NCBI GenBank assembly: GCA_963513935.1
Contig: OY740765.1
Location: forward strand, 70,342,253-70,406,252
Direction: 5' to 3'
From: Aphrophora alni
Lineage: Eukaryota > Arthropoda > Insecta > Hemiptera > Aphrophoridae
Length of the DNA stretch: 64,000 bases
Part shown: positions 1 to 64,000 of the stretch, piece by piece
Numbering within the stretch: position 1 is the first letter of the stretch
Layout of the letters: every line of letters begins with the position of its first letter
The notes under the pieces: model-generated
The model's database searches: none
The model's input: only the letters and a program-made list of their open reading frames with translations
Told to the model about the DNA's origin: nothing
Position numbers and translations under genes: made by a program

Positions 1-302
1 AAAATTATTAGTCGAACCATACGCGGCCATGTTAGGCCCTGGGTATAGTCCGACATGTTGTTGCAATACAGTGTAGTTAATATTAATATTGGTATTAGTG
101 TAACTCTCTTATTTTTAGTTAATTAGTCTGTAGTAATACTCGTCAAAAATGGCTAGCCTAAGTTGAGATTTGCCCAGAGTAATTATATTAATTTTACCAC
201 GCGATCGGGACCCGGTAATACATTACCAAAGTAGATCCACATACCACCCAAATCGTACCCCCCCCCCCCTGGGCAATAGCACCCTTTCTCGCTACCGTTG
301 CA
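1..302. mobile_element. left direct repeat (LTR) of a Ty3/gypsy-type element, 5' end cut by window
   Basis: Positions 1-302 are repeated in the same orientation at 7068-7361 with about ten substitutions or small indels, roughly 96% identity by eye. The two copies bracket a broken pol gene, which fits the two LTRs of one retroelement. The 3' end is set at the shared ...CCGTTGCA, after which the copies diverge. The true LTR start lies before position 1. A long C-run (about 260-272) differs in length between copies. Confidence 0.75.
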
Positions 303-305
303 GAA

Positions 306-321
306 TGGTAGCAAAGAGAAG
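306..321 (+). promoter_or_regulatory. candidate primer-binding site (initiator tRNA-Met type)
   Basis: Three bases after the end of the left repeat lies TGGTAGCA followed by AAGAGAAGG. The first eight bases match the complement of the 3' end of eukaryotic initiator tRNA-Met (TGGTAGCAGAGG...). Position directly after the LTR is where a primer-binding site is expected. The match weakens after base 8, so the assignment is tentative. Confidence 0.5.
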
Positions 322-322
322 G

Positions 323-954
323 GCTTTGTCGTGTGTTCCGGGTTCTTTTGGTCGTTTTCTAAACAAAAAATTAAAAAATATTAATAAAAGACCCTAGTTT
401 TTAGGAGTTAATAGGGTTTTTGTGCACTGGGCGACATGTCTCAAATGGTGGCTACACGTGTCTTCTTTTTGCTAAATTTCCGTTTTATAAAATTTTTATT
501 GAATTAAATTCTTTTATATATATATATCTAACCCTTAGCGATTACACTAGTATTGCTCAACCTTTTTTCGCGAAATCTAAATTCCGTCTCTCTAATTATA
601 ATCTTAAATTAACCTTTTTATCCCCGCGAACTTGTATGTAAAATGGTAAGTAACCAATATAAATTCGGCCTAGTTTTATTAACATCCTGTCTGCCAAAAT
701 GGTGAGTTAACTATTTAACTACATTATTTGTCTATAGTTAGAAATATTATTGTTTTTTCTCCCAATTTAATTCATGTTATTATAATTTACCAGTTTAAAA
801 TTATTTCCGTTTAAAATTAATAAATTTCAGTGTTAAATTATTGTTAAAATATTTTAGTTTGTAAAATAATGAGATGAAAAGTAATATATATTTTTTTATT
901 GAAGGAATTAGCGCATTGCAGTGTTCAAAACAATAAATCAAGATTTTTTTTTTT
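323..954. other. internal leader of the gypsy element, no gag recognised
   Basis: AT-rich sequence between the primer site and the first recognisable pol codons. No gag, protease or reverse-transcriptase finger/palm homology is visible, so at least 2 kb of the usual internal region appears to be missing. Confidence 0.5.
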
Positions 955-2881
955 TCGTTTCGTTACCCCGATAGAGTCCAACCTATAGCGGAATACCCAA
1001 CCCCCAAAAACCTTAAACAGACAGCCAGATTCCTCGGTCTTGCAGTATTCTACGCGAAATTTATTGATAATTTCGCCCAAATAGCACACCCACTCAACCA
1101 GCAAAAACGTAAAGGTGTTAAGTTTGAGTGGGGACCCGATCAAAATAACGCCTTTTTAAAATTGAAACAAATTTTGACCATTAACCTAATTCTCCGCTTG
1201 CCAGACTTTAATAAACCGTTTGTGGTCCACTCGGACGCTTCGGGAACGGCACTTGGAGTATCCCTGTCACAAGATTACGATGGGGATCTCTTACCGGTCG
1301 CCTTTGCTTCTAGACCAATAAATGTTCATGAAATTAATTATTCCACTATGGAATTAGAGTGCGTCGCCATTGTGTTTGCCTTAACCAAGTTCCACCAGTA
1401 TTTGAAACACAGGCATTTCCAATTATTCACGGATAATTCCGCACTTTCCTGGCTGTTAAGTCATCCTCGGCAAGTGGGGAAACTAGCCCGTTGGATAGAA
1501 TTTATTAACTCTTTTCATTTTCGGTCCAACATATTAAAGGAGCCGATAACATAGTCGCAGACTCTTTGTCGCAACTTTTTGAACCTTCTACCCCTACAGC
1601 TATTCCTTTTTCAGAACCTATTGTTACCCCCTCGTCTAATTCAACAATATGTTTTCTAACAACCTTGCCCACAGCGTTTAAGGATATCCATATCCATCAA
1701 CGTGAAGACCCTACCCTGTCCAAAATTATGAAGACAAAACCACTCCCAAGTGAATTTTAAATTATCCAACACACACTTCTACATCGGGACCTAGGCCAGC
1801 CCACAGGGAGAGTGGTCTTGCCGTCAAGGTTAACCGACATGGTGTTCAAATTTTATCATGAACTCCCCATTTCTGCCCACTTCAGTATTGCCAAAACCTT
1901 GGCCCGTGTGTCGAAACACTTTTGGGCTAAAGATCTCAAAGATCAAATAACCCAAAGAGTGAAAGCCTGTGTGCAGTGTCAAAGGGCCAACAGGCCCAGA
2001 ACACTCGCGTTGGTTTGCAATCATCCGAGATTCCCACCGCCCCGTTCGAACGTATTTACATCGACCACATTGGACCGTTACCCGCGAGTAAAAACCGTAA
2101 TAAATATTTACTAACTGTGGTCGATGCTTTTTCTAAATTCACCTTGTTATTCCCTACCCGTAACACTAAAACTCAAACGACAATTAACATATTGACTAAA
2201 AATGTTTTCGGCGTATTCCGGTTTCCCAAAATTATAGTCACTGATAACATGCCAAGCTTCAAATCGGCCGCTATGGGCCAAATGTGCCTTGAACTAGGAA
2301 TAAAACATATTTCTACTTCCCCCTATTACCCTAACCCCTCACATGCTGAGAGGGTTAATAAAAATCTAAAGGTCGCCCTTCGCATTTTTCATGCAAAAAA
2401 CTAAACTGGTTGGGACCAATTGATTCACTGGTTCCAGCTAGCATTTAATACAGCCACCCATACCAGCACAGGAAATTCCCCAGCGGGTTTGTTTTTAAGA
2501 CACCATATCCGCGACCCTCTCCAATTGGCCTGGAATTTGGACGAATTAATTCCACCCCCACCTTTATTAACCAACGAGGATGTTTGGTCGTCAGCTCTTC
2601 GCCACCTCACCAAGGCTCATTTCGTGCGCAAGGTCGCTTATGACGCACACCGACACCCCAACCCATACGAGGTAGGTGATTGGGTTATGTTTAGGGAACA
2701 TCACCTCAGCAATGCCATCAACAGGGTCAATGCCAAGCTGCTACCCTTATGGTCCCGTCCCTTAGTTATCGGTGCATTTACCTCCCCCGTAACCGTCGGT
2801 CTCATCGACCCCACCTCTGGTAGACAGGTTCGCACAGCCCATATATCCCACTTAAAGAGATTTTTCCACCCCAAATATTAA
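955..2881 (+). pseudogene. Ty3/gypsy pol remnant: RT thumb, RNase H, integrase
   Basis: Reading frames continue one another through several breaks. From about 955 there is an RT thumb/connection segment (RFLGLAVFY, then F.WGPDQ). RNase H follows at about 1200-1560 (VHSDASGTALG, LFTDNSALSWLL, IKGADNIVADSLS). The integrase starts with a zinc-binding H2C2 module at about 1830-2000 (ISAHFS...CVQCQ). The integrase core carries IYIDHIGPL, VTDNMPSF and HAERVNKNLK, so the D, D and E catalytic residues are present. The C-terminal part ends at a stop at 2879-2881. Lesions: frameshift near 1521, in-frame TAA at about 1758, frameshift near 2010, in-frame TAA at 2402. The 5' half of pol is absent. The copy cannot encode a working polyprotein. 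Confidence 0.9.
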
Positions 2882-5651
2882 TAAATAGGGTTACACCCTA
2901 GTGAACCGCCTTTCACTTTTTTTTCTCGACACCTGGGCCAGTCTCAACCGGCTTAGGTGATATTAGTTTAATTCTTTTTCAATTCTTCCTTCTTCCACAA
3001 TAACTGGACACATCACTCAAAACACCTTCCCTATATCATCCAACAACATCCACCCCATAAACCCCCCTATTCTGGTTTCATTTACCATGAGGGCCTAGTA
3101 TGGCTAAGGTGCGTCTTTGATAAGGGCGCACCTCTACAAAACGGCGCCTTGTTGCATGACACCATTTATGGGTTGTCCGCCTTTTTTTTTTATCCACCCC
3201 ACCGAGAGGGCAAGCTCAATGCAGCCTCGGGTTTGTCCCTTGTGGATGGAATGGTATTACATTTTTTTTTTTACTTTGGGGATTTGGATTTTTTTCAAGC
3301 CTTTTTTGTTTTCCTATTCCCCATATATTTTTTTTGTGATGCCTTCCCCTTGCTTGGGTCGCTCGACCTATCCGCCAACCACTGCATAACGACTAATCCG
3401 CGGTAGTCCGAGCTTCCTCTCTCAAACCTCATTCATCACTCATTTATACCCCCCACCTTATTATCATCCTTATAAACCCTTCCTTCCTTACAAACATTCC
3501 ACCCCTTGACACACTACACTTACCTCCTTTTTTTCTATCACCAATCTCGGTCTTTTTAGTTTAAGTAATTAAATTGTATACTTATTTGTGTGGGTTATAT
3601 GTAGTAATGGTGTTGGCATTAACCATTTTTTTAAAATTCAATTTTGTAATGTCCCCCCCCCCCACACTGTATGTGCACAAATTTTTTTTAAATATTCGTT
3701 AAGTAACATAAATCCAAGTATTACCGGCATATGTATGACCTCTGGCTTTTGGTCGGCTGTGACGCCCCTCAGCACGATTCTGACGAAGCCAAGGAACCAC
3801 ATTGCTGCGACTTTACCTAGCTCTACCTCCCCCTTTTCCCCCTTCAATTCCTTAAGTCTCCTGTTGATCTACTAATATTTTTGGTTCTATGAGTGAAATT
3901 TACTATGTTTGTCAGTGGTCAAGCATTCGTATTTTTCTCATGGTCGTTTTTTGTTAATTTTTGTCTATGGTTAGTGTAGGACGAGTTGTAATTTTCCTTC
4001 CTCTTTGGCATTTTAATTGCCTTTCGTGTTTGGTCAAGTTCAACATCACATGATATATATTTGGTATCAAATATATATTTATATATATAATTTAGGGTAA
4101 TTGTTAGGGTCATGTAGCTCATTCCATTACTTGCCACTTAACCAACTCCTAATCCTTTTTTCTACAACCTTTGCTCAACCCGCCGAAATTTCATAGGTTT
4201 TATCGCTAATAAGTGATATCATTCCAAGTCAACTTATCACCTAATATTTAGTGTATTTCCACTAATTTTTAGTGAAAATCACGCATTTATTTCTTTAGGT
4301 ATCTGGTCCGTGGGTCTTACAATCATGGGACGGGCAACAGTATTGTGATTGTCTATCCCATCGATTTATTGTAGTAATTTTAATGCCACATAAAAAAATA
4401 TATATAAACAATAAAAAAAATAAATAATAAAAAAATAATAAAACAATATATGAAAATTTAACGATAAGTGGCTCGTAGGTAATTAAGCACCCTTCATCTT
4501 CACCACAACCATACCTAATGCAACAATTACAAACTTAATTTTTTAGTTGATAAGGAATCCTTTAACTTGTAAAATGAGACTGTTACACAAAATTTTAATT
4601 ACAAACTTAATTTTTTTTTTTAGTTTATAAGGAACCGTTTAACCTGTAAAATGAGACTGTAAGTAACCTTGTAATTAACCAAACTACCGATCTACACCTT
4701 ACAAAACCCACTTGTGAACATCACCTCATTTTTTGTTACCAATATACCTTTTCCGATTCTTTAAACCACCCACCTTCTTCATTTTTAAACCCAAATCAAA
4801 CAGGATGAAATTCAGAGCGAAATCTCGCCTAAAGTCACAATATAAAAAGTACCAGAGAGTCTCCAGGGTTACGCTTTGCCATAATGGAAGACACTAAGGT
4901 ATTTTTGCCTATACGCTCTTTTGGCTGCCACAGTGAACAGTATATAAATGAAGTCGTCAGTGCCTCCTACCTGTTTAGTGGGACCTGCATCTTAATTGGG
5001 AGACCTATATCTTAGTTCCTGTGCAAATACATGAAATGTTTGGATAAGAGCTTCATGTGACAACTCCGAGACTCGGTTACCATACTACCAAAGGCGTGGC
5101 TCAGTAATATACCTTTTTGCCTGTTCTTTCACCCATTCCAATCTGTTCATTCTTCCAATCTGCACACCATACCTCCCTAAACTCTCTTCCACCCTGCATT
5201 TTTACTCAGATTTCCATCAGCCATTTTCAAAATTTTTTTTGTAAGCAAACCTCTTTTAGTTTAAGTTTTAATAAACAATTGTACGGCTTATCCTATCCCA
5301 TAGCAGTCCCCTTCAATTCCACAGTCTCATTTCGCGGCATAATTTTTCTGTTTATTTCTAATCTACCTTGTAAGTAACCAAGGAAGAAAAAAAAAAAAAA
5401 AAACTTCATCAAAAAATAGTCAGTTTACATTATATTATATTGTACGAAAGTTGAAAGCTGTACACCTTCAGACCAGATAGTTAGTATATATAAAAAATAA
5501 ATTGGATTTTTTTTCCTGGCACCGGGGGAGGATTTCCCCCTTCTTTTTTTTTCCTTTCCCCTTCTCGGTTCTTCCTTTTATCTCAATTATAAAATTCACT
5601 ATCAACTCTGCCCTTTCATTCATTGGTTTTTTGGCTTCCAGTTTGTTTTAA
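2882..5651. other. 3' internal region of the gypsy element, noncoding or too decayed
   Basis: Pyrimidine-rich and AT-rich sequence after pol. No env-like or other protein homology is recognised on either strand. Its length (2.8 kb before the piggyBac insertion) is unusual for a gypsy 3' leader, so it may contain further old insertions. A tandem duplication sits at 4526-4660. Confidence 0.4.
4526..4660. repeat. two-copy tandem duplication, ~70-bp unit
   Basis: The block starting TACAAACTTAATTTTTTAG and ending AAAATGAGACTGT occurs twice in a row with a few changes and an expanded T-run in the second copy. Confidence 0.6.
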
Positions 5652-6653
5652 CCCTTCGCACGCTGAATAAAATTTGCCTCATTTCACCTCAACGCTGAAA
5701 TAACAAAAAAAAAAAAAATTGTTTTTTTTTCAAAGTTAATTTTTGTTTTCATTTTGTATGTGAAAGGTTAATTTAAAAAAAAATGTCATCTTTGGTTTTC
5801 GGCTATATATAACTTTTTTTTATTACATACAACAAAATAGTAAAAAAAAAAAATAAAATAAAAAAAAAAAAAAAAAAAAAATAATAATAATAATAATAAT
5901 TATTTTTGTAAATTGGAACAGTTATATTGTGAAATAATATATAAAAATACAAGGTAATGTTTAAAAATAAAAAAAACAACATATTATTGATCAATTAGTA
6001 TGTTGGAGAGGTGTGATAAATTTCAAAACACGTATCAGGGTGCAGAGACGGCTTCTCGGTGCAAGTCTTGCAAAAGTATATTGTTTCTTTTCTTTGCCCT
6101 TGCTTAGCACATACCACACATCTTGATGTCCTTTTTTTCCTGTCTATAAAATGTTGCTGTCCGTCAAGTCGTCCGTCTGTAGGTCCCTAAAGGAAACCAT
6201 AACAATGTATCAAAGTTACATTTCAGAAAAAAAATATATATATATATATATTGTAGTAATTGGCATTTTGTATTTGTATACTATTATTTTCAAATATTAC
6301 TATGTATAAGAAACAATAGGTACGAGTAAATGTATTATTTGCGTGTCGCCTATCAGACTAATGAGACTGCGAGTATAGCCGTTATCCGCTCTGTAGAAGG
6401 TATAGAATGCGTGCGCCGCCGGGCAATTCCAGACAAAATAGCGTCCCCCTCCACTGCCTCGAGGCATAGAACTTTCAACAAAACATTTTCCTATTCCTGA
6501 ATTGACAGCGGACATGCCTCTGCATTCTACCGGAACTTTGGTGAACTAATTAACTAACCATAGGCTAAAATATATTATTGCGAGTTTAATCGTAATCCGC
6601 GTTTGGGTCAAAGTCTACCATTGCGGCTATACTCGTTTGCCGCGTGGGAAGGG
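5652..6653. mobile_element. internally deleted piggyBac-type element flanked by TTAA
   Basis: The left end reads TTAA|CCCTTCGCACGC (TTAA 5648-5651). The right end reads GCGTGGGAAGGG|TTAA (TTAA 6654-6657). The ends are inverted repeats apart from single mismatches, and the TTAA duplication plus CCC-GGG termini are the signature of the piggyBac superfamily. The 1.0-kb length is far below a full element (about 2.5 kb), but the C-terminal transposase coding end is kept on the minus strand. It sits inside the gypsy element and is therefore younger than it. An AAT/poly-A low-complexity run lies at about 5840-5900. Confidence 0.85.
5995..6183 (-). pseudogene. piggyBac transposase C-terminal zinc-ribbon (CRD) remnant
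   Basis: The minus strand reads PTDGRLDGQQHF, then RCVVCAKQGQRKETIYFC, KTC, LHPDTCFEIYHT and a stop at 5995-5997. The order RL.G.HF / CxxC / T.Y.CxxC / L.PxxCF..YH is the cysteine-rich domain that ends piggyBac-family transposases and binds the terminal inverted repeats. The catalytic DDE domain is absent, so only this 3' coding tail survived the internal deletion. Confidence 0.85.
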
Positions 6654-6657
6654 TTAA

Positions 6658-7067
6658 GTTTACAGTCGTTAGGGTGAGCATTTGGGTTCTTGCCTAAGTG
6701 TTCACGTTTAATTTTTTGTTGGAGAGCTGACCACTACGGCAATATCACCTAACACTAACTAACTTTATACCTTGTCCCATCCCTATACCTTCACTCCCGT
6801 CCTGTGCACGGCGTACCCCTTTTTTTTGTTTTTTGGCTAGAGGGGGTGACTGTGGTGATTACTCACCACTTCCCCCTCCCCTTCATGATTCTGGCCATAT
6901 CCGCCCGAGAGCTGATAAGGCAGAGTAGTGCTCGAGACAGCTGTGAGTCAAGTCCTCTGACAGCGTTCTTTTTAAATTTATTATAGTGTGGTATTTGATT
7001 ATCATGCCTTGCTAAAGCCAAAGGAATAAGGTTGATATCAGGGCGCTTAACGATTTTGGCTTATCGT
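6658..7067. other. region before the right LTR copy, unresolved LTR start
   Basis: No coding homology. Because the left repeat is cut by the window edge, the right LTR may begin anywhere in this stretch. A T-rich, GGGG-containing segment near 6820-6850 gives no clear polypurine tract. Confidence 0.35.
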
Positions 7068-7361
7068 AAAATTATTAGTCGAACCATACGCGTCCATGTT
7101 AGGCCCCGGGTATAGTCCGACATGTTGTTGCAATACAGTGTAGTTAATATTAATATTGGTATTAGTGTAACTCTCTTATTTTTAGTCAATTAGTCTGTAG
7201 TAAATACTCGTCAAAAATGGCTAGCCTAAGTTGAGATTCGCCCAGAGTAATTATATTAATTTTACCACGAGATCGGGACCCGGTAATACATTACCAAAGT
7301 AGATCCACGTACCACCCAAATCGTACCCCCCGGCAATAGCACTATTCTGGCTACCGTTGCA
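7068..7361. mobile_element. right direct repeat (LTR) of the gypsy element
   Basis: Near-identical copy of 1-302, ending at the same CCGTTGCA. Sequence after 7361 has no counterpart after 302, which fixes the 3' boundary. Its 5' boundary may be earlier than 7068. Confidence 0.75.
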
Positions 7362-9589
7362 CAATAATCCCACATACATTAATAATAATTTTTCAGTTTT
7401 GTCAATAACAATACTTGTTGTATATGCTTGTATCAGCAAAAATAAACCGATTTATTTGAAATTTTATATCAAAATTCACAGCATTTTATGACAAAAGTCG
7501 TAGTGATATTTGTTTTTTGTCAATTATTAAAAATTGTCCAAGCTAAATATTTGTACTGGACAAATATATTATGAGTCAGTGCCTATTGTCTCTGCGCAGG
7601 TCAGTAAGGATGCCCCAACAATGGGACCCGGACCCGGGCAAGCTAAGTCGATTAGTGCCAGTTGACCGAATCTCTGCCTCACTCTGACCGTTCCACAACT
7701 ATAACACATTCCATATATGTTACAATTATTTCTAGCCATGGTATAGTAAGAGAAAGTTTTGTAATGGGACAAATAAATCGAGTTTTGTGTAGAATTGTGT
7801 GTTTTGAAGTGGTTTTTGAATAATTTCTGTCTGTATTCTGTGCCACAATCTACAGCAAATACAGGTGAAAAGATTTTGGTGAAATTTGGTAGACAGGTAT
7901 ATTTTTGATATCTCATGAATGAATTACTTAGCCTACTATGGAGGAAGCTGTTTGTATTGGAAAACGAAACACTATAAGGGTTATATGTTCTCTTAGCTAG
8001 TTATAGAGCATGGTCAAGGATTATAATTTTTAAATCCCTAAAAGATAGGTCACAAAATATAATAAATAGTGCAAAACCATTGAACTCAACTGTTCCCAAC
8101 CAAATCAAAACTTACCAAAACAAAAAAAAATGTGAGTTCGGTACTCGTCAATCAAAAAGTGAAAATGAACCATATATTATGTGGTTAATAGAATAAAATT
8201 TGAACCCAAATAGTACGCTTATTTATTCAAACATATTTCAAAGATAAAGCCGCCATCTTCAGTGATGCACAAGCTAAAATAAGTAAACTATATAGCTCAT
8301 TGAAGATGGTGACTTTATCTTTATTGTTTATTGTAGCAAATGGGGACCCAGAGGAAAGGAATGAGGTGGGGAGAACTTGAGTATTGGTTTTTGCTATCCA
8401 ATGGCAGTTTAGGAAATTAAGCAACCAAAAAACTATCAATATTTGCGTAGAAGTAGAGAAATTGAAAGGGGGAGTATCTTTTGAGTATCAGTTTTTAAGA
8501 CCACAATTTTTTGTACCGATACTATCGGAATCTAAACTGCTTAGATGTCTATTTCGTTAGACAAGTTATATTACAATTCAGTAGTTTCATTGGTTTTACT
8601 CGTTATGTGAATAGCCAGTGGGAGTTATAGAAATTAAACCTAATTCAAATTTGTACTGGGAAAAGGCTAAGGGGGAAAAACTCAAGAATCGGTTTTTGGC
8701 ATTGATATTTTTTGTTTCGATACCATGTATCGGGTATTGATTTTGGCCTTACTATTATTTTTCAATCAAATCTTTTGGTTTACTCTTACATTATTTTTCA
8801 TGTTGTTATCCCATTAACTCTCTGACTACCAAGGTTGGGATCATTGAAAAACTGTCATTCATCTTCTATTCAGTCACCAGTTCAATTTTTTTATATTATG
8901 TGAATTTATTATATATATCTGTTCATACATGTTTATTATTTATAAAAAGGATAAGTTTTGTTTGTTATTTTCTAAATATTGTTTTATTAACATATTGTAA
9001 TTGTACTTATAACTAGTTATAACCTAGAAGTTCTATGATATAGTAAATAATTGTTTTATTCACCTCCTTGGCTCTTCAAATGTAGTTTTATTTTGGTATA
9101 TGTGTTTTGCTTTCAGTAATAGCTTATTCAGGCTATTATTCACAAAATACACAATGACACAAACAAACAATTAACTAAAATGTATAAATCCCAACGTAAT
9201 GTTTGAAGTTGATTAATTAAATACTTTACAATTGGTATTCTAGAGCAAACTGGATATGCTAATAAAATAACTGTTTATTACTGTCACTCACCACCAGCAA
9301 TCCTTTTGAAATTTCCTTCAAAATAAATTGTTATTACACAACACATGTTTGGTCATTATTCTTCTATCGTCGGGTAATTAAAAATATTCAACATGAAAAA
9401 ACAAAAACAATATACCACTATTCATATGGACTCGGGATTAATTAATAATCACTAAATTAGTAATAACACCATATTACTTTGTTATTCCGCCAGTGACTTA
9501 CTTTGTTGTTTGTCTTTCAGACGCGTAAATTGAACAGTAATTAATAATGTTTACCATTCTATATAAGGTGTTACATAATGAACTGCATT
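7362..9589. other. AT-rich presumed myosin-V intron, one inverted repeat
   Basis: No protein family is recognised on either strand. The stretch 7600-7900 is less AT-rich and open on the minus strand for 115 codons, but its translation shows no motif I can assign and no splice-bounded exon consistent with myosin-V. An inverted repeat lies at 8240-8322. Confidence 0.4.
8240..8322. repeat. 26-bp inverted repeat with 31-bp spacer
   Basis: AAAGATAAAGCCGCCATCTT... at 8240-8265 is matched by its reverse complement at 8297-8322 with three mismatches. The arms could form an RNA hairpin. Confidence 0.7.
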
Positions 9590-10259
9590 TCAGCTGAATT
9601 CAGCAATGTAATTCAGCTGGTTTATCAGTTCAATGATGGGGGTTCCATCAAACACATTTTTGTCATTTAAGAGTCCATTTAGGTGCTCCATTCCATTTTT
9701 ATAAATGAGGTACTCTTCTACGTGATTCATATAATTAATTGCCTTTTTTTTGTAGTATTTGTATGTTGTGATCTATGTTGCAGTATATGTGATCACAACT
9801 TACCAAGTTCTGTGCGAACTTGGATTTTTCAGTGTTTTAATGCCTGGATATATTGTTTATATCGCATGTTGAATGGGCGTCCTGTCTGTCCCACATAAAA
9901 TTTATCACATGAACTACAGTTCAATCTATAAATACCAGTATTTGTGAATTTGTCCTGATTTAAATTTGTGTTCAAATGTAATATTTGGTTTAGGTTAGAG
10001 CTAGTTTTAATTGATATTTTGTAACCATGTTGTCAGAAGACATTTGCTATTCGTATTATTGAATTTGTGGTTGTGCTTTTAATGTTACGAATTTACTGGT
10101 TTGTTTTTTGTTGCTATTTCTCTTTTGTTTCATTTTCCTGAGTATTCTGTCTACCATTTTTGGGTTGTATCCATTTTGTTGAGCAATGTGTTTTATTATG
10201 TATGGTTTCTCTTTGTAGTCGGCTTCGTCCATTGGAATCGTATAAATTCTAATGGAAAT
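9590..10259 (-). pseudogene. Penelope-like retroelement remnant: RT C-terminus and GIY-YIG endonuclease
   Basis: The minus strand first reads a lysine-rich linker (YTIPMDEADYKEKPYIIKHI, then QNGYNPKMVDRILRKMKQK). After decayed sequence it reads KFTNTGIYRLNCSSCDKFYV followed by GQTGRPFNMRYKQYI. The pair IYRLNCSSC / FYVGQTGR is the GIY-YIG nuclease core with its CxxC knuckle, the hallmark of Penelope-like elements. A frameshift follows, then HVEEYLIYKNGMEHLNGLL and a C-terminal stop at 9590. At least two in-frame stops and frameshifts make it non-functional. The RT palm is not in the window. Confidence 0.8.
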
Positions 10260-11488
10260 TGTGTAGTAAACTTTAAGGAAACAGGGTGTTTCATGTTATA
10301 TACTCAAGGTGTTTCATGATAAGTTTGCCAAACTTTGAAAGATGATTATGGACATAAAAATAAAGAAAAAAGTTCCAATAAACATTTGTCCAAAAATGCT
10401 TTATTTTCCATATATCTGTCTCTCTCTCTCTTTTTTTTTTTTTTTTCTTTTCAAAAACAAGGTATAACTCCAGAATGGATTTAGACATCGATACAAAATT
10501 TTATAGAATGGTTTATAGTATTAATTACCAGTATACCACAAAATCTTGTTTCTTTTTTTTTTTTTTTTTACTTTTGTTTCAAAAGGTGTTCATTACAAAT
10601 TTTCGACGCCTAATATCTTGAAAACCATTACATATGTTAATGGATGTAACAGTAAAAAGAGGTAAACTACAAAAGTATAATTCAGTTAAAACCATATCCT
10701 GTATATACAACTTATTACTTTAACAATCTTCCTCCTACTTCAACCGTAGGTATCCACTATGTTTCCTCCCACCAACACTTGTATGCTGGTTGTATCAGTA
10801 ATACACAACATTAAATAAACAAATCTTTTCATATTGAGTGAGTAAACTCATTATCAATCATTGCTTATTATAGCATATTGCCTTCTTACAGGTTTCCCTA
10901 GTGGGGGGGGGGGTGGAGGGTGTTTTTCATTCCTGAGCCTTGTGAAACATTAGTGAGTATCTTTGCTGATATGTCCTGACATGGATGTTTCAACTTGTCT
11001 TGAAGTGTGTGGAGAAAACTTTCTTTTGTTGCATGATAGTCTTTGAGGCTGGTTTTTTATTATACTTCTTCTGGGTACCACTTATTTTAATTCCTATCTG
11101 AGTGCTATTTCTGGAAGGTTTATGCTTAGGAACGACCCCCTTCCCCCTCTCTCTCCTTCACAGTACGGGTTTGGCAATACCAAGGTATCCTAGCTGGATC
11201 ATACTTTTTTTCATGTAGTCTTGTGTTAGATCCCTCTCTTTCATCTCTCTTGACTATTTTTTATCTATCAAAATAAGTAATTGATATTTTCAAATTTTCT
11301 CTTTTATACAAACAATTTTAATAGTAGAAATAATCATTTTCATGTATTGTATTGTTAATGTCAGTTAAAATATATCTTTTTAAAATTTATTTGTTCACCA
11401 CTTTTACCTGTTTAAATCATTTTTTTTTTAATAAACCTAATTTCACCTCTTTGTTTAGTAAAATGCACTTTTATAATTCTGTTTCCAG
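10260..11488. other. presumed intron sequence upstream of the first myosin-V exon
   Basis: AT-rich with T-runs near 10431-10447 and 10553-10569, a G-run near 10905 and a TC microsatellite at about 10418-10430. No exon of the upstream myosin-V coiled coil was recognised. The intron ends in a TTTCCAG acceptor at 11482-11488. Confidence 0.5.
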
Positions 11489-11807
11489 ACGAAAGAAAAC
11501 AATATGCTGAAAGGATGTAGTAATGAATTAAATGAAACACGTAGTAAACTAGAACATCTGCGTAGTGCCGATAGTGAGCTAAAGAAAGTTAAATTACTTC
11601 TACAAGAAAGAGAAGACTTTATTACAAAACTAATAAACGATTTAGATAAAGAAAAAGGAGAAAAAATTGACATAATGGTGGAAAAAGAAAAATTGGAATC
11701 TGATTATCAGGAAGAGAAAAATGTTTGGCACTTAGAAACTAAGAAACTAAAGGATCAAGTGAATGAACTAAATGACAAAATTATATCAAAGAATACCAGT
11801 GCTGAAG
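11489..11807 (+). CDS. didum: myosin-V exon A: medial coiled coil
   Basis: Acceptor TTTCCAG|ACG and donor GAAG|GTAAGA. The exon reads in phase 0 for 106 codons plus one base. It starts TKENNMLKGCSNELNETR and is uninterrupted heptad-type charged coiled coil (LRSADSELKKVKLLLQERED, LDKEKGEKIDIMVEKEKLES). This is the tail segment after the IQ neck in class V myosins. A serine/threonine-bearing end (SKNTSAEG) precedes the donor. The single G left over completes GAT (Asp) with the next exon. Reading through the donor meets a stop 17 codons later, supporting the splice. Confidence 0.88.
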
Positions 11808-11849
11808 GTAAGATCTTGTGCTCAATAACTAATAAAAAGACAGGTTTAT

Positions 11850-11926
11850 GCAGTTAGTTTAAGTGAGGCTTGCTGGAGGTCAGTCTCATGAACTATTAGT
11901 TTGTGGATCAATCCCAGTTGCCAACA
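11850..11926 (+). tRNA. tRNA-Met(CAT)-like sequence, degenerate (SINE head or pseudogene)
   Basis: Begins about 40 bp after the exon A donor. It has TTAGTTTAAGTGAGG in the A-box position, GTCAGTCTCAT that matches the anticodon arm of elongator tRNA-Met with CAT, GGATCAATCCC as a B-box, then CCAACA and an eight-T run that could terminate Pol III. The acceptor arms do not pair properly, so a functional tRNA is unlikely. A tRNA-derived SINE head or tRNA pseudogene fits better. Confidence 0.5.
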
Positions 11927-12902
11927 CTTTTTTTTATTATTTTGTCTTCCATTTTTCCATGATTTAATCTATAGATTAGTTGGATATTTAAAAAACCTAA
12001 ATAAATAAAACCAAATTATTATTTTAAAACCATTTTGAAAAACCCAGTTGCAAAATCTTCTTTCATAAAATATAATAGAGATATCAAGTGTCAAGTTATT
12101 TCACTTGACCAAAAAAGGGCAAAAAGAAAAAAAAGAAGTTTTTAAAAAATACATATTTTAATAATTTAATAAAAATATGCATTGCATGTTTATCAAAAAT
12201 TAATTTACCAGTTACAAGAAGAGCAAGCATTGATAGTATGTTATTTAGAAATATAAACAACAAACTTGTTAATTTAACGTTCTGTTAATTTCAAATTCAC
12301 CATACATTTTTTTAAATAAACTACAAATTAGGACTATATCTCAGTAACTGTATTTTACACAAGGTAGGAGATAATTATAATAAAATTAAATTAACGAGTA
12401 AAAAAAAATAGTTTTACAATAAAAAGTACATTTTAAAACTTCTTTTATAGTTAGTTTTGGAAAAAATATGATATAAAAATATCTCAAGATGTTTAATCTT
12501 TTGTCAATCGTAAGTGGTAAGATCTTAGAACCATTAACATTGCTTCATATAACACCCTTACAGATTGATTTGCTGGTTGATTATTTGAACTGCTAAACAT
12601 AGTTGTTATTTATTTTTAAAATTTTTATTTTATCTATATATTTTACTTTAATTTCTTTTTTCCCATGTTTTTTATGTCTGTTTGTTAATATACTTGATTA
12701 CAAATGCAATGTGTAAAACAGGAAGGAATGGATACGGTATGTTCCACATAATATGACCTGTCTTTAACAATGATTCATTGGTTTCTGCTCACATTTTAGT
12801 TGACGTTGAGTGACTTATAGTAACGCACAACCTCAGTTGTTGTAACCCTGTATTTTTTTTGGTTCAAGTATCTGTACTCTATAAAACAAAGTTGTGATTA
12901 CT
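11927..12902. other. AT-rich intron sequence, nothing recognised
   Basis: No coding homology, repeats or structured element seen besides homopolymer runs. Confidence 0.5.
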
Positions 12903-12906
12903 TTAA

Positions 12907-15077
12907 CCCTCGACCTGGTGGACGACCCGGTTTTAACAAATGACCGGGTCGCGGCATTAGTAATGGCTCACTTCACCAACTAAAAAACATGTATTTTGCC
13001 ATTCAACGTTACGCCCACTTAAAATTGTCCCATCGCAATAAATAAAATACCGTTGGAAAGCTAATGTTCTGTAGATGCATATCATGCAAAAAAAAGACCA
13101 CAAAACGTTATAAATAATATTCCACAAATTAGTGAAATTCACATATTTTTGATGCGAAACGTCAAAGTTTTACGTTAACAAGTTTTAAACAAAACATTCG
13201 TCTCGTTTGCCTATTTTTCTTATTTCCAAATTACTGTTAGTCAAATATAACCTAACACTGCTTGATAGATCGTGTCTTTCTCTTTAAAACCGTCTTTTTC
13301 AAATGTTTCCAACTAGTATAGTTTTTATTATATAAAAATTAAACCAAATCAAGAATTTTAACGCTATTTTACACGCTAAAAATTACATTTTTTGCAATTC
13401 AACTTTTATCCTAGTAGATATTATATTATCGAAATGTATTCTATACCATTGAAAAGGTAATCTTTCAATCTTTCAAAACCAGTTTTAGAAAAATTAAAGT
13501 TGCGTAAAATATAAAAACACGACTTGACTGAAGTTGATGTTCATAACGCCAGGTTGCGACAATTTGCCGCGGCAAGTTTTATATAGAAAATATCACCTAT
13601 ATGTTCATATATTTTTTCGAAATGGTAAAACTTGTCCAAATGTTACAAGTTGACAATATTATATAGTATTTTTCTTCCTCTTTCGAACTATGAAGACGAA
13701 ATCATCCCAATTTATATAGTTTACGAGTTATATCCATTCTAGGAAATGATCCTCTGAACTTTCAGACCGGTTTGCGATATTCAGTATCTAGACAGTCTTG
13801 AAGAATCCGATCTTTATTTTTATACAATCTTGTCATTTTTGATATAACTGTAAAGAGGAGGTTTCAATGTTTAACCTTGTATTTGAAACACATCTGTACA
13901 AGGAAAAATACAAAGGCTGTGGTACTTTATAAAACCAAGAATAACCTCAAATTTGTTACTTCAATCACGCAAGAATTTTGCCGATGTGGAAATTTCAAAG
14001 TGTAATAGCTTTGTGTTTTTGTAGTGGATATAAGTTTCATGAAGTGATTTTTTTATTATAATTTGTTTATACAGCTTAAAATAAATGTGTCAATGTTTGT
14101 AGAGTGTAGTGTTATGAGTGATAATTCATATTTTCGGCCTATTCTAGCCAAATCTAGTACTATTCAGGCCTAGTTCTAGATTTGCTTATGGAACTTTTAG
14201 TTTCAAGAAACGATTTATTTATTATAATATGTATATACATAATATATAAATGTATATACAACTTATAATAAATGTGTCAATGTTTGTAGAGTGTATTTAT
14301 TAGTGATATTTCATATTTTTGGTTTTTTTTTCACAGCCCTAACCTCAACGTCTAGGCTATTGTGAAGGTAGATTTTTATCATAAATGACCCATGTCTAAT
14401 GAAAATTTAAAAAATTGATTTTTTTTTTTTAGCAACTTTTATCCACAAATATATAACACATCTCTACGAATTCTTCAAAAAAATGAAAAAAAATCTTTTA
14501 TATGGTTTATGTACTGATTTCTGTGAAAATTTTCTCTCCGTTACTCTCGATTTTTTGGTATTTGACTAAAAACTCCAAATGTAATACATCTAACATTTTT
14601 TTCACTATACACCTACATTCTATGCACCTTTCTGGACATAATGATATATAGAAGTTCTGTATAAAATATATTTTACTATTTTTAATGTTTTTTGAAAAAA
14701 ATAAAGAGAAAATTCAGTTTTTACGTAAAATATTTTTTTACATTTTTAAAATGTAACAAATTTATATATTTTTTTCCCTAAATATATACACAAATAATAC
14801 ACAAAAATTGTGTATATCTTAGAAATAGGTAGTAAGCTATTGATTTTGGGTGATACAGGTTTTTCTGAAAATGAGTTAATATCATTTTTGACATCTAACA
14901 TACTTACTCCAAAACCGTTTCAAAAATTTATTTTTTTATTACATAGATAAATTCTATGTATCTTTCTGAGAAAAATGATATCTTATAAGTTAGGTTTTGT
15001 ATACAAATAATATATTTTATTAATTTTTAAACGAACGAAGAATTTTTAAGACACATTAACATGCGCCAGCTGGAGGG
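12907..15077 (+). mobile_element. TTAA-flanked ~2-kb element, copy 1 (piggyBac-like MITE family)
   Basis: Flanked by TTAA at 12903-12906 and 15078-15081. Ends CCCTCGACCTGG and CCAGCTGGAGGG are imperfect inverted repeats. The head end (left) carries a 9-bp palindrome, CGACCCGGT (12923-12931) with ACCGGGTCG (12943-12951). It is followed by the family head module (CATGTATTTTGCCATTCAAC, CGCCCACTTAAAATTGTCC). The body contains repeated blocks built on TTCTATG.A.CTTTCT and GATAT..TATAAGTT (near 14620 and 14950). There is no coding capacity. At 2.17 kb it is the longest complete copy here. Confidence 0.8.
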
Positions 15078-15081
15078 TTAA

Positions 15082-15469
15082 ACTTACATTCATACTGGTT
15101 TTTTAAAGACAAATGTGAAATTTTTCATGAACAATTATTGGATGCTGGCATACTTGCCAAGAGTTGTGTTCAGCAATTGAAAAACAGAGCAGGATACTGG
15201 TTCTGTTTTCAGTGCTAAATATAATTGTCTGCCTTCTGTTCAGATTCTGGTGGGAGATACTTAGCCCTAACAAATCTGCCGCGAAGTTGTCCCCAACAGC
15301 ATGGTGTTAAACATATTTTTGTCATCATGTACTTCAATCTCTACTCTTAAAACCTCACTGCATATCGTGTGTTCAGCCATTATTTTCAGGGGGCAAAGGA
15401 AAACTGGCTCTAAATGGCAAAAGATATCTTTAAAACATTGTTGATGGTGATCTTGACCTATCGCTATAT
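15082..15469. other. intron sequence, no recognised coding
   Basis: Composition is less AT-rich than around it, suggesting decayed transposon sequence continuous with the transposase fragment that follows, but no motif is readable here. Confidence 0.35.
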
Positions 15470-15703
15470 TTCATGAATGATGAGACATCTTTTATATAAA
15501 TAGCCATATTAATCCTCACAAAAAATCCTAACATTGACTTTGGGATCAGGTTCTATTTTAAGATTTTAAAAATTGAAGTCTGGTGTGCTGTTTTTGCAAG
15601 TCGAATTATCAACCCAATATTCTATGACACTACTGTGAACACAGAAGTTTATGTTCAAATTTGTTTAAACTGCTACTCCCAACTGACTGAAAATGAGCGA
15701 TAG
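15470..15703 (+). pseudogene. Tc1/mariner-type transposase DDE fragment
   Basis: The + strand reads FMNDETSFI with a break, and after a gap VWCAVFASRIINPIFYDTTV then EVYVQICLNCYSQLTENER and a stop. The VWCA...RII.PIF and QLTE.ER blocks are typical of the catalytic domain of insect Tc1/mariner-superfamily transposases. Frame changes and stops show it is dead. It may be the same family as the fragments at 31475-31614 (N-terminus) and 39461-39664 (C-terminus), since these domains occur together in known insect elements. Confidence 0.6.
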
Positions 15704-15780
15704 TATTAATTTTTTTTATAGTGCTACAATGTCATACTTCTAATTGATCTTTTGTCAAGGATGCACTGGTTAACTCATAC

Positions 15781-17204
15781 ATGGCTTCTACTACAAATAC
15801 TGTCAACCCGGGTTGTAAAAAGAGACAACTATCAGTATCATCCTAAGAGTTTGTTTTTGATAGGAAAAAAATGAAATTTGGACGTATGGATCCAGGGACC
15901 TGCTCCCAGATTTCTTATTGTTTGAAACAGTGTCGAGGGGTCAGATCTATCAAAGATCTCCTCCTTTGTGATTAATAAAACTGTCACTGGTGCTGCAGGT
16001 AATGTTTGTTCAATTCGAAAACTCCAAAATGGTACTTTATTGATATAGACTCTCTGTTGAAAATGAAGTTCCTTTTTGATGTAGTAAACATGTCTGTTGA
16101 ACGTCACAAAGGTTTAAATTCATCTAAAGACATTATTTCCTGCTGTGACCTCTTGAATGAGAGCATGGAGGAAATATTGAAAGAACTTGCTGAACAACAC
16201 TTTATTAATGTCAAACATATTTATACAACTGAGAATGGTGAGAGAAAACTAACCGGTTCTATTCTTCTAACCTTTAGTACTCCAAATCTTTCGTAGCGAG
16301 TGTATGCTGGTTTCTACAGTCTAACTGTTAGACCTTACATTCCAAATCCAAGGCGTTTCCGATGCCAAGGATTTGAACACGTTAGCAACACATGTTCTAA
16401 AGATGAAGTGTGTGGACAGTGTGTCATTAAAGGCCACAAAATGAAGGGTGTAATATGGAGGCATAGTGTCCAAATTATGACATCGACCATCATACACTTT
16501 TACCGAAATGCCCAAAATATAAAGTTGAGAAGGCAATTTTAGAAATAATGCTAAAGAGAGCATTTCTTTCCCGAAGCTAGGAAAGTATATAAACAAAGAA
16601 CTGCTCTACCTCCAACCATAGGTAAATCGTACGCAAATGCAACATCTGCCCCAGTCCCGAATTCATGTTCATCATGTAAGGAACTGGATGAGATGATTTG
16701 TGTACTTGCAGATCAAATAAAGCAATAAATTGCAGTACAAAGCGGTTCATCTGTTAATGTCCCATGTAGTTCTAAAGTTGATCTTCTTGCTCAATCTACC
16801 AAACCTATTGTGTCCAAAGCTAAATTTGTGCTTTCGTTACAGAAAAGCTGAAATTGCCAAAGACAACTAGATAGCTAATTAAACAAAAATTTAAATCGGT
16901 ATCCGTTCTTACAAAATCTTCGTCTTTTTTTAAAGTTCAAAATAAAAATACTACAGGCAAACCTAGTAGACCACTGAATGTAACTAAATCTCTAGATACC
17001 AAAAATAAGATAGGAGCTGGCTCTTCTAAACTTCTTCTAAAATCACCTCGGGCGTCTCCGAAGCCTTCAACACCTAACGTTTCAGTCAAAGATATTGCTA
17101 TGGAGCTTGACCCTGTGACTTCAAAAACTAAAATTAAACCACCTGATGGTTTTTCAAGTCAGGCAAGTGGTAAGAATAATGCAGGTCCAAACCCTTTTTC
17201 TTAA
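15781..17204 (+). pseudogene. Jockey-type non-LTR retrotransposon ORF1 (gag-like)
   Basis: A plausible start is ATG at 15781 (MASTTNTVNPGCKKRQLS). After a frameshift come FETVSRGSDLSKISSFVINK, a second shift, and VERHKGLNSSKDIISCCDLL, then the motif VRPYIPNPRRFRCQGFEHVS followed by a zinc-knuckle region (C...CGQC...GH). The VRPYIPNP.RCF.CQ signature is characteristic of Jockey-clade ORF1 nucleic-acid-binding proteins. The tail is Pro/Ser/Lys-rich and ends near 17204. Several frameshifts and stops disable it. ORF2 begins about 40 bp downstream, the usual arrangement. Confidence 0.8.
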
Positions 17205-17241
17205 CGAATCCATTATTATTTTTTATATCTGATCATAAAAT

Positions 17242-17511
17242 ATGACCAGAAATTTAAACTTAGATAGCGTGATACAATTGAACATTAACAGTGTGAGAAG
17301 TCACATCGAAAATCTTAAGTTTCTTGTATATAATACATCCTCTTTAATAATTCGCCTGCAAGAGACTCTTTTCCATCAACCCCACTCATTTAGTTTGAGA
17401 GGGTTTTCAGTTTTTTTGTACTGGTTTTGTCACTGCAGACTTCTAAAGGAGGAGTTGCAATACTCCTCCTCAACTCCATTTGTGGTACATCTGTGAACCT
17501 TTACACTTTAT
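17242..17511 (+). pseudogene. Jockey ORF2, 5' part of AP endonuclease domain
   Basis: Reads LDSVIQLNINSVRSHIENLK, SLIIRLQETLF and HSFSLRGFSVF, then in another frame SKGGVAILLLNSICGTSV. The LQxNINSxRSHxENL and LQET motifs are those of the APE endonuclease that opens ORF2 of Jockey-clade elements. The domain is cut at about 17508 by the TTAA element that follows and resumes at 19283. Confidence 0.8.
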
Positions 17512-19280
17512 CCGGAGATGTTAATTCTCTTCGTTTGTTTAAAAATTAATAAAAAATATTATTTTTATACAAAATTTTGAAACAGTTTTGGAGTATGTTT
17601 ACGCATCAAAAAATGAATGTAACATTTTTTTAGAAAAACCTGAATCATCCACAATAAAAATTTTATTACTGTGTTTTCAAGATATTCAAAAGTTTTTTAA
17701 TATAATTTTGAATGATAGTTGATAAAAAAAAAATTAATTTGTTACATTTTCAAAAAAAAAAAGATTTTACGGAAAAAGGTAAAAAGTTAGACCTCATTTG
17801 AAAAAATCACCAACAATAGTAATATTATGCAAAACACAACTACAAATTATCATTTCCTTCAGAAATGTGCATAGAATTTAGTAGTGAAAAAAAATTTAGA
17901 TCTAAAAATTTTGAGTTATTAGGTCAGGAATCAAAAAATCGTCCGCTGGCTGAGGCAAAAAGTTACTATACACCATACAAAAAAAAAAATTTGAATTTTT
18001 TCAAGTATTACTAGAGATTTGTAATATATTTGTGGATAAAAGTTGCTAAAAAGAAAAATCCATTAAAAAATTTTCATTAGACAAAATTATTTTTATATGT
18101 AAACAAATGGAAATTTGCTAAAAAGGTTAGAGCAGATATAACATAACCTATCCAATCAGCATCAGTCTGACAATAACATTCACTCAAAACAATAAATTCT
18201 ACAAACAATAATACAGATATTATAATTTGTATATGTCATTTTAGTACACAAACAAGCCTGAGTAAAACGGTAACTTGCAAGTCAAAAATAATTACCTAAA
18301 ATAACTCTAAGACGTAATGAGTGATACCAAGTGAAAGATCTAAACTTCATCTTCCAAATAGTGTAAACATCGGTTACAATATATCAATGTAAGTAATCGA
18401 TATTTCCTATTTAGTAAACTCCACCGAAAGAAAAATGAGTCTGGTACGGTTGGGTTACTACTTCGTAGAATGGATATATCTCGTAAACTATATAACATTT
18501 GATAATTTCGAATTCGTAGTTCAAAAGAGGAAGAAAAATACTATATAATATTGTCAACTTGTGGCATTTGTACAAGTATTACCATTTCGTAAAATCATAT
18601 GAACACAGAATACACATTTTTCAATATAAACGCTGTCGCGTCAAGTGAGGCGATCTAGCGGAATTGTCGGCAACTTTATCAAATTCTTGAATTTTTACTT
18701 TTAGTGACAAGGATTTTGGTATAGATGATTATGAAAGATTGAAACATCACCTTTACAATGATATATTATACATTTTGATAAAATAATATCTACTACGATA
18801 AAACTTGAATTGAAAAAATGTAATTTTTAGCGTGTAAAAATGAGTTAAATTTCTTGATTTTGTTTAATTTTTATATAATAAAAATTATAACAGATAGAAA
18901 GATTTGGAAAGCACTGTCGAAAGAGAAAGACGTGATCTATAGAACAGTGTTATGTTAGATCTGTTTGACAGAAAAATAGATTTGTGAACATCTGAGAAAG
19001 AATGGCGTCTTTTCTGTTTACAACCGCACAGTTCAAATCTTTGATATTACATATCAAAATATGCAAACTTTACCAATTTTTGGAATATTATTTATAACGT
19101 TTTGTGGTATTTTTTTTTTTGCATGATTATGTATCTATGGAACATTAGCTTTCCAACACTGTTTTATTTATTGCGGTAGGACGATTCTAAATGGGCAAAA
19201 TATTGAATTGCAAAATACGTGTTTTTGAGTCGATCAAGCATCACGCATCGACCCCGGGGGGTCGATCGCCAGATAGAGGG
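17512..19280 (-). mobile_element. TTAA-flanked ~2-kb element, copy 2, inserted in Jockey ORF2
   Basis: The right (head) end is ...AGATAGAGGG|TTAA (19281-19284). The left target site is decayed (TTAT at 17508-17511). The left sequence (ATGTTAATTCTCTTCGTTTG) matches the tail end of copy 3. The head carries ATCGACCCC-GG-GGGGTCGAT (19247-19266), a near-perfect 20-bp palindrome. The body is colinear with copies 1 and 3 on the opposite strand. It interrupts the APE domain of the Jockey element, so it is younger. Length 1.77 kb. Confidence 0.78.
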
Positions 19281-19282
19281 TT

Positions 19283-19784
19283 AAGACCTCATTGCAAGCA
19301 GTAGCAATAACGATCACTACATCATTTAAAATGACAATTTGTTGTTTGTACTTGCCACCTAATTTCAGGTTTGTGGATGTGGAACTAATCGACCTGATCA
19401 GACAGCTGCCTACCCCATATCTTTTGGTGGGCGATTTCAATGCTCACCACTATATTTGGGGATCAAACACCAGCAGCCCTAGAAGAAACTGCGTTGACAG
19501 GATTCGATCCAATTTAGATTTTATTCTGCTCAATGTTGGGTCACCAACTAATCTAGTGTCTTCTACATGTGGTTGTACAACTGTCAACTTGTCATTTTGT
19601 AGCCTATGTCTTATCACTAAATTTGAGTGGTCCGTTCTAACTGACACCTACAGTAGTGATCATGCTCCTGTTAAGTTTACATTTTCTGACTTCTCGCACT
19701 GTAACAACCACCTTCCCAGATGGATTTTGCGAAAAGCAAAATGGGAAAGTTTCATTGCTGAATTTGTATCACCTATTTATAATA
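19283..19784 (+). pseudogene. Jockey ORF2, 3' part of AP endonuclease domain
   Basis: Reads TSLQAVAITITTSFKMTICC, LYLPPN, LIRQLPTPYLLVGDFNAHHY and then WGS, SRIRSNLDF-like sequence, STCGCTTVNLSFCS and YSSDHAPVKF. The LVGDFNAHHxxWGS and SDHAPV blocks hold the catalytic Asp/Asn and His residues of the APE fold. The frame is open for about 165 codons until the pogo-type insertion at 19785. Confidence 0.88.
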
Positions 19785-20429
19785 CAGTAAAGTCTTGGTT
19801 AACCGTCACCCTTTTTATCGTCAGTTTCTGTTAACCGTCAGGACAGGGGCGGAAATAGTACACATGTAATACGTAATGATGTACCGTATATATTTAATGT
19901 GGTATGAATGTTTACAAGTTAGTATCATACTCAAATTTGATTTGAATGAATAATGCGCCATCTAAACAGTTGACCACGGCATTTCTACACAAAAATTTTA
20001 TAATGTACAGTACTGTCCCTCAATCTACTTGTAAACGTGACATTATTCACAGCACTATTGGGAGCGTGTCACTAATTCCTAGAACAGTGGCCAAACCCTC
20101 CTTTCCCTCCCACTCCTGTGTCTTAGCAAAAAAAATCATTGTTAGTTTCGTGCGTGGCATCGAGTTAGTTAGTTTAATAAATAGTTACTGTAAATAGAAA
20201 ATTTAAAGGTTTTACTAAATTTTCCCAAATAATTTTTTTTTTTTAGTTAAAAAGAAATAACAGTACAGATATTCTGTGTTATAAACACTGTTCAAAACTT
20301 AATAGTACAGTATTTTTATTGATCGCCGATGACTTCCAGAAGTCTGGGAAGTCTATTTATGTTATCCGTCTATTCTCTCATCCGTCACCCCACCGGTCCC
20401 GAGAATGATGGTTAATCGAGACTCTACTG
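19785..20429. mobile_element. pogo/Tigger-type nonautonomous element, inserted in Jockey ORF2
   Basis: Flanked by TA on both sides (19783-19784, 20430-20431). Ends CAGTAAAGTCTTGGTTAACC and GGTTAATCGAGACTCTACTG are imperfect inverted repeats. The CAGT(A/C)...ACTG termini with TA duplication fit pogo/Tigger elements. There is no transposase coding. At 645 bp it is a deletion derivative. It lies inside the same Jockey ORF2 as copy 2 and is thus also younger than the Jockey insertion. Confidence 0.8.
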
Positions 20430-20431
20430 TA

Positions 20432-21250
20432 ATAACATTCCTATGAATGAAGCAGTATAATCTTTTACGCAAGCACTTTGTACAGCAGCGGACAACAATG
20501 TTCTGAAATCGTTGACGAGACCATTATTTACACCAGTTCCGTGGTGGAATGACAAATGTAGTGACGCTCTCTGTTTACGTCGTAAAGTGCTAAGGAAGTT
20601 TAATCGAAGACCTACTTGTGAAAAGACAAAGCACGTTGAGTGTTTAGGTAGAGTGGAAAAGAATCATGAGCTCAGTACATTAGCACAATATCATGAACCA
20701 CACCCTCATCAATGGTTTGGAAGAAATTATGTTCTGTTTGTGGTCATCTTGCTTCTGCTCCCTTATTGGAACTTAAGCAGGAGGATGGAGTTTTGACTAC
20801 AAATAACATTTTCTACATATGAAATTTCTATGGGTTCCGATTCAGCATCGCTTGATGAATTGGAAACTGTATGGGTACATGCCTATACCATTCCGATTGA
20901 AGAATCACACCTGCACGATATCTATGGAACCAAGTATAGTGACTACGAATGGAGTATCTATACGGACATTGACTGCCAAACAGTTGGACAACTGTCAACA
21001 ACATAAGACTGGATTGTGTTCTCTGTCACAGCAGAGTGAATCTGGGACATTATCACGAGGTTGTGTGGGCCAGCTGATTGCAGGTGGTGATATATATAGT
21101 ATAGCAGCGAAGTGTACTTTTCACTGTGTCCTCAGAGACAAGAAGCTTCTGATTACAGATATCATGTGCGATACTTTTACCACCACATCCCACTCCTTGC
21201 ACTCACCTGAGGTGTGGAGGCGCGAACTAAATTTCAATTCCGTATGACAT
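20432..21250 (+). pseudogene. Jockey ORF2, post-endonuclease fragment
   Basis: Resumes with FTQALCTAADNN, TRPLFTPVPWWNDKCSDALC and LRRKVLRKFNRRPT. PVPWWN.KC and the Arg-rich stretch are the linker between endonuclease and reverse transcriptase in Jockey elements. After about 20650 the translation becomes unreadable, the RT catalytic domain (FxDD) is not seen, and only ambiguous downstream pieces remain to about 21250. RT is therefore deleted or decayed. Confidence 0.7.
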
Positions 21251-21741
21251 TCTAGGCACGGTTGAAATTACTTTGCCCTGTCATTGTTCCATCTACAAAA
21301 ACGAACATATACTCGCTTATAGACATTTACCATATGATAGCAGGGCATCCTTGGATCCTACCATGTGTCATATTGTACCTATTTCCTGAACTACGCTCAA
21401 TTCCTTGATTGTCAGACCTTTTTCACATCACAATCCTCCTAAATTTTTAAATATCTCCCACATCCTGCAGAATATTGGTCTCTCTCAACTCCTGTATTAT
21501 TTATTCACAACAGTATTTTGGGAGATGATCTAAATTTTAACAATGGGTCCATTTTTATATATTAACAAAATGTAAGATTACAGCTTCATAACATCCCATA
21601 TACAAATTATACTTGTCTATATCACATATATGATAGTTAATTTAAAAAATTTAAAAAAATAAATTTGGTATTAGAGAAGAAGTTATGATGTTTTTAACAT
21701 GCACCTTTTTTACAGAAAAGTCTCTCTTCTGCTTCCACAAT

Positions 21742-21814
<73 letters not shown>

Positions 21815-22306
21815 CGTGTGAATGTGTCCGTGTGTTTGTATTCTTTTTTGTATGCTAAAAAATATGTTTTCTTACAGAACAACAACACAGTTCTTTTATA
21901 AATTATTTACAAAAACAAAAGTAAGCTTATCACAAATAACTTTGTCCAAAAAGAACAGTTTATCACAATTAAAAAAAAAAGTTTTATAAAGTTATTTAAA
22001 AAAATAAAAAGAACAATTTACACAAAATAAATATCTAGAAATCATAAATATAAATAGGGGATAGTGCTAATCATGAACTACAATTGCACAATGCACTATA
22101 AAATATGACATATTTGTGACACCAAAAAGTATTTAGTGGTTCTGTATTTGCACAAAAAATTAAAAAAGTTATTTTCAAAATATTATATTAAATATAACTT
22201 AATTACAAAAATATTCTAGGAAAGAATGTTATCAAAATGAACCCCTGAACTTTTGCAACAAAAGGTGTTCTGTTAAAAATTTTATTGTTATTTTGTTTAA
22301 TTGTAG
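21251..22306. other. intron with 3' Jockey debris and a (GT)n microsatellite
   Basis: No assignable coding. The intron ends in a TTGTAG acceptor at 22301-22306. Confidence 0.5.
21746..21810. repeat. (GT)32 microsatellite
   Basis: Uninterrupted GT dinucleotides for 65 bp. Confidence 0.98.
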
Positions 22307-22560
22307 ATATTCTACGAAGTCAATTTGAAAGAGAGAAGTTAGATATCATCAGAGAACAAGACCAAGATAGAGATGCATACCAAAAACTTCTTAGTGAAAA
22401 AAATACACTTGAGAACCACTGCGACGGATTACAACGAGAGCTTGCTAAGTTAACTGGTAATAAAGTGTATTACAGTAATCATACACGATCTCTCAGTGAT
22501 GCATCCACCGTATCTGTAATGGAAGACCTTCCAAATCATCCTAGTGAATTTCATGATGAG
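22307..22560 (+). CDS. didum: myosin-V exon B: coiled coil and serine-rich linker
   Basis: Acceptor TTGTAG|AT and donor GATGAG|GTTGGT. The first two bases complete Asp with exon A. It continues coiled coil (ILRSQFEREKLDIIREQDQD, LLSEKNTLENHCDGLQRELA) and then a non-helical linker, TRSLSDASTVSVMEDLPNHP. The position and the MED(L/I)P motif match the break between medial coiled-coil segments of vertebrate myosin-V tails. It ends on a whole codon (phase 0). Confidence 0.9.
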
Positions 22561-23530
22561 GTTGGTTCAATATGTGTTTTTAGCAAGTATCATAGCTATC
22601 GATAAATGTTTATGTAATTGTATTACTTAAATATTTTGATATATAACATGAACTCAATTTGTCATCTTAATCTTCAATGCACACTAACTTCTCTTGCTCT
22701 CATGGTTTGCAATATGTGGTATTCATAAGTTCAGCCTATTAGACAGCAGCTTTAAACAATCATTTTATGAACTATTCAACTTTTTTACACATCCACTTAA
22801 TAAACAACCCTTTACCTATCAATATTATAACAAAGTTAAGGTAAATTTGTTCTTTTACTCGCTCAGTTTGTAAATACAACAGCTAATTGTTTTCGTTTAC
22901 TATCACAGTTTGCTATTCAGTGTGCAGTATAACCACTAATATATTTGGTGTTGTATTTATGTCTTGAGAAGTGTTATTTAGCCAAAATAATTGAAGTGAA
23001 ACTGCATATGAGGTGCGGTGGGGAAAAAATACTACAGCATAATGTAAGCTGTCTCATCATGCATAAAGGTTGCTTCTTTTGGTTACAACTTTAGCCATCC
23101 CACTGCTGCTAGTATGTATATACTTATAGACTTTGGCTACCATTTTACTTAGAGAGAGTGAGTGTGTTCACGTTTTCAATTTATTATGTACATTATACCT
23201 ATACAAAAAGAGACCTTATACAATATTTAGTGTGAGTTTTTAATGTTTAATTCATGTTGTGTTTTTAATGTATTTATATATGGAAAACGGATTTCAAATA
23301 ATTATGGTTATATCACTCTTAAAAATCTATTGCTAAAATAATTGCATTTGTCTATATAGCAATATATAATTTAAGGTGCATTTTTACTTGGTACACAAGA
23401 TTCTGAAATACCTTTGATCTTAAGTAGATATTTCAATATTAATTTTGCCACTTGTGAATCACAATTGCTTATTTAGTTCTTAGATAAGAAACCTAAATTT
23501 CTTTAAATTGTTTGTAATTTATTTTCGTAG
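22561..23530. other. myosin-V intron, nothing recognised
   Basis: AT-rich, no repeats or coding signal seen. Acceptor ATTTTCGTAG. Confidence 0.5.
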
Positions 23531-23677
23531 GATTATGGCTATGGTTCAGTTCGGTCAAATGGAAGTCGAAATACTGACAGAAGTTACCCATCAGATTGGA
23601 GTCAAGAAATTACACCGGAATCAACATTAATAAGGCCAACTAAAGTGTCTGTAATTTCACCTCCGACTGAAACTCAG
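23531..23677 (+). CDS. didum: myosin-V exon C: serine/proline-rich linker
   Basis: Acceptor CGTAG|GAT and donor ACTCAG|GTAAGT, exactly 49 codons in phase 0. Reads DYGYGSVRSNGSRNTDRSYP, SDWSQEITPEST, then TKVSVISPPTETQ. It is low-complexity, Ser/Thr/Pro-rich and non-helical, as expected for the linker between coiled-coil segments. It carries several possible proline-directed phosphorylation sites (SPP, TPE). Because its length is a multiple of three it could be skipped without changing frame, as in alternatively spliced vertebrate tails, but there is no direct evidence. Confidence 0.85.
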
Positions 23678-23748
23678 GTAAGTGTCTGCCAACAACTTCC
23701 TAAAGATAATTTAATGTTACAACATTCGGTACATGATGGAATTCCATG

Positions 23749-23898
23749 ATAATGGAAATAATGAGATGATTATTTAATTCCACAAAACAGCTTTAATTGC
23801 GACGTATGTTTCGCCGTTAGGCATTTTCAAGCAACTTTTAAGCTTTTTGTGGAAAGCTGTTTTGTGGAATTAAATAATCATCTCATTATTTCCATTAT
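23749..23898 (-). repeat. 46-bp perfect inverted repeat enclosing a decayed hammerhead-like core
   Basis: Arms 23749-23794 and 23853-23898 are perfect reverse complements (46/46). The 58-bp spacer on the minus strand reads GTTGC, TTGAAAA, TGCCTAACGGC, GAAA, CATACGTC, GCAATT. This has the order of a type I hammerhead: helix I strand, box 1 (CTGANGA here changed at two positions), short helix II GCC/GGC, GAAA, near-palindromic helix III ACAUACGU, cleavage triplet GUC, helix I return strand. The big arms extend helix I. It lies 71 bp after exon C, antisense to the gene. Confidence 0.55.
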
Positions 23899-24644
23899 TT
23901 CCTAAATAGCCGATTTGTATAATCTTTTAATCAAAAGGCGCTAACATGTCATTAGTTATTCTTGTTTGTTTTAAAGCTACCTTAGGCTCAATATGGGGTT
24001 GTTAAAAAGGCTAAAATCCCACAAGATTCTACTTGAAAGTTATCTGACTAGCGATTTGTACTGTTCCAACCTATACCATTACTGTTGATGGTCAAGTAGT
24101 ATTTTGATTTACTACTATCCTGTAAATTACATTTGTAAATCCTGTCAAGTTATCTTCAGTTAAACCATGAATCAAATGCAAGGTGGAAGATTTAAACCAC
24201 AATATATAACAATTTGGAATTTTATATTATGTTGATAATTATTTTAGACGGGCTATATACAAAGCAAGAGATAGTGTTTCTTTCCTTGTAATCTTCTGTC
24301 ATTTTAGAGTAGTTTGTCTGATGATTACTGGCTAATGATCTTCAAATTTTTTTTTCAAATAAAAAAAAAAAAATCCTCTTGATGACACTACACTTTTAAA
24401 ATTATCTTGCTTATTGTTCCATGACAGTAATTACATCATGCTTGTAACAACAAATACATGTTCTTGTGTAGTTAACATGTTACATTTACTTATAATTTAT
24501 TAAATTACTAATCAACATTAAACACCACCTTACTACTACAGAATTGAAAATGGTTGATAGTAAAATAACTGTATAAATAGTGTTTCAATAATGACTTTAC
24601 AACTTTGAAAGCATGTAGAAATTTATTTAGACAACTTACAGAAA
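23899..24644. other. intron sequence, nothing recognised
   Basis: AT-rich, with a poly-A run near 24361. No coding homology. Confidence 0.45.
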
Positions 24645-25330
24645 TTAAAAATTGAATTGGTATTTTTGGTATTAATGGGCAAGGTGTGGATCTTTAAGAA
24701 CTTGGTTGGTACAACGATCACATTCCAGGCCTATCAACTTGCAATTAAACATAGCTCAGTCAGCCAGCACTGATGAAGGGCTAGAACTAAATATTAATTA
24801 AAACTTAAGTATAAATAATTAATATACTTATCTCTAGACAATTCTGATTGTCTTTAATAATATAAGTAGTGGTCCAAACGTAGACACTAGCCTAAAATAG
24901 CCAATTTACTACTATGCACTGTAAATCACGGAAAACTAATTAATAACACACCATTTAAACCCGAGTCAACGAGACCCGACCCAATTTTGACTATTACGCC
25001 ATTATTTGGGAATGTTTACAACTAGGATAATAATGCAGGTGAAGTTGTGAAGTCTAGATTTAAAATGGCTGAATCCGAGTCCACAGCTCTTATGGAAGGT
25101 TAAGGTTTTGATTAAAAGGTTAAGCAGAGGGTGCACTACTCTTTTCGTTGCAATTGCCGCACGATCCGGCTTGTCCACTCCAAGAGTGAGGGAACATCCA
25201 AGATAATATTCTCAGGTATCTGCTAGCCCTGTAATATTGGTATTAGGGAACTCTCATAGTGCTGAATGTGAATAAATAATCGTCGCCCTAATTGTAGGGA
25301 GAATTGTAGTGGGCAAATCACCACAGTCAC
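24645..25330. repeat. dispersed repeat RptB, copy 1
   Basis: Colinear with 30705-31360 over about 650 bp (for example GTCAGC.AGCACTGATGAAGG, CACTAGCCTAAAAT.GCCAA, ATGTGAATAA.TAAT). Same orientation in both. No protein coding is seen. Terminal structure was not resolved, so the parent transposon type is unknown. Confidence 0.8.
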
Positions 25331-25668
25331 CCTTGCTGGCAAAAAAAAGTGAAAACCGTGACTCAATAACATTACAGGCCCCCCCCCCCCTAGTGGAGGA
25401 CAATAAGGGACTTAACCTTCTACACTTGTGCGTGGTAAGGAAGGAGTAGGGAAATATCTGCAGAAACCTATTATTTGACAGTATGATAGAGGGGCCACCA
25501 TGGCGGAAGACAAAACTATCTACAGTCGTACACGATGAAAAACAAACGGGCAGAAATGAGTTTAAAATTTTGTAAGGTGCCAGTTACATTCTGAACTTAC
25601 CTATTTTACTTCCACACCATAATTGATGGGGAGCGAAGAGATTAACAAAAACAATATCCGAAATAAAG

Positions 25669-25713
<45 letters not shown>

Positions 25714-27296
25714 ATATATAGGAATGGAAGGAACATAAGGAAAAGAATACTAGCCAAATATTGTACAATAAAAAATTATTAGGTTCAGTAAAGATTTATA
25801 ACATTAAATATGGGGAAGTAAAACTGCAGCACAGTGGAAATGATTGACAGACTATTATTATAAAATAAAATAATGTAGAGGATAAAAGAAGGGAGTAAGC
25901 GTAAAGGAAGAGACAAAAGTAAATTTAAACACAGCTGAACTGAAACGAAGTGGGTGGACAATGTGAATGGTTCTGGTGTGCGGTGAATTACAGCCTTGCC
26001 TCCCGAATTGTTGTTGACCAGTCCAAATGAACATGCTCAATCAGCAGGCTACATGGAAAATAAATTACTTCCGAATTCTTTTAATCGTAAAACATTTATT
26101 ATACTAAATTTTTATATATTATATTTTGATAAATTTAAGAATTTGCCTTGTTTTATCCGCCTTATACCCATATAGTTAGTAATTCTGATTTTCTTCCTCC
26201 CCCACCTTTCATTCCTTTTAAATAATAAATCCCTTCTTCCAAATTTAAGATTCTAGTGATCTTTCACATCACAATTTTGATCCTCTCTCCCTTCCCTATT
26301 CCAAATTTAATTTCTATTTTTTTCTTTTTATCCCCGCATCCATCAATGTATTTTTCCTTGAATATAATCTCTTCCGTTTTGCTTAACCCATACTATTTTC
26401 TATTTATAACCATTTATTTTCTACAAATCTATCGTAGTTCTGGGTAAATGTCAATCTTTTTTACACCTCCACAATTTTCGTAAACCACACACAGGGTAAG
26501 TTTAATATTTTGTTTATTAAATATTAAATAAAATTTATTTTTAATTTAATTTATTTTAATTATATGTTTAATTTTGTACAATTTTCAGTATTTAAATATC
26601 CTAGGTTTAAAGTAAGTTTTACAGGATTAATCGCTCAGTACAATCAGCATATTTTGTCTTTAATGGATTAATGTAATCCATTACTACGATGTAATTAAAT
26701 ATAGAAATGGCCCAACACCAACTCATCCCAATTGAAAATAAAAAATAAAAAACTTCAAAAAACAAAAAAAAAAATAAAACCAAAAATACAAAAAAATATA
26801 TATACAAAAATACCAAATAAAATAAACTAAATCTCAGTATTCATTTTAAACGCCCTAACATTGCCCAAGACATAGGTATTATTACAATCCTTAACAGGAA
26901 ATTGTGCTTCCAGAAAGGACATAGTTTATTCACCTATTTTAACTCTAAAAATTGCTGTAGAGTTACTTTAGATTCTAGCGATATCGACCTTCAAACCTGT
27001 TCGCTGATAACAGACCATTCTCCTCTCAGATAAAGAAGTTATTTTAAGATTCACTAAGCCATTCCTCTGTAATAGTCAACTCTTCAAAACTAACACAGAT
27101 GTTTAAATTAATAATTTATAAACTCTCCAACAATTTGTATTTCCAACTAAGTTATCATTACTTACCTACTTCACTCAACTCAGTAATATAAGGTTTTTTT
27201 GGTTTTTTTTCAATGTTTTCCGAAATGTTTTTTCTTTCTTTTCCACACATCATTTTTTCTCAAATATCGATGCAATGTTTTCAACAAAACTACAAA
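25331..27296. other. intron with (TA)n microsatellite at 25671-25720, otherwise unassigned
   Basis: Contains a C-run (25379-25390) and a TA-repeat at 25671-25720. A short + strand stretch near 26940-27030 (RVTLDSSDIDLQTCSLITDH) resembles the end of an APE domain but is too short to call. Confidence 0.4.
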
Positions 27297-27570
27297 TATA
27301 TATTTTCAAGCCACTTTACATAATTTTCGGTATTCATGTCGGGATAATCACCTTATTGCTCTCCCGATTTAAAAATAAGCAATGCGTTTGGAACAACTTT
27401 GCACTCATTCCCTACATGAGCAATGATCAGCCTTTCTCTTTTTGATACATTTTTTTTATAACCCCTTGTCGAGTTATCAGACCATGAAAGACTACGTGAG
27501 TATTGTGAATGTAGGTTCCATCAGAAAAAATTATTGGTTGCCCACCAAGTCTATAGTCTTTTATTATTTT
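27297..27570 (-). pseudogene. IS630/Tc1-superfamily DDE transposase fragment
   Basis: The minus strand reads RLGGQPIIFSDGTYIHNTHV and then, after a frameshift, LIIAHVGNE, VVPNALLIFKSGEQ and MNTENYVKWLENIY. The GxPIIxxDETYIHxxH, LIIVHAG and FKSG...ENYxKWL blocks are those of a widespread insect DDE-superfamily transposase. The usual DET has become DGT, and a frameshift plus a stop show decay. Confidence 0.75.
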
Positions 27571-28586
27571 AAAATAATTAATTCTTTTCAATCTTATGCC
27601 ATTATTTGAATTTTTTTTAAATATGAGCTTATGGTTGTTAATAAGGAATACTAATAAGAGTCGTTATCAGTAATAATTTAAGTCAAAAGGCAGGGGGGGG
27701 GTATATCAACAGTTATATGAAAATCATGGTATCAATGTCCAAAGAATTTTTTATCAAAATTAGACTAAAAAAGTAATGTTTTCATTATACAAGTAACATA
27801 TATTTAGCGTAAAGTAGAATTATATATGACTAATTACAAATGAAAATAATTAATTTATATACATTATGTGAATGAAAGCTGTAATAAAGTACATGGATTA
27901 GTTTAGAAGCTTAAATCGTAATAGTTGTCATTGACAAGTCGGATGTTGGGTCAGTTATCAAGCCCAACACAGCTGATAAGTAGGCTTATTATTATGTTAT
28001 GCGAAAGGCAATAACTATTTAATGTTATAAAGTTGTTTAAACTGATGGTCGTATGCTGAAGGTCTATATTGTATCTTAATTAAACAAATCAGTTAGAAGT
28101 TGAGTTCTGGTGCCATTATGTCCATACTTGTAGGACTAAATAAATATGACTGGTCTAAATAAAACAAGATCAATTCTGAAACTGCTAAATATGCAAACAT
28201 CCAAAAATTGATTCTTATTGCTCAAATTGATACATTGATCAAAATATTAATATTATTATTATTAATTTATTAATTAATTATATTTGATTTTATACATATT
28301 TTTTAAAGTTGAAAAAAAAATCTTTTTGATCACCGAAGTTGCGAATTTTTTTTTTTGCTTAGCAATTTTAGTAATAAGTAATTAATGACACTTAAAACGA
28401 TATTTGAGCAAAGAGACACCCTGTATACATATGCTAAATATCCACAACTTAAACCATTATGTTAAAGTTATTTATATCACACTGAAAAATTTTTAAAAAA
28501 TTCCACTGACTGTAATTTAAGAAATATATCTAGTGAATTTATAGAATTGGGAGGAGGGGTGTACTTACCAAAGTGGATATTTCTCT
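27571..28586. other. intron sequence, nothing recognised
   Basis: AT-rich with a G-run at 27693-27701. ACACCCTGTATA near 28418 resembles termini of common insect repeats, but no partner end was found. Confidence 0.4.
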
Positions 28587-28590
28587 TTAA

Positions 28591-30321
28591 CCCTCCAACT
28601 GGCAATGTTAATTGTCTTGAAAATTCTTCGTTTGTTAAAAAATTAATTAAATATATTATTTCTATACAAAACCTAACTTATAAGATATCATTTTTCTCAG
28701 AAAGATGCATAGAATCCATCTATGCAATAAAAAAAAATTTTTTTGAAACGGTTTTGGAGTAAGTATGTTACATGTCAAAAACGAAGTTACCAATTTTCAG
28801 GAAAAACCTGTATATTCCAAAATCAATAGCTTACTACCTTTTTCTAAGATATACAAAAGTTATGTGTAATATTTTTGAATATATTTAAGGGGAAAAAAAT
28901 AAAATTTGTTATGTTATCAAAAAAACAAAAAATAGTTTACGAAAAAACGTAAAATGATAATTTTTTTTTTCAAAAAATCACTAAAAATAGTAATATTTAT
29001 CTTATACAAAAGTTCTATATCTCATTATGTTCAGAAAGGTGCATAGAATGTAGGTGTGTAGTGAAAAAAAAAAAGTTAGATGTATCACATTTGGTGTTTT
29101 TTGGTCAAATACCAAAAAATCGAAGAGTAACGGAGCAGAAATTTCACAAAAATGGTAATGAATAACATACTAATAGATTTTTAGGATTTTTTTCAACCAT
29201 TTCTTGAGATTTGTCATATATTTGTGAATATATTTAGGGGGGAAAAATAATAATATGTTACATTTTCTAAATAAAAATACCGATTTTCCCTAAAAAGGTA
29301 ACTTTTACAAGTGAGGTTAGGTTTGTAACCTCCACAATTTAGACTCACTAGTACCAATTTGAATATAGATCAAAGACAAAACCTTTAGATTTAACTAAGA
29401 AAATATATACTTTACAAAGAATAACACACATATTCACTTTTAAAATCATATAAAACACTATATAAGGGACAATTTGCATATAGCCTAAACTAACCTTTAC
29501 CGGCCTAGGTTATCGCAAATAAGAACGTTCAAAAACCAAACTATCACTCAAAAACATAAGCTTTAGATATAAAAACACATATATTGTAACTTGTATACAC
29601 AATTTATATACAATTTGTATACACAAACCTTCAAAATAACAAAAATCTAATCCCAAAACCAATATGTGCTACGCCTAATATTATAGGTATTTACGTCACA
29701 CATTTGCTACATTTCGAGATAAAAAACAAGCCTCTTAGTAAGTTTTTGCCCTATGTCGAGTGGTACCAACTTATAGAATGGAATTTCCCCTACAACTTAG
29801 TGTAAAGAAATATAAGAAATATAATATTAGAAACCAAAGAGAAATGCAAACCTAATGCCAACCAAATTTCGTCTCGTCAAGTTTGTTCTACGTTCAAGTA
29901 GGAATATCTCTGGATCTATGAGACGCAGAAAAATTTGTAATCTATGGTTGGAAAGAGAAACATGTGATCTATAGAACAGTGTTTTAGTTGACTTCAATGA
30001 CAGATAAATAGAGTTGGAATTATATAGGGAAAAATGGCGTCGCGCTACCGAAAAGGCGCAGAGTTCAAATCTACGATATTACGCATCAAAAATATGCGAA
30101 CTTCACCAATTTTTGGAATATTATTTATAACGTTTTGTGGTATTTTTTTTGCATGATTATGCATCTACGGAACATTAGCTTTCCAACGGTATTTTATTTA
30201 TTGCGATCGGATAATTTTAAGTGGGCGTAACGTTGAATGGCAAAATACGTGATTAAAAGTTAGTGAAATCTTTTCGGAGCACGTTGGCGACCTACTGTAG
30301 GTCGCCGTGCCACTTGGAGGG
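28591..30321 (-). mobile_element. TTAA-flanked ~2-kb element, copy 3
   Basis: Intact TTAA duplications at 28587-28590 and 30322-30325. Termini CCCTCCAACTGGCA and TGCCACTTGGAGGG are 14-bp inverted repeats with one mismatch, the best-preserved ends of the family. The head (right) holds GGCGACCTAC-T-GTAGGTCGCC (30286-30306), a perfect 10-bp-arm palindrome extended by GCACG/CGTGC. It lacks coding capacity and is 1.73 kb long. Body blocks are colinear with copies 1 and 2. Confidence 0.87.
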
Positions 30322-30325
30322 TTAA

Positions 30326-30704
30326 GGATCGTTAGAGAACATCGGTTTTACTAATAGAAATTTAAATATTAGAAAAACTTAGTTAATTTATTTAAATTTA
30401 AGGGGAAAGAAAACAAAATTTTTTTTAACTGGGTGTAGGACCACTATTGGTTACGAATTTGGAAAACGCCTAAATTTGATCAGAAATTTTTAATATTTAA
30501 ATTGAGGAATTTAGATGGGAAAATTACACATTATTAATAAGTTATTAAAAGATAAATTTGAGAGATGGACATAATATTAGAATTTTAATGGACCGGAAAC
30601 CAAAATTTGGCACAAAGCCGAATGATCGAGCTTATCCAAGATTGCATAAGAGTTAAAAAATGCAAATCTGTCTGTCGTAGGCCATGACCGTTGCACCAAA
30701 CTTA
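30326..30704. other. intron sequence, nothing recognised
   Basis: No coding or repeat assignment beyond AT-rich composition. Confidence 0.4.
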
Positions 30705-31360
30705 AATTCCAACCATTATCTGCTACCATCCACAGGAACTAAATATTTAATTGATATTTTTTGGTATTATGGGTGAGGTGTGGCCCAGCCCTATCGAATT
30801 ACCACTAAACATAGATCAGTCAGTCAGCACTGATGAAGGACTAAAACTAATTATTCTAAATATTAATTAAAACTTATGTATAAGTAATTAATATTTATCT
30901 CTAGACAATGCGGATACACTCTAATAATATATATAGTGATCCAAATGTAAACACTAGCCTAAAATGGCCAACATACTACTATGAACCGTAAATCGCGGAA
31001 AACCAATTATTAACGCACCATTTAACCCCGGGTCAACCGATCTGACCTAATTTTGACTATTATATCATTGTTTGGAAGGGTTTACCACTAGGAAAATATT
31101 GAAGGTGAAGTTGTGAAGTCCAGGTTTGAAAAACCTTAATCCGAGTAAACAGCTCATGTTGGTTAAAAGGACAGTGTACTACTCTTTTCATTACAATCAC
31201 CGCTTGACCCGGCTTGTCCGCTCCTAGAGTGTGGGAACGTCCAAGATACTATTCTCAGTTATCTGCTACCCCTGTAATGCTGGTATTAAGGAACTCACAT
31301 AACGCTGAATGTGAATAAGTAATTGTGGCAATAATTATAGGTAGAATTTCGGTGGACTTA
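30705..31360. repeat. dispersed repeat RptB, copy 2
   Basis: Colinear with 24645-25330 (see there), diverged by roughly 15-20% by eye, with small indels. Confidence 0.8.
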
Positions 31361-31474
31361 CAGAATTGGTTGAGAATTTTAAATCAAAAGACGTCAAGTT
31401 CGACTCACGTTGTGCAGTTGTATAAAATTATTCACTAAAAGTGCCACTACCATTGTGGTTAAAAAAGAGCTACT

Positions 31475-31614
31475 TTCACTGGTACTGAACATGCTCGCTG
31501 TGTGTTTTTGTTTCATGAAACGAACTTCATGAATGCAGTTTAACTCACTTTTCGTATCCAGTATGGTAAGGATCCTCCGCTACAATTTACTCTGGGCACA
31601 AAATTATTGAAACT
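31475..31614 (+). pseudogene. transposase N-terminal HTH fragment (DUF4817-like)
   Basis: Reads FTGTEHARCVFLFHETNF, one in-frame stop, then LTFRIQYGKDPP. The pattern ERaxCVxxxHET....V...F...YG+DPP is the helix-turn-helix (DUF4817) at the N-terminus of many insect Tc1/mariner-like transposases. Only this domain remains. It could be the N-terminal counterpart of the catalytic fragments at 15470-15703 and 39461-39664. Confidence 0.6.
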
Positions 31615-32099
31615 GCTTATGTATGATATGACAAATCAGCAGGTTGTGCATGACTTCCTGATGCTGTTGTGAAATGAATCTTTCAGGGTTTTGCTTGTAG
31701 GCAGCTCTATGAAGTCAATGTTAGACTGGCATGTTACTACATCATCGTTTTCATTTGAAGTCATACAAATTTATCGTGGTACAATAAATTACTGATGGAT
31801 TGAATAGTAAATGAAGAGACATTCCTAGATTGACTGTTTAATGAAAAACATTGTTTTAAAAAATAACAGGTCAACTGACTATGTAAGTTATCTACATGCT
31901 TTTGAAGTTGTGAAGTCCTTTTTAAACACCCTGTATTATCACCTAACAACATCTACTAGCATTGATAACTTTACAAACTCAACTATTTCAATATATTTAA
32001 ATAACTAATATTGCTTGTAGGCTCAATGACTATGAAACACTCGCTATCCTTATAAGTTATTTTAATTATTCTATTATAATTGATCTCGTTCTATTTTAG
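31615..32099. other. intron sequence, nothing recognised
   Basis: No motif recognised. Acceptor TATTTTAG at 32092-32099. Confidence 0.4.
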
Positions 32100-32234
32100 G
32101 CAATTGATGTAGGACTAGTCCTTAAACTACAACAAAAACTAAAGAAATTGGAGAATGAAAGAGATGTATTACATAGGCAGATTGAAGAACGAAATGATTC
32201 TCCAAGTGAACAAAAACCACATGATGCTTTTAAA
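32100..32234 (+). CDS. didum: myosin-V exon D: distal coiled coil start
   Basis: Acceptor TTTTAG|GCA and donor TTTAAA|GTAAGT, 45 codons in phase 0. Reads AIDVGLVLKLQQKLKKLENE, RDVLHRQIEERND, then SPSEQKPHDAFK. It aligns with the vertebrate segment that restarts the coiled coil after the serine-rich linker (LxLKLQ.....LE.E....). Like exon C it is a multiple of three and bounded by phase-0 introns. Confidence 0.9.
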
Positions 32235-32801
32235 GTAAGTGTTTCAACAACTTTCACTTTTTATTGTAAACAAAATAAGTGAGGCTTATTTTTCCTTTCA
32301 TATTATCAATTACTGAAAGTTGCTTCTGGATGTATAGTTGTTCCAATTACCAAGTTGTGCATTCATTTTAACATTCAGAATTCAATACTTTTGGTATATA
32401 CAATTTTCCAGCTTTACCAGTCTGTATTACAGTAACACCTTGATCTCAATTTTACCATAATTAACCAATTTGGGATCCACTACAGAATAGTTCCGTAGTA
32501 GTCCTTATATGCCCAAACAATCTACCATGAAATAATTCTGTACTTGGCATTTTTTATTTTTCATGCAGGAGCTAATAGATAAATACACAAGATATGGTAA
32601 ATATAAAGTTTCTACTTTTCAATACACATGTCTGTTATCTGTTATTATTTCGAACATTTATTTTGGCATGTTGGTCAAATTGTTAAGAATTTATTTTGTT
32701 TCGCTAAATAAATCGTTTTTATTGTGGAAAGGTCCCCATATCACTTATTCAAATTAAAGGTTAGTAATTACCTGTAAAAGTCTGTCATGTGATCCACTTA
32801 T

Positions 32802-32863
32802 TGTGTTAGAAACACTACCGCGGTTTCAGATGTCTCAAACATCCATCATCAGGTGTGACACTT
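32802..32863 (-). ncRNA. type I hammerhead ribozyme-like motif
   Basis: The minus strand gives, in order: AGTGTCACAC (helix I 5' strand), CTGATGA (box 1, exact, 32846-32852), a helix II of GGAUGU with ACAUCU around loop UUGAG, GAAA (box 2, 32824-32827), helix III as the perfect palindrome ACCGCGGU (32817-32824), cleavage site GUA, then GTGTTTCTAACAC which pairs back in two segments (GUGU with ACAC twice, around an internal loop). The palindromic helix III without a loop suggests the dimeric hammerheads described in Penelope-like elements and retrozymes. One extra U between box 1 and helix II departs from the canonical form. It lies in the intron between exons D and E, antisense to the gene. 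Confidence 0.6.
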
Positions 32864-33220
32864 TTAATTTAATATATCCTTCTGTTAGTCTCACGTGTTG
32901 ATGTAAACATGGCAGACAATGTTTTACGCAAATAAATCGGTTTGTTGACGTAATCCAAATTTATTATCGACTATAATATGGTTGTTTGGAGAGAACTGAC
33001 AGAATATTGGCTTATATTTCATTGATACTTACTTATAAAGTATTTACTTGATATATCTATTTGTATAACTTGTTTTAGTAGTAATGCTACACAAGACTGA
33101 ATGTATTCCAGTAAATTCACCATGTAGTTCATCAAAGCATACATATTTTTGTCTTTAAAATAATGTAATAATTGCTATTATTTATTCATATTAAATTATT
33201 TATTTATAAATATTTGTTAG

Positions 33221-33332
33221 GTACAAGAATTTGAAATGGAAAATTCAAAACTAAAATCAGATTTAGAAAGTTTAAGAAGAGCCTTTGCTGAATCAACCTC
33301 TCTGGGAAAACCGAAAGCTGATGAGTTGATAT
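33221..33332 (+). CDS. didum: myosin-V exon E: distal coiled coil
   Basis: Acceptor TTGTTAG|GTA and donor ATAT|GTAAGT. 37 codons plus one base: VQEFEMENSKLKSDLESLRR, AFAESTSLGKPKADELI. It matches the vertebrate (E.EN.KLK..L..LR+A) segment. The leftover T plus CT of exon F makes Ser, keeping the frame. Confidence 0.9.
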
Positions 33333-33689
33333 GTAAGTAACATTTATCAACTTCTGTAGTTACTAGTTAATTTAATTTTAGTAATTTAAAATACTGCTCC
33401 AATAGTTTTAGTAGAGAATTACATTAAAAAACTCAAGAAAAATTAAGCTAAACAGTAAAGATGAGACAATTTGAGGCGTGCCAATTACGATTATTCTTAA
33501 TATTTGGCAATTATGATTATCGACGATTAGTGCTCATTAAATCATTTCACAGTGTTTGTTTTGTAGAATGAGAAATAAAGTAAGGATACTAAACATAATA
33601 GTTTATTATACAATATAAAATTAGATTAGACTATGGGGTATGAGGACTCAAGATCCTTGTACATCAACCTAAGCTTATTGTACACCCCA
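33333..33689. other. intron sequence, nothing recognised
   Basis: AT-rich. No motif recognised. Confidence 0.4.
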
Positions 33690-34830
33690 AGGACCTACTA
33701 GCAAGGCAAGCCTGTACCCTCAACAAGACTCAGGAATTTCCGTCCTATGCTAGTATCGAAATCATCACCCAGTTGTAGAGCGCCAAAGATGACTCTTCCT
33801 TTAGCCTTAAGCCTCTCACATTCCAGAATGATATCTAGCAGTCTCATCAGACTGTTTAAATAGTCTACAAGCGGGATCACTATTGATGATTCCGAGTGTT
33901 AGCAAATGTTTCCTGAAATGACTGCTGTGTCTAGTAAGTAACACCATAACTTCTTTTAGACGGCCTCTATTCAGCCTCAATAAGGAATTGGTTAGTTGTT
34001 AAGCAGTGCCTCTGATAAGTTTTACCCTGAGCTTTAGTCAGAATAATCCTGCCACCATTTACAATGCTTGTCTTTGGACAATAGCATTGTAGATCAAATA
34101 TTTTCATATGCCACAGGCTGGCTCTGGAACCAAAAAGGGCATTTTTGCAGGTATGATTTTCTCCAACCAACGCTTTGTTGCTTCGTTGAGGCAGGAAGTT
34201 AGAGTTCTCCACGAAACTCCCAGAAAATTATGGAAAGGTCCCATCCTCTAAAAGTTGAAATTTATCCATCAGTGCGTCCTCGATGTTCTTACTTGGTTTA
34301 TTTGTGAGTTTGGCATCAGGATAGGATTATAATGCATTATAGCCATCTTGATGGAAAGAATGTCTCTGTAAGTCAAGAAGTCTTCTTTTCCCGATGGCTC
34401 TGAATATTGATGATTTGTATCAGAGACTTGATTCTCAACCCTGGCCTTTTTCGAGGGTTTCTTGGCAGAAGTTGGAACAGTCAATTCACCTCTACACCAT
34501 TTGATCACACCCACCCTTGCCTCAGAACCAGAGATGATTCCTGACTCTGATTTCGTCTTCTTGTTTCTTTTACCCCTCCATCATTTGGAGAAATCCCATT
34601 CTTCACCACTTTCTTGAAGCTTTGCCTTGATAGACTCTCTGCTTTATTTAATGGTGAGATTAGTTCTTTTGACTTTCAGTTCACTGAGTTGCTTTATAGC
34701 ATCGTCAAGTGAACCAGAAGAGCCTAGTGTATCTGGACCTCTAAGGAATTCATCCTCTTCCTTTCCAGAAGTATTTGATGCACTCAAATGGGAAACCTCC
34801 TCTTCAATGGCCAATTCCATTGGATGGTAG
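33690..34830 (-). pseudogene. non-LTR retrotransposon remnant: ORF1-like N-terminus joined to ORF2 3' end
   Basis: From 34830 the minus strand reads an acidic start (MELAIEEEVSHLSASNTSG, KEEDEF), then VGVIKWCRGELTVPTSAKKP, LTYRDILSIKMAIMHYNP and LPQRSNKALVGENHT in successive frames. At the 3' end come NRGRLKEVMVLLTRHSSHFR, then ILECERLKAKGRVIFGALQL and FLSLVEGTGLP. The last blocks resemble the C-terminal region of insect non-LTR ORF2 (LTGH...L..LG, HVLxECExLxxxR..IFG, L..VKGTGL). The missing endonuclease and RT indicate a large internal deletion. Frameshifts and stops are present throughout. Confidence 0.6.
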
Positions 34831-35042
34831 ATGGCGCCGCAGCCTCCGGTGTTACAGTTTGATCATTAATATTTTGATCTTGGTTAAAGATTGAGTGTAT
34901 GTTCCACTTTTACCTCCTGATCTCCCTGAACTGAGAAATAAAATTTATGTCAAAGTTGCAGAAATCACCCTTGATGTACTGGTTCAAGTTTGGCAAGAAA
35001 TTGACTTTGAGTAGCTGGTAGTAGATTTCCGACATTTTATTA
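34831..35042. other. intron sequence between remnants
   Basis: No motif recognised. Confidence 0.4.
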
Positions 35043-35046
35043 TTAA

Positions 35047-37150
35047 CCCTTAAAACGCTCTTCAACTCAGGTGAGTTATAAATGTATATTCTTAAAACGT
35101 TCTTCGACTCACCTGAGTTGTAAACATCACTTTTTTCAATTCAATATTTTGCCCACTAAAAATTGCCCGATTGCACTGTAAAGGTAATGTTCCAAACTTT
35201 CATATTCATATAACCAAAAATCCATAAATCGATATAAATAATATGTAACAAATCGATAAAGTTAGTGTATTCCGTTGCTAGCCAGTAACTGTAATAAAAG
35301 ACAAAATTACATCATTCTTTGTCTAATTTTCACAAGTTCACAGTAACACAATTTTTCTTCCTCTTTCGATCTGTGATTTCCAAATTATCGTGACTCTTAT
35401 AGTTATAGAGATTTAAAAATTATACAAAATCAAGGATTTATAATACATTATATACTCACCTGAGTCGTAAACATCACTTTTTTCATTTCAACATTTTGCC
35501 TTCTCAAAAATTGTCTTATAATAATTTAGGTATCATTGTAAAACTATTGTTATAAACTTTCATACTCATATAACGAAAAGTCCATAAAACATAAGAAAAT
35601 ATATTTAATAAATCAATTTAGTTTGTTGTATTTTGCTGCTAGGGAGCAACATGTCAACATTTGTTGCAATATAACACAAATGACATATTGTATATTTTCA
35701 CAAGTCCAAATTTTTCCCCCAACTAATCCACAGTGTCATTATTTTATAGTATTTTTCTTTCCCTTTTGATCTGTGCCTTCCAAATTATCGTAGCTCTGAT
35801 AGTTATTGAGATATAATTTTTTTTTGAAATGATGACCAAGATCCTGCTTGTGCCTTCTTTTCGACACACTGAGAAAATTTCAAATATTTATTAGTAATAA
35901 TTTGATTTTTTTAAATAATCTTGGAAAGAAGAAGTTCAGATCTTTCGATTGGTACATTGCATTTCCCTTGGTACAAATATTTTATTTGGACTATACAAGC
36001 AAACTCGTCATTCCAAATGAGTTGAGGGGTCCTTTATTCTTCATCCAAATTGCCATTTCTGTTTCTGCTGCTTATGGGTGTTTCGTTCAGTTTAGTGCGT
36101 TTGAGGTTATTGTTTTGAAAGTTTGTTACTTTTTAATTTATTGTGAATTATTTATTATGTTTTGTTGATATTTATCGATACAGATTTATTTTCACAACTA
36201 TATTCTACAACTATTTTAAGTATATAAATTGTCTAAACAAATGTTTCTGTTTCTATTTATACAAGTTTGTTGGTGAGTTTTTGGTTTTTTGGAGAATTTT
36301 CTCATCCTTGATTACCTGACTCTAAAATATATCATTGTAGAAAATTTATAAATTCACAGTTCAATTCTACATAATTTCTCTAAACAATGGTACCTAACAA
36401 GTTGGGATTTGCATATAATAAATATTTTTGATAAACTTTTCAATATAGGCCTAACTTTTTTAGCTATTTTGTACTTTTTTAATAAAAATTTATTTTTGTA
36501 ATGAAAGTTTTCTAAATTTTTTGTATATTTTTTCATACTTTTATTCGCAATTACACCACAAAACTTTTGTATATCTTGAAAATAATTAGAAATTTTGTTT
36601 ATTCTATATATTTGTTTTTTGTGGCGTTTTGGCTTTGGTTACTGCTCAACATTTTGGTTCTAACATACTAACTACAAAATTTGTACTTCCAACTTTTTTT
36701 ATTACATACATAAATTCTACTCACCTACCTCTAACAATTAATGTATTACAAGTTGAATTTTGGAGAAAATAACTATTTTTGGTGAATTATTCAAAATAAG
36801 CCTAACTTTTTAGTAAATTCTTTTCTAAGTAAAAATTGATTTTTCAAAATGTAAATTTTATAAATTGATTTATTTTTTATTAACTATGATACAAAACTTT
36901 TGTATATCTTGAAAAAAATTACCTAAATTTTATTATGTGGTATATATAAGTTTTTTTGTAGCATTGTTACTTCACTTTTCGATTCCTGACCTACTAATTG
37001 CTAAATTTTTACATCTAATATTTTTTTCATTACATAGATGAATTCTACGCAGCTTTTAGAGAAAAATAATATATAACAAGTTGAGTTTTCCATAATATTA
37101 CGATTTTTTGTGAGTAATTGTAAATAAAATAAAAATTATATAAAAACATT
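35047..37150 (+). mobile_element. TTAA-flanked ~2-kb element family, copy 4 (right end replaced by transposase sequence)
   Basis: TTAA at 35043-35046, then CCCTTAAAACGC. The head carries AACTCA-GG-TGAGTT, and the terminal block is tandemly duplicated (CTTAAAACGYTCTTC at 35051 and 35093) with a second palindrome, ACTCACCTGAGT. A ~200-bp subterminal block is also repeated at about 35110 and 35455. The body shares the TTTTTCATTACATA.A..AATT blocks with the other copies. No tail terminus is visible. Instead the sequence runs into piggyBac-type transposase coding at 37160. Confidence 0.68.
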
Positions 37151-37159
37151 CACACTTTA

Positions 37160-37845
37160 CACAATCTATCTAAAGGGGTTTCATTTTGATTAGGGCTTTT
37201 GGAGAAATGTAGACATTGAAGAATTAATAAGAAACAATCCTGACTCATATAGTCTGGAAATACTTGTCTCGAAGAGTTGGTCTGTTTTTCAATAACCCTG
37301 AAGTCGAGTGAGAGTTACAAATCCAGTGTGAAAAATAAGGCTTGAAAATACCTTCATTTCATTTACTGAAAGATCTTTCCTGTTATTAATTCGTGAATGT
37401 TTCTTTCTTTGGGACGAAATATATAAATTTTGATCATAAGAGTTTGTCATAATTTTCCAGGAAAACCTTATCGAGAAGGATGCTAAAATAATCATAGGGC
37501 TTATTTCCTGATACAGGTAAAAAAGCAATCAATTTGTTTTTGTATAATTTAAGCATTCTCCCAAACAATTGGAGTAATGTCAATTACATTTTCAATAATA
37601 TTTACATGCTTTATTTAGATAATTATTTACACTGACATCACTGACTGTGTTGTTAATTGAATTATTTTCATCTAATAAAATATCCCTGAATTGAAGTTGT
37701 TCTTCATTATCAAAGTCTGATTCATTCACACAAAAGTCTTCACCCATTAAGCCTACCTTATCAAATATGGACATTTCATCTTCCTCTTCACTGTCACACC
37801 CAGTTTTGTTTATTTCGTTGATATAAGCATGTCTACATTTATATA
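37160..37845 (-). pseudogene. piggyBac-type transposase, N-terminal half
   Basis: The minus strand begins with an acidic region (NKTGCDSEEEDEMSIFDKVG, then ESDFDNEEQLQFRDIL), typical of piggyBac N-termini. It continues NRKDLSVNEMKVFSSLIFHT, GFVTLTRLQGY, a stop in place of the usual Trp, KTDQLFETSISRLYES and NETPLDRLCKV. This order (elkaFlglli.mG....pr.qdYW..d.lf.tpi...m....F, then DRLxK) is the start of the DDE_Tnp_1_7 domain. Coding stops abruptly at about 37160 against copy 4 body sequence, so the catalytic Asp residues are missing. This suggests, but does not prove, that the ~2-kb family derives from a piggyBac-type parent. Confidence 0.75.
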
Positions 37846-38579
37846 ATCACATATAATAAATGTGTTCTCTGTTGAGAAGGACCCGCACATTCATCACTCA
37901 TTACAGTTCAAAAAAACTAAAAACTCACACAAAGGAAAACTAACAATACCCACTTTAAAAGTATCCTATTATAGACATATACATTTGACCTCAATTTGTT
38001 ACTTACTAACTTCATCCTACAGTTACCCGCCAAACTTAACCTTATTCCAAGCGCACTAGTGTGCCCTCCTCAAACTGTAATAACTGTATTAGACCACAAG
38101 TGCGCTTTCAGCAGTGAAGATGTTCAAACATGCAGTATGCTTTATATTTGTTATGTTTACATGAACCCAATTTCCTACAATTCTTCGTTAATTTCGATAG
38201 GTTATTATATATTTCCATTTTGTACAATGTAATTTACACCTATTCTTAATTCTTTAATTTTCTTCTTTGATAATATTCTAATTCAATTCTGACATTGTGT
38301 ATTTTATATAAATTACAAAATTTATTTATTCATTTTAGTCTTGTAAAATCAGTTTGTAAAAAGACCTCATTGTATTTATTATGATAGAACATAGCTACTC
38401 ATATATCCTGATTACATTTTCATTGTGCGATTAGTCCATTGATTATTAAATGATGATAAATATTAAACAATTTATTTTGGTCTCATTTCTTTTAAAGTTA
38501 AGTCTTAATTCCCGTTGGATGTGAAAGGTTCACATAATATTTTGCTGATAAAGCAAAAATAATAGAAACCTAATTAAAA
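37846..38579. other. intron sequence, possible 5' region of the piggyBac gene
   Basis: No second TTAA terminus with AGGG was found here. No coding homology. Confidence 0.35.
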
Positions 38580-38935
38580 TTGGTAAAATATTGACAAGTG
38601 AAGGATAAGACATTTGGTTTCCGTTTGACAATCCTCATTTATTTTTATTACAAAATAATTTTATTTTTTAAATAATTGGTTTCTCCAGTTATTTAGTCAA
38701 TTGTTTTTACAAATTATAATCAAACAACTATCATCAGAATTGTACTGTGAACTCTGTCCATAAACTGTACCTACATTTCTCAACTACGGGAGACTGTAAA
38801 ATCTTTGTAAATTGTAAATACAAAGTGCTGAAGCACGTATCTGAAAATAAAATAATAAAAACACCAGTTCAAGAACAACTAGTTCTCCCACCTCATTTGC
38901 GCTCAATGCTAGAAATTATGTCACATTGCTGTTAG
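38580..38935. repeat. dispersed repeat RptC, copy 1
   Basis: Colinear with 49195-49580. Shared blocks include GGAGACTGTAA, AAAATAATAAAAACACC, AACTAGTTCTCCCACCTCAT and GTTTGACAA.CCTC. Family unknown. Confidence 0.75.
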
Positions 38936-39460
38936 GATTTTACTTTTATTAGACCTGGGTTTTTTATTTCCAAAAAAATCAGTGGTTTTACTTAATTTTA
39001 ATTTTATAATATATAAACTGTATTTTCCTAATACTCAATACAATTTTGTTTTTCACTACTAAATATTCATTATACGTAGACAAATAATATTTATATACAA
39101 TGTGTGCCACGAAGGCACATTTTTAAACAACCACCAAGTACAATGCATCAAACAAATTGTAAGATATTTTTCATAGATATTGGAAACATCCAAAAGTGTA
39201 CCAACAAATGTGTATGATGGTATCTGCAATAGAAATAAAATGGCGGCTGTTGACCATGATTTATGGTTTAAACGATAGCAAGCAATAAAATAACTTTTTA
39301 TTGACTTTAATAATTTTTGAATTTAATTACCATACAGCCTCGTCAATGCCTTAGCAAGCGAAACCATTGGTCGGCTAGACTAATTAAAAGTGGATATTAC
39401 AAAATAAATAATTGTGTTTTATTATCTTTAAAACATGTTTCTTAACAAACAAACAAAGAA
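38936..39460. other. intron sequence, probably transposon 3' flank
   Basis: No motif other than the palindromic GTGCC...GGCAC near 39103. Adjoins the transposase fragment. Confidence 0.35.
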
Positions 39461-39664
39461 TCATTCATATTGAAACCCGTCTACTGATAAGCACTGGTAG
39501 CATCGATGAACAAAAGCCTCAAAGGTATTCCTGAACAATTCCCTTGGGATGATAAGCATTTCTTCTTCAATTAGCCTTTTTAAATCCTCATCGGTTTCTA
39601 TGTCTTGGGAGTAGACCTTTTCTTTTAGATACACCCACAGACAAAAGTCACAAACTGTTAACAC
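39461..39664 (-). pseudogene. Tc1/mariner-like transposase C-terminus
   Basis: Reads CDFCLWVYLKEKVYSQDIET, then DEDLKRLIEEEM, IPRELFRNTFEAFVHRCYQC and SVDGFQYE with a stop. The blocks CDFFLWG.LKxKVY, LK.RI.E., IP.E...+......R...CI...G..FE close many insect Tc1/mariner-superfamily transposases. The upstream side is cut by the TTAA element at 39665, and the last catalytic residue region is missing. Confidence 0.75.
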
Positions 39665-40883
39665 TGTAGGTGCCGCATGTTAATTCACTTTGTTTGTTTA
39701 AAAATTAATAAAAAATATTATTTTTATACAAAACCCAACTTATAATATATCATTTTTCTCAGAGATACGTAGAATTTATCTATGTAATAAAAAAAAATTT
39801 TTTGAAACCGTTTTCAAAATTATTTTTATATGTAAACAAATGGAAATTTGCTAAAAAGGTCAGACCAGATATAACATAACCTATCTCTATTTATAGATAG
39901 GTCTATATAAATTTATAAACATTTTGCATACATTTTAGTAAAAAATAATCAATTTATAAAATTTTCATTAGACAAAATTATTTTTATAGGCCTATGTAAA
40001 CACATGGAAATTTGCTAAAAAGGTAGACCAGATTATAACATTACCTATCTCTAGACAGCTACAATATTTGATAAATCTGACAATAACATTCACTCAAAAC
40101 GATAAATTCTACAAACAATAATACAGATATTATAATTTGAATACACAAATTATAAAAAATAAATAAAACATACCTTCAAAATAACAGAAATAATCCCAAG
40201 TCACGCACAACGCCTATCACAAACCGTCATTTTACTATACAAACAAGCCTGAGTAAAACGGTAACTTGCAAGTCAGAAATAACAACCTAAAACTAACTCT
40301 AAGACGTATTGAGTAGTACCAACAGAAAGATTACAGTATATCTACCAAATACTGTAAAGATCGGTTACAAAATATCGATGTAATAATCGATATATGTTAT
40401 TTAATAAACTGCACAGAATGAAAAATGAGTTTGGTTCAGTTTGGTTACTACTTTGGTAAAATAGATATATCTCGCGATCTATGACAGATAGAAAGATTTG
40501 GAAAGCACAGATCGAAAGAGAAAGATGTGATCTATAGAACAATATTATGGTCGATCTGTTTGATAGAAATATCGAATTGGGAATATTAGAGAAAAATGAC
40601 GTCATTTTTGTTTACAACCGCTCAGCGCAATTCTTTGACGTTACGTATCAAAAATATGCAAACTTCAGCAATTTTTGGAATATTATTTATAACATTTTGT
40701 GGTATTTTTTTCCCTATGATTATGCATCTATGGAACATTAGCTTTCCAACGGTATTTTATTTATTGCGTTAGGGCGATTCTAAATGGGCGAAATGTTGAA
40801 TTGCAAAATACGTGTTTTCAGGTCGTTAGATTAAACCATGCGTTGAGAATCATCCCGCTAGCGGGTCGAATGCCACTTGAAGC
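39665..40883 (-). mobile_element. TTAA-family element, copy 5, internally deleted
   Basis: The tail end (CATGTTAATTCACTTTGTTTG) and head end (TGCCACTTGAAGC) match copy 3, but both terminal TTAA/CCC motifs are eroded. The head palindrome is CCCGCTAGCGGG (40854-40865), perfect. Length is about 1.2 kb because part of the body is missing. It directly abuts the Tc1-like fragment, into which it may have inserted. Confidence 0.7.
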
Positions 40884-40955
40884 AATAAGCCAAGCATAGC
40901 ACAAAACCTTCTGCTCTATCGTAAACAACATGCCAAAAAGCTAGAACAACCTAGG

Positions 40956-41552
40956 TTATGTTTGTTTCCTAAGAGAAATACAGGGCATTTTTTCCTGTAG
41001 AGTAGCCAACTCAACATCCACCAACTCTACCTTGTAGGGGATTGTAATGGGATTTTTAAATTTCTTTGCAATGGCTTGCGTACCATCTGCTCCAATAATA
41101 TTGCATACACGTTTCCCCATAGGTCTCTTTCCAGTCAAAGGGAATTTTAATTTTACCTTTACGCCATGTCTTGCGGAAACAAAATCCGTAAATTTCCCAC
41201 GAAGATAACTGTTAAATGCTCCACAGATATCCTTCTTTGCTATGCTCTTCCCTTGTTCGCAATCCGAACTATCAGTTATTTTAACAAGCATTATATTGTG
41301 GCAGAATGGTTTTGTTAGCGGAGTTAGTGGTTTTAAATTAACTCCAGACAGCAACTCTTCTCCTTGCAAATAATTATTATTTCCAATATCTGTTACCAGG
41401 TTGTTGTTGTGCAGATTTTCCTCCAGAAGCCAAAGTCCAAATCGTTCGTTGGTTGGTTTAATCCTGCTACCCAAGAGCTCGGAGACCTTATACATCTTGG
41501 AAGGGGCCATGTTCACTATTCTAGCTACTAATGTAAACTGAGCTACCTCCAT
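40956..41552 (-). CDS. uncharacterised intact ORF, 198 codons (ORF198)
   Basis: I do not recognise this protein. It is the only long uninterrupted frame in the intronic DNA (198 codons in ~70% AT sequence) and is less AT-rich than its flanks. ATG at 41552 has a weak context. The in-frame ATG 14 codons later (AACATGGCC; MAPSKMYKVSELLGSRIK) has a strong Kozak context and may be the true start, giving 184 residues. The product is basic and mixed alpha/beta in appearance, with no signal peptide, membrane segment or Cys/His cluster. The C-terminal part is Lys-rich (GKRPMGKRVC, AIAKKFKNPITIPYKVELVD). The opening region vaguely recalls small OB-fold-like proteins of DNA elements, but that is only an impression. 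About 200 bp upstream begins a 0.6-kb minisatellite, with a CCAAT/TATA repeat beyond. A GCATGCGCA (NRF1/ewg-like) motif lies about 40 bp upstream. Confidence 0.5.
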   Translation of the reverse strand: MEVAQFTLVARIVNMAPSKMYKVSELLGSRIKPTNERFGLWLLEENLHNNNLVTDIGNNNYLQGEELLSGVNLKPLTPLTKPFCHNIMLVKITDSSDCEQGKSIAKKDICGAFNSYLRGKFTDFVSARHGVKVKLKFPLTGKRPMGKRVCNIIGADGTQAIAKKFKNPITIPYKVELVDVELATLQEKMPCISLRKQT

Positions 41553-41747
41553 CTAATCTCCTTTCTTAAATAGTTAATCGCAAGTAATATGCATGCGCAG
41601 TACACATTGTTACGCACTGTTGTGCAATCCGGTTGACCCAGACCAGTCAGAACCTGTCTGTATAATCTAAACACACCTTCCTGTGATCTTGAAATGGTAG
41701 CCGAAATGAGGTAGCCGAAAGCAATGCGACCCCTCTTTTTATCTATT

Positions 41748-42330
41748 TGAGCCTGTGGGTTGGGTAAGTACTATGATCTTACAGCAATCGCTCGTTAGCT
41801 GGATGTACACTTTTTTGGATTGGGTAAGTACTATGATGAGAATTCAGATCCCTTCTCACCAAGTTGGGTGAGTACCATGATGGCCGATCTACCTTGATTT
41901 TGGGTTTGGTAAGTACTTAGCAATCCCGAGATAGCATAACTGTATATACACATTTTTTTTGGGTTGGGTATGTATTATAACGCTTAGGTTTGTTGGCGGA
42001 TCCACATTGGGTTTGGTAAAATATTTGGCAATCCCGAAATCGCATAGCTGGATATGCACTTTTTAGGTTAGGTAAGTGTTATAATGGTTAGGTCGGATCT
42101 CTTCTGACCAAGTTGGGTGAGTTACTTGATCAACAGATTTACCTTGATTTTGGGTTGGGTAAGTAATTGACATTCCTGAGATAGAGGGACTTACACTTTT
42201 TTTTGGGTTGGGTAAGTACTATAATGGTGTGTCTGATGGCGGATTTACCTTGGGTTGGGTAAGTACTTGAAAATATCAAGATAGCATAGCTGGATTACAC
42301 TTTTTGGGGTTGGGTAAGTACTATAATGGT
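41748..42330 (+). repeat. GGTTGGGTAAGTACT minisatellite (splice-donor-like array)
   Basis: About twelve degenerate copies of GGTTGGGTAAGTACTATAAT separated by two or three alternating spacers (GATAGCATAGCTGGAT..ACACTTTTT and GATCTACCTTGATTTT). Eight GTAAGT and two GTGAGT hexamers occur, on the + (sense) strand of the myosin-V intron. One segment reads TTTTAGGTTAGGTAAG, resembling the insect telomere unit TTAGG. Confidence 0.85.
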
Positions 42331-42984
42331 TAGGTCCTAATGTTTAATCACTCTAATGTTATACTAAAATCGTCTAGGGGTTGTGCTACTCTGACTTGGC
42401 AAAATAAACAAATTTTAAGTAACTCCTGTGCACTTGAGTAGTAAAAGCTAATAAGCTGAGCCTGAACGACAATTTTCCCGGTCTCTCTGCCTTACAAGCG
42501 CTTAACTAAATCCTCCATGAGCTTAGCCTTGTAGAATAGCTCGGGTGGTATAATTTAGGTTTAAAAAAACATACCAGTAGTCTAAACAATTATTCACTGA
42601 CGAAGCAATAAACCTAGGTTGAGATGTCTGACAAAATGTTGGATAGCAGGAGGTAACGGTTTTAAGTTTGGGTAGTGTAAAACAGTTTGGTTGAAGATTC
42701 TGTCATGAATTTCACGACCCTAGTGACAAAGATGGCGGGCTAAAGTCGTTGCATCGTACGCTGAAAAAAATTAGGTTGCTGTCTGCCTATACTGAAAACT
42801 GGATGGCAACGGCTAGGGTTCAAGTCGCTACATTTTATATTGAAAACAAGATAGTGGACGGTTGGAACGCAAGTTGTTGTATATTAGTTGAAAAACAAGG
42901 CTGGCGGTTATGAACAAGTCGGTCTACCAAAAGCCCCGGATGGGTAGGTCACAAGTCGGTGCAATTGAAGTGACAAAATGAAGC
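42331..42984. other. intron sequence between two minisatellites
   Basis: Less AT-rich than the average intron here. No motif recognised. Confidence 0.4.
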
Positions 42985-43200
42985 ATTCTGATTGGACGAG
43001 AAGCAGCGGTTCAGTTGAAGTTATAAAATGGAGCATTCTGATTGGATGAGAAGCGGTGGTGCAGTTGAAATTATAAAATGGAGCATTCTGATTGGACGAG
43101 AAGCGGTGGTGCAGTTGAAGTTATAAATGGAGCATTCTGATTGGACGAGAATCGGTCACGTGACCAAATGGACGATTCTGATTGGTCGAGAATAACTCCA
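42985..43200. repeat. 50-bp minisatellite with CCAAT and TATA-like boxes
   Basis: ATTCTGATTGG recurs at 42985, 43035, 43085, 43134 and 43175 (periods 50, 50, 49, 41). Each full unit holds CTGATTGGACGAGAAGC, GGTGGTGCAGTTGAA and TTATAAAATGGAGC. On the minus strand the first block is CCAATCAGAAT, a CCAAT box in forward orientation. On the + strand TATAAAATGG resembles a TATA box. The last unit contains TCACGTGA, an E-box palindrome. Confidence 0.85.
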
Positions 43201-44859
43201 TAAGAGCCTATGTTACTGCCTAATCCCTGGTATGTCTACTTAAAAAGATTGCTTGAATTTTTGTTTAATTAAAAATAATAGCATATCAAATTGAAATCTT
43301 ATTTTAAATTTGAAATCCACATACTTATCATATGTTTCCAGGTTGCAACTAAGGTGAAATATAGTGTGTTACGAAAAGTATTCTGAAGAACGTATTCCCG
43401 AGTGAATGAAAAAATTTCAAAATTACTCTTGGTCTCCCTGAACAAAAAGGGAATAATTTAAATATAATAACTGGAAGGATTTAACAAATAGAGGGATACC
43501 AGCAGTTTGAGGAAACTCAAACTGTTGAAGGAATTGAACAATCCAGGCCAGAAAAAAGAAGCCGAAACTTCCAATGGATTGTGCAATTCATTCTGTATTC
43601 GTGTGAACAGATCCCTGTAATAACAAATTACAAGGTCTGGGATTTGTGCGTGTTAAAAAGAAAAAAGGGGGGCGTGTACAATCCAACTTAGAAAACAGAG
43701 CTGAGTTTTCTCGTTGTAGTACCTTTATTATGAATGAAATCTGTGATGTTTCAAAATTCATTGATTATTTGTTTGCTTTATACCAGATACAGCTACAAGT
43801 CAGATTACACTCAATGTAGGGGGCCGATATCTTCATGGCCAAGAATTTTGATTTTTACTGTCTCATTTCTTATTGGGTTTTCAGTGTTTCGCTTCTTATT
43901 AACTACAGTCCTAGTTTGTGAAACTTTGCCACTAACTCTAAAACATACTTTTGATTAACATGTTTGTCTAAATTTAGTTTAAATAATTCTGCTACTCTAG
44001 TAGCACATTGTTGCGTCCATAAAAAAAATGCAATTACTACAACCTTTGCTGCAAAATGAGCAAACTATTATTTTGAAAAAAAATTACAAACCACACATTC
44101 ACATGTTACTTCACAAACACTATTCGATACAACCAAGTTGGCCTGTGAATAAAGTTAGTAAAATCATCTTATAGTCTAGAAAGTGTGTATCAATCATTAT
44201 TTTAGATTTATGATAAATCGCACAGAAAATTTAAAATATATTTTTAGCAAAACAATTGTATTAGAGCTTTAGAATGTAATTTTTCTACAATTAGTCCAAA
44301 TTGGAAAAAAAAGTCTCTGTTAAAATAAGATTTTAACAATCTTTATAAAGTGATGTGTCGCTCGACCTCATTACCATTTTAAATTGTATGGGTTGGTTTC
44401 ATTACTGTTTAGAGGTTGAAGTGGCTTTGTATAAAGTAAGAAATACAATTTATGGTTCCATGCTATTTTTGAATAATTTATGTTAAATATAATAATAAGT
44501 TTTAGTTTTTTTATAGGCCACCTGGCATATACATAGAACACTAATGAGTTCATGTACTATCTCCTACATAAGTGCGGTGTATACCGATATACACATTTTT
44601 AGACCATCCCTTCTCTTCTTCATATTTCTTTGTCTTCTTGTATAGTATGACTTTTCATACTTGACAATGTTTACTGAATATATATTTTTATGATTTAATG
44701 TGTTTTCAATGAAATTTTGAAATTTATTTTTTTTTAGTTTCACACAATGATAAATGAATTTTAATTATGTTAATGAAAATCTTGGTTTTCATCTTTAAAA
44801 ATAATTAATTTATGTATTTTTACTTATTAAATACATTTTAAAAATACAAATTTCTTCAG
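43201..44859. other. intron sequence with one tight hairpin at 43503-43524
   Basis: CAGTTTGAG-GAAA-CTCAAACTG is a perfect 9-bp stem with a GAAA tetraloop. A G-run lies at about 43667. Otherwise unassigned. Acceptor TTTCTTCAG at 44851-44859. Confidence 0.5.
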
Positions 44860-45058
44860 CTCAATTCCAAAAACAAGAAGAAGAGTTAGTGCGACGTAGA
44901 GAAGAGTGTGTTCAACTACGTGGAGTTCTTGCTAATCGCACAACAGGACTGAAAAATGTTGCTTCAACAAATTATTCATCAGAAGATTTTGATATTGCTT
45001 TAATAAATGAAGATGGTGAATTGGTTTTAGCACTTGAAGCACAAAAGAAAACTAACAG
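44860..45058 (+). CDS. didum: myosin-V exon F: distal coiled coil
   Basis: Acceptor TTCTTCAG|CTC and donor AACAG|GTAAAA. Reads QFQKQEEELVRRREECVQLR, GVLANRTTGLKNVASTNY, then EDFDIALINEDGELVLALEA, QKKTNR. It matches the vertebrate order EEL..R+EEV..LR..L, then GE...AY..LKETNR. The final AG combines with the first G of exon G to give Arg (TNR|QL), so frame and family alignment both support the junction. Confidence 0.92.
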
Positions 45059-46197
45059 GTAAAAGTATATACCATTTATACTTATGTTAAATAGAAATTA
45101 ACATTTAATAGGAATGGACAGTACTTGATTAATTAGCTTTTCAGGATTAATTTGGGAAATTTTTTCCTACCTATTTGATCAGGATTTTTTTTTTTTGTCA
45201 TATTTTTAAGGCAGTATCTTTTTCTTTTAGGACAGTGTGGTAGATTATTAGAATGATTAGATGCTAAACTATATCACTTGTCTATTAAACTCTGCTGTTT
45301 TGTATAATGTTTCACATTTTTGAGCTTATTGTTTTCATAGTCTAAATCAAAATAAAGTAGAAATTGTCTAATAATTGCCAATTGTGACGTCAGTAACCAG
45401 TAGGTAATCCTGTTTGTGGTTGAGAGATGTTCATCTGCCATTACATCAGCTTATTGGCTAAATATTGAACTTTGGATTGAAAGCTTATACGGAACAAGAT
45501 GTGAGATATTGAAAACTATATATATTAATCATATAATAGATTATTTCTATTAAAATGGTCAAGAACATGAGTCTAATCATAAGAATATTTTAGGGTTAAG
45601 AGTTTAAATATAAAATAAATAATATGGTCCATCTTGACAACCTTGTTCAAGTTATAGAAAAGAGATCTGACAACACTGTTCAGACTAAACCCTTTATATT
45701 GCTTCTGTCAAGTGAGGTAAAAAGCTGCTAGATCAAAAAATCCAAATGATGTCATCGTTGATAAAATAATAAAATTTTCACCTTGAAGAGAGGCAAGGCA
45801 AAAGACACTTCTCGAGAAAACTCCTACCAATGCGTACTGCCTGAGGTTAAAGCAGATTATCGCATGGTTGAGAGTAGATTATTTTGAAAACTTAGGATAA
45901 TAACAAAAGTTATTATTCTACAAGAATATCTTACTTCTTACTTCTTAGTACGGGCGTCCAGCATCAATCGTAGCCGATGGCCCGATGTCCAATGTACGCA
46001 GCACAAGCAAGCTGCCAAGAATATCAAAGTATAGTATTTATTAACTTAAAATAACCTCAAACTCAGAACATTAAACTGTATTAAAAGTGATAAATATGTG
46101 TATGGTATAGAACACACTAAGTTATAATAAACCTTCCAAATGAAAAATTTATTAGAGGAAATATTTCATTCAAATTTAGAAGCATTAAAAAAAGAAT
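45059..46197. other. intron with a small non-LTR 3' fragment at 45945-46010
   Basis: Near 45285 is one isolated unit of the minisatellite found at 50305 (TTGTCTATTAAACTCTGCTG, TTTTGT). The stretch 45945-46010 (TTACTTCTTAGTACGGGCG, CCGATGTCCAATGTACGCAG) resembles 56209-56290, itself the end of a non-LTR ORF2 on the minus strand. Confidence 0.5.
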
Positions 46198-46201
46198 TTA
46201 A

Positions 46202-47915
46202 CCCTCACACCACCTTTTGACATAAAAGTGTCAAAGAGTGACACACTCTGTCTGTATTTGACACAAAAACATTTTTCTTAAATTCAACATTTCACCCACT
46301 AAGAATCATCCTACCACAATAAATTTAATACCGTTATATAGGTAATGTTCCAAAGATGCATAGCCATGTAAAAAAATTACCATAAAATGTTATAAATAAT
46401 ATGTAATTAATTGGTGAAGTGTGTGTATTTCGCAGCTTCACAGCAAACTAGTTACATAGCAACTGTGCAGTTGTGAAACACAAATTTACATCATTCTTTG
46501 TCTAATTTTCTCAAATCCATATTTCTGTCTAACAAATCTACAGTAAAACACTGTTCTATAGATCAATTCTTCATCTTTTGATCTGTGCTTTCCAAATCTT
46601 TCCAACTGTTAAAGTTTTTAATCTATAAAATATAACAAAAACAAGATGTTTAATAAGTTTTTATACACTAAAAATCACATTTTTTCAATTCAACCTTAAG
46701 CCTAGTAAATATTATTACAACGAAATGTGTAATATACCATTGCAAAGGTAATGTTCTAATTTTTCATAATCATGAAATAAAAAATCCTTATCATTAAAGA
46801 TAATAATTCAAGAATTCGAGAATTTTTTTTTTGTTTTTCCCCGAGAGTGTAGCATGTCACGGAACGTCGCAAAACAAGAATATATTAACCTCCTTGTTCA
46901 TATATTTTTTGTAAATGTTAATACTCATTCAAATACCACAAGTTGACAATATTTTTATAGTATTTTTCTTCCTTTTACGAACTATATATTCGAAATTAAC
47001 ATAGCTCTGATAGTTTACGAGATATATACATTCTACGAAATGTTCTAAAAATGTACTCCTCCTGTTTGTTCTTAGTAGTACCTAACGAACCAAGAAGAAA
47101 TTTAGATCTATAAGTTGGTATAAAGCACTATGCCATAGGCCTAATATTGCTTCGGCAGTGTATAATAGAAAATAATATCCTAAGGGGAAACTTGACGAAA
47201 ATGACACACTTCTTGATCATTTTGCCTGTGAGTGAGGCTTGGGTTTGGTAAATTTATTTCTATTATTGTGAAGTTATTTTGTTATTTAGAGTGATTTATT
47301 TATTATAATTTGTTTATACAAGTTATAATAAATATGTTAGTGTTTCTAGAGTGTATTTTTTGAGTGAATTTTAATATTTTCAGTGTATTTGTTACAGGCC
47401 TAGCCTAAATGCAAAACTTTTTATTACAAAGAAATAATTTATTTTTTTTTTAAATTATTTGTTTTAAAATTTATTGCTATTACCAACATTTATGCACAAA
47501 TACTTTTCTATACCTTGAAAAAAATTAATTTATAATTTTGTACGGTGAATATAGGCTTGAATGTGGAATTTTGACTTCGATTTTTGTATGAATGTTTGAA
47601 TCCTGACATACTAACTCCAAATTTTGTACATCTATAATATTTTTCATTACACAAGTAAATTCATTGCACATTTTTGAGAAAAATGATAATAAGAAGTTGT
47701 GTTTTCCATAATATTATTATAATTTGAAAAAATCACGCCTAACTTTTTATCTGATTTCAAAAAACATATTTTTCATATTAAAATTTTATTCATTTTTTTT
47801 TTGTTTTTACCCAAATTTATTAACTTTTTATATATTAGAAAACTTTTGTATATCTTTTAAAAATATGTTATATGTTTATGTATACTTTTCTGTGAAATAT
47901 TTACTTTTTTTACAC

Positions 47916-47954
<39 letters not shown>

Positions 47955-47969
47955 AAGTTTACACTAAGG
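46202..47969 (+). mobile_element. TTAA-flanked ~2-kb element, copy 6
   Basis: TTAA at 46198-46201 and 47970-47973. Ends CCCTCACACC and ACACTAAGG are weak inverted repeats. The head palindrome is TTTGACA (46216-46222) with TGTCAAA (46229-46235). It is followed by the family head module (ATTCAACATTTCACCCACTA, AATCATCCTACC, ATACCGTTATATAGGTAATG). The body shares the other repeated family blocks. A 33-bp poly-A tract lies at 47919-47951. Length 1.77 kb. Confidence 0.72.
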
Positions 47970-47973
47970 TTAA

Positions 47974-49194
47974 GGAATTATTAAAAATATTGAGTTTTGG
48001 AAAATAATTGTTAGTTATTAAAAATAAAAATGGACATGCACATTTATTTGAGTTGATTAAATGTTAAGACTAATTGATGAACATTTTGTTTTGAATGAAA
48101 TTTTAAAACTATTTTCAGAAATTTTGATTTGATTAAATTTTAAGACTATTTGATAATCATTTCAATTTGGTTGTATTTTATGAATATATGTTTCAGGTTG
48201 GATTGATGTTAAGATTAAGTATTTTGTTGGTGTTCTAATTTTGATATTAAATATATGTATTTCAGATATCACAACTGTATTTTAATTTAAGTAATACACT
48301 CTTACAAAGAGTTCACACCCCAGGATTAACTTATTTTTTAAAAAAGAGTATATGTACTCAATGACATATTGGCACCTTATAAGCCTATTTGAATTCATTT
48401 GAGTACGGATGTACAATAGTAAAGTAGAGTAAATAATTACTTTTAATATCAGTAAGTTTCGCGAACAGGAGAAGCAGGAAGATTATATTTGTTGCATATA
48501 TTATTTAGTATAAAGAAAGGGAAAAAATAAATTTAAGAAATTATAAATTTTTAATGTTGTAAACGAGAAAGAGTCCCCCCCCTCCCGAGTCAAAAATAGT
48601 GAATCTCTATTCATAATTTCCCCCCATTTATCATTCAGATTCTGTGGACGAGATTGGAAACCCATTTAAACAAAGCATATTTTTCCCGGATTCAACCTTC
48701 TCTGAACGATGGTTTTCCGTTTTCCCAAATCAACCGTTCAAAAATATAAGTCCAGCAGAAAATTTTTCCGTTTTAATAGTTATATAAATAAAATCCCAAA
48801 TGTCAAAAATACAATCAAAAAGTTTTAATTTTTAAGTAAATTAAACTTAGTTCAATTATTTCCTATTGTAATTATTTACATTTACAAAATGCCCGGTTAT
48901 TTAACCAAACACACTGCTAATCTCGAGTTTAATTAATGTCCCGTAAAATTAAAATGAATTAAACGACGAAATATACTACTGTACTGATTTTGAGTTCTCT
49001 CCTTCCAAAGGTCTGCATAGTTTATTTAACTTGTAAATAAGGAAACTATTAGTAAGATTAGGCAGAGTTTAATCTAAAGCTGTGTCTGATTTTTATTTTA
49101 AATGGTGATAATGATAACCTTTCTAAAATCATAAGACTACCCACAGTTATAGTACCCTAAGCTGTACACACAGATTTTTATCAAGTGTAAGACA
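47974..49194. other. intron sequence, nothing recognised
   Basis: AT-rich, with a C-run near 48573. No coding homology on either strand. Confidence 0.4.
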
Positions 49195-49580
49195 CTAAAG
49201 CAAAATATAGATACGATGTTTGGTTCCCAGTTTGACAAGCCTCGAATATTTTCAATTTTGAATTTTTTTTTTAAATACATCAATTCTGAAAAAATAGTTT
49301 TCTGGGTTAGTTTTTTAGTAATTTGGCTAGTTTTTTTTTACAAATAAGATTTTTTATAATGATCAACAATTATATCAGAATTAAATATACTATTATTAAA
49401 GTCAGATGTAAACCGTACTTTTTCCTACTATAGGAGACTGTAACACGTGTGTAAATGGGAAGTTTTATTTGTTGAGGTGCATAGAGACCTCATAACAAAA
49501 TAATAAAAACACCCATTCAAGGGGAACTAGTTCTCCCACCTCATTTCTACTAGGCTTAACGCTCGTCATTGTGTTATCAT
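49195..49580. repeat. dispersed repeat RptC, copy 2
   Basis: Colinear with 38580-38935, same orientation. Confidence 0.75.
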
Positions 49581-50069
49581 TTTGTTATAAATATTATTAA
49601 ATATTTTAATTTTGCGTAAAATAGTGAACCGAAATTCGCACTTGGTAAGTTCACATATTCGTGAATTATATTAGTCTTAACGAAACCATAATTTTTTTCT
49701 TTTATTTGGCTCGATTTTATTTATTTGTTTTCTTGATCGGAACTATCTTTATCTACAATCCATAATTAATGTTCTGTAATAAAATAAGTATTTGTTAGAA
49801 AGAACGTGAATGAAATGGGTTTATAATATAATTTCACACCAAAGGAAGTTTGTATCCTTTGGTTCGATGGAGAGTGTCTATTTCCTGTCAATTACAGGTA
49901 CTTTGCCTTTCCCAGTATACTTGCACATTCTAAAGCTATAGATCGACATTATACTGATTATTAATTAATATAAAATATATAATTATAATTAATTATATAA
50001 TTTATAATTAATTATTTAAAAATTATAATTAATTATATAATTAAATAATATAACATTTATCGGAAGTTT
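49581..50069. other. intron sequence with TAATTAATTATAA-rich low-complexity tract (49960-50055)
   Basis: Short self-complementary AT tracts (TTATAATTAATTAT and relatives). No genes. Confidence 0.5.
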
Positions 50070-50310
50070 AAAAAAACTTGAGATTCAATAACAACTTGAG
50101 CTTGTTAAAAGTCTAGATAAAAGTTCAAGCTCATTAATTAAAAGCTCAAGTTCGAGAAACAGGTTGAGCTTGTAAAAAACTTGAGTTCAGTAAAAGCTCA
50201 AACTTGATTAAACCTCGAGTTTGATTATAGCTTGAGCTCGTTAAAAAGCTTGAGCTAGTAAAAAGCTTGAGTGTGGTAAAAGCTTGAGCTTGATTAAAGC
50301 ATAAGTTGCA
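50070..50310. repeat. CTTGAG minisatellite (unit ~18-22 bp, AAAGCTTGAGCTTGATTA)
   Basis: About eleven degenerate units based on AAAAGCTTGAGCTTG, some inverted (AAGCTCAAGTTC), so the array includes complementary units able to pair. It runs directly into the next minisatellite. Confidence 0.8.
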
Positions 50311-50800
50311 CTTATTGCTGTATTGAATTATGCCATCATACTTGTCTGTTGAACCCTGTTGTTTTGTTGAAGTATATAGTCTCGTTTGTCTTTTAAATGC
50401 TGTTCTCTTGAAATAAGAAATCTCTTGTCTGCTAAATCTTGCTGTGAAGTATATAACTCTCTTGTTTGTTAAATCCCACTGTTTTGTTTTGTATAAGTAT
50501 GCTATCACCCATGTCTAATAAACCCTGCTATTTTGTTGAAGTAAACAATCATTCTTTACAATTAAACCTTGCTATTTTCTTGAAGTTTATAGTCAACCTT
50601 TTCTATTGTATCCTACTGTTTTGTTGAAGTATACAATTACCCTTGTCTATAAAACCATGTTGTTTTGTGAAGTAAACTATCACACTTGTCTGTTTAACAT
50701 TTCTATTTTGTTGAAGTATAAAATCACCTTTGCCTATGAAACTCTCTTTTGTTATATTTTTCATCATTGTCCCTTGCTGTTTTGTCCAATGTTTTGTTGC
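50305..50800. repeat. 46-bp minisatellite (CCTGCTGTTTTGTTGAAGTA unit), block 1
   Basis: Around ten degenerate units built from TTAAACCCTGCTGTTTTG, TTGAAGTATACAATCA and CCTTGTCTAT. Units vary in length by indels. Confidence 0.8.
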
Positions 50801-51189
50801 TAATGTCCAATTCCTCCACCATCAGTTGTAGTATCAGTTAGCAATTTTGTCCCAGCTTATGATTCACTCACTCGAACATGTCTGGACTTCTGCTTATTGA
50901 TAGTCGACTCGAACATTTCTCATCCTCAGACATTATCTTCTCTGTCGCGAAAGCATTCGAACCATTCATAAATATATTTTCTACTCGCTTCTGTCCTGTA
51001 CAATTATTGCATTAACATTTCTTGTGTCTACATTGCTGTTCTTCCAATTTGTAGCAGAACTGCACGTGTTCTGCATTGCTTCATTGCACTGTGACAGTAC
51101 CTTCTACACTGACTATGTTTGACTGCCATCACTTGGTTAACCTTGACAGCTGCGTCCACTTTTTGACACACCTCGTAAGCTATCACCTA
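50801..51189. other. spacer between two blocks of the same minisatellite
   Basis: More GC-rich insertion-like sequence splitting the array. No coding motif recognised. Confidence 0.4.
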
Positions 51190-51360
51190 TATTGAACCCT
51201 GAAGATTTGTTTAATTATGCAATCTCCCTTGTCTATATTATACTCTATTGTTTTGTCAAAGTGTTTAATCAGCTTTATCTATTAAACCATGCTGTTTTTT
51301 TTTATATGTATGCAATCACCCTTGTCTATTGAACCTGGTTGTTTTGTGAGTTTATATCAT
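51190..51360. repeat. 46-bp minisatellite, block 2
   Basis: Three to four more units (TTGAACCCTGAAGATTTG, CTCCCTTGTCTAT, ATTAAACCATGCTGTTTT). Ends about 95 bp before exon G. Confidence 0.75.
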
Positions 51361-51453
51361 ATATAGGGATCTACTTTATTTCTATTTACGTTTAGTTTAG
51401 CCCTATGTATACTAGTTCTTGTTATCACTAAAATAAATAATTCTGTGTTACAG

Positions 51454-51652
51454 GCAATTGGTGGATGAGTTACAGTTATGTCGCATAAAATGGAATATAG
51501 AACGAGAAGAGTTGGTAGCAGAGTTAGAACGTCTGCGTAGCGAGACTGATAACCAACAGAAGTTATTGTCTATAAATTTTAGCAAAAGCCCTCAAACACA
51601 AACAGAAGCGTATATGCAACACGAGATCACAAGACTTACTAGTGAAAATTTA
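51454..51652 (+). CDS. didum: myosin-V exon G: distal coiled coil before the cargo domain
   Basis: Acceptor GTTACAG|G and donor AATTTA|GTAAGT. Reads QLVDELQLCRIKWNIEREEL, VAELERLRSETDNQQKLLSI, then EAYMQHEITRLTSENL. The last block is nearly identical to the vertebrate QHEITRLT.ENL sequence and is the strongest single identifier of the gene. It ends in phase 0. Confidence 0.95.
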
Positions 51653-51913
51653 GTAAGTCCATTCACACTATGTTTGTCATTTAATAATTGAGCTTCATTG
51701 TTGTTTTACTCAGAGAATGAACTTGTTTTCATTAATGTGTCTTTAAAGTAGAGATTATGGGCATTTGGTATTTAGGTGAAGTTTCATGGGCTGCATATTT
51801 GAAATACAGTAGAGTCCCGCAAACTCAGCGTAATGTGGACCGGAAGTGTGCCGAGTTTGTGAAATGCTGGGTTATCGGGAATAAGGGCAAAAAATAAATT
51901 GTAATTTAAACCC

Positions 51914-52138
51914 AAAGTGGCGGTTATATCAAAAGACTTTGTCGAAAGCGGTATCCTATTGTTGGCAGTGTAAAAACACCGCGGCACCAAAGCGGCGGCG
52001 ATATTAAACGACTTTGTCGATAGCGGTATCCCATTGTCGGCGACGTAAAAACACCGCGGCACCAAAGCGGCGACGATATCAAACGACTTTTTTGATAGCG
52101 GTATCCCATTGTCGGCGGCATAATAACACCGCGGCATT
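51914..52138. repeat. three tandem 75-bp units inside the Tigger element
   Basis: Units at 51914-51988, 51989-52063 and 52064-52138, each AAAG.GGCG..GATAT.AAA, CGACTTTGTCGATAGCGG and ACACCGCGGCACC. GC-rich compared with the surrounding intron, with TCGATAGCGGTATCCCATTG conserved. Confidence 0.92.
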
Positions 52139-52288
52139 GGCACCCGTCGATATAGCAGACATACACCTGCAAAAACGTTTGATGGGCCGCTTTTTTTCCA
52201 CGAATCAATTTAGTATGCATTATGGAAAATATAACATTTCTTTTCAGTTTTCTTTGACAGGTACGCACAGTATATACAGTAAATAAAA

Positions 52289-52525
52289 ATGAGCGAGTTA
52301 CGAAAACGGAAGCGTGTGTTGGTTTCGTTTGAGACGCGGTTAAATGTGTTAAAAAGACTTGACAGAGGGGAATCTGTAAAAAAGCTTTGTGACGAGTTTA
52401 ACGTGGGAAAAGTACCATCAACGATTCGAGCGATCGAAGTTAATGCCCGCTTTGGGATCTGCCGAACTTTTACGAACATCGCTGTTTTTAGAAATTTTTT
52501 TTTTCCCGTCGGGGTCGCCGAGTAA
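52289..52525 (+). pseudogene. pogo/Tigger transposase N-terminal CENPB-type HTH, truncated
   Basis: Starts MSELRKRKRVLVSFETRLNV and continues LKRLDRGESVKKLCDEFNVG. The KRKR..LSFE.KL..L+R...GES...LA.EFNVGKSTI pattern is the CENPB/psq-like helix-turn-helix that starts Tigger/pogo transposases. After FNVGK the reading frame leaves the family pattern and no DDE domain exists in the element. It could encode a DNA-binding fragment only. Confidence 0.8.
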
Positions 52526-52573
52526 TCCGGACTGCCGGGTTATCGAGTGCCGAGTTTGCGAGACTCTACTGTA

Positions 52574-53011
52574 GTAAGAATTATAACAAAACTTTTCTAA
52601 ATACAGTACATATATTCCAGATGGGTATAAAGTGCAACACTCCTATCCTCTACTTTTTCACTTTTTTTTTTTTTTTTCCATATCGATTTGTGACCAAATA
52701 AAATACTAACAGCCATTTGACACTAGTTGAAATATTGTTTTCAACGCTGAGTTTAAAGACTAAATCAGGTTTTTAATATCTGTCTCCTATCTCTAGCTAT
52801 TTATTAAAAACAATCTGAAATTTGCCTTTTTAAATAAAGGTACTCCCAAAGGTACAATTAATGTTTTAAACTATTTGTGACAACATCATAGTGCATAAGA
52901 TTTTGATGTTCATCTCAATGATAGAACCTGTTTGTCATAGTCTACTTATATTTTTTTATCAATTTAAATTGATAACATTTTTTGAAAATCTTATTATTTT
53001 AAAAACTATTA
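52574..53011. other. intron between two Tigger elements
   Basis: T-run near 52664. No other feature. Confidence 0.45.
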
Positions 53012-53439
53012 TAGTAGAATTCCAATAGTCTGGCATTCAACGATCCAGAATGCTTGATGGTCTGGCATATAGTATGTACATAATATTATGTACTTTATAT
53101 GTCATTATGGACCAAAACGTGCTTGTACGTAAGTTATGGTTCGGCAATCCAGTGTTCAGTGTACTACGGGTTTCCTCGAGTGAGCTCGGCGGTTGTTTCA
53201 GACCAGTCCGCTTTGCTTTGTCTGTACTGTAACTGTCAGTTCGCCATTTTCTCTTATGTTTTTGTGTTGCATCGCTTTGTTCACTACACATAGTTGCTCT
53301 TGTGATGTAGCACAGTAGAGTGCTGTAGTTGAAAGTTAAACATTTAAGAGTGATTTTACTGGTCGTATCCTGTAGGACTAAACTAACTTTCAAGTTAATA
53401 ATGCGTTTGGAACAAAGGTGAGCATTTTTCCAAAACTAT

Positions 53440-54415
53440 CAATAATGGAGAAAACACTGTGGGGCAGAAACGAAAACACGTCACTCTCAGCATCAATCAG
53501 AAGCTATAGATCATCAAACGTTTGAGGAAGGTGAGAGTAGAAACGTTTTAATGAACCAATTTAGTATTGGTTCTTCAACTATTTATGACATTAAAAAAAC
53601 AAAAAGATGAACTTATGCTTTTTGCTTCTCAGTATGTAACGCATACAAAATGGATTCTAGGCCAACTTTAATGAAACCAAAGCTGGAACAATTGGACAGC
53701 GTACTTTACAAATGGTTTAGTGCAGAAGGAAAGCCTATTACAGGGCCTATGAGTATTGAAAAGGTAAGATATTTAGAGAAGATTTGAATGTCGCAGATGG
53801 TGCTGTAATATTTTAGAAGGTTGGCTGAGAAACTTTAAATTTCGGCATGGAATTTGCAGACTTGATGTAACGGGAGAAACACTATAAGCAACAATGACTC
53901 GGCAAAAACAGTACATTGACAAGTTTAAAAAATCATCACTAAAAATAACCTGTCAGCTGATCGAGTGTACAATGCCGATGAAATAAATTTAATGTCAAGG
54001 ATGCTGTGTATGCTTTTGCACTCTCATGATCTCAAGTTAGAAGTGTGAAAGATGCTGGAAAAACCATTGGAAACCAAATGCAGTCACCGAAGATGGTTCA
54101 ACAGCTCAAACAGAAGAAGATGTGGACATAGTAACGGAATTGCTTGATGTTATTAAGACTGGATTCAGAAACAACCCTTTGAAATATATTCCCGTAGAGT
54201 AAATTGTAGAATGGGTTGAGATTGATAAGAATTCACCTATTGAGGAAGAACTTATAGATGAAGCAATTGTTCAAAGTGTTGTCAATCCTCAAACCCTTGA
54301 ATCTTTAAAAGCCTGAGTCAGACGATGAAGAAATAGATGAAAAGGAACGGATGAGCTGGGTTGAAGGGGCAGATGCATTAAACAAGTTTATATCTTTTGC
54401 TGAAGCAAACTAACG
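53440..54415 (+). pseudogene. Tigger transposase pseudogene
   Basis: Reads GQKRKHVTLSINQKL (HTH), NQFSIGSSTIYDIKK, then [35 protein letters not shown] (CENPB second domain), a damaged catalytic region, and an acidic C-terminus (EEDVDIVTELLDVIK, ADALNKFISFAE). Order and spacing fit a ~550-residue jerky/Tigger transposase. At least five frameshifts and stops are present, and the DDE residues cannot be read. Confidence 0.8.
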
Positions 54416-54429
54416 GTATAACTGTTCAG

Positions 54430-55015
54430 AAATCATTGATTTGCATATTATAACTTAACCATAATATTAGGAAGGATGCACTAGGAGGTTTGCCCAGAGG
54501 ATCGTGAATCATCAATTTAATTTCCCAACTCTTTTTGCTTTGTCTAACCACACTTAGCCTTATTATTTAATCTAATTATACGTTAAACTTAATATATGTT
54601 AATGCTAATTGTAACTTACGTAATTAGGGATTACACTTATATTAACATTGCACCACGCCAAATGTGATTTGGCCTAGTCAACCATTTCACTTAATTTTGG
54701 TCACGGATGTTATTAATACATCACATAACTAATACGAATGTGTGCCAGCTCAAACTCCTTTGGGCTTAAGACCCATTATTCAGACTTAAGTGTCCATATT
54801 GAGTTTACGAGCCTACAGTTAAATAATAGATATCAAACGGCTAAAACACACCCGTACTCACTGCAGGTCACACACACTCTGGCGTGCAGGTATGTTCCTT
54901 CCCCTCAAGTGGGAGGGGGGGCATTTTGTTCCCCACTGTTATCTCCAAACACCTTGTCCCTTAGGATCTCGCGGTAGGCAACTTAAGGTGCCCACATGCT
55001 AAATCAAACTCATGT
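54430..55015. other. 0.6-kb segment bounded by a duplicated Tigger 3' sequence
   Basis: GTATAACTGTTC.GAA.TCATTGAT.TGCAT occurs at about 54416 and again at 55013, on either side of sequence unlike the rest of the element. It may be an insertion (possibly a solo LTR) with flanking duplication, or an internal duplication. A poly-A tract of about 29 bp (55051-55078) follows. Confidence 0.5.
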
Positions 55016-55488
55016 ATAACTGTTCTGAATTCATTGATATGCATTTTGTGAAAAAAAAAAAAAAAAAAAAAAAAAAAATTCTAGAAAACAAAAGGACATT
55101 AAAGATTTTTTTAAATGAGACTTGTAAATTTACAAATTATTGTAGGACTTAACTAAACTCTAACATACTATATTTCAATTAAAAGTTCACTGCAGACCTT
55201 CTGTAGTTATGTCAATGTATTGCTGTTGTTGTACATATTGTATTTAGAATACAGTGTACAATAAAAAATAAAATTTGTTCTATACTGTACGGTATTTTTT
55301 GAGTTGAAATGTTATCCTTATGTTCCTGGTAAAAGATACAGTATTTGCTTTCTAACATTATGCAGCTGATTTTGCTGAATGAATTACGATTCAGCGATCA
55401 CGTACGGTACCGCCCGATAATCCGAAATTTCCGGTAATCCGGTACCAGGAAAGTCCTGAATATGTCGGATTATCGGAAGCCTACTGTA

Positions 55489-56208
55489 ATTTCAAAATAA
55501 TTTGAAGCTGACATAATGAAAAACATATTGCACCATTGAAATTAATATTGATGTCGTATACAGTATCATGTGTTACAAATAGTTTAAAAAATTCCCCTCA
55601 AGCCTTTTTTATATTTACAACTATGTCACAATGTTTAAGGGACTTAGTTATTTGTTAACTTTAATTAAAATTTGGAAAATTGAGTATGTAGTTGACCTTT
55701 TTAGACTAGGTCGTGCTATGTCTCATTTAAGAGTTGAAAATCTATTGACAATCGATCTGCAGCAATTTTCTCCTGTATATTGACAATCAAAACCATTTAG
55801 TTATTAACATTGATGTTCCATAGAGTAGGCCATGCTTTATAGAAACAGAATACTTATCCATGATTTAGAATTTGTCAACTAAAAAATCAAACTGAAAACT
55901 TTGTGTAAAACATTTTGTCAGGAGTTAAGAAAAACTTGATTTAAGAATTGGTTTTAATTATAATTCAAACTCAAAACTATCAAATAAATAATTAGTTGTT
56001 TTCTTCAACTCAACTGTCTTCTTAATTTTTTGCAATAAAAAAGATTTCTTCCACCTCTGAATTTACATTTGAATTAATTATGAAATGTGATCTTTAATTC
56101 ACAATGATTTGCATTACATAACAAAAAATGTAGTCTCTCATTTAGTGTGTCTTGAAAAATAAACAGAAATGAAAGTATGTTAAGCAAGTTGTTTATCTTA
56201 AGGTTACT
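55489..56208. other. intron sequence, nothing recognised
   Basis: AT-rich. No motif recognised. Confidence 0.4.
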
Positions 56209-56430
56209 TCTTAGTTCGGGTGCGTGTCTCGATCTTGAAGTGACATCAACCACACGATGTCTCTCGTATGCATTGGCAGCTAGCTTCTAAAGGGTGGTGT
56301 GTTTCAGGATTTTGTGGAGGGTGTAATCTGGTTGAAGTTTCATTCTTAATTCTTCTCTGCCACCATTTTGTCTCGGACATCGGAGAAGAATATGTTGTAA
56401 AGTTTTTTTTATTGTTTTTAAAAACTAAAC
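56209..56430 (-). pseudogene. non-LTR retrotransposon ORF2, extreme 3' coding end
   Basis: The minus strand reads KTLQHILLRCPRQNGGREEL, then RMKLQPDYTLHKIL, one stop, KLAANAYERHRVVDVTS. The (E)LQHILL.CP....RE.L pattern is the terminal zinc-knuckle-type region of insect non-LTR ORF2 proteins. A related, shorter piece is at 45945-46010. Confidence 0.55.
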
Positions 56431-57271
56431 AGTTGGGTGACTCTGCAAATCCAAATCAGAATAAGTTATAATAACAAAATCTTAAAATTAAAAATAATAC
56501 AAAATAATTATGTTAGATTTACAATACTCGAATTAAGATTAAAACATTTGCTCTATGCTAAGTTTGGTTATTGTTAAGTTATAAGGATTGCTTTGCCATT
56601 TTTAATGAAATACATTGGATTGAATATAAGACAAATCAGGTACTGTACCTATAACTAATTGTTTAATGAAAGATTTAAAATACTTCTAAATTATAAGCTT
56701 ATTATCAATTACAGGTGTAAAAATGTTGAACATAATTAGATTAGGTAGAAGAAGTAGTAAATCAATATATGTTACAGTTTTAAAATGACACAAATAATTT
56801 GTTTAAGTGGAAAAAGTGTTATAGTATTACGTAGATATCAATTATAGATGTAAAATGATCAACATTATTGCAGGTTATACATAACATAGTCTATTATAAG
56901 TGTATATTTTATATTGATATGTTTAGATTTTATATGAATAGGAGACACAGGCTTACCTTAGAAAGTAGTCCTTGGTATTATCTAGTAGTACACAATTAGA
57001 AAAATACACAATAAAACACTACTGTACTATGTAAGCCTGTGTCTCCCATCTGTACAAAATTTAAACAACATTTATACATTAGATGAAGCATCGTATAATT
57101 TTTTAATAATAGGTTTAAAACTGCACAAAATAATTATGTTTGCTTGTCTCTGCAATAGTTTATATTTATGCAACTTTTGTTTCACATGGTTACATTTCAG
57201 CATCTATTTTAAAATTTACTTCTCAAGTAATCTACATGATATATTTAGTAAAGTTTTATTGGTTATTTTAG
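56431..57271. other. intron with a short inverted-repeat element
   Basis: AT-rich. Contains the inverted repeat at 56941-57046. Acceptor TTATTTTAG at 57263-57271. Confidence 0.5.
56941..57046. repeat. 106-bp foldback: 16-bp perfect terminal inverted repeat
   Basis: GGAGACACAGGCTTAC (56941-56956) and GTAAGCCTGTGTCTCC (57031-57046) are perfect complements. The inner sequence also has TAGTAGTA/TACTGTACTA complementarity. Looks like a tiny MITE or hairpin. No clear target duplication. Confidence 0.8.
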
Positions 57272-57365
57272 GACTTACAAGAGAAGAGAGATGAAGCTGT
57301 AGAAGATTTTAGAAATCTAAAGAAGCAGATGAAAGATCTTAAAAGAAAAATGAAAGAAGCAGGAG
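57272..57365 (+). CDS. didum: myosin-V exon H: last coiled-coil heptads
   Basis: Acceptor TTTTAG|GAC and donor GGAG|GTAAGT, 31 codons plus one base. DLQEKRDEAVEDFRNLKKQM, KDLKRKMKEAG. It aligns with the vertebrate L.E+....R.LKKQLK.. segment directly before the globular tail. The leftover G joins TA of exon I to give Val. Confidence 0.9.
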
Positions 57366-58239
57366 GTAAGTTTTTTGCAAAATTATGTGAATCAATAGAA
57401 TATATTTTTATTGAGCATTTTACTTATTACATTAAAATTTATTTCCAAATATGTGTTTCTCATTTGTGATTGTAAATATTGGTGGGTTCAACTAACTTTG
57501 ATATTAAATTAAACATAACAATAACCTCAGCAGGACCAGTAATGTTATTAGAATTTCTTAAATGCTCATACTGACAGATCAGTGACCTATTATTGTTTTA
57601 TTATGTACTATTAATTCTTCCAGGTCAATTTCAGTAATGGCCCAGGTATTTTGATTCTATATACAAATAGCCTACCATAAAATGAATAAATCCAATACTT
57701 TTAATTAATAATCTGAGGTTATTCATTTGAAATGAGCAACACTTGTGAAAATTCCAATCACCAAATAAAAAACAACACAATTTTCCACAACACTTTATTT
57801 GAGGTTAAATAATAATCCTATTATGATTTTTAAATATATATGTATAATTACAATAATATTAATAAATGAATCAATTTTTTTATTCCACATTTTTTAACGA
57901 AAATATCAATATTGAAAAAAATATAAGTGTGTTAAGAATATTCCTTTATTAGGTCTACGTTCTTTAGATATGTTTAAAAACAGTGGTTCAGTTTTTCTAT
58001 TTCTTTATTCACTCAACTTTATACAATGTAAAGTTTAATTGTTTAATAATCTATGGCTCTATTCTTATGTGAGCCTAATCAAATACAACTTCTAACATTA
58101 ATACAACAAATTCAATATTGTGGGAATAAACTCTAACATAACATTAAATAAAATAATATAAACGTAATTTTAATGAAATACACAAAATTACTGAACATTA
58201 ATTACGTAACCCAGAATGGTTCCAACTATTATTACTTGA
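57366..58239. other. intron sequence, nothing recognised
   Basis: AT-rich, no motif. Confidence 0.4.
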
Positions 58240-58450
58240 AATGATTTTACTTTAATAATTGATTACAAGATTCTCTATACAACAAACTTTGCTCGCTCTA
58301 GTGAATATTTGAATCTGCCAATATTCCTATGGTTCTTCCTCTCTAAGCCAACGTGCTCACTCGCCAACAATGCCTTGGCTGTAATCTTGCACTACGTCCA
58401 GACGCAGCTGGTCCCGTCTGACATCAAAAGACCTCTTCTCCTTCTTGTCA
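58240..58450 (-). pseudogene. piggyBac-type transposase, catalytic-region fragment
   Basis: The minus strand reads KRSFDVRRDQLRLDVVQDYS, QGIVGE, stop, ARWLREEEP, stop, then IQIFTRASK. It resembles the block V.DVP.P......YN..MGGVD..D...........I.IRSKKWYW near the end of the piggyBac DDE domain. Two stops and changed Asp/Trp positions show decay. The similarity is short. Confidence 0.45.
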
Positions 58451-59117
58451 GTTGCTTATATAGGTTTGGCCAAATGTGGTGCTCTACTGCCGATGGAAGG
58501 CAAGCATTTCAACATTTGTTTTACTTCTTTTATAATAATAGTTCATTCTGAGTTTCATACGACCATATATTAATTTTATAATTTAAATACATTTACTAAA
58601 CACATTCTTGACAAGTACTATAATTATTATGCCTCATTTATCATTCTAAATTGATTGCAAAATTTGTTAGCTATAAATTGTAACTTTTTTTACTTATTCA
58701 TAAGATTATTTACAATCTAATTGTGTTTCTTATTTTTTTTAATGTGGTTAGCAAAGTTAATTGTAAAATTTAGGTAACAGTAGTAGGGGTGAATAACCGT
58801 TTAAATATTAATAAAATGAATTAATATTAAATGTGTAATTTAAGATGTTTTAATTATGAAACTGTGGATATAAAAAATATAGTTATATATTATATTATAT
58901 TTTGCTACACAATCATTTTTAATTGCATCAATTGCAAGTTGTTGGGCAGCTTCAAGTGATTATTATCATTTTATTGATGTTATAAATCAAGGTTGTTTTA
59001 AACTAAAGAAAGAGTTTATTGAAACATACTTATCATACAAAGTTTGTTCACTTATATAACCTAATTTAACTAACTAGTTAAATTTTTTAACCCTATGTTA
59101 AGTTATACATGTAAAAC
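58451..59117. other. intron sequence, nothing recognised
   Basis: AT-rich, no motif. Confidence 0.4.
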
Positions 59118-59119
59118 TA

Positions 59120-60426
59120 TGAGGGAAAGTCAAAGTAAAGGGAAATTTTGATTTCCCTCCAAATCACATGTATGGGAGCACTGATTGTTTTGCTATAATT
59201 CATAACGTCTATCAGGTGTTCATTGAAAGTATTGTTTCGTTGTTAGCTATTTGTGATTGTGTTTAAAAGACTGTGTAAAATGAGTTCTCCTTTGTCTGTT
59301 TGCACCAAAGAAGAAATGCGAGCAGTGATACATTTCCAAAATTCAGAAGGTGTGAAAGCAGCAGAGATTATTCGTCGAATGCAGCAGCAACATGGAGAGA
59401 ATTGTTTAAGTGGAAGCAAGATCTTCGGATGGATTGATCACTTTAAAAGAGGTGGGATTTTTCTGTGTGGTGAACAATGGCCTGGTAGGCCTTCCACTTA
59501 AAAGACTAATGACAATATTGAAGCGGTTAAATAAAAGATTCTCGATAATCGACGAATTAAAGTTGATTTAATTGAAAGTAAGTTAAATGTAAGTCATGGC
59601 TCAGCAGATTCAATCATCCATGATTTTTTAAACTTTTGAAAAGTCTGTGCTCGCTAGGTTCCACATCAATTGACCAGCATCCACAAAGATAATTATTTGA
59701 AAATTTCCTAGAAACATTTGGAACGTTATGAAGAAGAAGGAGACTCATTTCTTAAGCAAATAATTGATGAAACATTGGTCCATCATTTTGAACCAGAGAG
59801 TAAGCGACAAAGTTTGGTGTGGAAACATCCATCATCTCCCACAGCAAAAAAGTTCAAAACTCAGATGTCTGCAGGAAAGGTTATGGATGTTGATATTCTG
59901 GGATATGGAAGGACCAGTTTTGGTTGACTTCAAACATAAAGGTCAAACAATAAATATTGTCAGCTACTGTGAGCTACTGCGTTTATTGAAGCTAAAAATC
60001 AAATCCAAAAGACATGGTAAATTGCAGAATGCGTGATTTTGGTTCAGGATAACGCTCGACCCCGTACTATCAAAAACACTGTCGTGTGCCTTCAAAATCT
60101 TGGTTTTCAGCTGTTGGACCACCCTCCATATAGTCCGGACCTGGCTCTCCAAGCGATTTTCATCTTTTTTACTCATTAAATGAGCAGTTGCGAGGGAATC
60201 ATTATCAATCTGATGATGAGGCCATTGAAGCCGTACAAAATATTCTGAACGTGAGACCAAAAACCTTCTTCCAGGAAGGAATTAAAATGCTCGTTAAAAG
60301 ATGGACTTAGTGCATAGAAGTAGGAGGGGAATATGTTGAAAAGAAATGCTACTATTATTTATGTAAGTACAATAAATATAAAATATAGATTTATTCAATT
60401 TCACTTTACTTATTCACTTACTCTGA
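59120..60426 (+). mobile_element. mariner element, 1.3 kb
   Basis: TA duplication at 59118-59119 and 60427-60428. The termini TGAGGGAAAGTCAAAGTAAA and (reverse complement of the right end) TCAGAGTAAGTGAATAAGTA share an imperfect inverted repeat. The 1307-bp length is standard for mariner, so the copy is full-length though mutated. Confidence 0.85.
59280..60345 (+). pseudogene. mariner transposase pseudogene
   Basis: ATG at 59280. HTH region EEMRAVIHFQNSEGVKAAEI...GSKIFGWIDHFKRG, then GRPST before the first stop. Downstream: IDETLVHHFEPESKRQS (first Asp; Trp of the usual DETW lost), KHPSSPTAKKFKTQMSAGKV, VQDNARPRTIKN (second Asp), LDHPPYSPDLAL (third Asp) and RPKTFFQEGIKMLVKRW. The order and the D..D34D-type spacing mark mariner. 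At least four stops and frameshifts break it. Confidence 0.9.
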
Positions 60427-60428
60427 TA

Positions 60429-61837
60429 CATTAGTTAATACTATTTTCAGTCTTTCTTTATATTTTGTTCTTGTCTCGTAAGAACATTCAGTGTTAAACT
60501 CATTTTTGTACTGATTAATACATTCAGTAAATATATTTCTAGTACTGAATAGTTTTAATGTTGTTCATAGCTTTTAAGTTTATACATATTATAAACATAT
60601 ACATATTTAAATAATTGATTTTGTAAACAAAAATTAATAATTTTTGTCAGTATTGTTTTTATTTCTTTTTATTAAATTAATACCATTAACATTTTTCTAA
60701 AAAGAATTCCAATGGAAGGGACAGTTTGAGTTAGAAAATGAAAGTCTTGGTAAATTTCAATCTTCAAAGTATTTAAACAATAAATATTAAATTTTAAGTA
60801 AGTATTCAGTTTAAAACATAAATTATGGATATTATTTTTTTGCAAGTTTCAATTATTCTACTTTTTGAATCAGGACATGTCTACAGACTACAATGAAAGG
60901 TGTCATAAATGTTTGTCCTTCTGAGTTTAGGGACCTTAAGGGATAGTGAAAATACTGGAAATAAACAACAGATAATATTCTGCCATTTACTCAACCTTCT
61001 TTCTCTGAAGTTGTGATGGAAATTGAGCTAGAAAGGGCAGGGAAAGAATCTATGTTTAGTGCTAGTTGCGTCTTTGAAATCAGTGACAGAAGTTTTGAAC
61101 ATTTTCAGTTGATATTGTCCTGGAAGTTCACAATTTTGTTAATCAAAATTTCTGAATAGAATATTAAATAAAGTCTTAGCCTCTAAGTATCATGGAGATC
61201 AGGAAAATATTTGTTATGAAAAAATGAATATGTTCTGCATAATGGGGACTTTAGAATTATGTTTTATAAGCAACTTTTGTTTAATTTTATTAATTTGTAT
61301 CCATGAACCTGTATACAAAATATCATTTGTTGGTTTTAAATGAAGGAGAATATAACAGCAAAGAATTTGAACCTATTTATAACTTAATTGTTTCCAGATA
61401 TATTTTTTAAAAAAATATCTTCTTTGTTAAATTCTGTGATTTTGTATTTCATACAATTTTTCCTTTATGGACATATATTTTCAGCAATCATTGTACAAGT
61501 TCAGTCAGATTTTCTTTTTGTGATTGTCTTGGACAAAGGATTTAAAAATTGGAAAATAAATTTGACTTACTTTCAGTTGTGACAGAGTTTGCATTTACTT
61601 TCATCAAAACTTTTATCAGTATTTCTGAAAACATGTAGTTTGGATGAATTTCATAAAGTTATAATCATTACCTGTAATATCCATATTATTATTAAAAATG
61701 AAAGGAAGTCTAGATATACCATGCTACATTCTAAGTGTTTTATAGTCATAATTATAATATAGATAATAAAGTCCATTTCTCCAGACTGTTTGGAGTTATA
61801 TTAGTATACTTTTATGATCTGGTGAGAGGTAAACATA
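60429..61837. other. intron sequence, nothing recognised
   Basis: No gene or repeat recognised. Confidence 0.4.
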
Positions 61838-62330
61838 TTTTTCATAAGACAGAGCAGTTGTTAACAAACAAATTATTGTGATTTTGGTCCTAATGCTTCT
61901 TTTAGAGTATTTACGATGTACAATATTGTATTAAAGTTTGACAATAATTGGAGGGTATTAAGAGTGGTGAAAAATATGTTGATTGCACAATTCATGTTAA
62001 AAGTAAAGTTGTAAGTCATAAAGAGCACCATTTAAACAATTAGGGCTTGAGCTATGCCATTGTTGATTTCTTGGAGAATAAGGCTGGTTTAAATTTTTTA
62101 AATTGCAGTTTCTGTAAGTACTGGGTGCTTACAAACAGAATAGACAATCTACCCATTTTTTGCCACTCTTAAGACCGTATAATAATTGTTGAACTTTAAA
62201 TAAAACATTCTATATCATAAAATACTCCAAAATAAGCATTTAAATGCAATCATTTGTTGTTCAACGATGTTGAATATTATTTTATGAAAAATATGCTGTA
62301 CAGCTTTGTTTTAAACTTTGACTGGCCATC
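61838..62330. repeat. long imperfect palindrome, arms ~150-200 bp
   Basis: The left arm (about 61838-62010) and right arm (about 62125-62330) are imperfect reverse complements. Matching blocks are CATATTTTTCATAA, AACAAATTATTG/AACAAATGATTG, AATGCTT.TTTT.GAGTATTT, AAAGTT.GACAATAATT and TTAAGAGTGG..AAAAAT. The spacer is about 110 bp. No coding. Terminal structure is not clean. Confidence 0.65.
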
Positions 62331-62754
62331 ATTATGGATTGGCTCAATATAATTATATTTTCTTTTTAGCATTTTATTCTACTAATTATAGGCCCTAAAC
62401 TTAAAAATGATAACTTAACCCCCTCCCTTACTATTTAATATATTTGATTTTAATCCCTAGCTACATATTATAATCCAGAATGGATTAGGAATTATTATTA
62501 GAAATTGAAAATTATTATAAACAAACTAAAATTCCCAAAGTTTGGATTTTGTATTCCAATTATTAACAAAATGGGGGTGGGGGCTGGGACTAAAATTGTT
62601 AGAGGAAATCTAGGTTCTAGCTATGTAAAGATTTTAGCTAAACTTAAAAATAATATACATATGTTCAGTATTGGGATAGATCTTGTGGCTTCAGCCGACA
62701 AAGGCGTCTTATTTCCAGTTATGTGTCCAGTAGCTGTAAAGCTTCCACGTTAAC
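62331..62754. other. intron sequence, short open stretch at 62505-62753 not supported as a gene
   Basis: An 82-codon + frame is open here, but its translation shows no family motif. The sequence may be the decayed 3' end of the non-LTR element that follows. Confidence 0.35.
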
Positions 62755-63632
62755 ATGTTTAAGAAGTTTCTTCTCATGTTGCATTGCATAATCCTTGATA
62801 CCTCTGTCACTAGTTTTAGATTTAAGTCCGAATGTAACTCATAGTTACTCTGATACCATCTTGCATTAGTCATTACACGAACTATACTGTTTTGAATGTT
62901 GCACCATCAGTCTATTTGATGTCCTTTGTAGATCCCCATAGTTCTACACCATATCTCCAAATTAGTCTGATAATGATTATATAAAGTAGTAGCTTGTTGT
63001 AAAAGTCCAGTTGCGATTTTCTACCAATTGGTTAATACATTTGATGTACTTTAAGGTGAATCTGTTCTAATTTTTTTTTTTTTTTTTTTTTTTTTTTCCA
63101 CATGGTGTTTCCATGTAAGGCATTTATCAAGGTGCATTTCTAGATATTTAACAACCAGGCCTTCTACTTAGTTTAACAACCAGGCCTTCATGCCACACCT
63201 TGTCAAAAGCTTGTGAAGCATCAAGAAAAGCAGCACAACAGTATTTCTTATCTTCGAAAGCCTTTTCTATGACAGCAGTTGAATGTTGACTACGGAGTCC
63301 GAACTAATGATGCGGTATACTCGTTAAGGGCTTAAGTCATTTGAAGAACAATTTCTCTCACAGTTTAGATATCCCCGAAAGAAACGAAATCGGTCTGTAG
63401 GATGACACATTTTCAGCAGGTTTATCCGGTTTATGCAACATGATTATCTGTGTAATCTTTAAACACTGGAGTACATATTCAAGTCGAAAACAAGCATTAA
63501 ATATGTGAGTAGTACAACCCCCTTCCACGATAATTCCTTAAGAACTCTGTGAAATTTTGTCCACTCCTGCCGCTTTTCTTGAATTTGTGTTTTTATCAAT
63601 TTCTTTACCAACTTCTAAAGGAGTCACAGGCC
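62755..63632 (-). pseudogene. Jockey-clade non-LTR reverse transcriptase remnant
   Basis: The minus strand starts TPLEVGKEIDKNTNSRKAAG (finger region), then NACFRLEYVLQCLKITQIIM, LHKPDKP, SSYRPISFLSGISKL, EKAFEDKKYCCAAFLDASQA and FDKVWHEGL. These are RT blocks 1-3, with the first catalytic Asp in FLDASQAFD. The FxDD block is missing: after a deletion marked by a 30-bp T-run (63070-63099) it resumes in the thumb (MYPIGRKSQL-like, NKLLLYIIIIRLIWRYGVEL, WGS). Several stops and shifts. Possibly the same clade as the element at 15781-21250, but a separate insertion. Confidence 0.82.
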
Positions 63633-63895
63633 TAACGTAGAAATAATCTTTGAACATCTTTATCCATGTGACACGTTAGAAGGTTGCTATGTGGTTGAAA
63701 CACATTATATAAATGCCGTGAAAACAAATTTATTATTGATTATTTGTTATTTATTTGATATTTTTTTAACCCTGTAAAATTTTATACAGTTAAATCATCT
63801 AAATAAAAAGGCATCAAAAAAATAATGAGTAAGGAAAGTTTTTTTATTTTTATTTGTTTTATATAAATAAATGTTCTTTAATGTACCATTTACAG
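63633..63895. other. intron end before exon I
   Basis: AT-rich with an acceptor CATTTACAG at 63887-63895. Confidence 0.5.
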
Positions 63896-64000
63896 TAGAG
63901 AATTTGCTGGAAACACCGGTAATAACTTCATCTACAGAACCTCAGATAAATTCAAATCAACCTGCGGTGCGAATGAAAGAAAGAAATTACATTGGTATGT
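63896..64000 (+). CDS. didum: myosin-V exon I (partial): entry to the cargo-binding domain
   Basis: Acceptor TTTACAG|TA. Reads VENLLETPVITSSTEPQINS, NQPAVRMKERNYIGM and runs off the window. It aligns with the vertebrate region between coiled coil and globular tail (MEN..........P+.......+..F.GML). The globular cargo-binding domain should follow immediately downstream. Confidence 0.85.

Follow-up and report, generated by a model that had tools for sequence, protein, structure and literature searches.

The palindromes that lie just inside one terminus of a group of TTAA-flanked elements of Aphrophora alni are, very probably, transposase-dimer addresses that differ from family to family and are kept as predicted protein-binding sites, not as hairpins. 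The palindromes are real, yet they are specific to families or subfamilies instead of to individual copies. Across the genome, they share a common axis, their arms covary between subfamilies, their half-sites fall into two spacing classes, they are placed at one end of the element, and autonomous families in the same genome are built alike. We propose that the head palindrome would be a site of two-fold symmetry at which a transposase dimer takes hold of the DNA through its two C-terminal cysteine-rich domains (CRDs), and that changes in CRD specificity may have driven the diversity of the palindromes. A subfamily adapting to a transposase whose CRDs recognise a different sequence would change both half-sites alike: because both halves would be read by one kind of domain, both must change together, which would account for the covariation of the arms. 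Different addresses would be expected among subfamilies, given the large number of piggyBac-like transposase families in the genome.

The elements belong to the piggyBac superfamily and are non-autonomous. TTAA is found at both ends of E1 and E3 and in 17 fetched tails, two of which are slightly decayed (L053, reading TCAA, and L041, with a changed TIR), the genome-wide heads having been pre-selected for TTAA; the tail pattern matched 18 of 40 loci, of which L032 was dropped because it matched at the very edge of the stretch, without GGGTTAA. Short terminal inverted repeats beginning CCC(T) are present in heads and tails, those of E5 and of the E2 tail being decayed. The genome encodes piggyBac-type transposases (PF13843, 116 scored matches among 12606 candidates, best 1.8e-99). 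No transposase gene of their own was detected when six transposases were compared by tblastn with 40 fetched elements (E 0.01), and none of the 12 end-resolved autonomous families has GACC..GGTC ends, with 116 of the 12606 candidates scored. Transposase remnants occur elsewhere in the window, outside the fetched elements.

The window is the whole 64,000-nt stretch of contig OY740765.1, forward strand, to which all coordinates refer; palindrome axes are numbered from the first base 3' of TTAA, and palindromes are given without strand. E1, a non-autonomous piggyBac-like element, extends from TTAA to TTAA (12903..15081, + strand, head at the low end), with the termini TTAACCCT at the head and AGGGTTAA at the tail; its palindrome, CGACCCGGT-11-ACCGGGTCG (12923..12951, axis bp 31.0), is of the long-spacer class and of a type that recurs in the genome. 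Three elements lie on the - strand with the head at the high end: E2 (17503..19284), with a decayed tail end placed by eye and the palindrome ATCGACCCC-CC-GGGGTCGAT (19247..19266, axis bp 24.5); E3 (28587..30325), with GGCGACCTAC-A-GTAGGTCGCC (30286..30306, axis bp 26.0); and E5 (39658..40888), with both termini decayed and the tail placed by eye, where the terminus reads TTAT..., without an intact TTAACCC, and the palindrome is CCCGCT/AGCGGG (40854..40865, axis bp 25.5). E4 (35043..35125, + strand) is represented by its head, with no tail identified; its palindrome is AACTCA-GG-TGAGTT (35064..35077, axis bp 24.5), and terminal unit and palindrome recur with a period of 42 bp, counted by eye. 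E6 is likewise a head for which no tail was identified (46198..46330, + strand), with TTTGACA-6-TGTCAAA (46216..46235, axis bp 24.5). Every one of the six palindromes was found where the original prediction had put it, whereas the common ends and body attributed to all six elements hold for E1, E2, E3 and E5 and not for E4 and E6, which are more distant relatives. Taken individually, four palindromes stand above shuffled sequence (E1, E2, E3 and E6 are equalled by 3, 7, 1 and 61 of 2000 shuffles, respectively), and the arms of E5 (253 of 2000) and E4 (497 of 2000) are within the shuffle range. Jointly, with E1 left out, own-arm pairing in E2 to E6 amounts to 41 of 50 cells and is matched by 189 of 20000 permutations.

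In the 1.7-Gb genome, one head pattern gave 922 matches and another 1,499, against 0 and 1 for the controls. The notion that each copy bears its own identity palindrome had to be abandoned: the E1, E2, E3 and E5 types recur as subfamilies across the genome, the E2 arms being identical in 24 genomic copies and the E3-type centre TACAGTA being present in 26 of 100 listed heads. One clustering yielded 26 clusters of MITE heads, 15 of them with at least two members. The sequence around the palindrome is less constant than had been claimed, in that the terminal repeat also differs among subfamilies. On a body tree without support values, the long-spacer types fall mostly together, with W_E3, L042 and L052 placed among them.

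Pairing is concentrated at one position. Among 100 heads, it reaches 0.507 at an axis 25.5 bp inside TTAA and does not exceed 0.342 at any of the 58 remaining axes. In 50 of the 100 heads, no fewer than 8 of 9 pairs are formed, compared with 2.9% of shuffles, and in 47 of those 50 the axis lies at 24-25.5. With respect to the concern that most copies might have no palindrome, half reach this level, and the palindrome is not universal; 32 of 115 heads have no single recognisable core, and cluster 9 (10 heads) is asymmetric. Half-site spacing is bimodal, with 7-9 bp in 60 and 17-20 bp in 40 of the 100 heads listed, so that the two classes differ by approximately one helical turn; in the long-spacer class, the axis falls near bp 31, as in E1 and unlike piggyBac. 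No pairing peak at axis 25 was seen in 19 tails.

Autonomous piggyBac-like families of the same genome show the same architecture. We examined 15, of which 12 had at least one end resolved (F490, F575 and F554 had no placed end), and 9 of these 12 carry a palindrome of their own at axis 24.5-25.5. Within the nine, own-arm pairing is 77 of 90 compared with 0.40 across families, a value reached in 0 of 20000 permutations, although, taken singly, the 6-bp arms of F598 and F667 do not stand out from shuffles (144 and 133 of 2000), and the F632 palindrome is imperfect. No palindrome at axis 24.5-25.5 was found at any of seven opposite ends (those of F528 and F549 not included); at the right end of F610, the palindrome sits further in. 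F503, F601 and F731, with one end resolved each, have no palindrome at that axis, the F503 end being uncertain (its 3' end is unclear, and the 5' ends of F731 and F601 were not placed). The transposases match the solved piggyBat and piggyBac proteins, piggyBat being the best match among solved structures. A cysteine-rich C-terminus is present in 11 of 12 transposases inspected (F503 gave 4 aa), and zf-Tnp_2 scored above the cut-off in one of three scanned.

Between subfamilies, the arms covary at positions -3 to +3 around the GACC core (88 of 147 compared with 48.1 permuted, p 5e-5), the clusters being non-independent and 11 of the 21 consisting of single heads; within subfamilies, 55 changes are one-sided and 4 are compensated. 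The proposal that the two arms change together, accordingly, holds between subfamilies and mostly not within them. A mutational process in which one arm is rewritten from the other, by template switching between them or by fold-back repair, so that palindromes of any sequence remain perfect, appears improbable. A single template-switching event can, indeed, create and repair hairpins (PMC8794818), and the compensated changes slightly exceed expectation (4 vs 0.8-2.3), but one-sided changes far outnumber them, and copying fails to predict the bp 24.5-25.5 axis in unrelated families, the one-end placement or the two spacing classes. The regeneration of palindromes at excision is unsupported for ordinary copies, given the excess of one-sided changes; piggyBac excision hairpins are described as forming at the transposon ends (PMC13405395), not 25 bp inside. 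In favour of copying, the E2 subfamily, surveyed in 24 copies with the arms fixed and the centre free, has AGCT 20 times and ACCT, CCCG, CGGTCG and TGGCCA once each; three of these four variant centres are multi-base replacements that are self-complementary wholly, as in TGGCCA, or partly. Such replacements are not predicted by binding alone. It is conceivable, if rather doubtful, that one-step centre turnover by fold-back (template-switch or hairpin-tip) repair alters both half-sites together; if so, it would let a subfamily switch to another transposase specificity and bypass an inactive stage with unequal half-sites.

Still less credible is selection for a hairpin or cruciform of whatever sequence, a structure that would serve replication, transcription or excision. 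Pairing does run through the centre in F549, F610, F564 and E3, but several subfamilies pair in the outer arms only (in cluster 21, AACGACC/GGTCGTT, the inner part is unpaired), covariation between subfamilies is absent at position -4, and loop length differs between the two classes by roughly a turn of the helix. The original prediction that structure and not sequence is selected is also unsupported in view of the GACC-like core, which is largely conserved among MITE subfamilies, and of the fixed distance of the axis from the tip. Chance palindromes in related elements, a reading to which the individually unremarkable arms of E4 and E5 might lend themselves, are ruled out for practical purposes by the excess of paired heads, the single sharp axis, the between-subfamily covariation and own-arm pairing that beats permutations. 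A subfamily-specific transposase site, which had been offered as one possibility at the outset, fits the common axis, the spacing classes and the covariation between subfamilies.

The nine autonomous families, together with the 26 MITE head clusters, include many with a palindrome of their own at almost one and the same distance from the tip. They make up a natural data set on how CRDs read DNA, which also bears on the tolerance of spacing longer by about one turn and on the gain and loss of cross-mobilisation. Families that differ in their palindromes may be orthogonal to one another.

Contrary to the initial impression that no family with this behaviour had been described, comparable palindromes, with CRD-DNA structures solved, are encountered in the literature examined for two elements, piggyBac and piggyBat. 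In piggyBac of Trichoplusia ni, which shares the TTAA flanks with the elements described here, a palindromic 19-bp internal repeat is the CRD dimer site. At the piggyBac right end, the palindrome is located further in, and the right end of the autonomous F610 resembles it in this respect. At the left end, the CRD dimer is described as occupying bp 17-33, with the axis near bp 25 (PMC7351741). The half-site sequences differ from those in Aphrophora, where the MITEs have the palindrome at one end and include the second class that is one turn longer. In piggyBat of Myotis lucifugus, palindromes are described for the left end alone, with the first (P1LE) at bp 19-30 and bound by two CRDs (PMC11707139), and the terminal unit repeats at 44 bp (PMC11707139; PMC13405395), close to the 42 bp in E4; piggyBat, however, is autonomous, and its palindrome is shorter and of other sequence. 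Coral CMITEs are TTAA-flanked piggyBac-type MITEs with a conserved interior and variable terminal repeats, for which cross-mobilisation has been proposed, but they are about 100 bp long, and the passages considered mention neither palindrome nor covariation (PMC2872659). In Aphrophora alni, the palindrome lies at the position where the piggyBac transposase holds its own DNA, and the families of this single genome differ in the version that they carry.

The six related elements of the window (E1-E6; at 12907, 17512, 28591, 35047, 39665 and 46202) are a piggyBac-like MITE family. Each lies where the original prediction placed it and has a TTAACCCT-type head, the palindrome-bearing end. The terminus is decayed in E5; the palindromes agree with their original description. 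The palindrome axis, counted in bp from the first base after TTAA, lies at 24.5 in E2, E4 and E6, at 25.5 in E5, at 26.0 in E3, and at 31.0 in E1. In E4, the sequence reads as a 42-bp repeat of the terminal unit plus palindrome, and no tail, the opposite end, was found; decayed fragments of a piggyBac-like transposase (37075-37399, minus strand; E 1e-8) lie about 2 kb from its head. E2 is apparently nested in a non-LTR element (17503-19834), with endonuclease-reverse transcriptase sequence after it (19292-19834) and, before it, a frame that by eye resembles a non-LTR start. The window also holds remnants of a Ty3-type retroelement (1162-2881; RNase H and integrase domains) and a three-copy direct repeat with 50-bp spacing (42958-43127).

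The palindromes had been thought specific to individual copies, which does not hold across the assembly (1.70 Gb, 388 contigs): types recur, including those of E1, E2, E3 and E5. The head module has 3459 + 3458 genomic matches at no more than 3 mismatches (backward-read control, 92 + 100), intact TTAACCCT together with the module occurs in 475 + 447 heads (control, 0 + 0), and TTAACCCT with CGACC..GGTCG in 741 + 758 (control, 1 + 0). Recurring types were seen in 20 heads, in forty 2.5-kb copies, and in two sets of 100 heads, these being the first matches listed of the 475 + 447 and the 741 + 758, all on a single contig, C1.

Among the 100 heads listed with intact TTAACCCT and module, where decayed copies are under-represented because of that selection, an arm with 8 or more of nine pairs formed is present in 50, compared with 2.9% in 2000 mononucleotide shuffles, and in 47 of these 50 the centre falls at bp 24-25.5. 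When the axis is fixed, the fraction of nine pairs formed averages 0.507 at axis 25.5 in the same heads, and none of the other 58 axes tested gives more than 0.342. The 19 MITE tails have no peak at axis 25.5, the value there, 0.36, being inside the 0.22-0.47 range of those printed; in these MITEs, the palindrome is confined to one end.

The two arms had also been predicted to change together, and this stands mainly between subfamilies. The 134 heads compared (the 100 listed with intact TTAACCCT and module, 31 of 40 long loci, and E1-E3) comprise 115 distinct sequences in 26 clusters; both cores (GACC, GTCC or AACC on the left; GGTC, GGAC or GGTT on the right) are present in 83 of the 115, the other 32, lacking one, being left out of the covariation test, and 80 of the 83 have their left core beginning at bp 17-18. 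Across the consensuses of 21 clusters (11 of which consist of a single head), 88 of 147 non-core positions pair with their own partner arm, against 48.1 +/- 5.6 with permuted right arms (p = 1/20001, an optimistic value because the clusters are partly related). Own versus cross matches, of 21, are 5 versus 5.6 at position -4, 13 versus 6.8 at -3, 11 versus 5.1 at -2, 14 versus 11.6 at -1, 13 versus 6.8 at +1, 15 versus 5.0 at +2, and 17 versus 5.3 at +3, so that the symmetry spans -3 to +3, with none at -4. Within subfamilies (55 copies in 8 clusters), 403 of 463 cells are unchanged, 55 show one-sided changes, 4 show two-sided changes that keep pairing (0.8 to 2.3 expected), and 1 a two-sided change that loses it. 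Pairing in copies is mostly lost one side at a time, and the covariation of the arms mainly reflects how subfamilies differ from one another.

The same arrangement is found in autonomous piggyBac-like families of this genome. A PF13843 search, in which 116 matches were scored of 12606 candidates, gave open frames 378-731 aa long, of which most have no internal stop; 15 families were examined, and at least one end was placed in 12, mostly through comparison of copies. In eight families (F598, F544, F564, F531, F610, F528, F549 and F667), arms of 6-11 bp pair perfectly around an axis at 24.5 or 25.5, and F632 has an imperfect palindrome at axis 25.0 (8 of 10 pairs) that the run measure missed; F503, F601 and F731, with one end resolved each, that of F503 uncertain, have no palindrome at that axis. 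The palindromic end is on the 5' side of the ORF in seven families and on the 3' side in F598 and F667. Taken alone, the 6-bp arms of these two are within the shuffle range (144 and 133 of 2000), and therefore it is the common axis that carries the argument. In each of the nine families, the axis given is the best of 39, with a tie in F531. The nine palindromes are mutually different; own arms pair in 77 of 90 cases, a level that none of 20000 permutations reaches, and the rate between families is 0.40. At seven opposite ends, the longest arm is 5 bp, those of F610 and F667 having half-sites further in. ATGTTAA at about bp 16-17, common to the non-palindromic end of F598 and MITE tails (loci L063-L067, L070 and L072, and MITE tails), may be a right-end motif.

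Two of the transposases match the solved structures of piggyBat (E 7.6e-58 and 6.6e-69) and piggyBac (4.8e-36 and 1.1e-35). C-termini were inspected in 12 families, a sample without F528 and F549; 11 of them are cysteine-rich, F503 having yielded 4 aa. zf-Tnp_2 is above the cut-off in one of three proteins scanned. An autonomous element with GACC..GGTC ends was not found among the 12 families with placed ends, 116 of the 12606 candidates having been scored. In the window, a further piggyBac-like copy, about 1 kb long and absent from the original list, lies between TTAACCCTTCGCACGC and GCGTGGGAAGGGTTAA (5648-6657) and contains a remnant resembling the end of the F601 transposase that bears the C-terminal cysteine-rich domain (CRD) (6013-6159, minus strand; 47% over 51 aa, E 4e-6).

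The position of the palindromes, their symmetry, their restriction to one end and the parallel with autonomous families are directly observed; we infer that CRDs bind these palindromes and that their specificity has changed. If a single kind of CRD recognises the two halves, a working new address would have to be symmetric for that reason; families with different CRDs would then have different symmetric addresses at nearly equal distance from the tip, and a MITE subfamily adopting a new address could be mobilised by another transposase. Three observations fit a CRD-dimer address poorly. The first is that no autonomous element with GACC..GGTC ends was found among the 12 families. The second is the long-spacing class, with its axis near bp 31. 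Of the 100 heads listed with TTAACCCT and CGACC..GGTCG, 60 have CGACC and GGTCG 7-9 bp apart and 40 have them 17-20 bp apart, none having the distances of 2-6, 10-16 or 21-24 that the query also allowed; in the 83 two-core heads, spacing is 6-9 in 64, 17-21 in 17 (7 of them from the non-symmetric cluster 9), and 13 and 15 in 2. The modes are about one turn of B-DNA apart, which suggests, without proving, a helical rule, since few independent subfamilies back each mode. The third is the centre of the E2 subfamily, surveyed in 24 copies with the arms fixed and the centre free: AGCT in 20, and ACCT, CCCG (the window copy), CGGTCG and TGGCCA in 1 each. In three of these four variants, the whole centre seems to have been exchanged for one that is again wholly or partly self-complementary; template switching (discussed in the available part of PMC8794818) would give such a pattern, the events being few.

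According to the portion of PMC7351741 available, a piggyBac CRD dimer sits on left-end bp 17-33, a palindromic repeat centred at about bp 25. The accessible text on piggyBat (PMC11707139; PMC13405395) describes imperfect palindromes restricted to the left end, two CRDs being bound to the first of them (bp 19-30), and a terminal motif recurring at 44-bp intervals. In titles and abstract openings, with subscription papers thinly covered, we found no account of a single genome in which many piggyBac-like families each have a palindrome of their own at a shared distance. PMC8086355 cites Bouallegue et al., who surveyed piggyBac-like ends, and PMC12324416 concerns human piggyBac-like elements. The MITEs resemble piggyBat, as far as the accessible accounts of it go, in bearing the palindrome on one end, the left in piggyBat, and the 42 bp of the E4 terminal unit plus palindrome compares with its 44-bp interval; what makes them a variant worth testing is how diverse their addresses are, together with the existence of a second spacing class.
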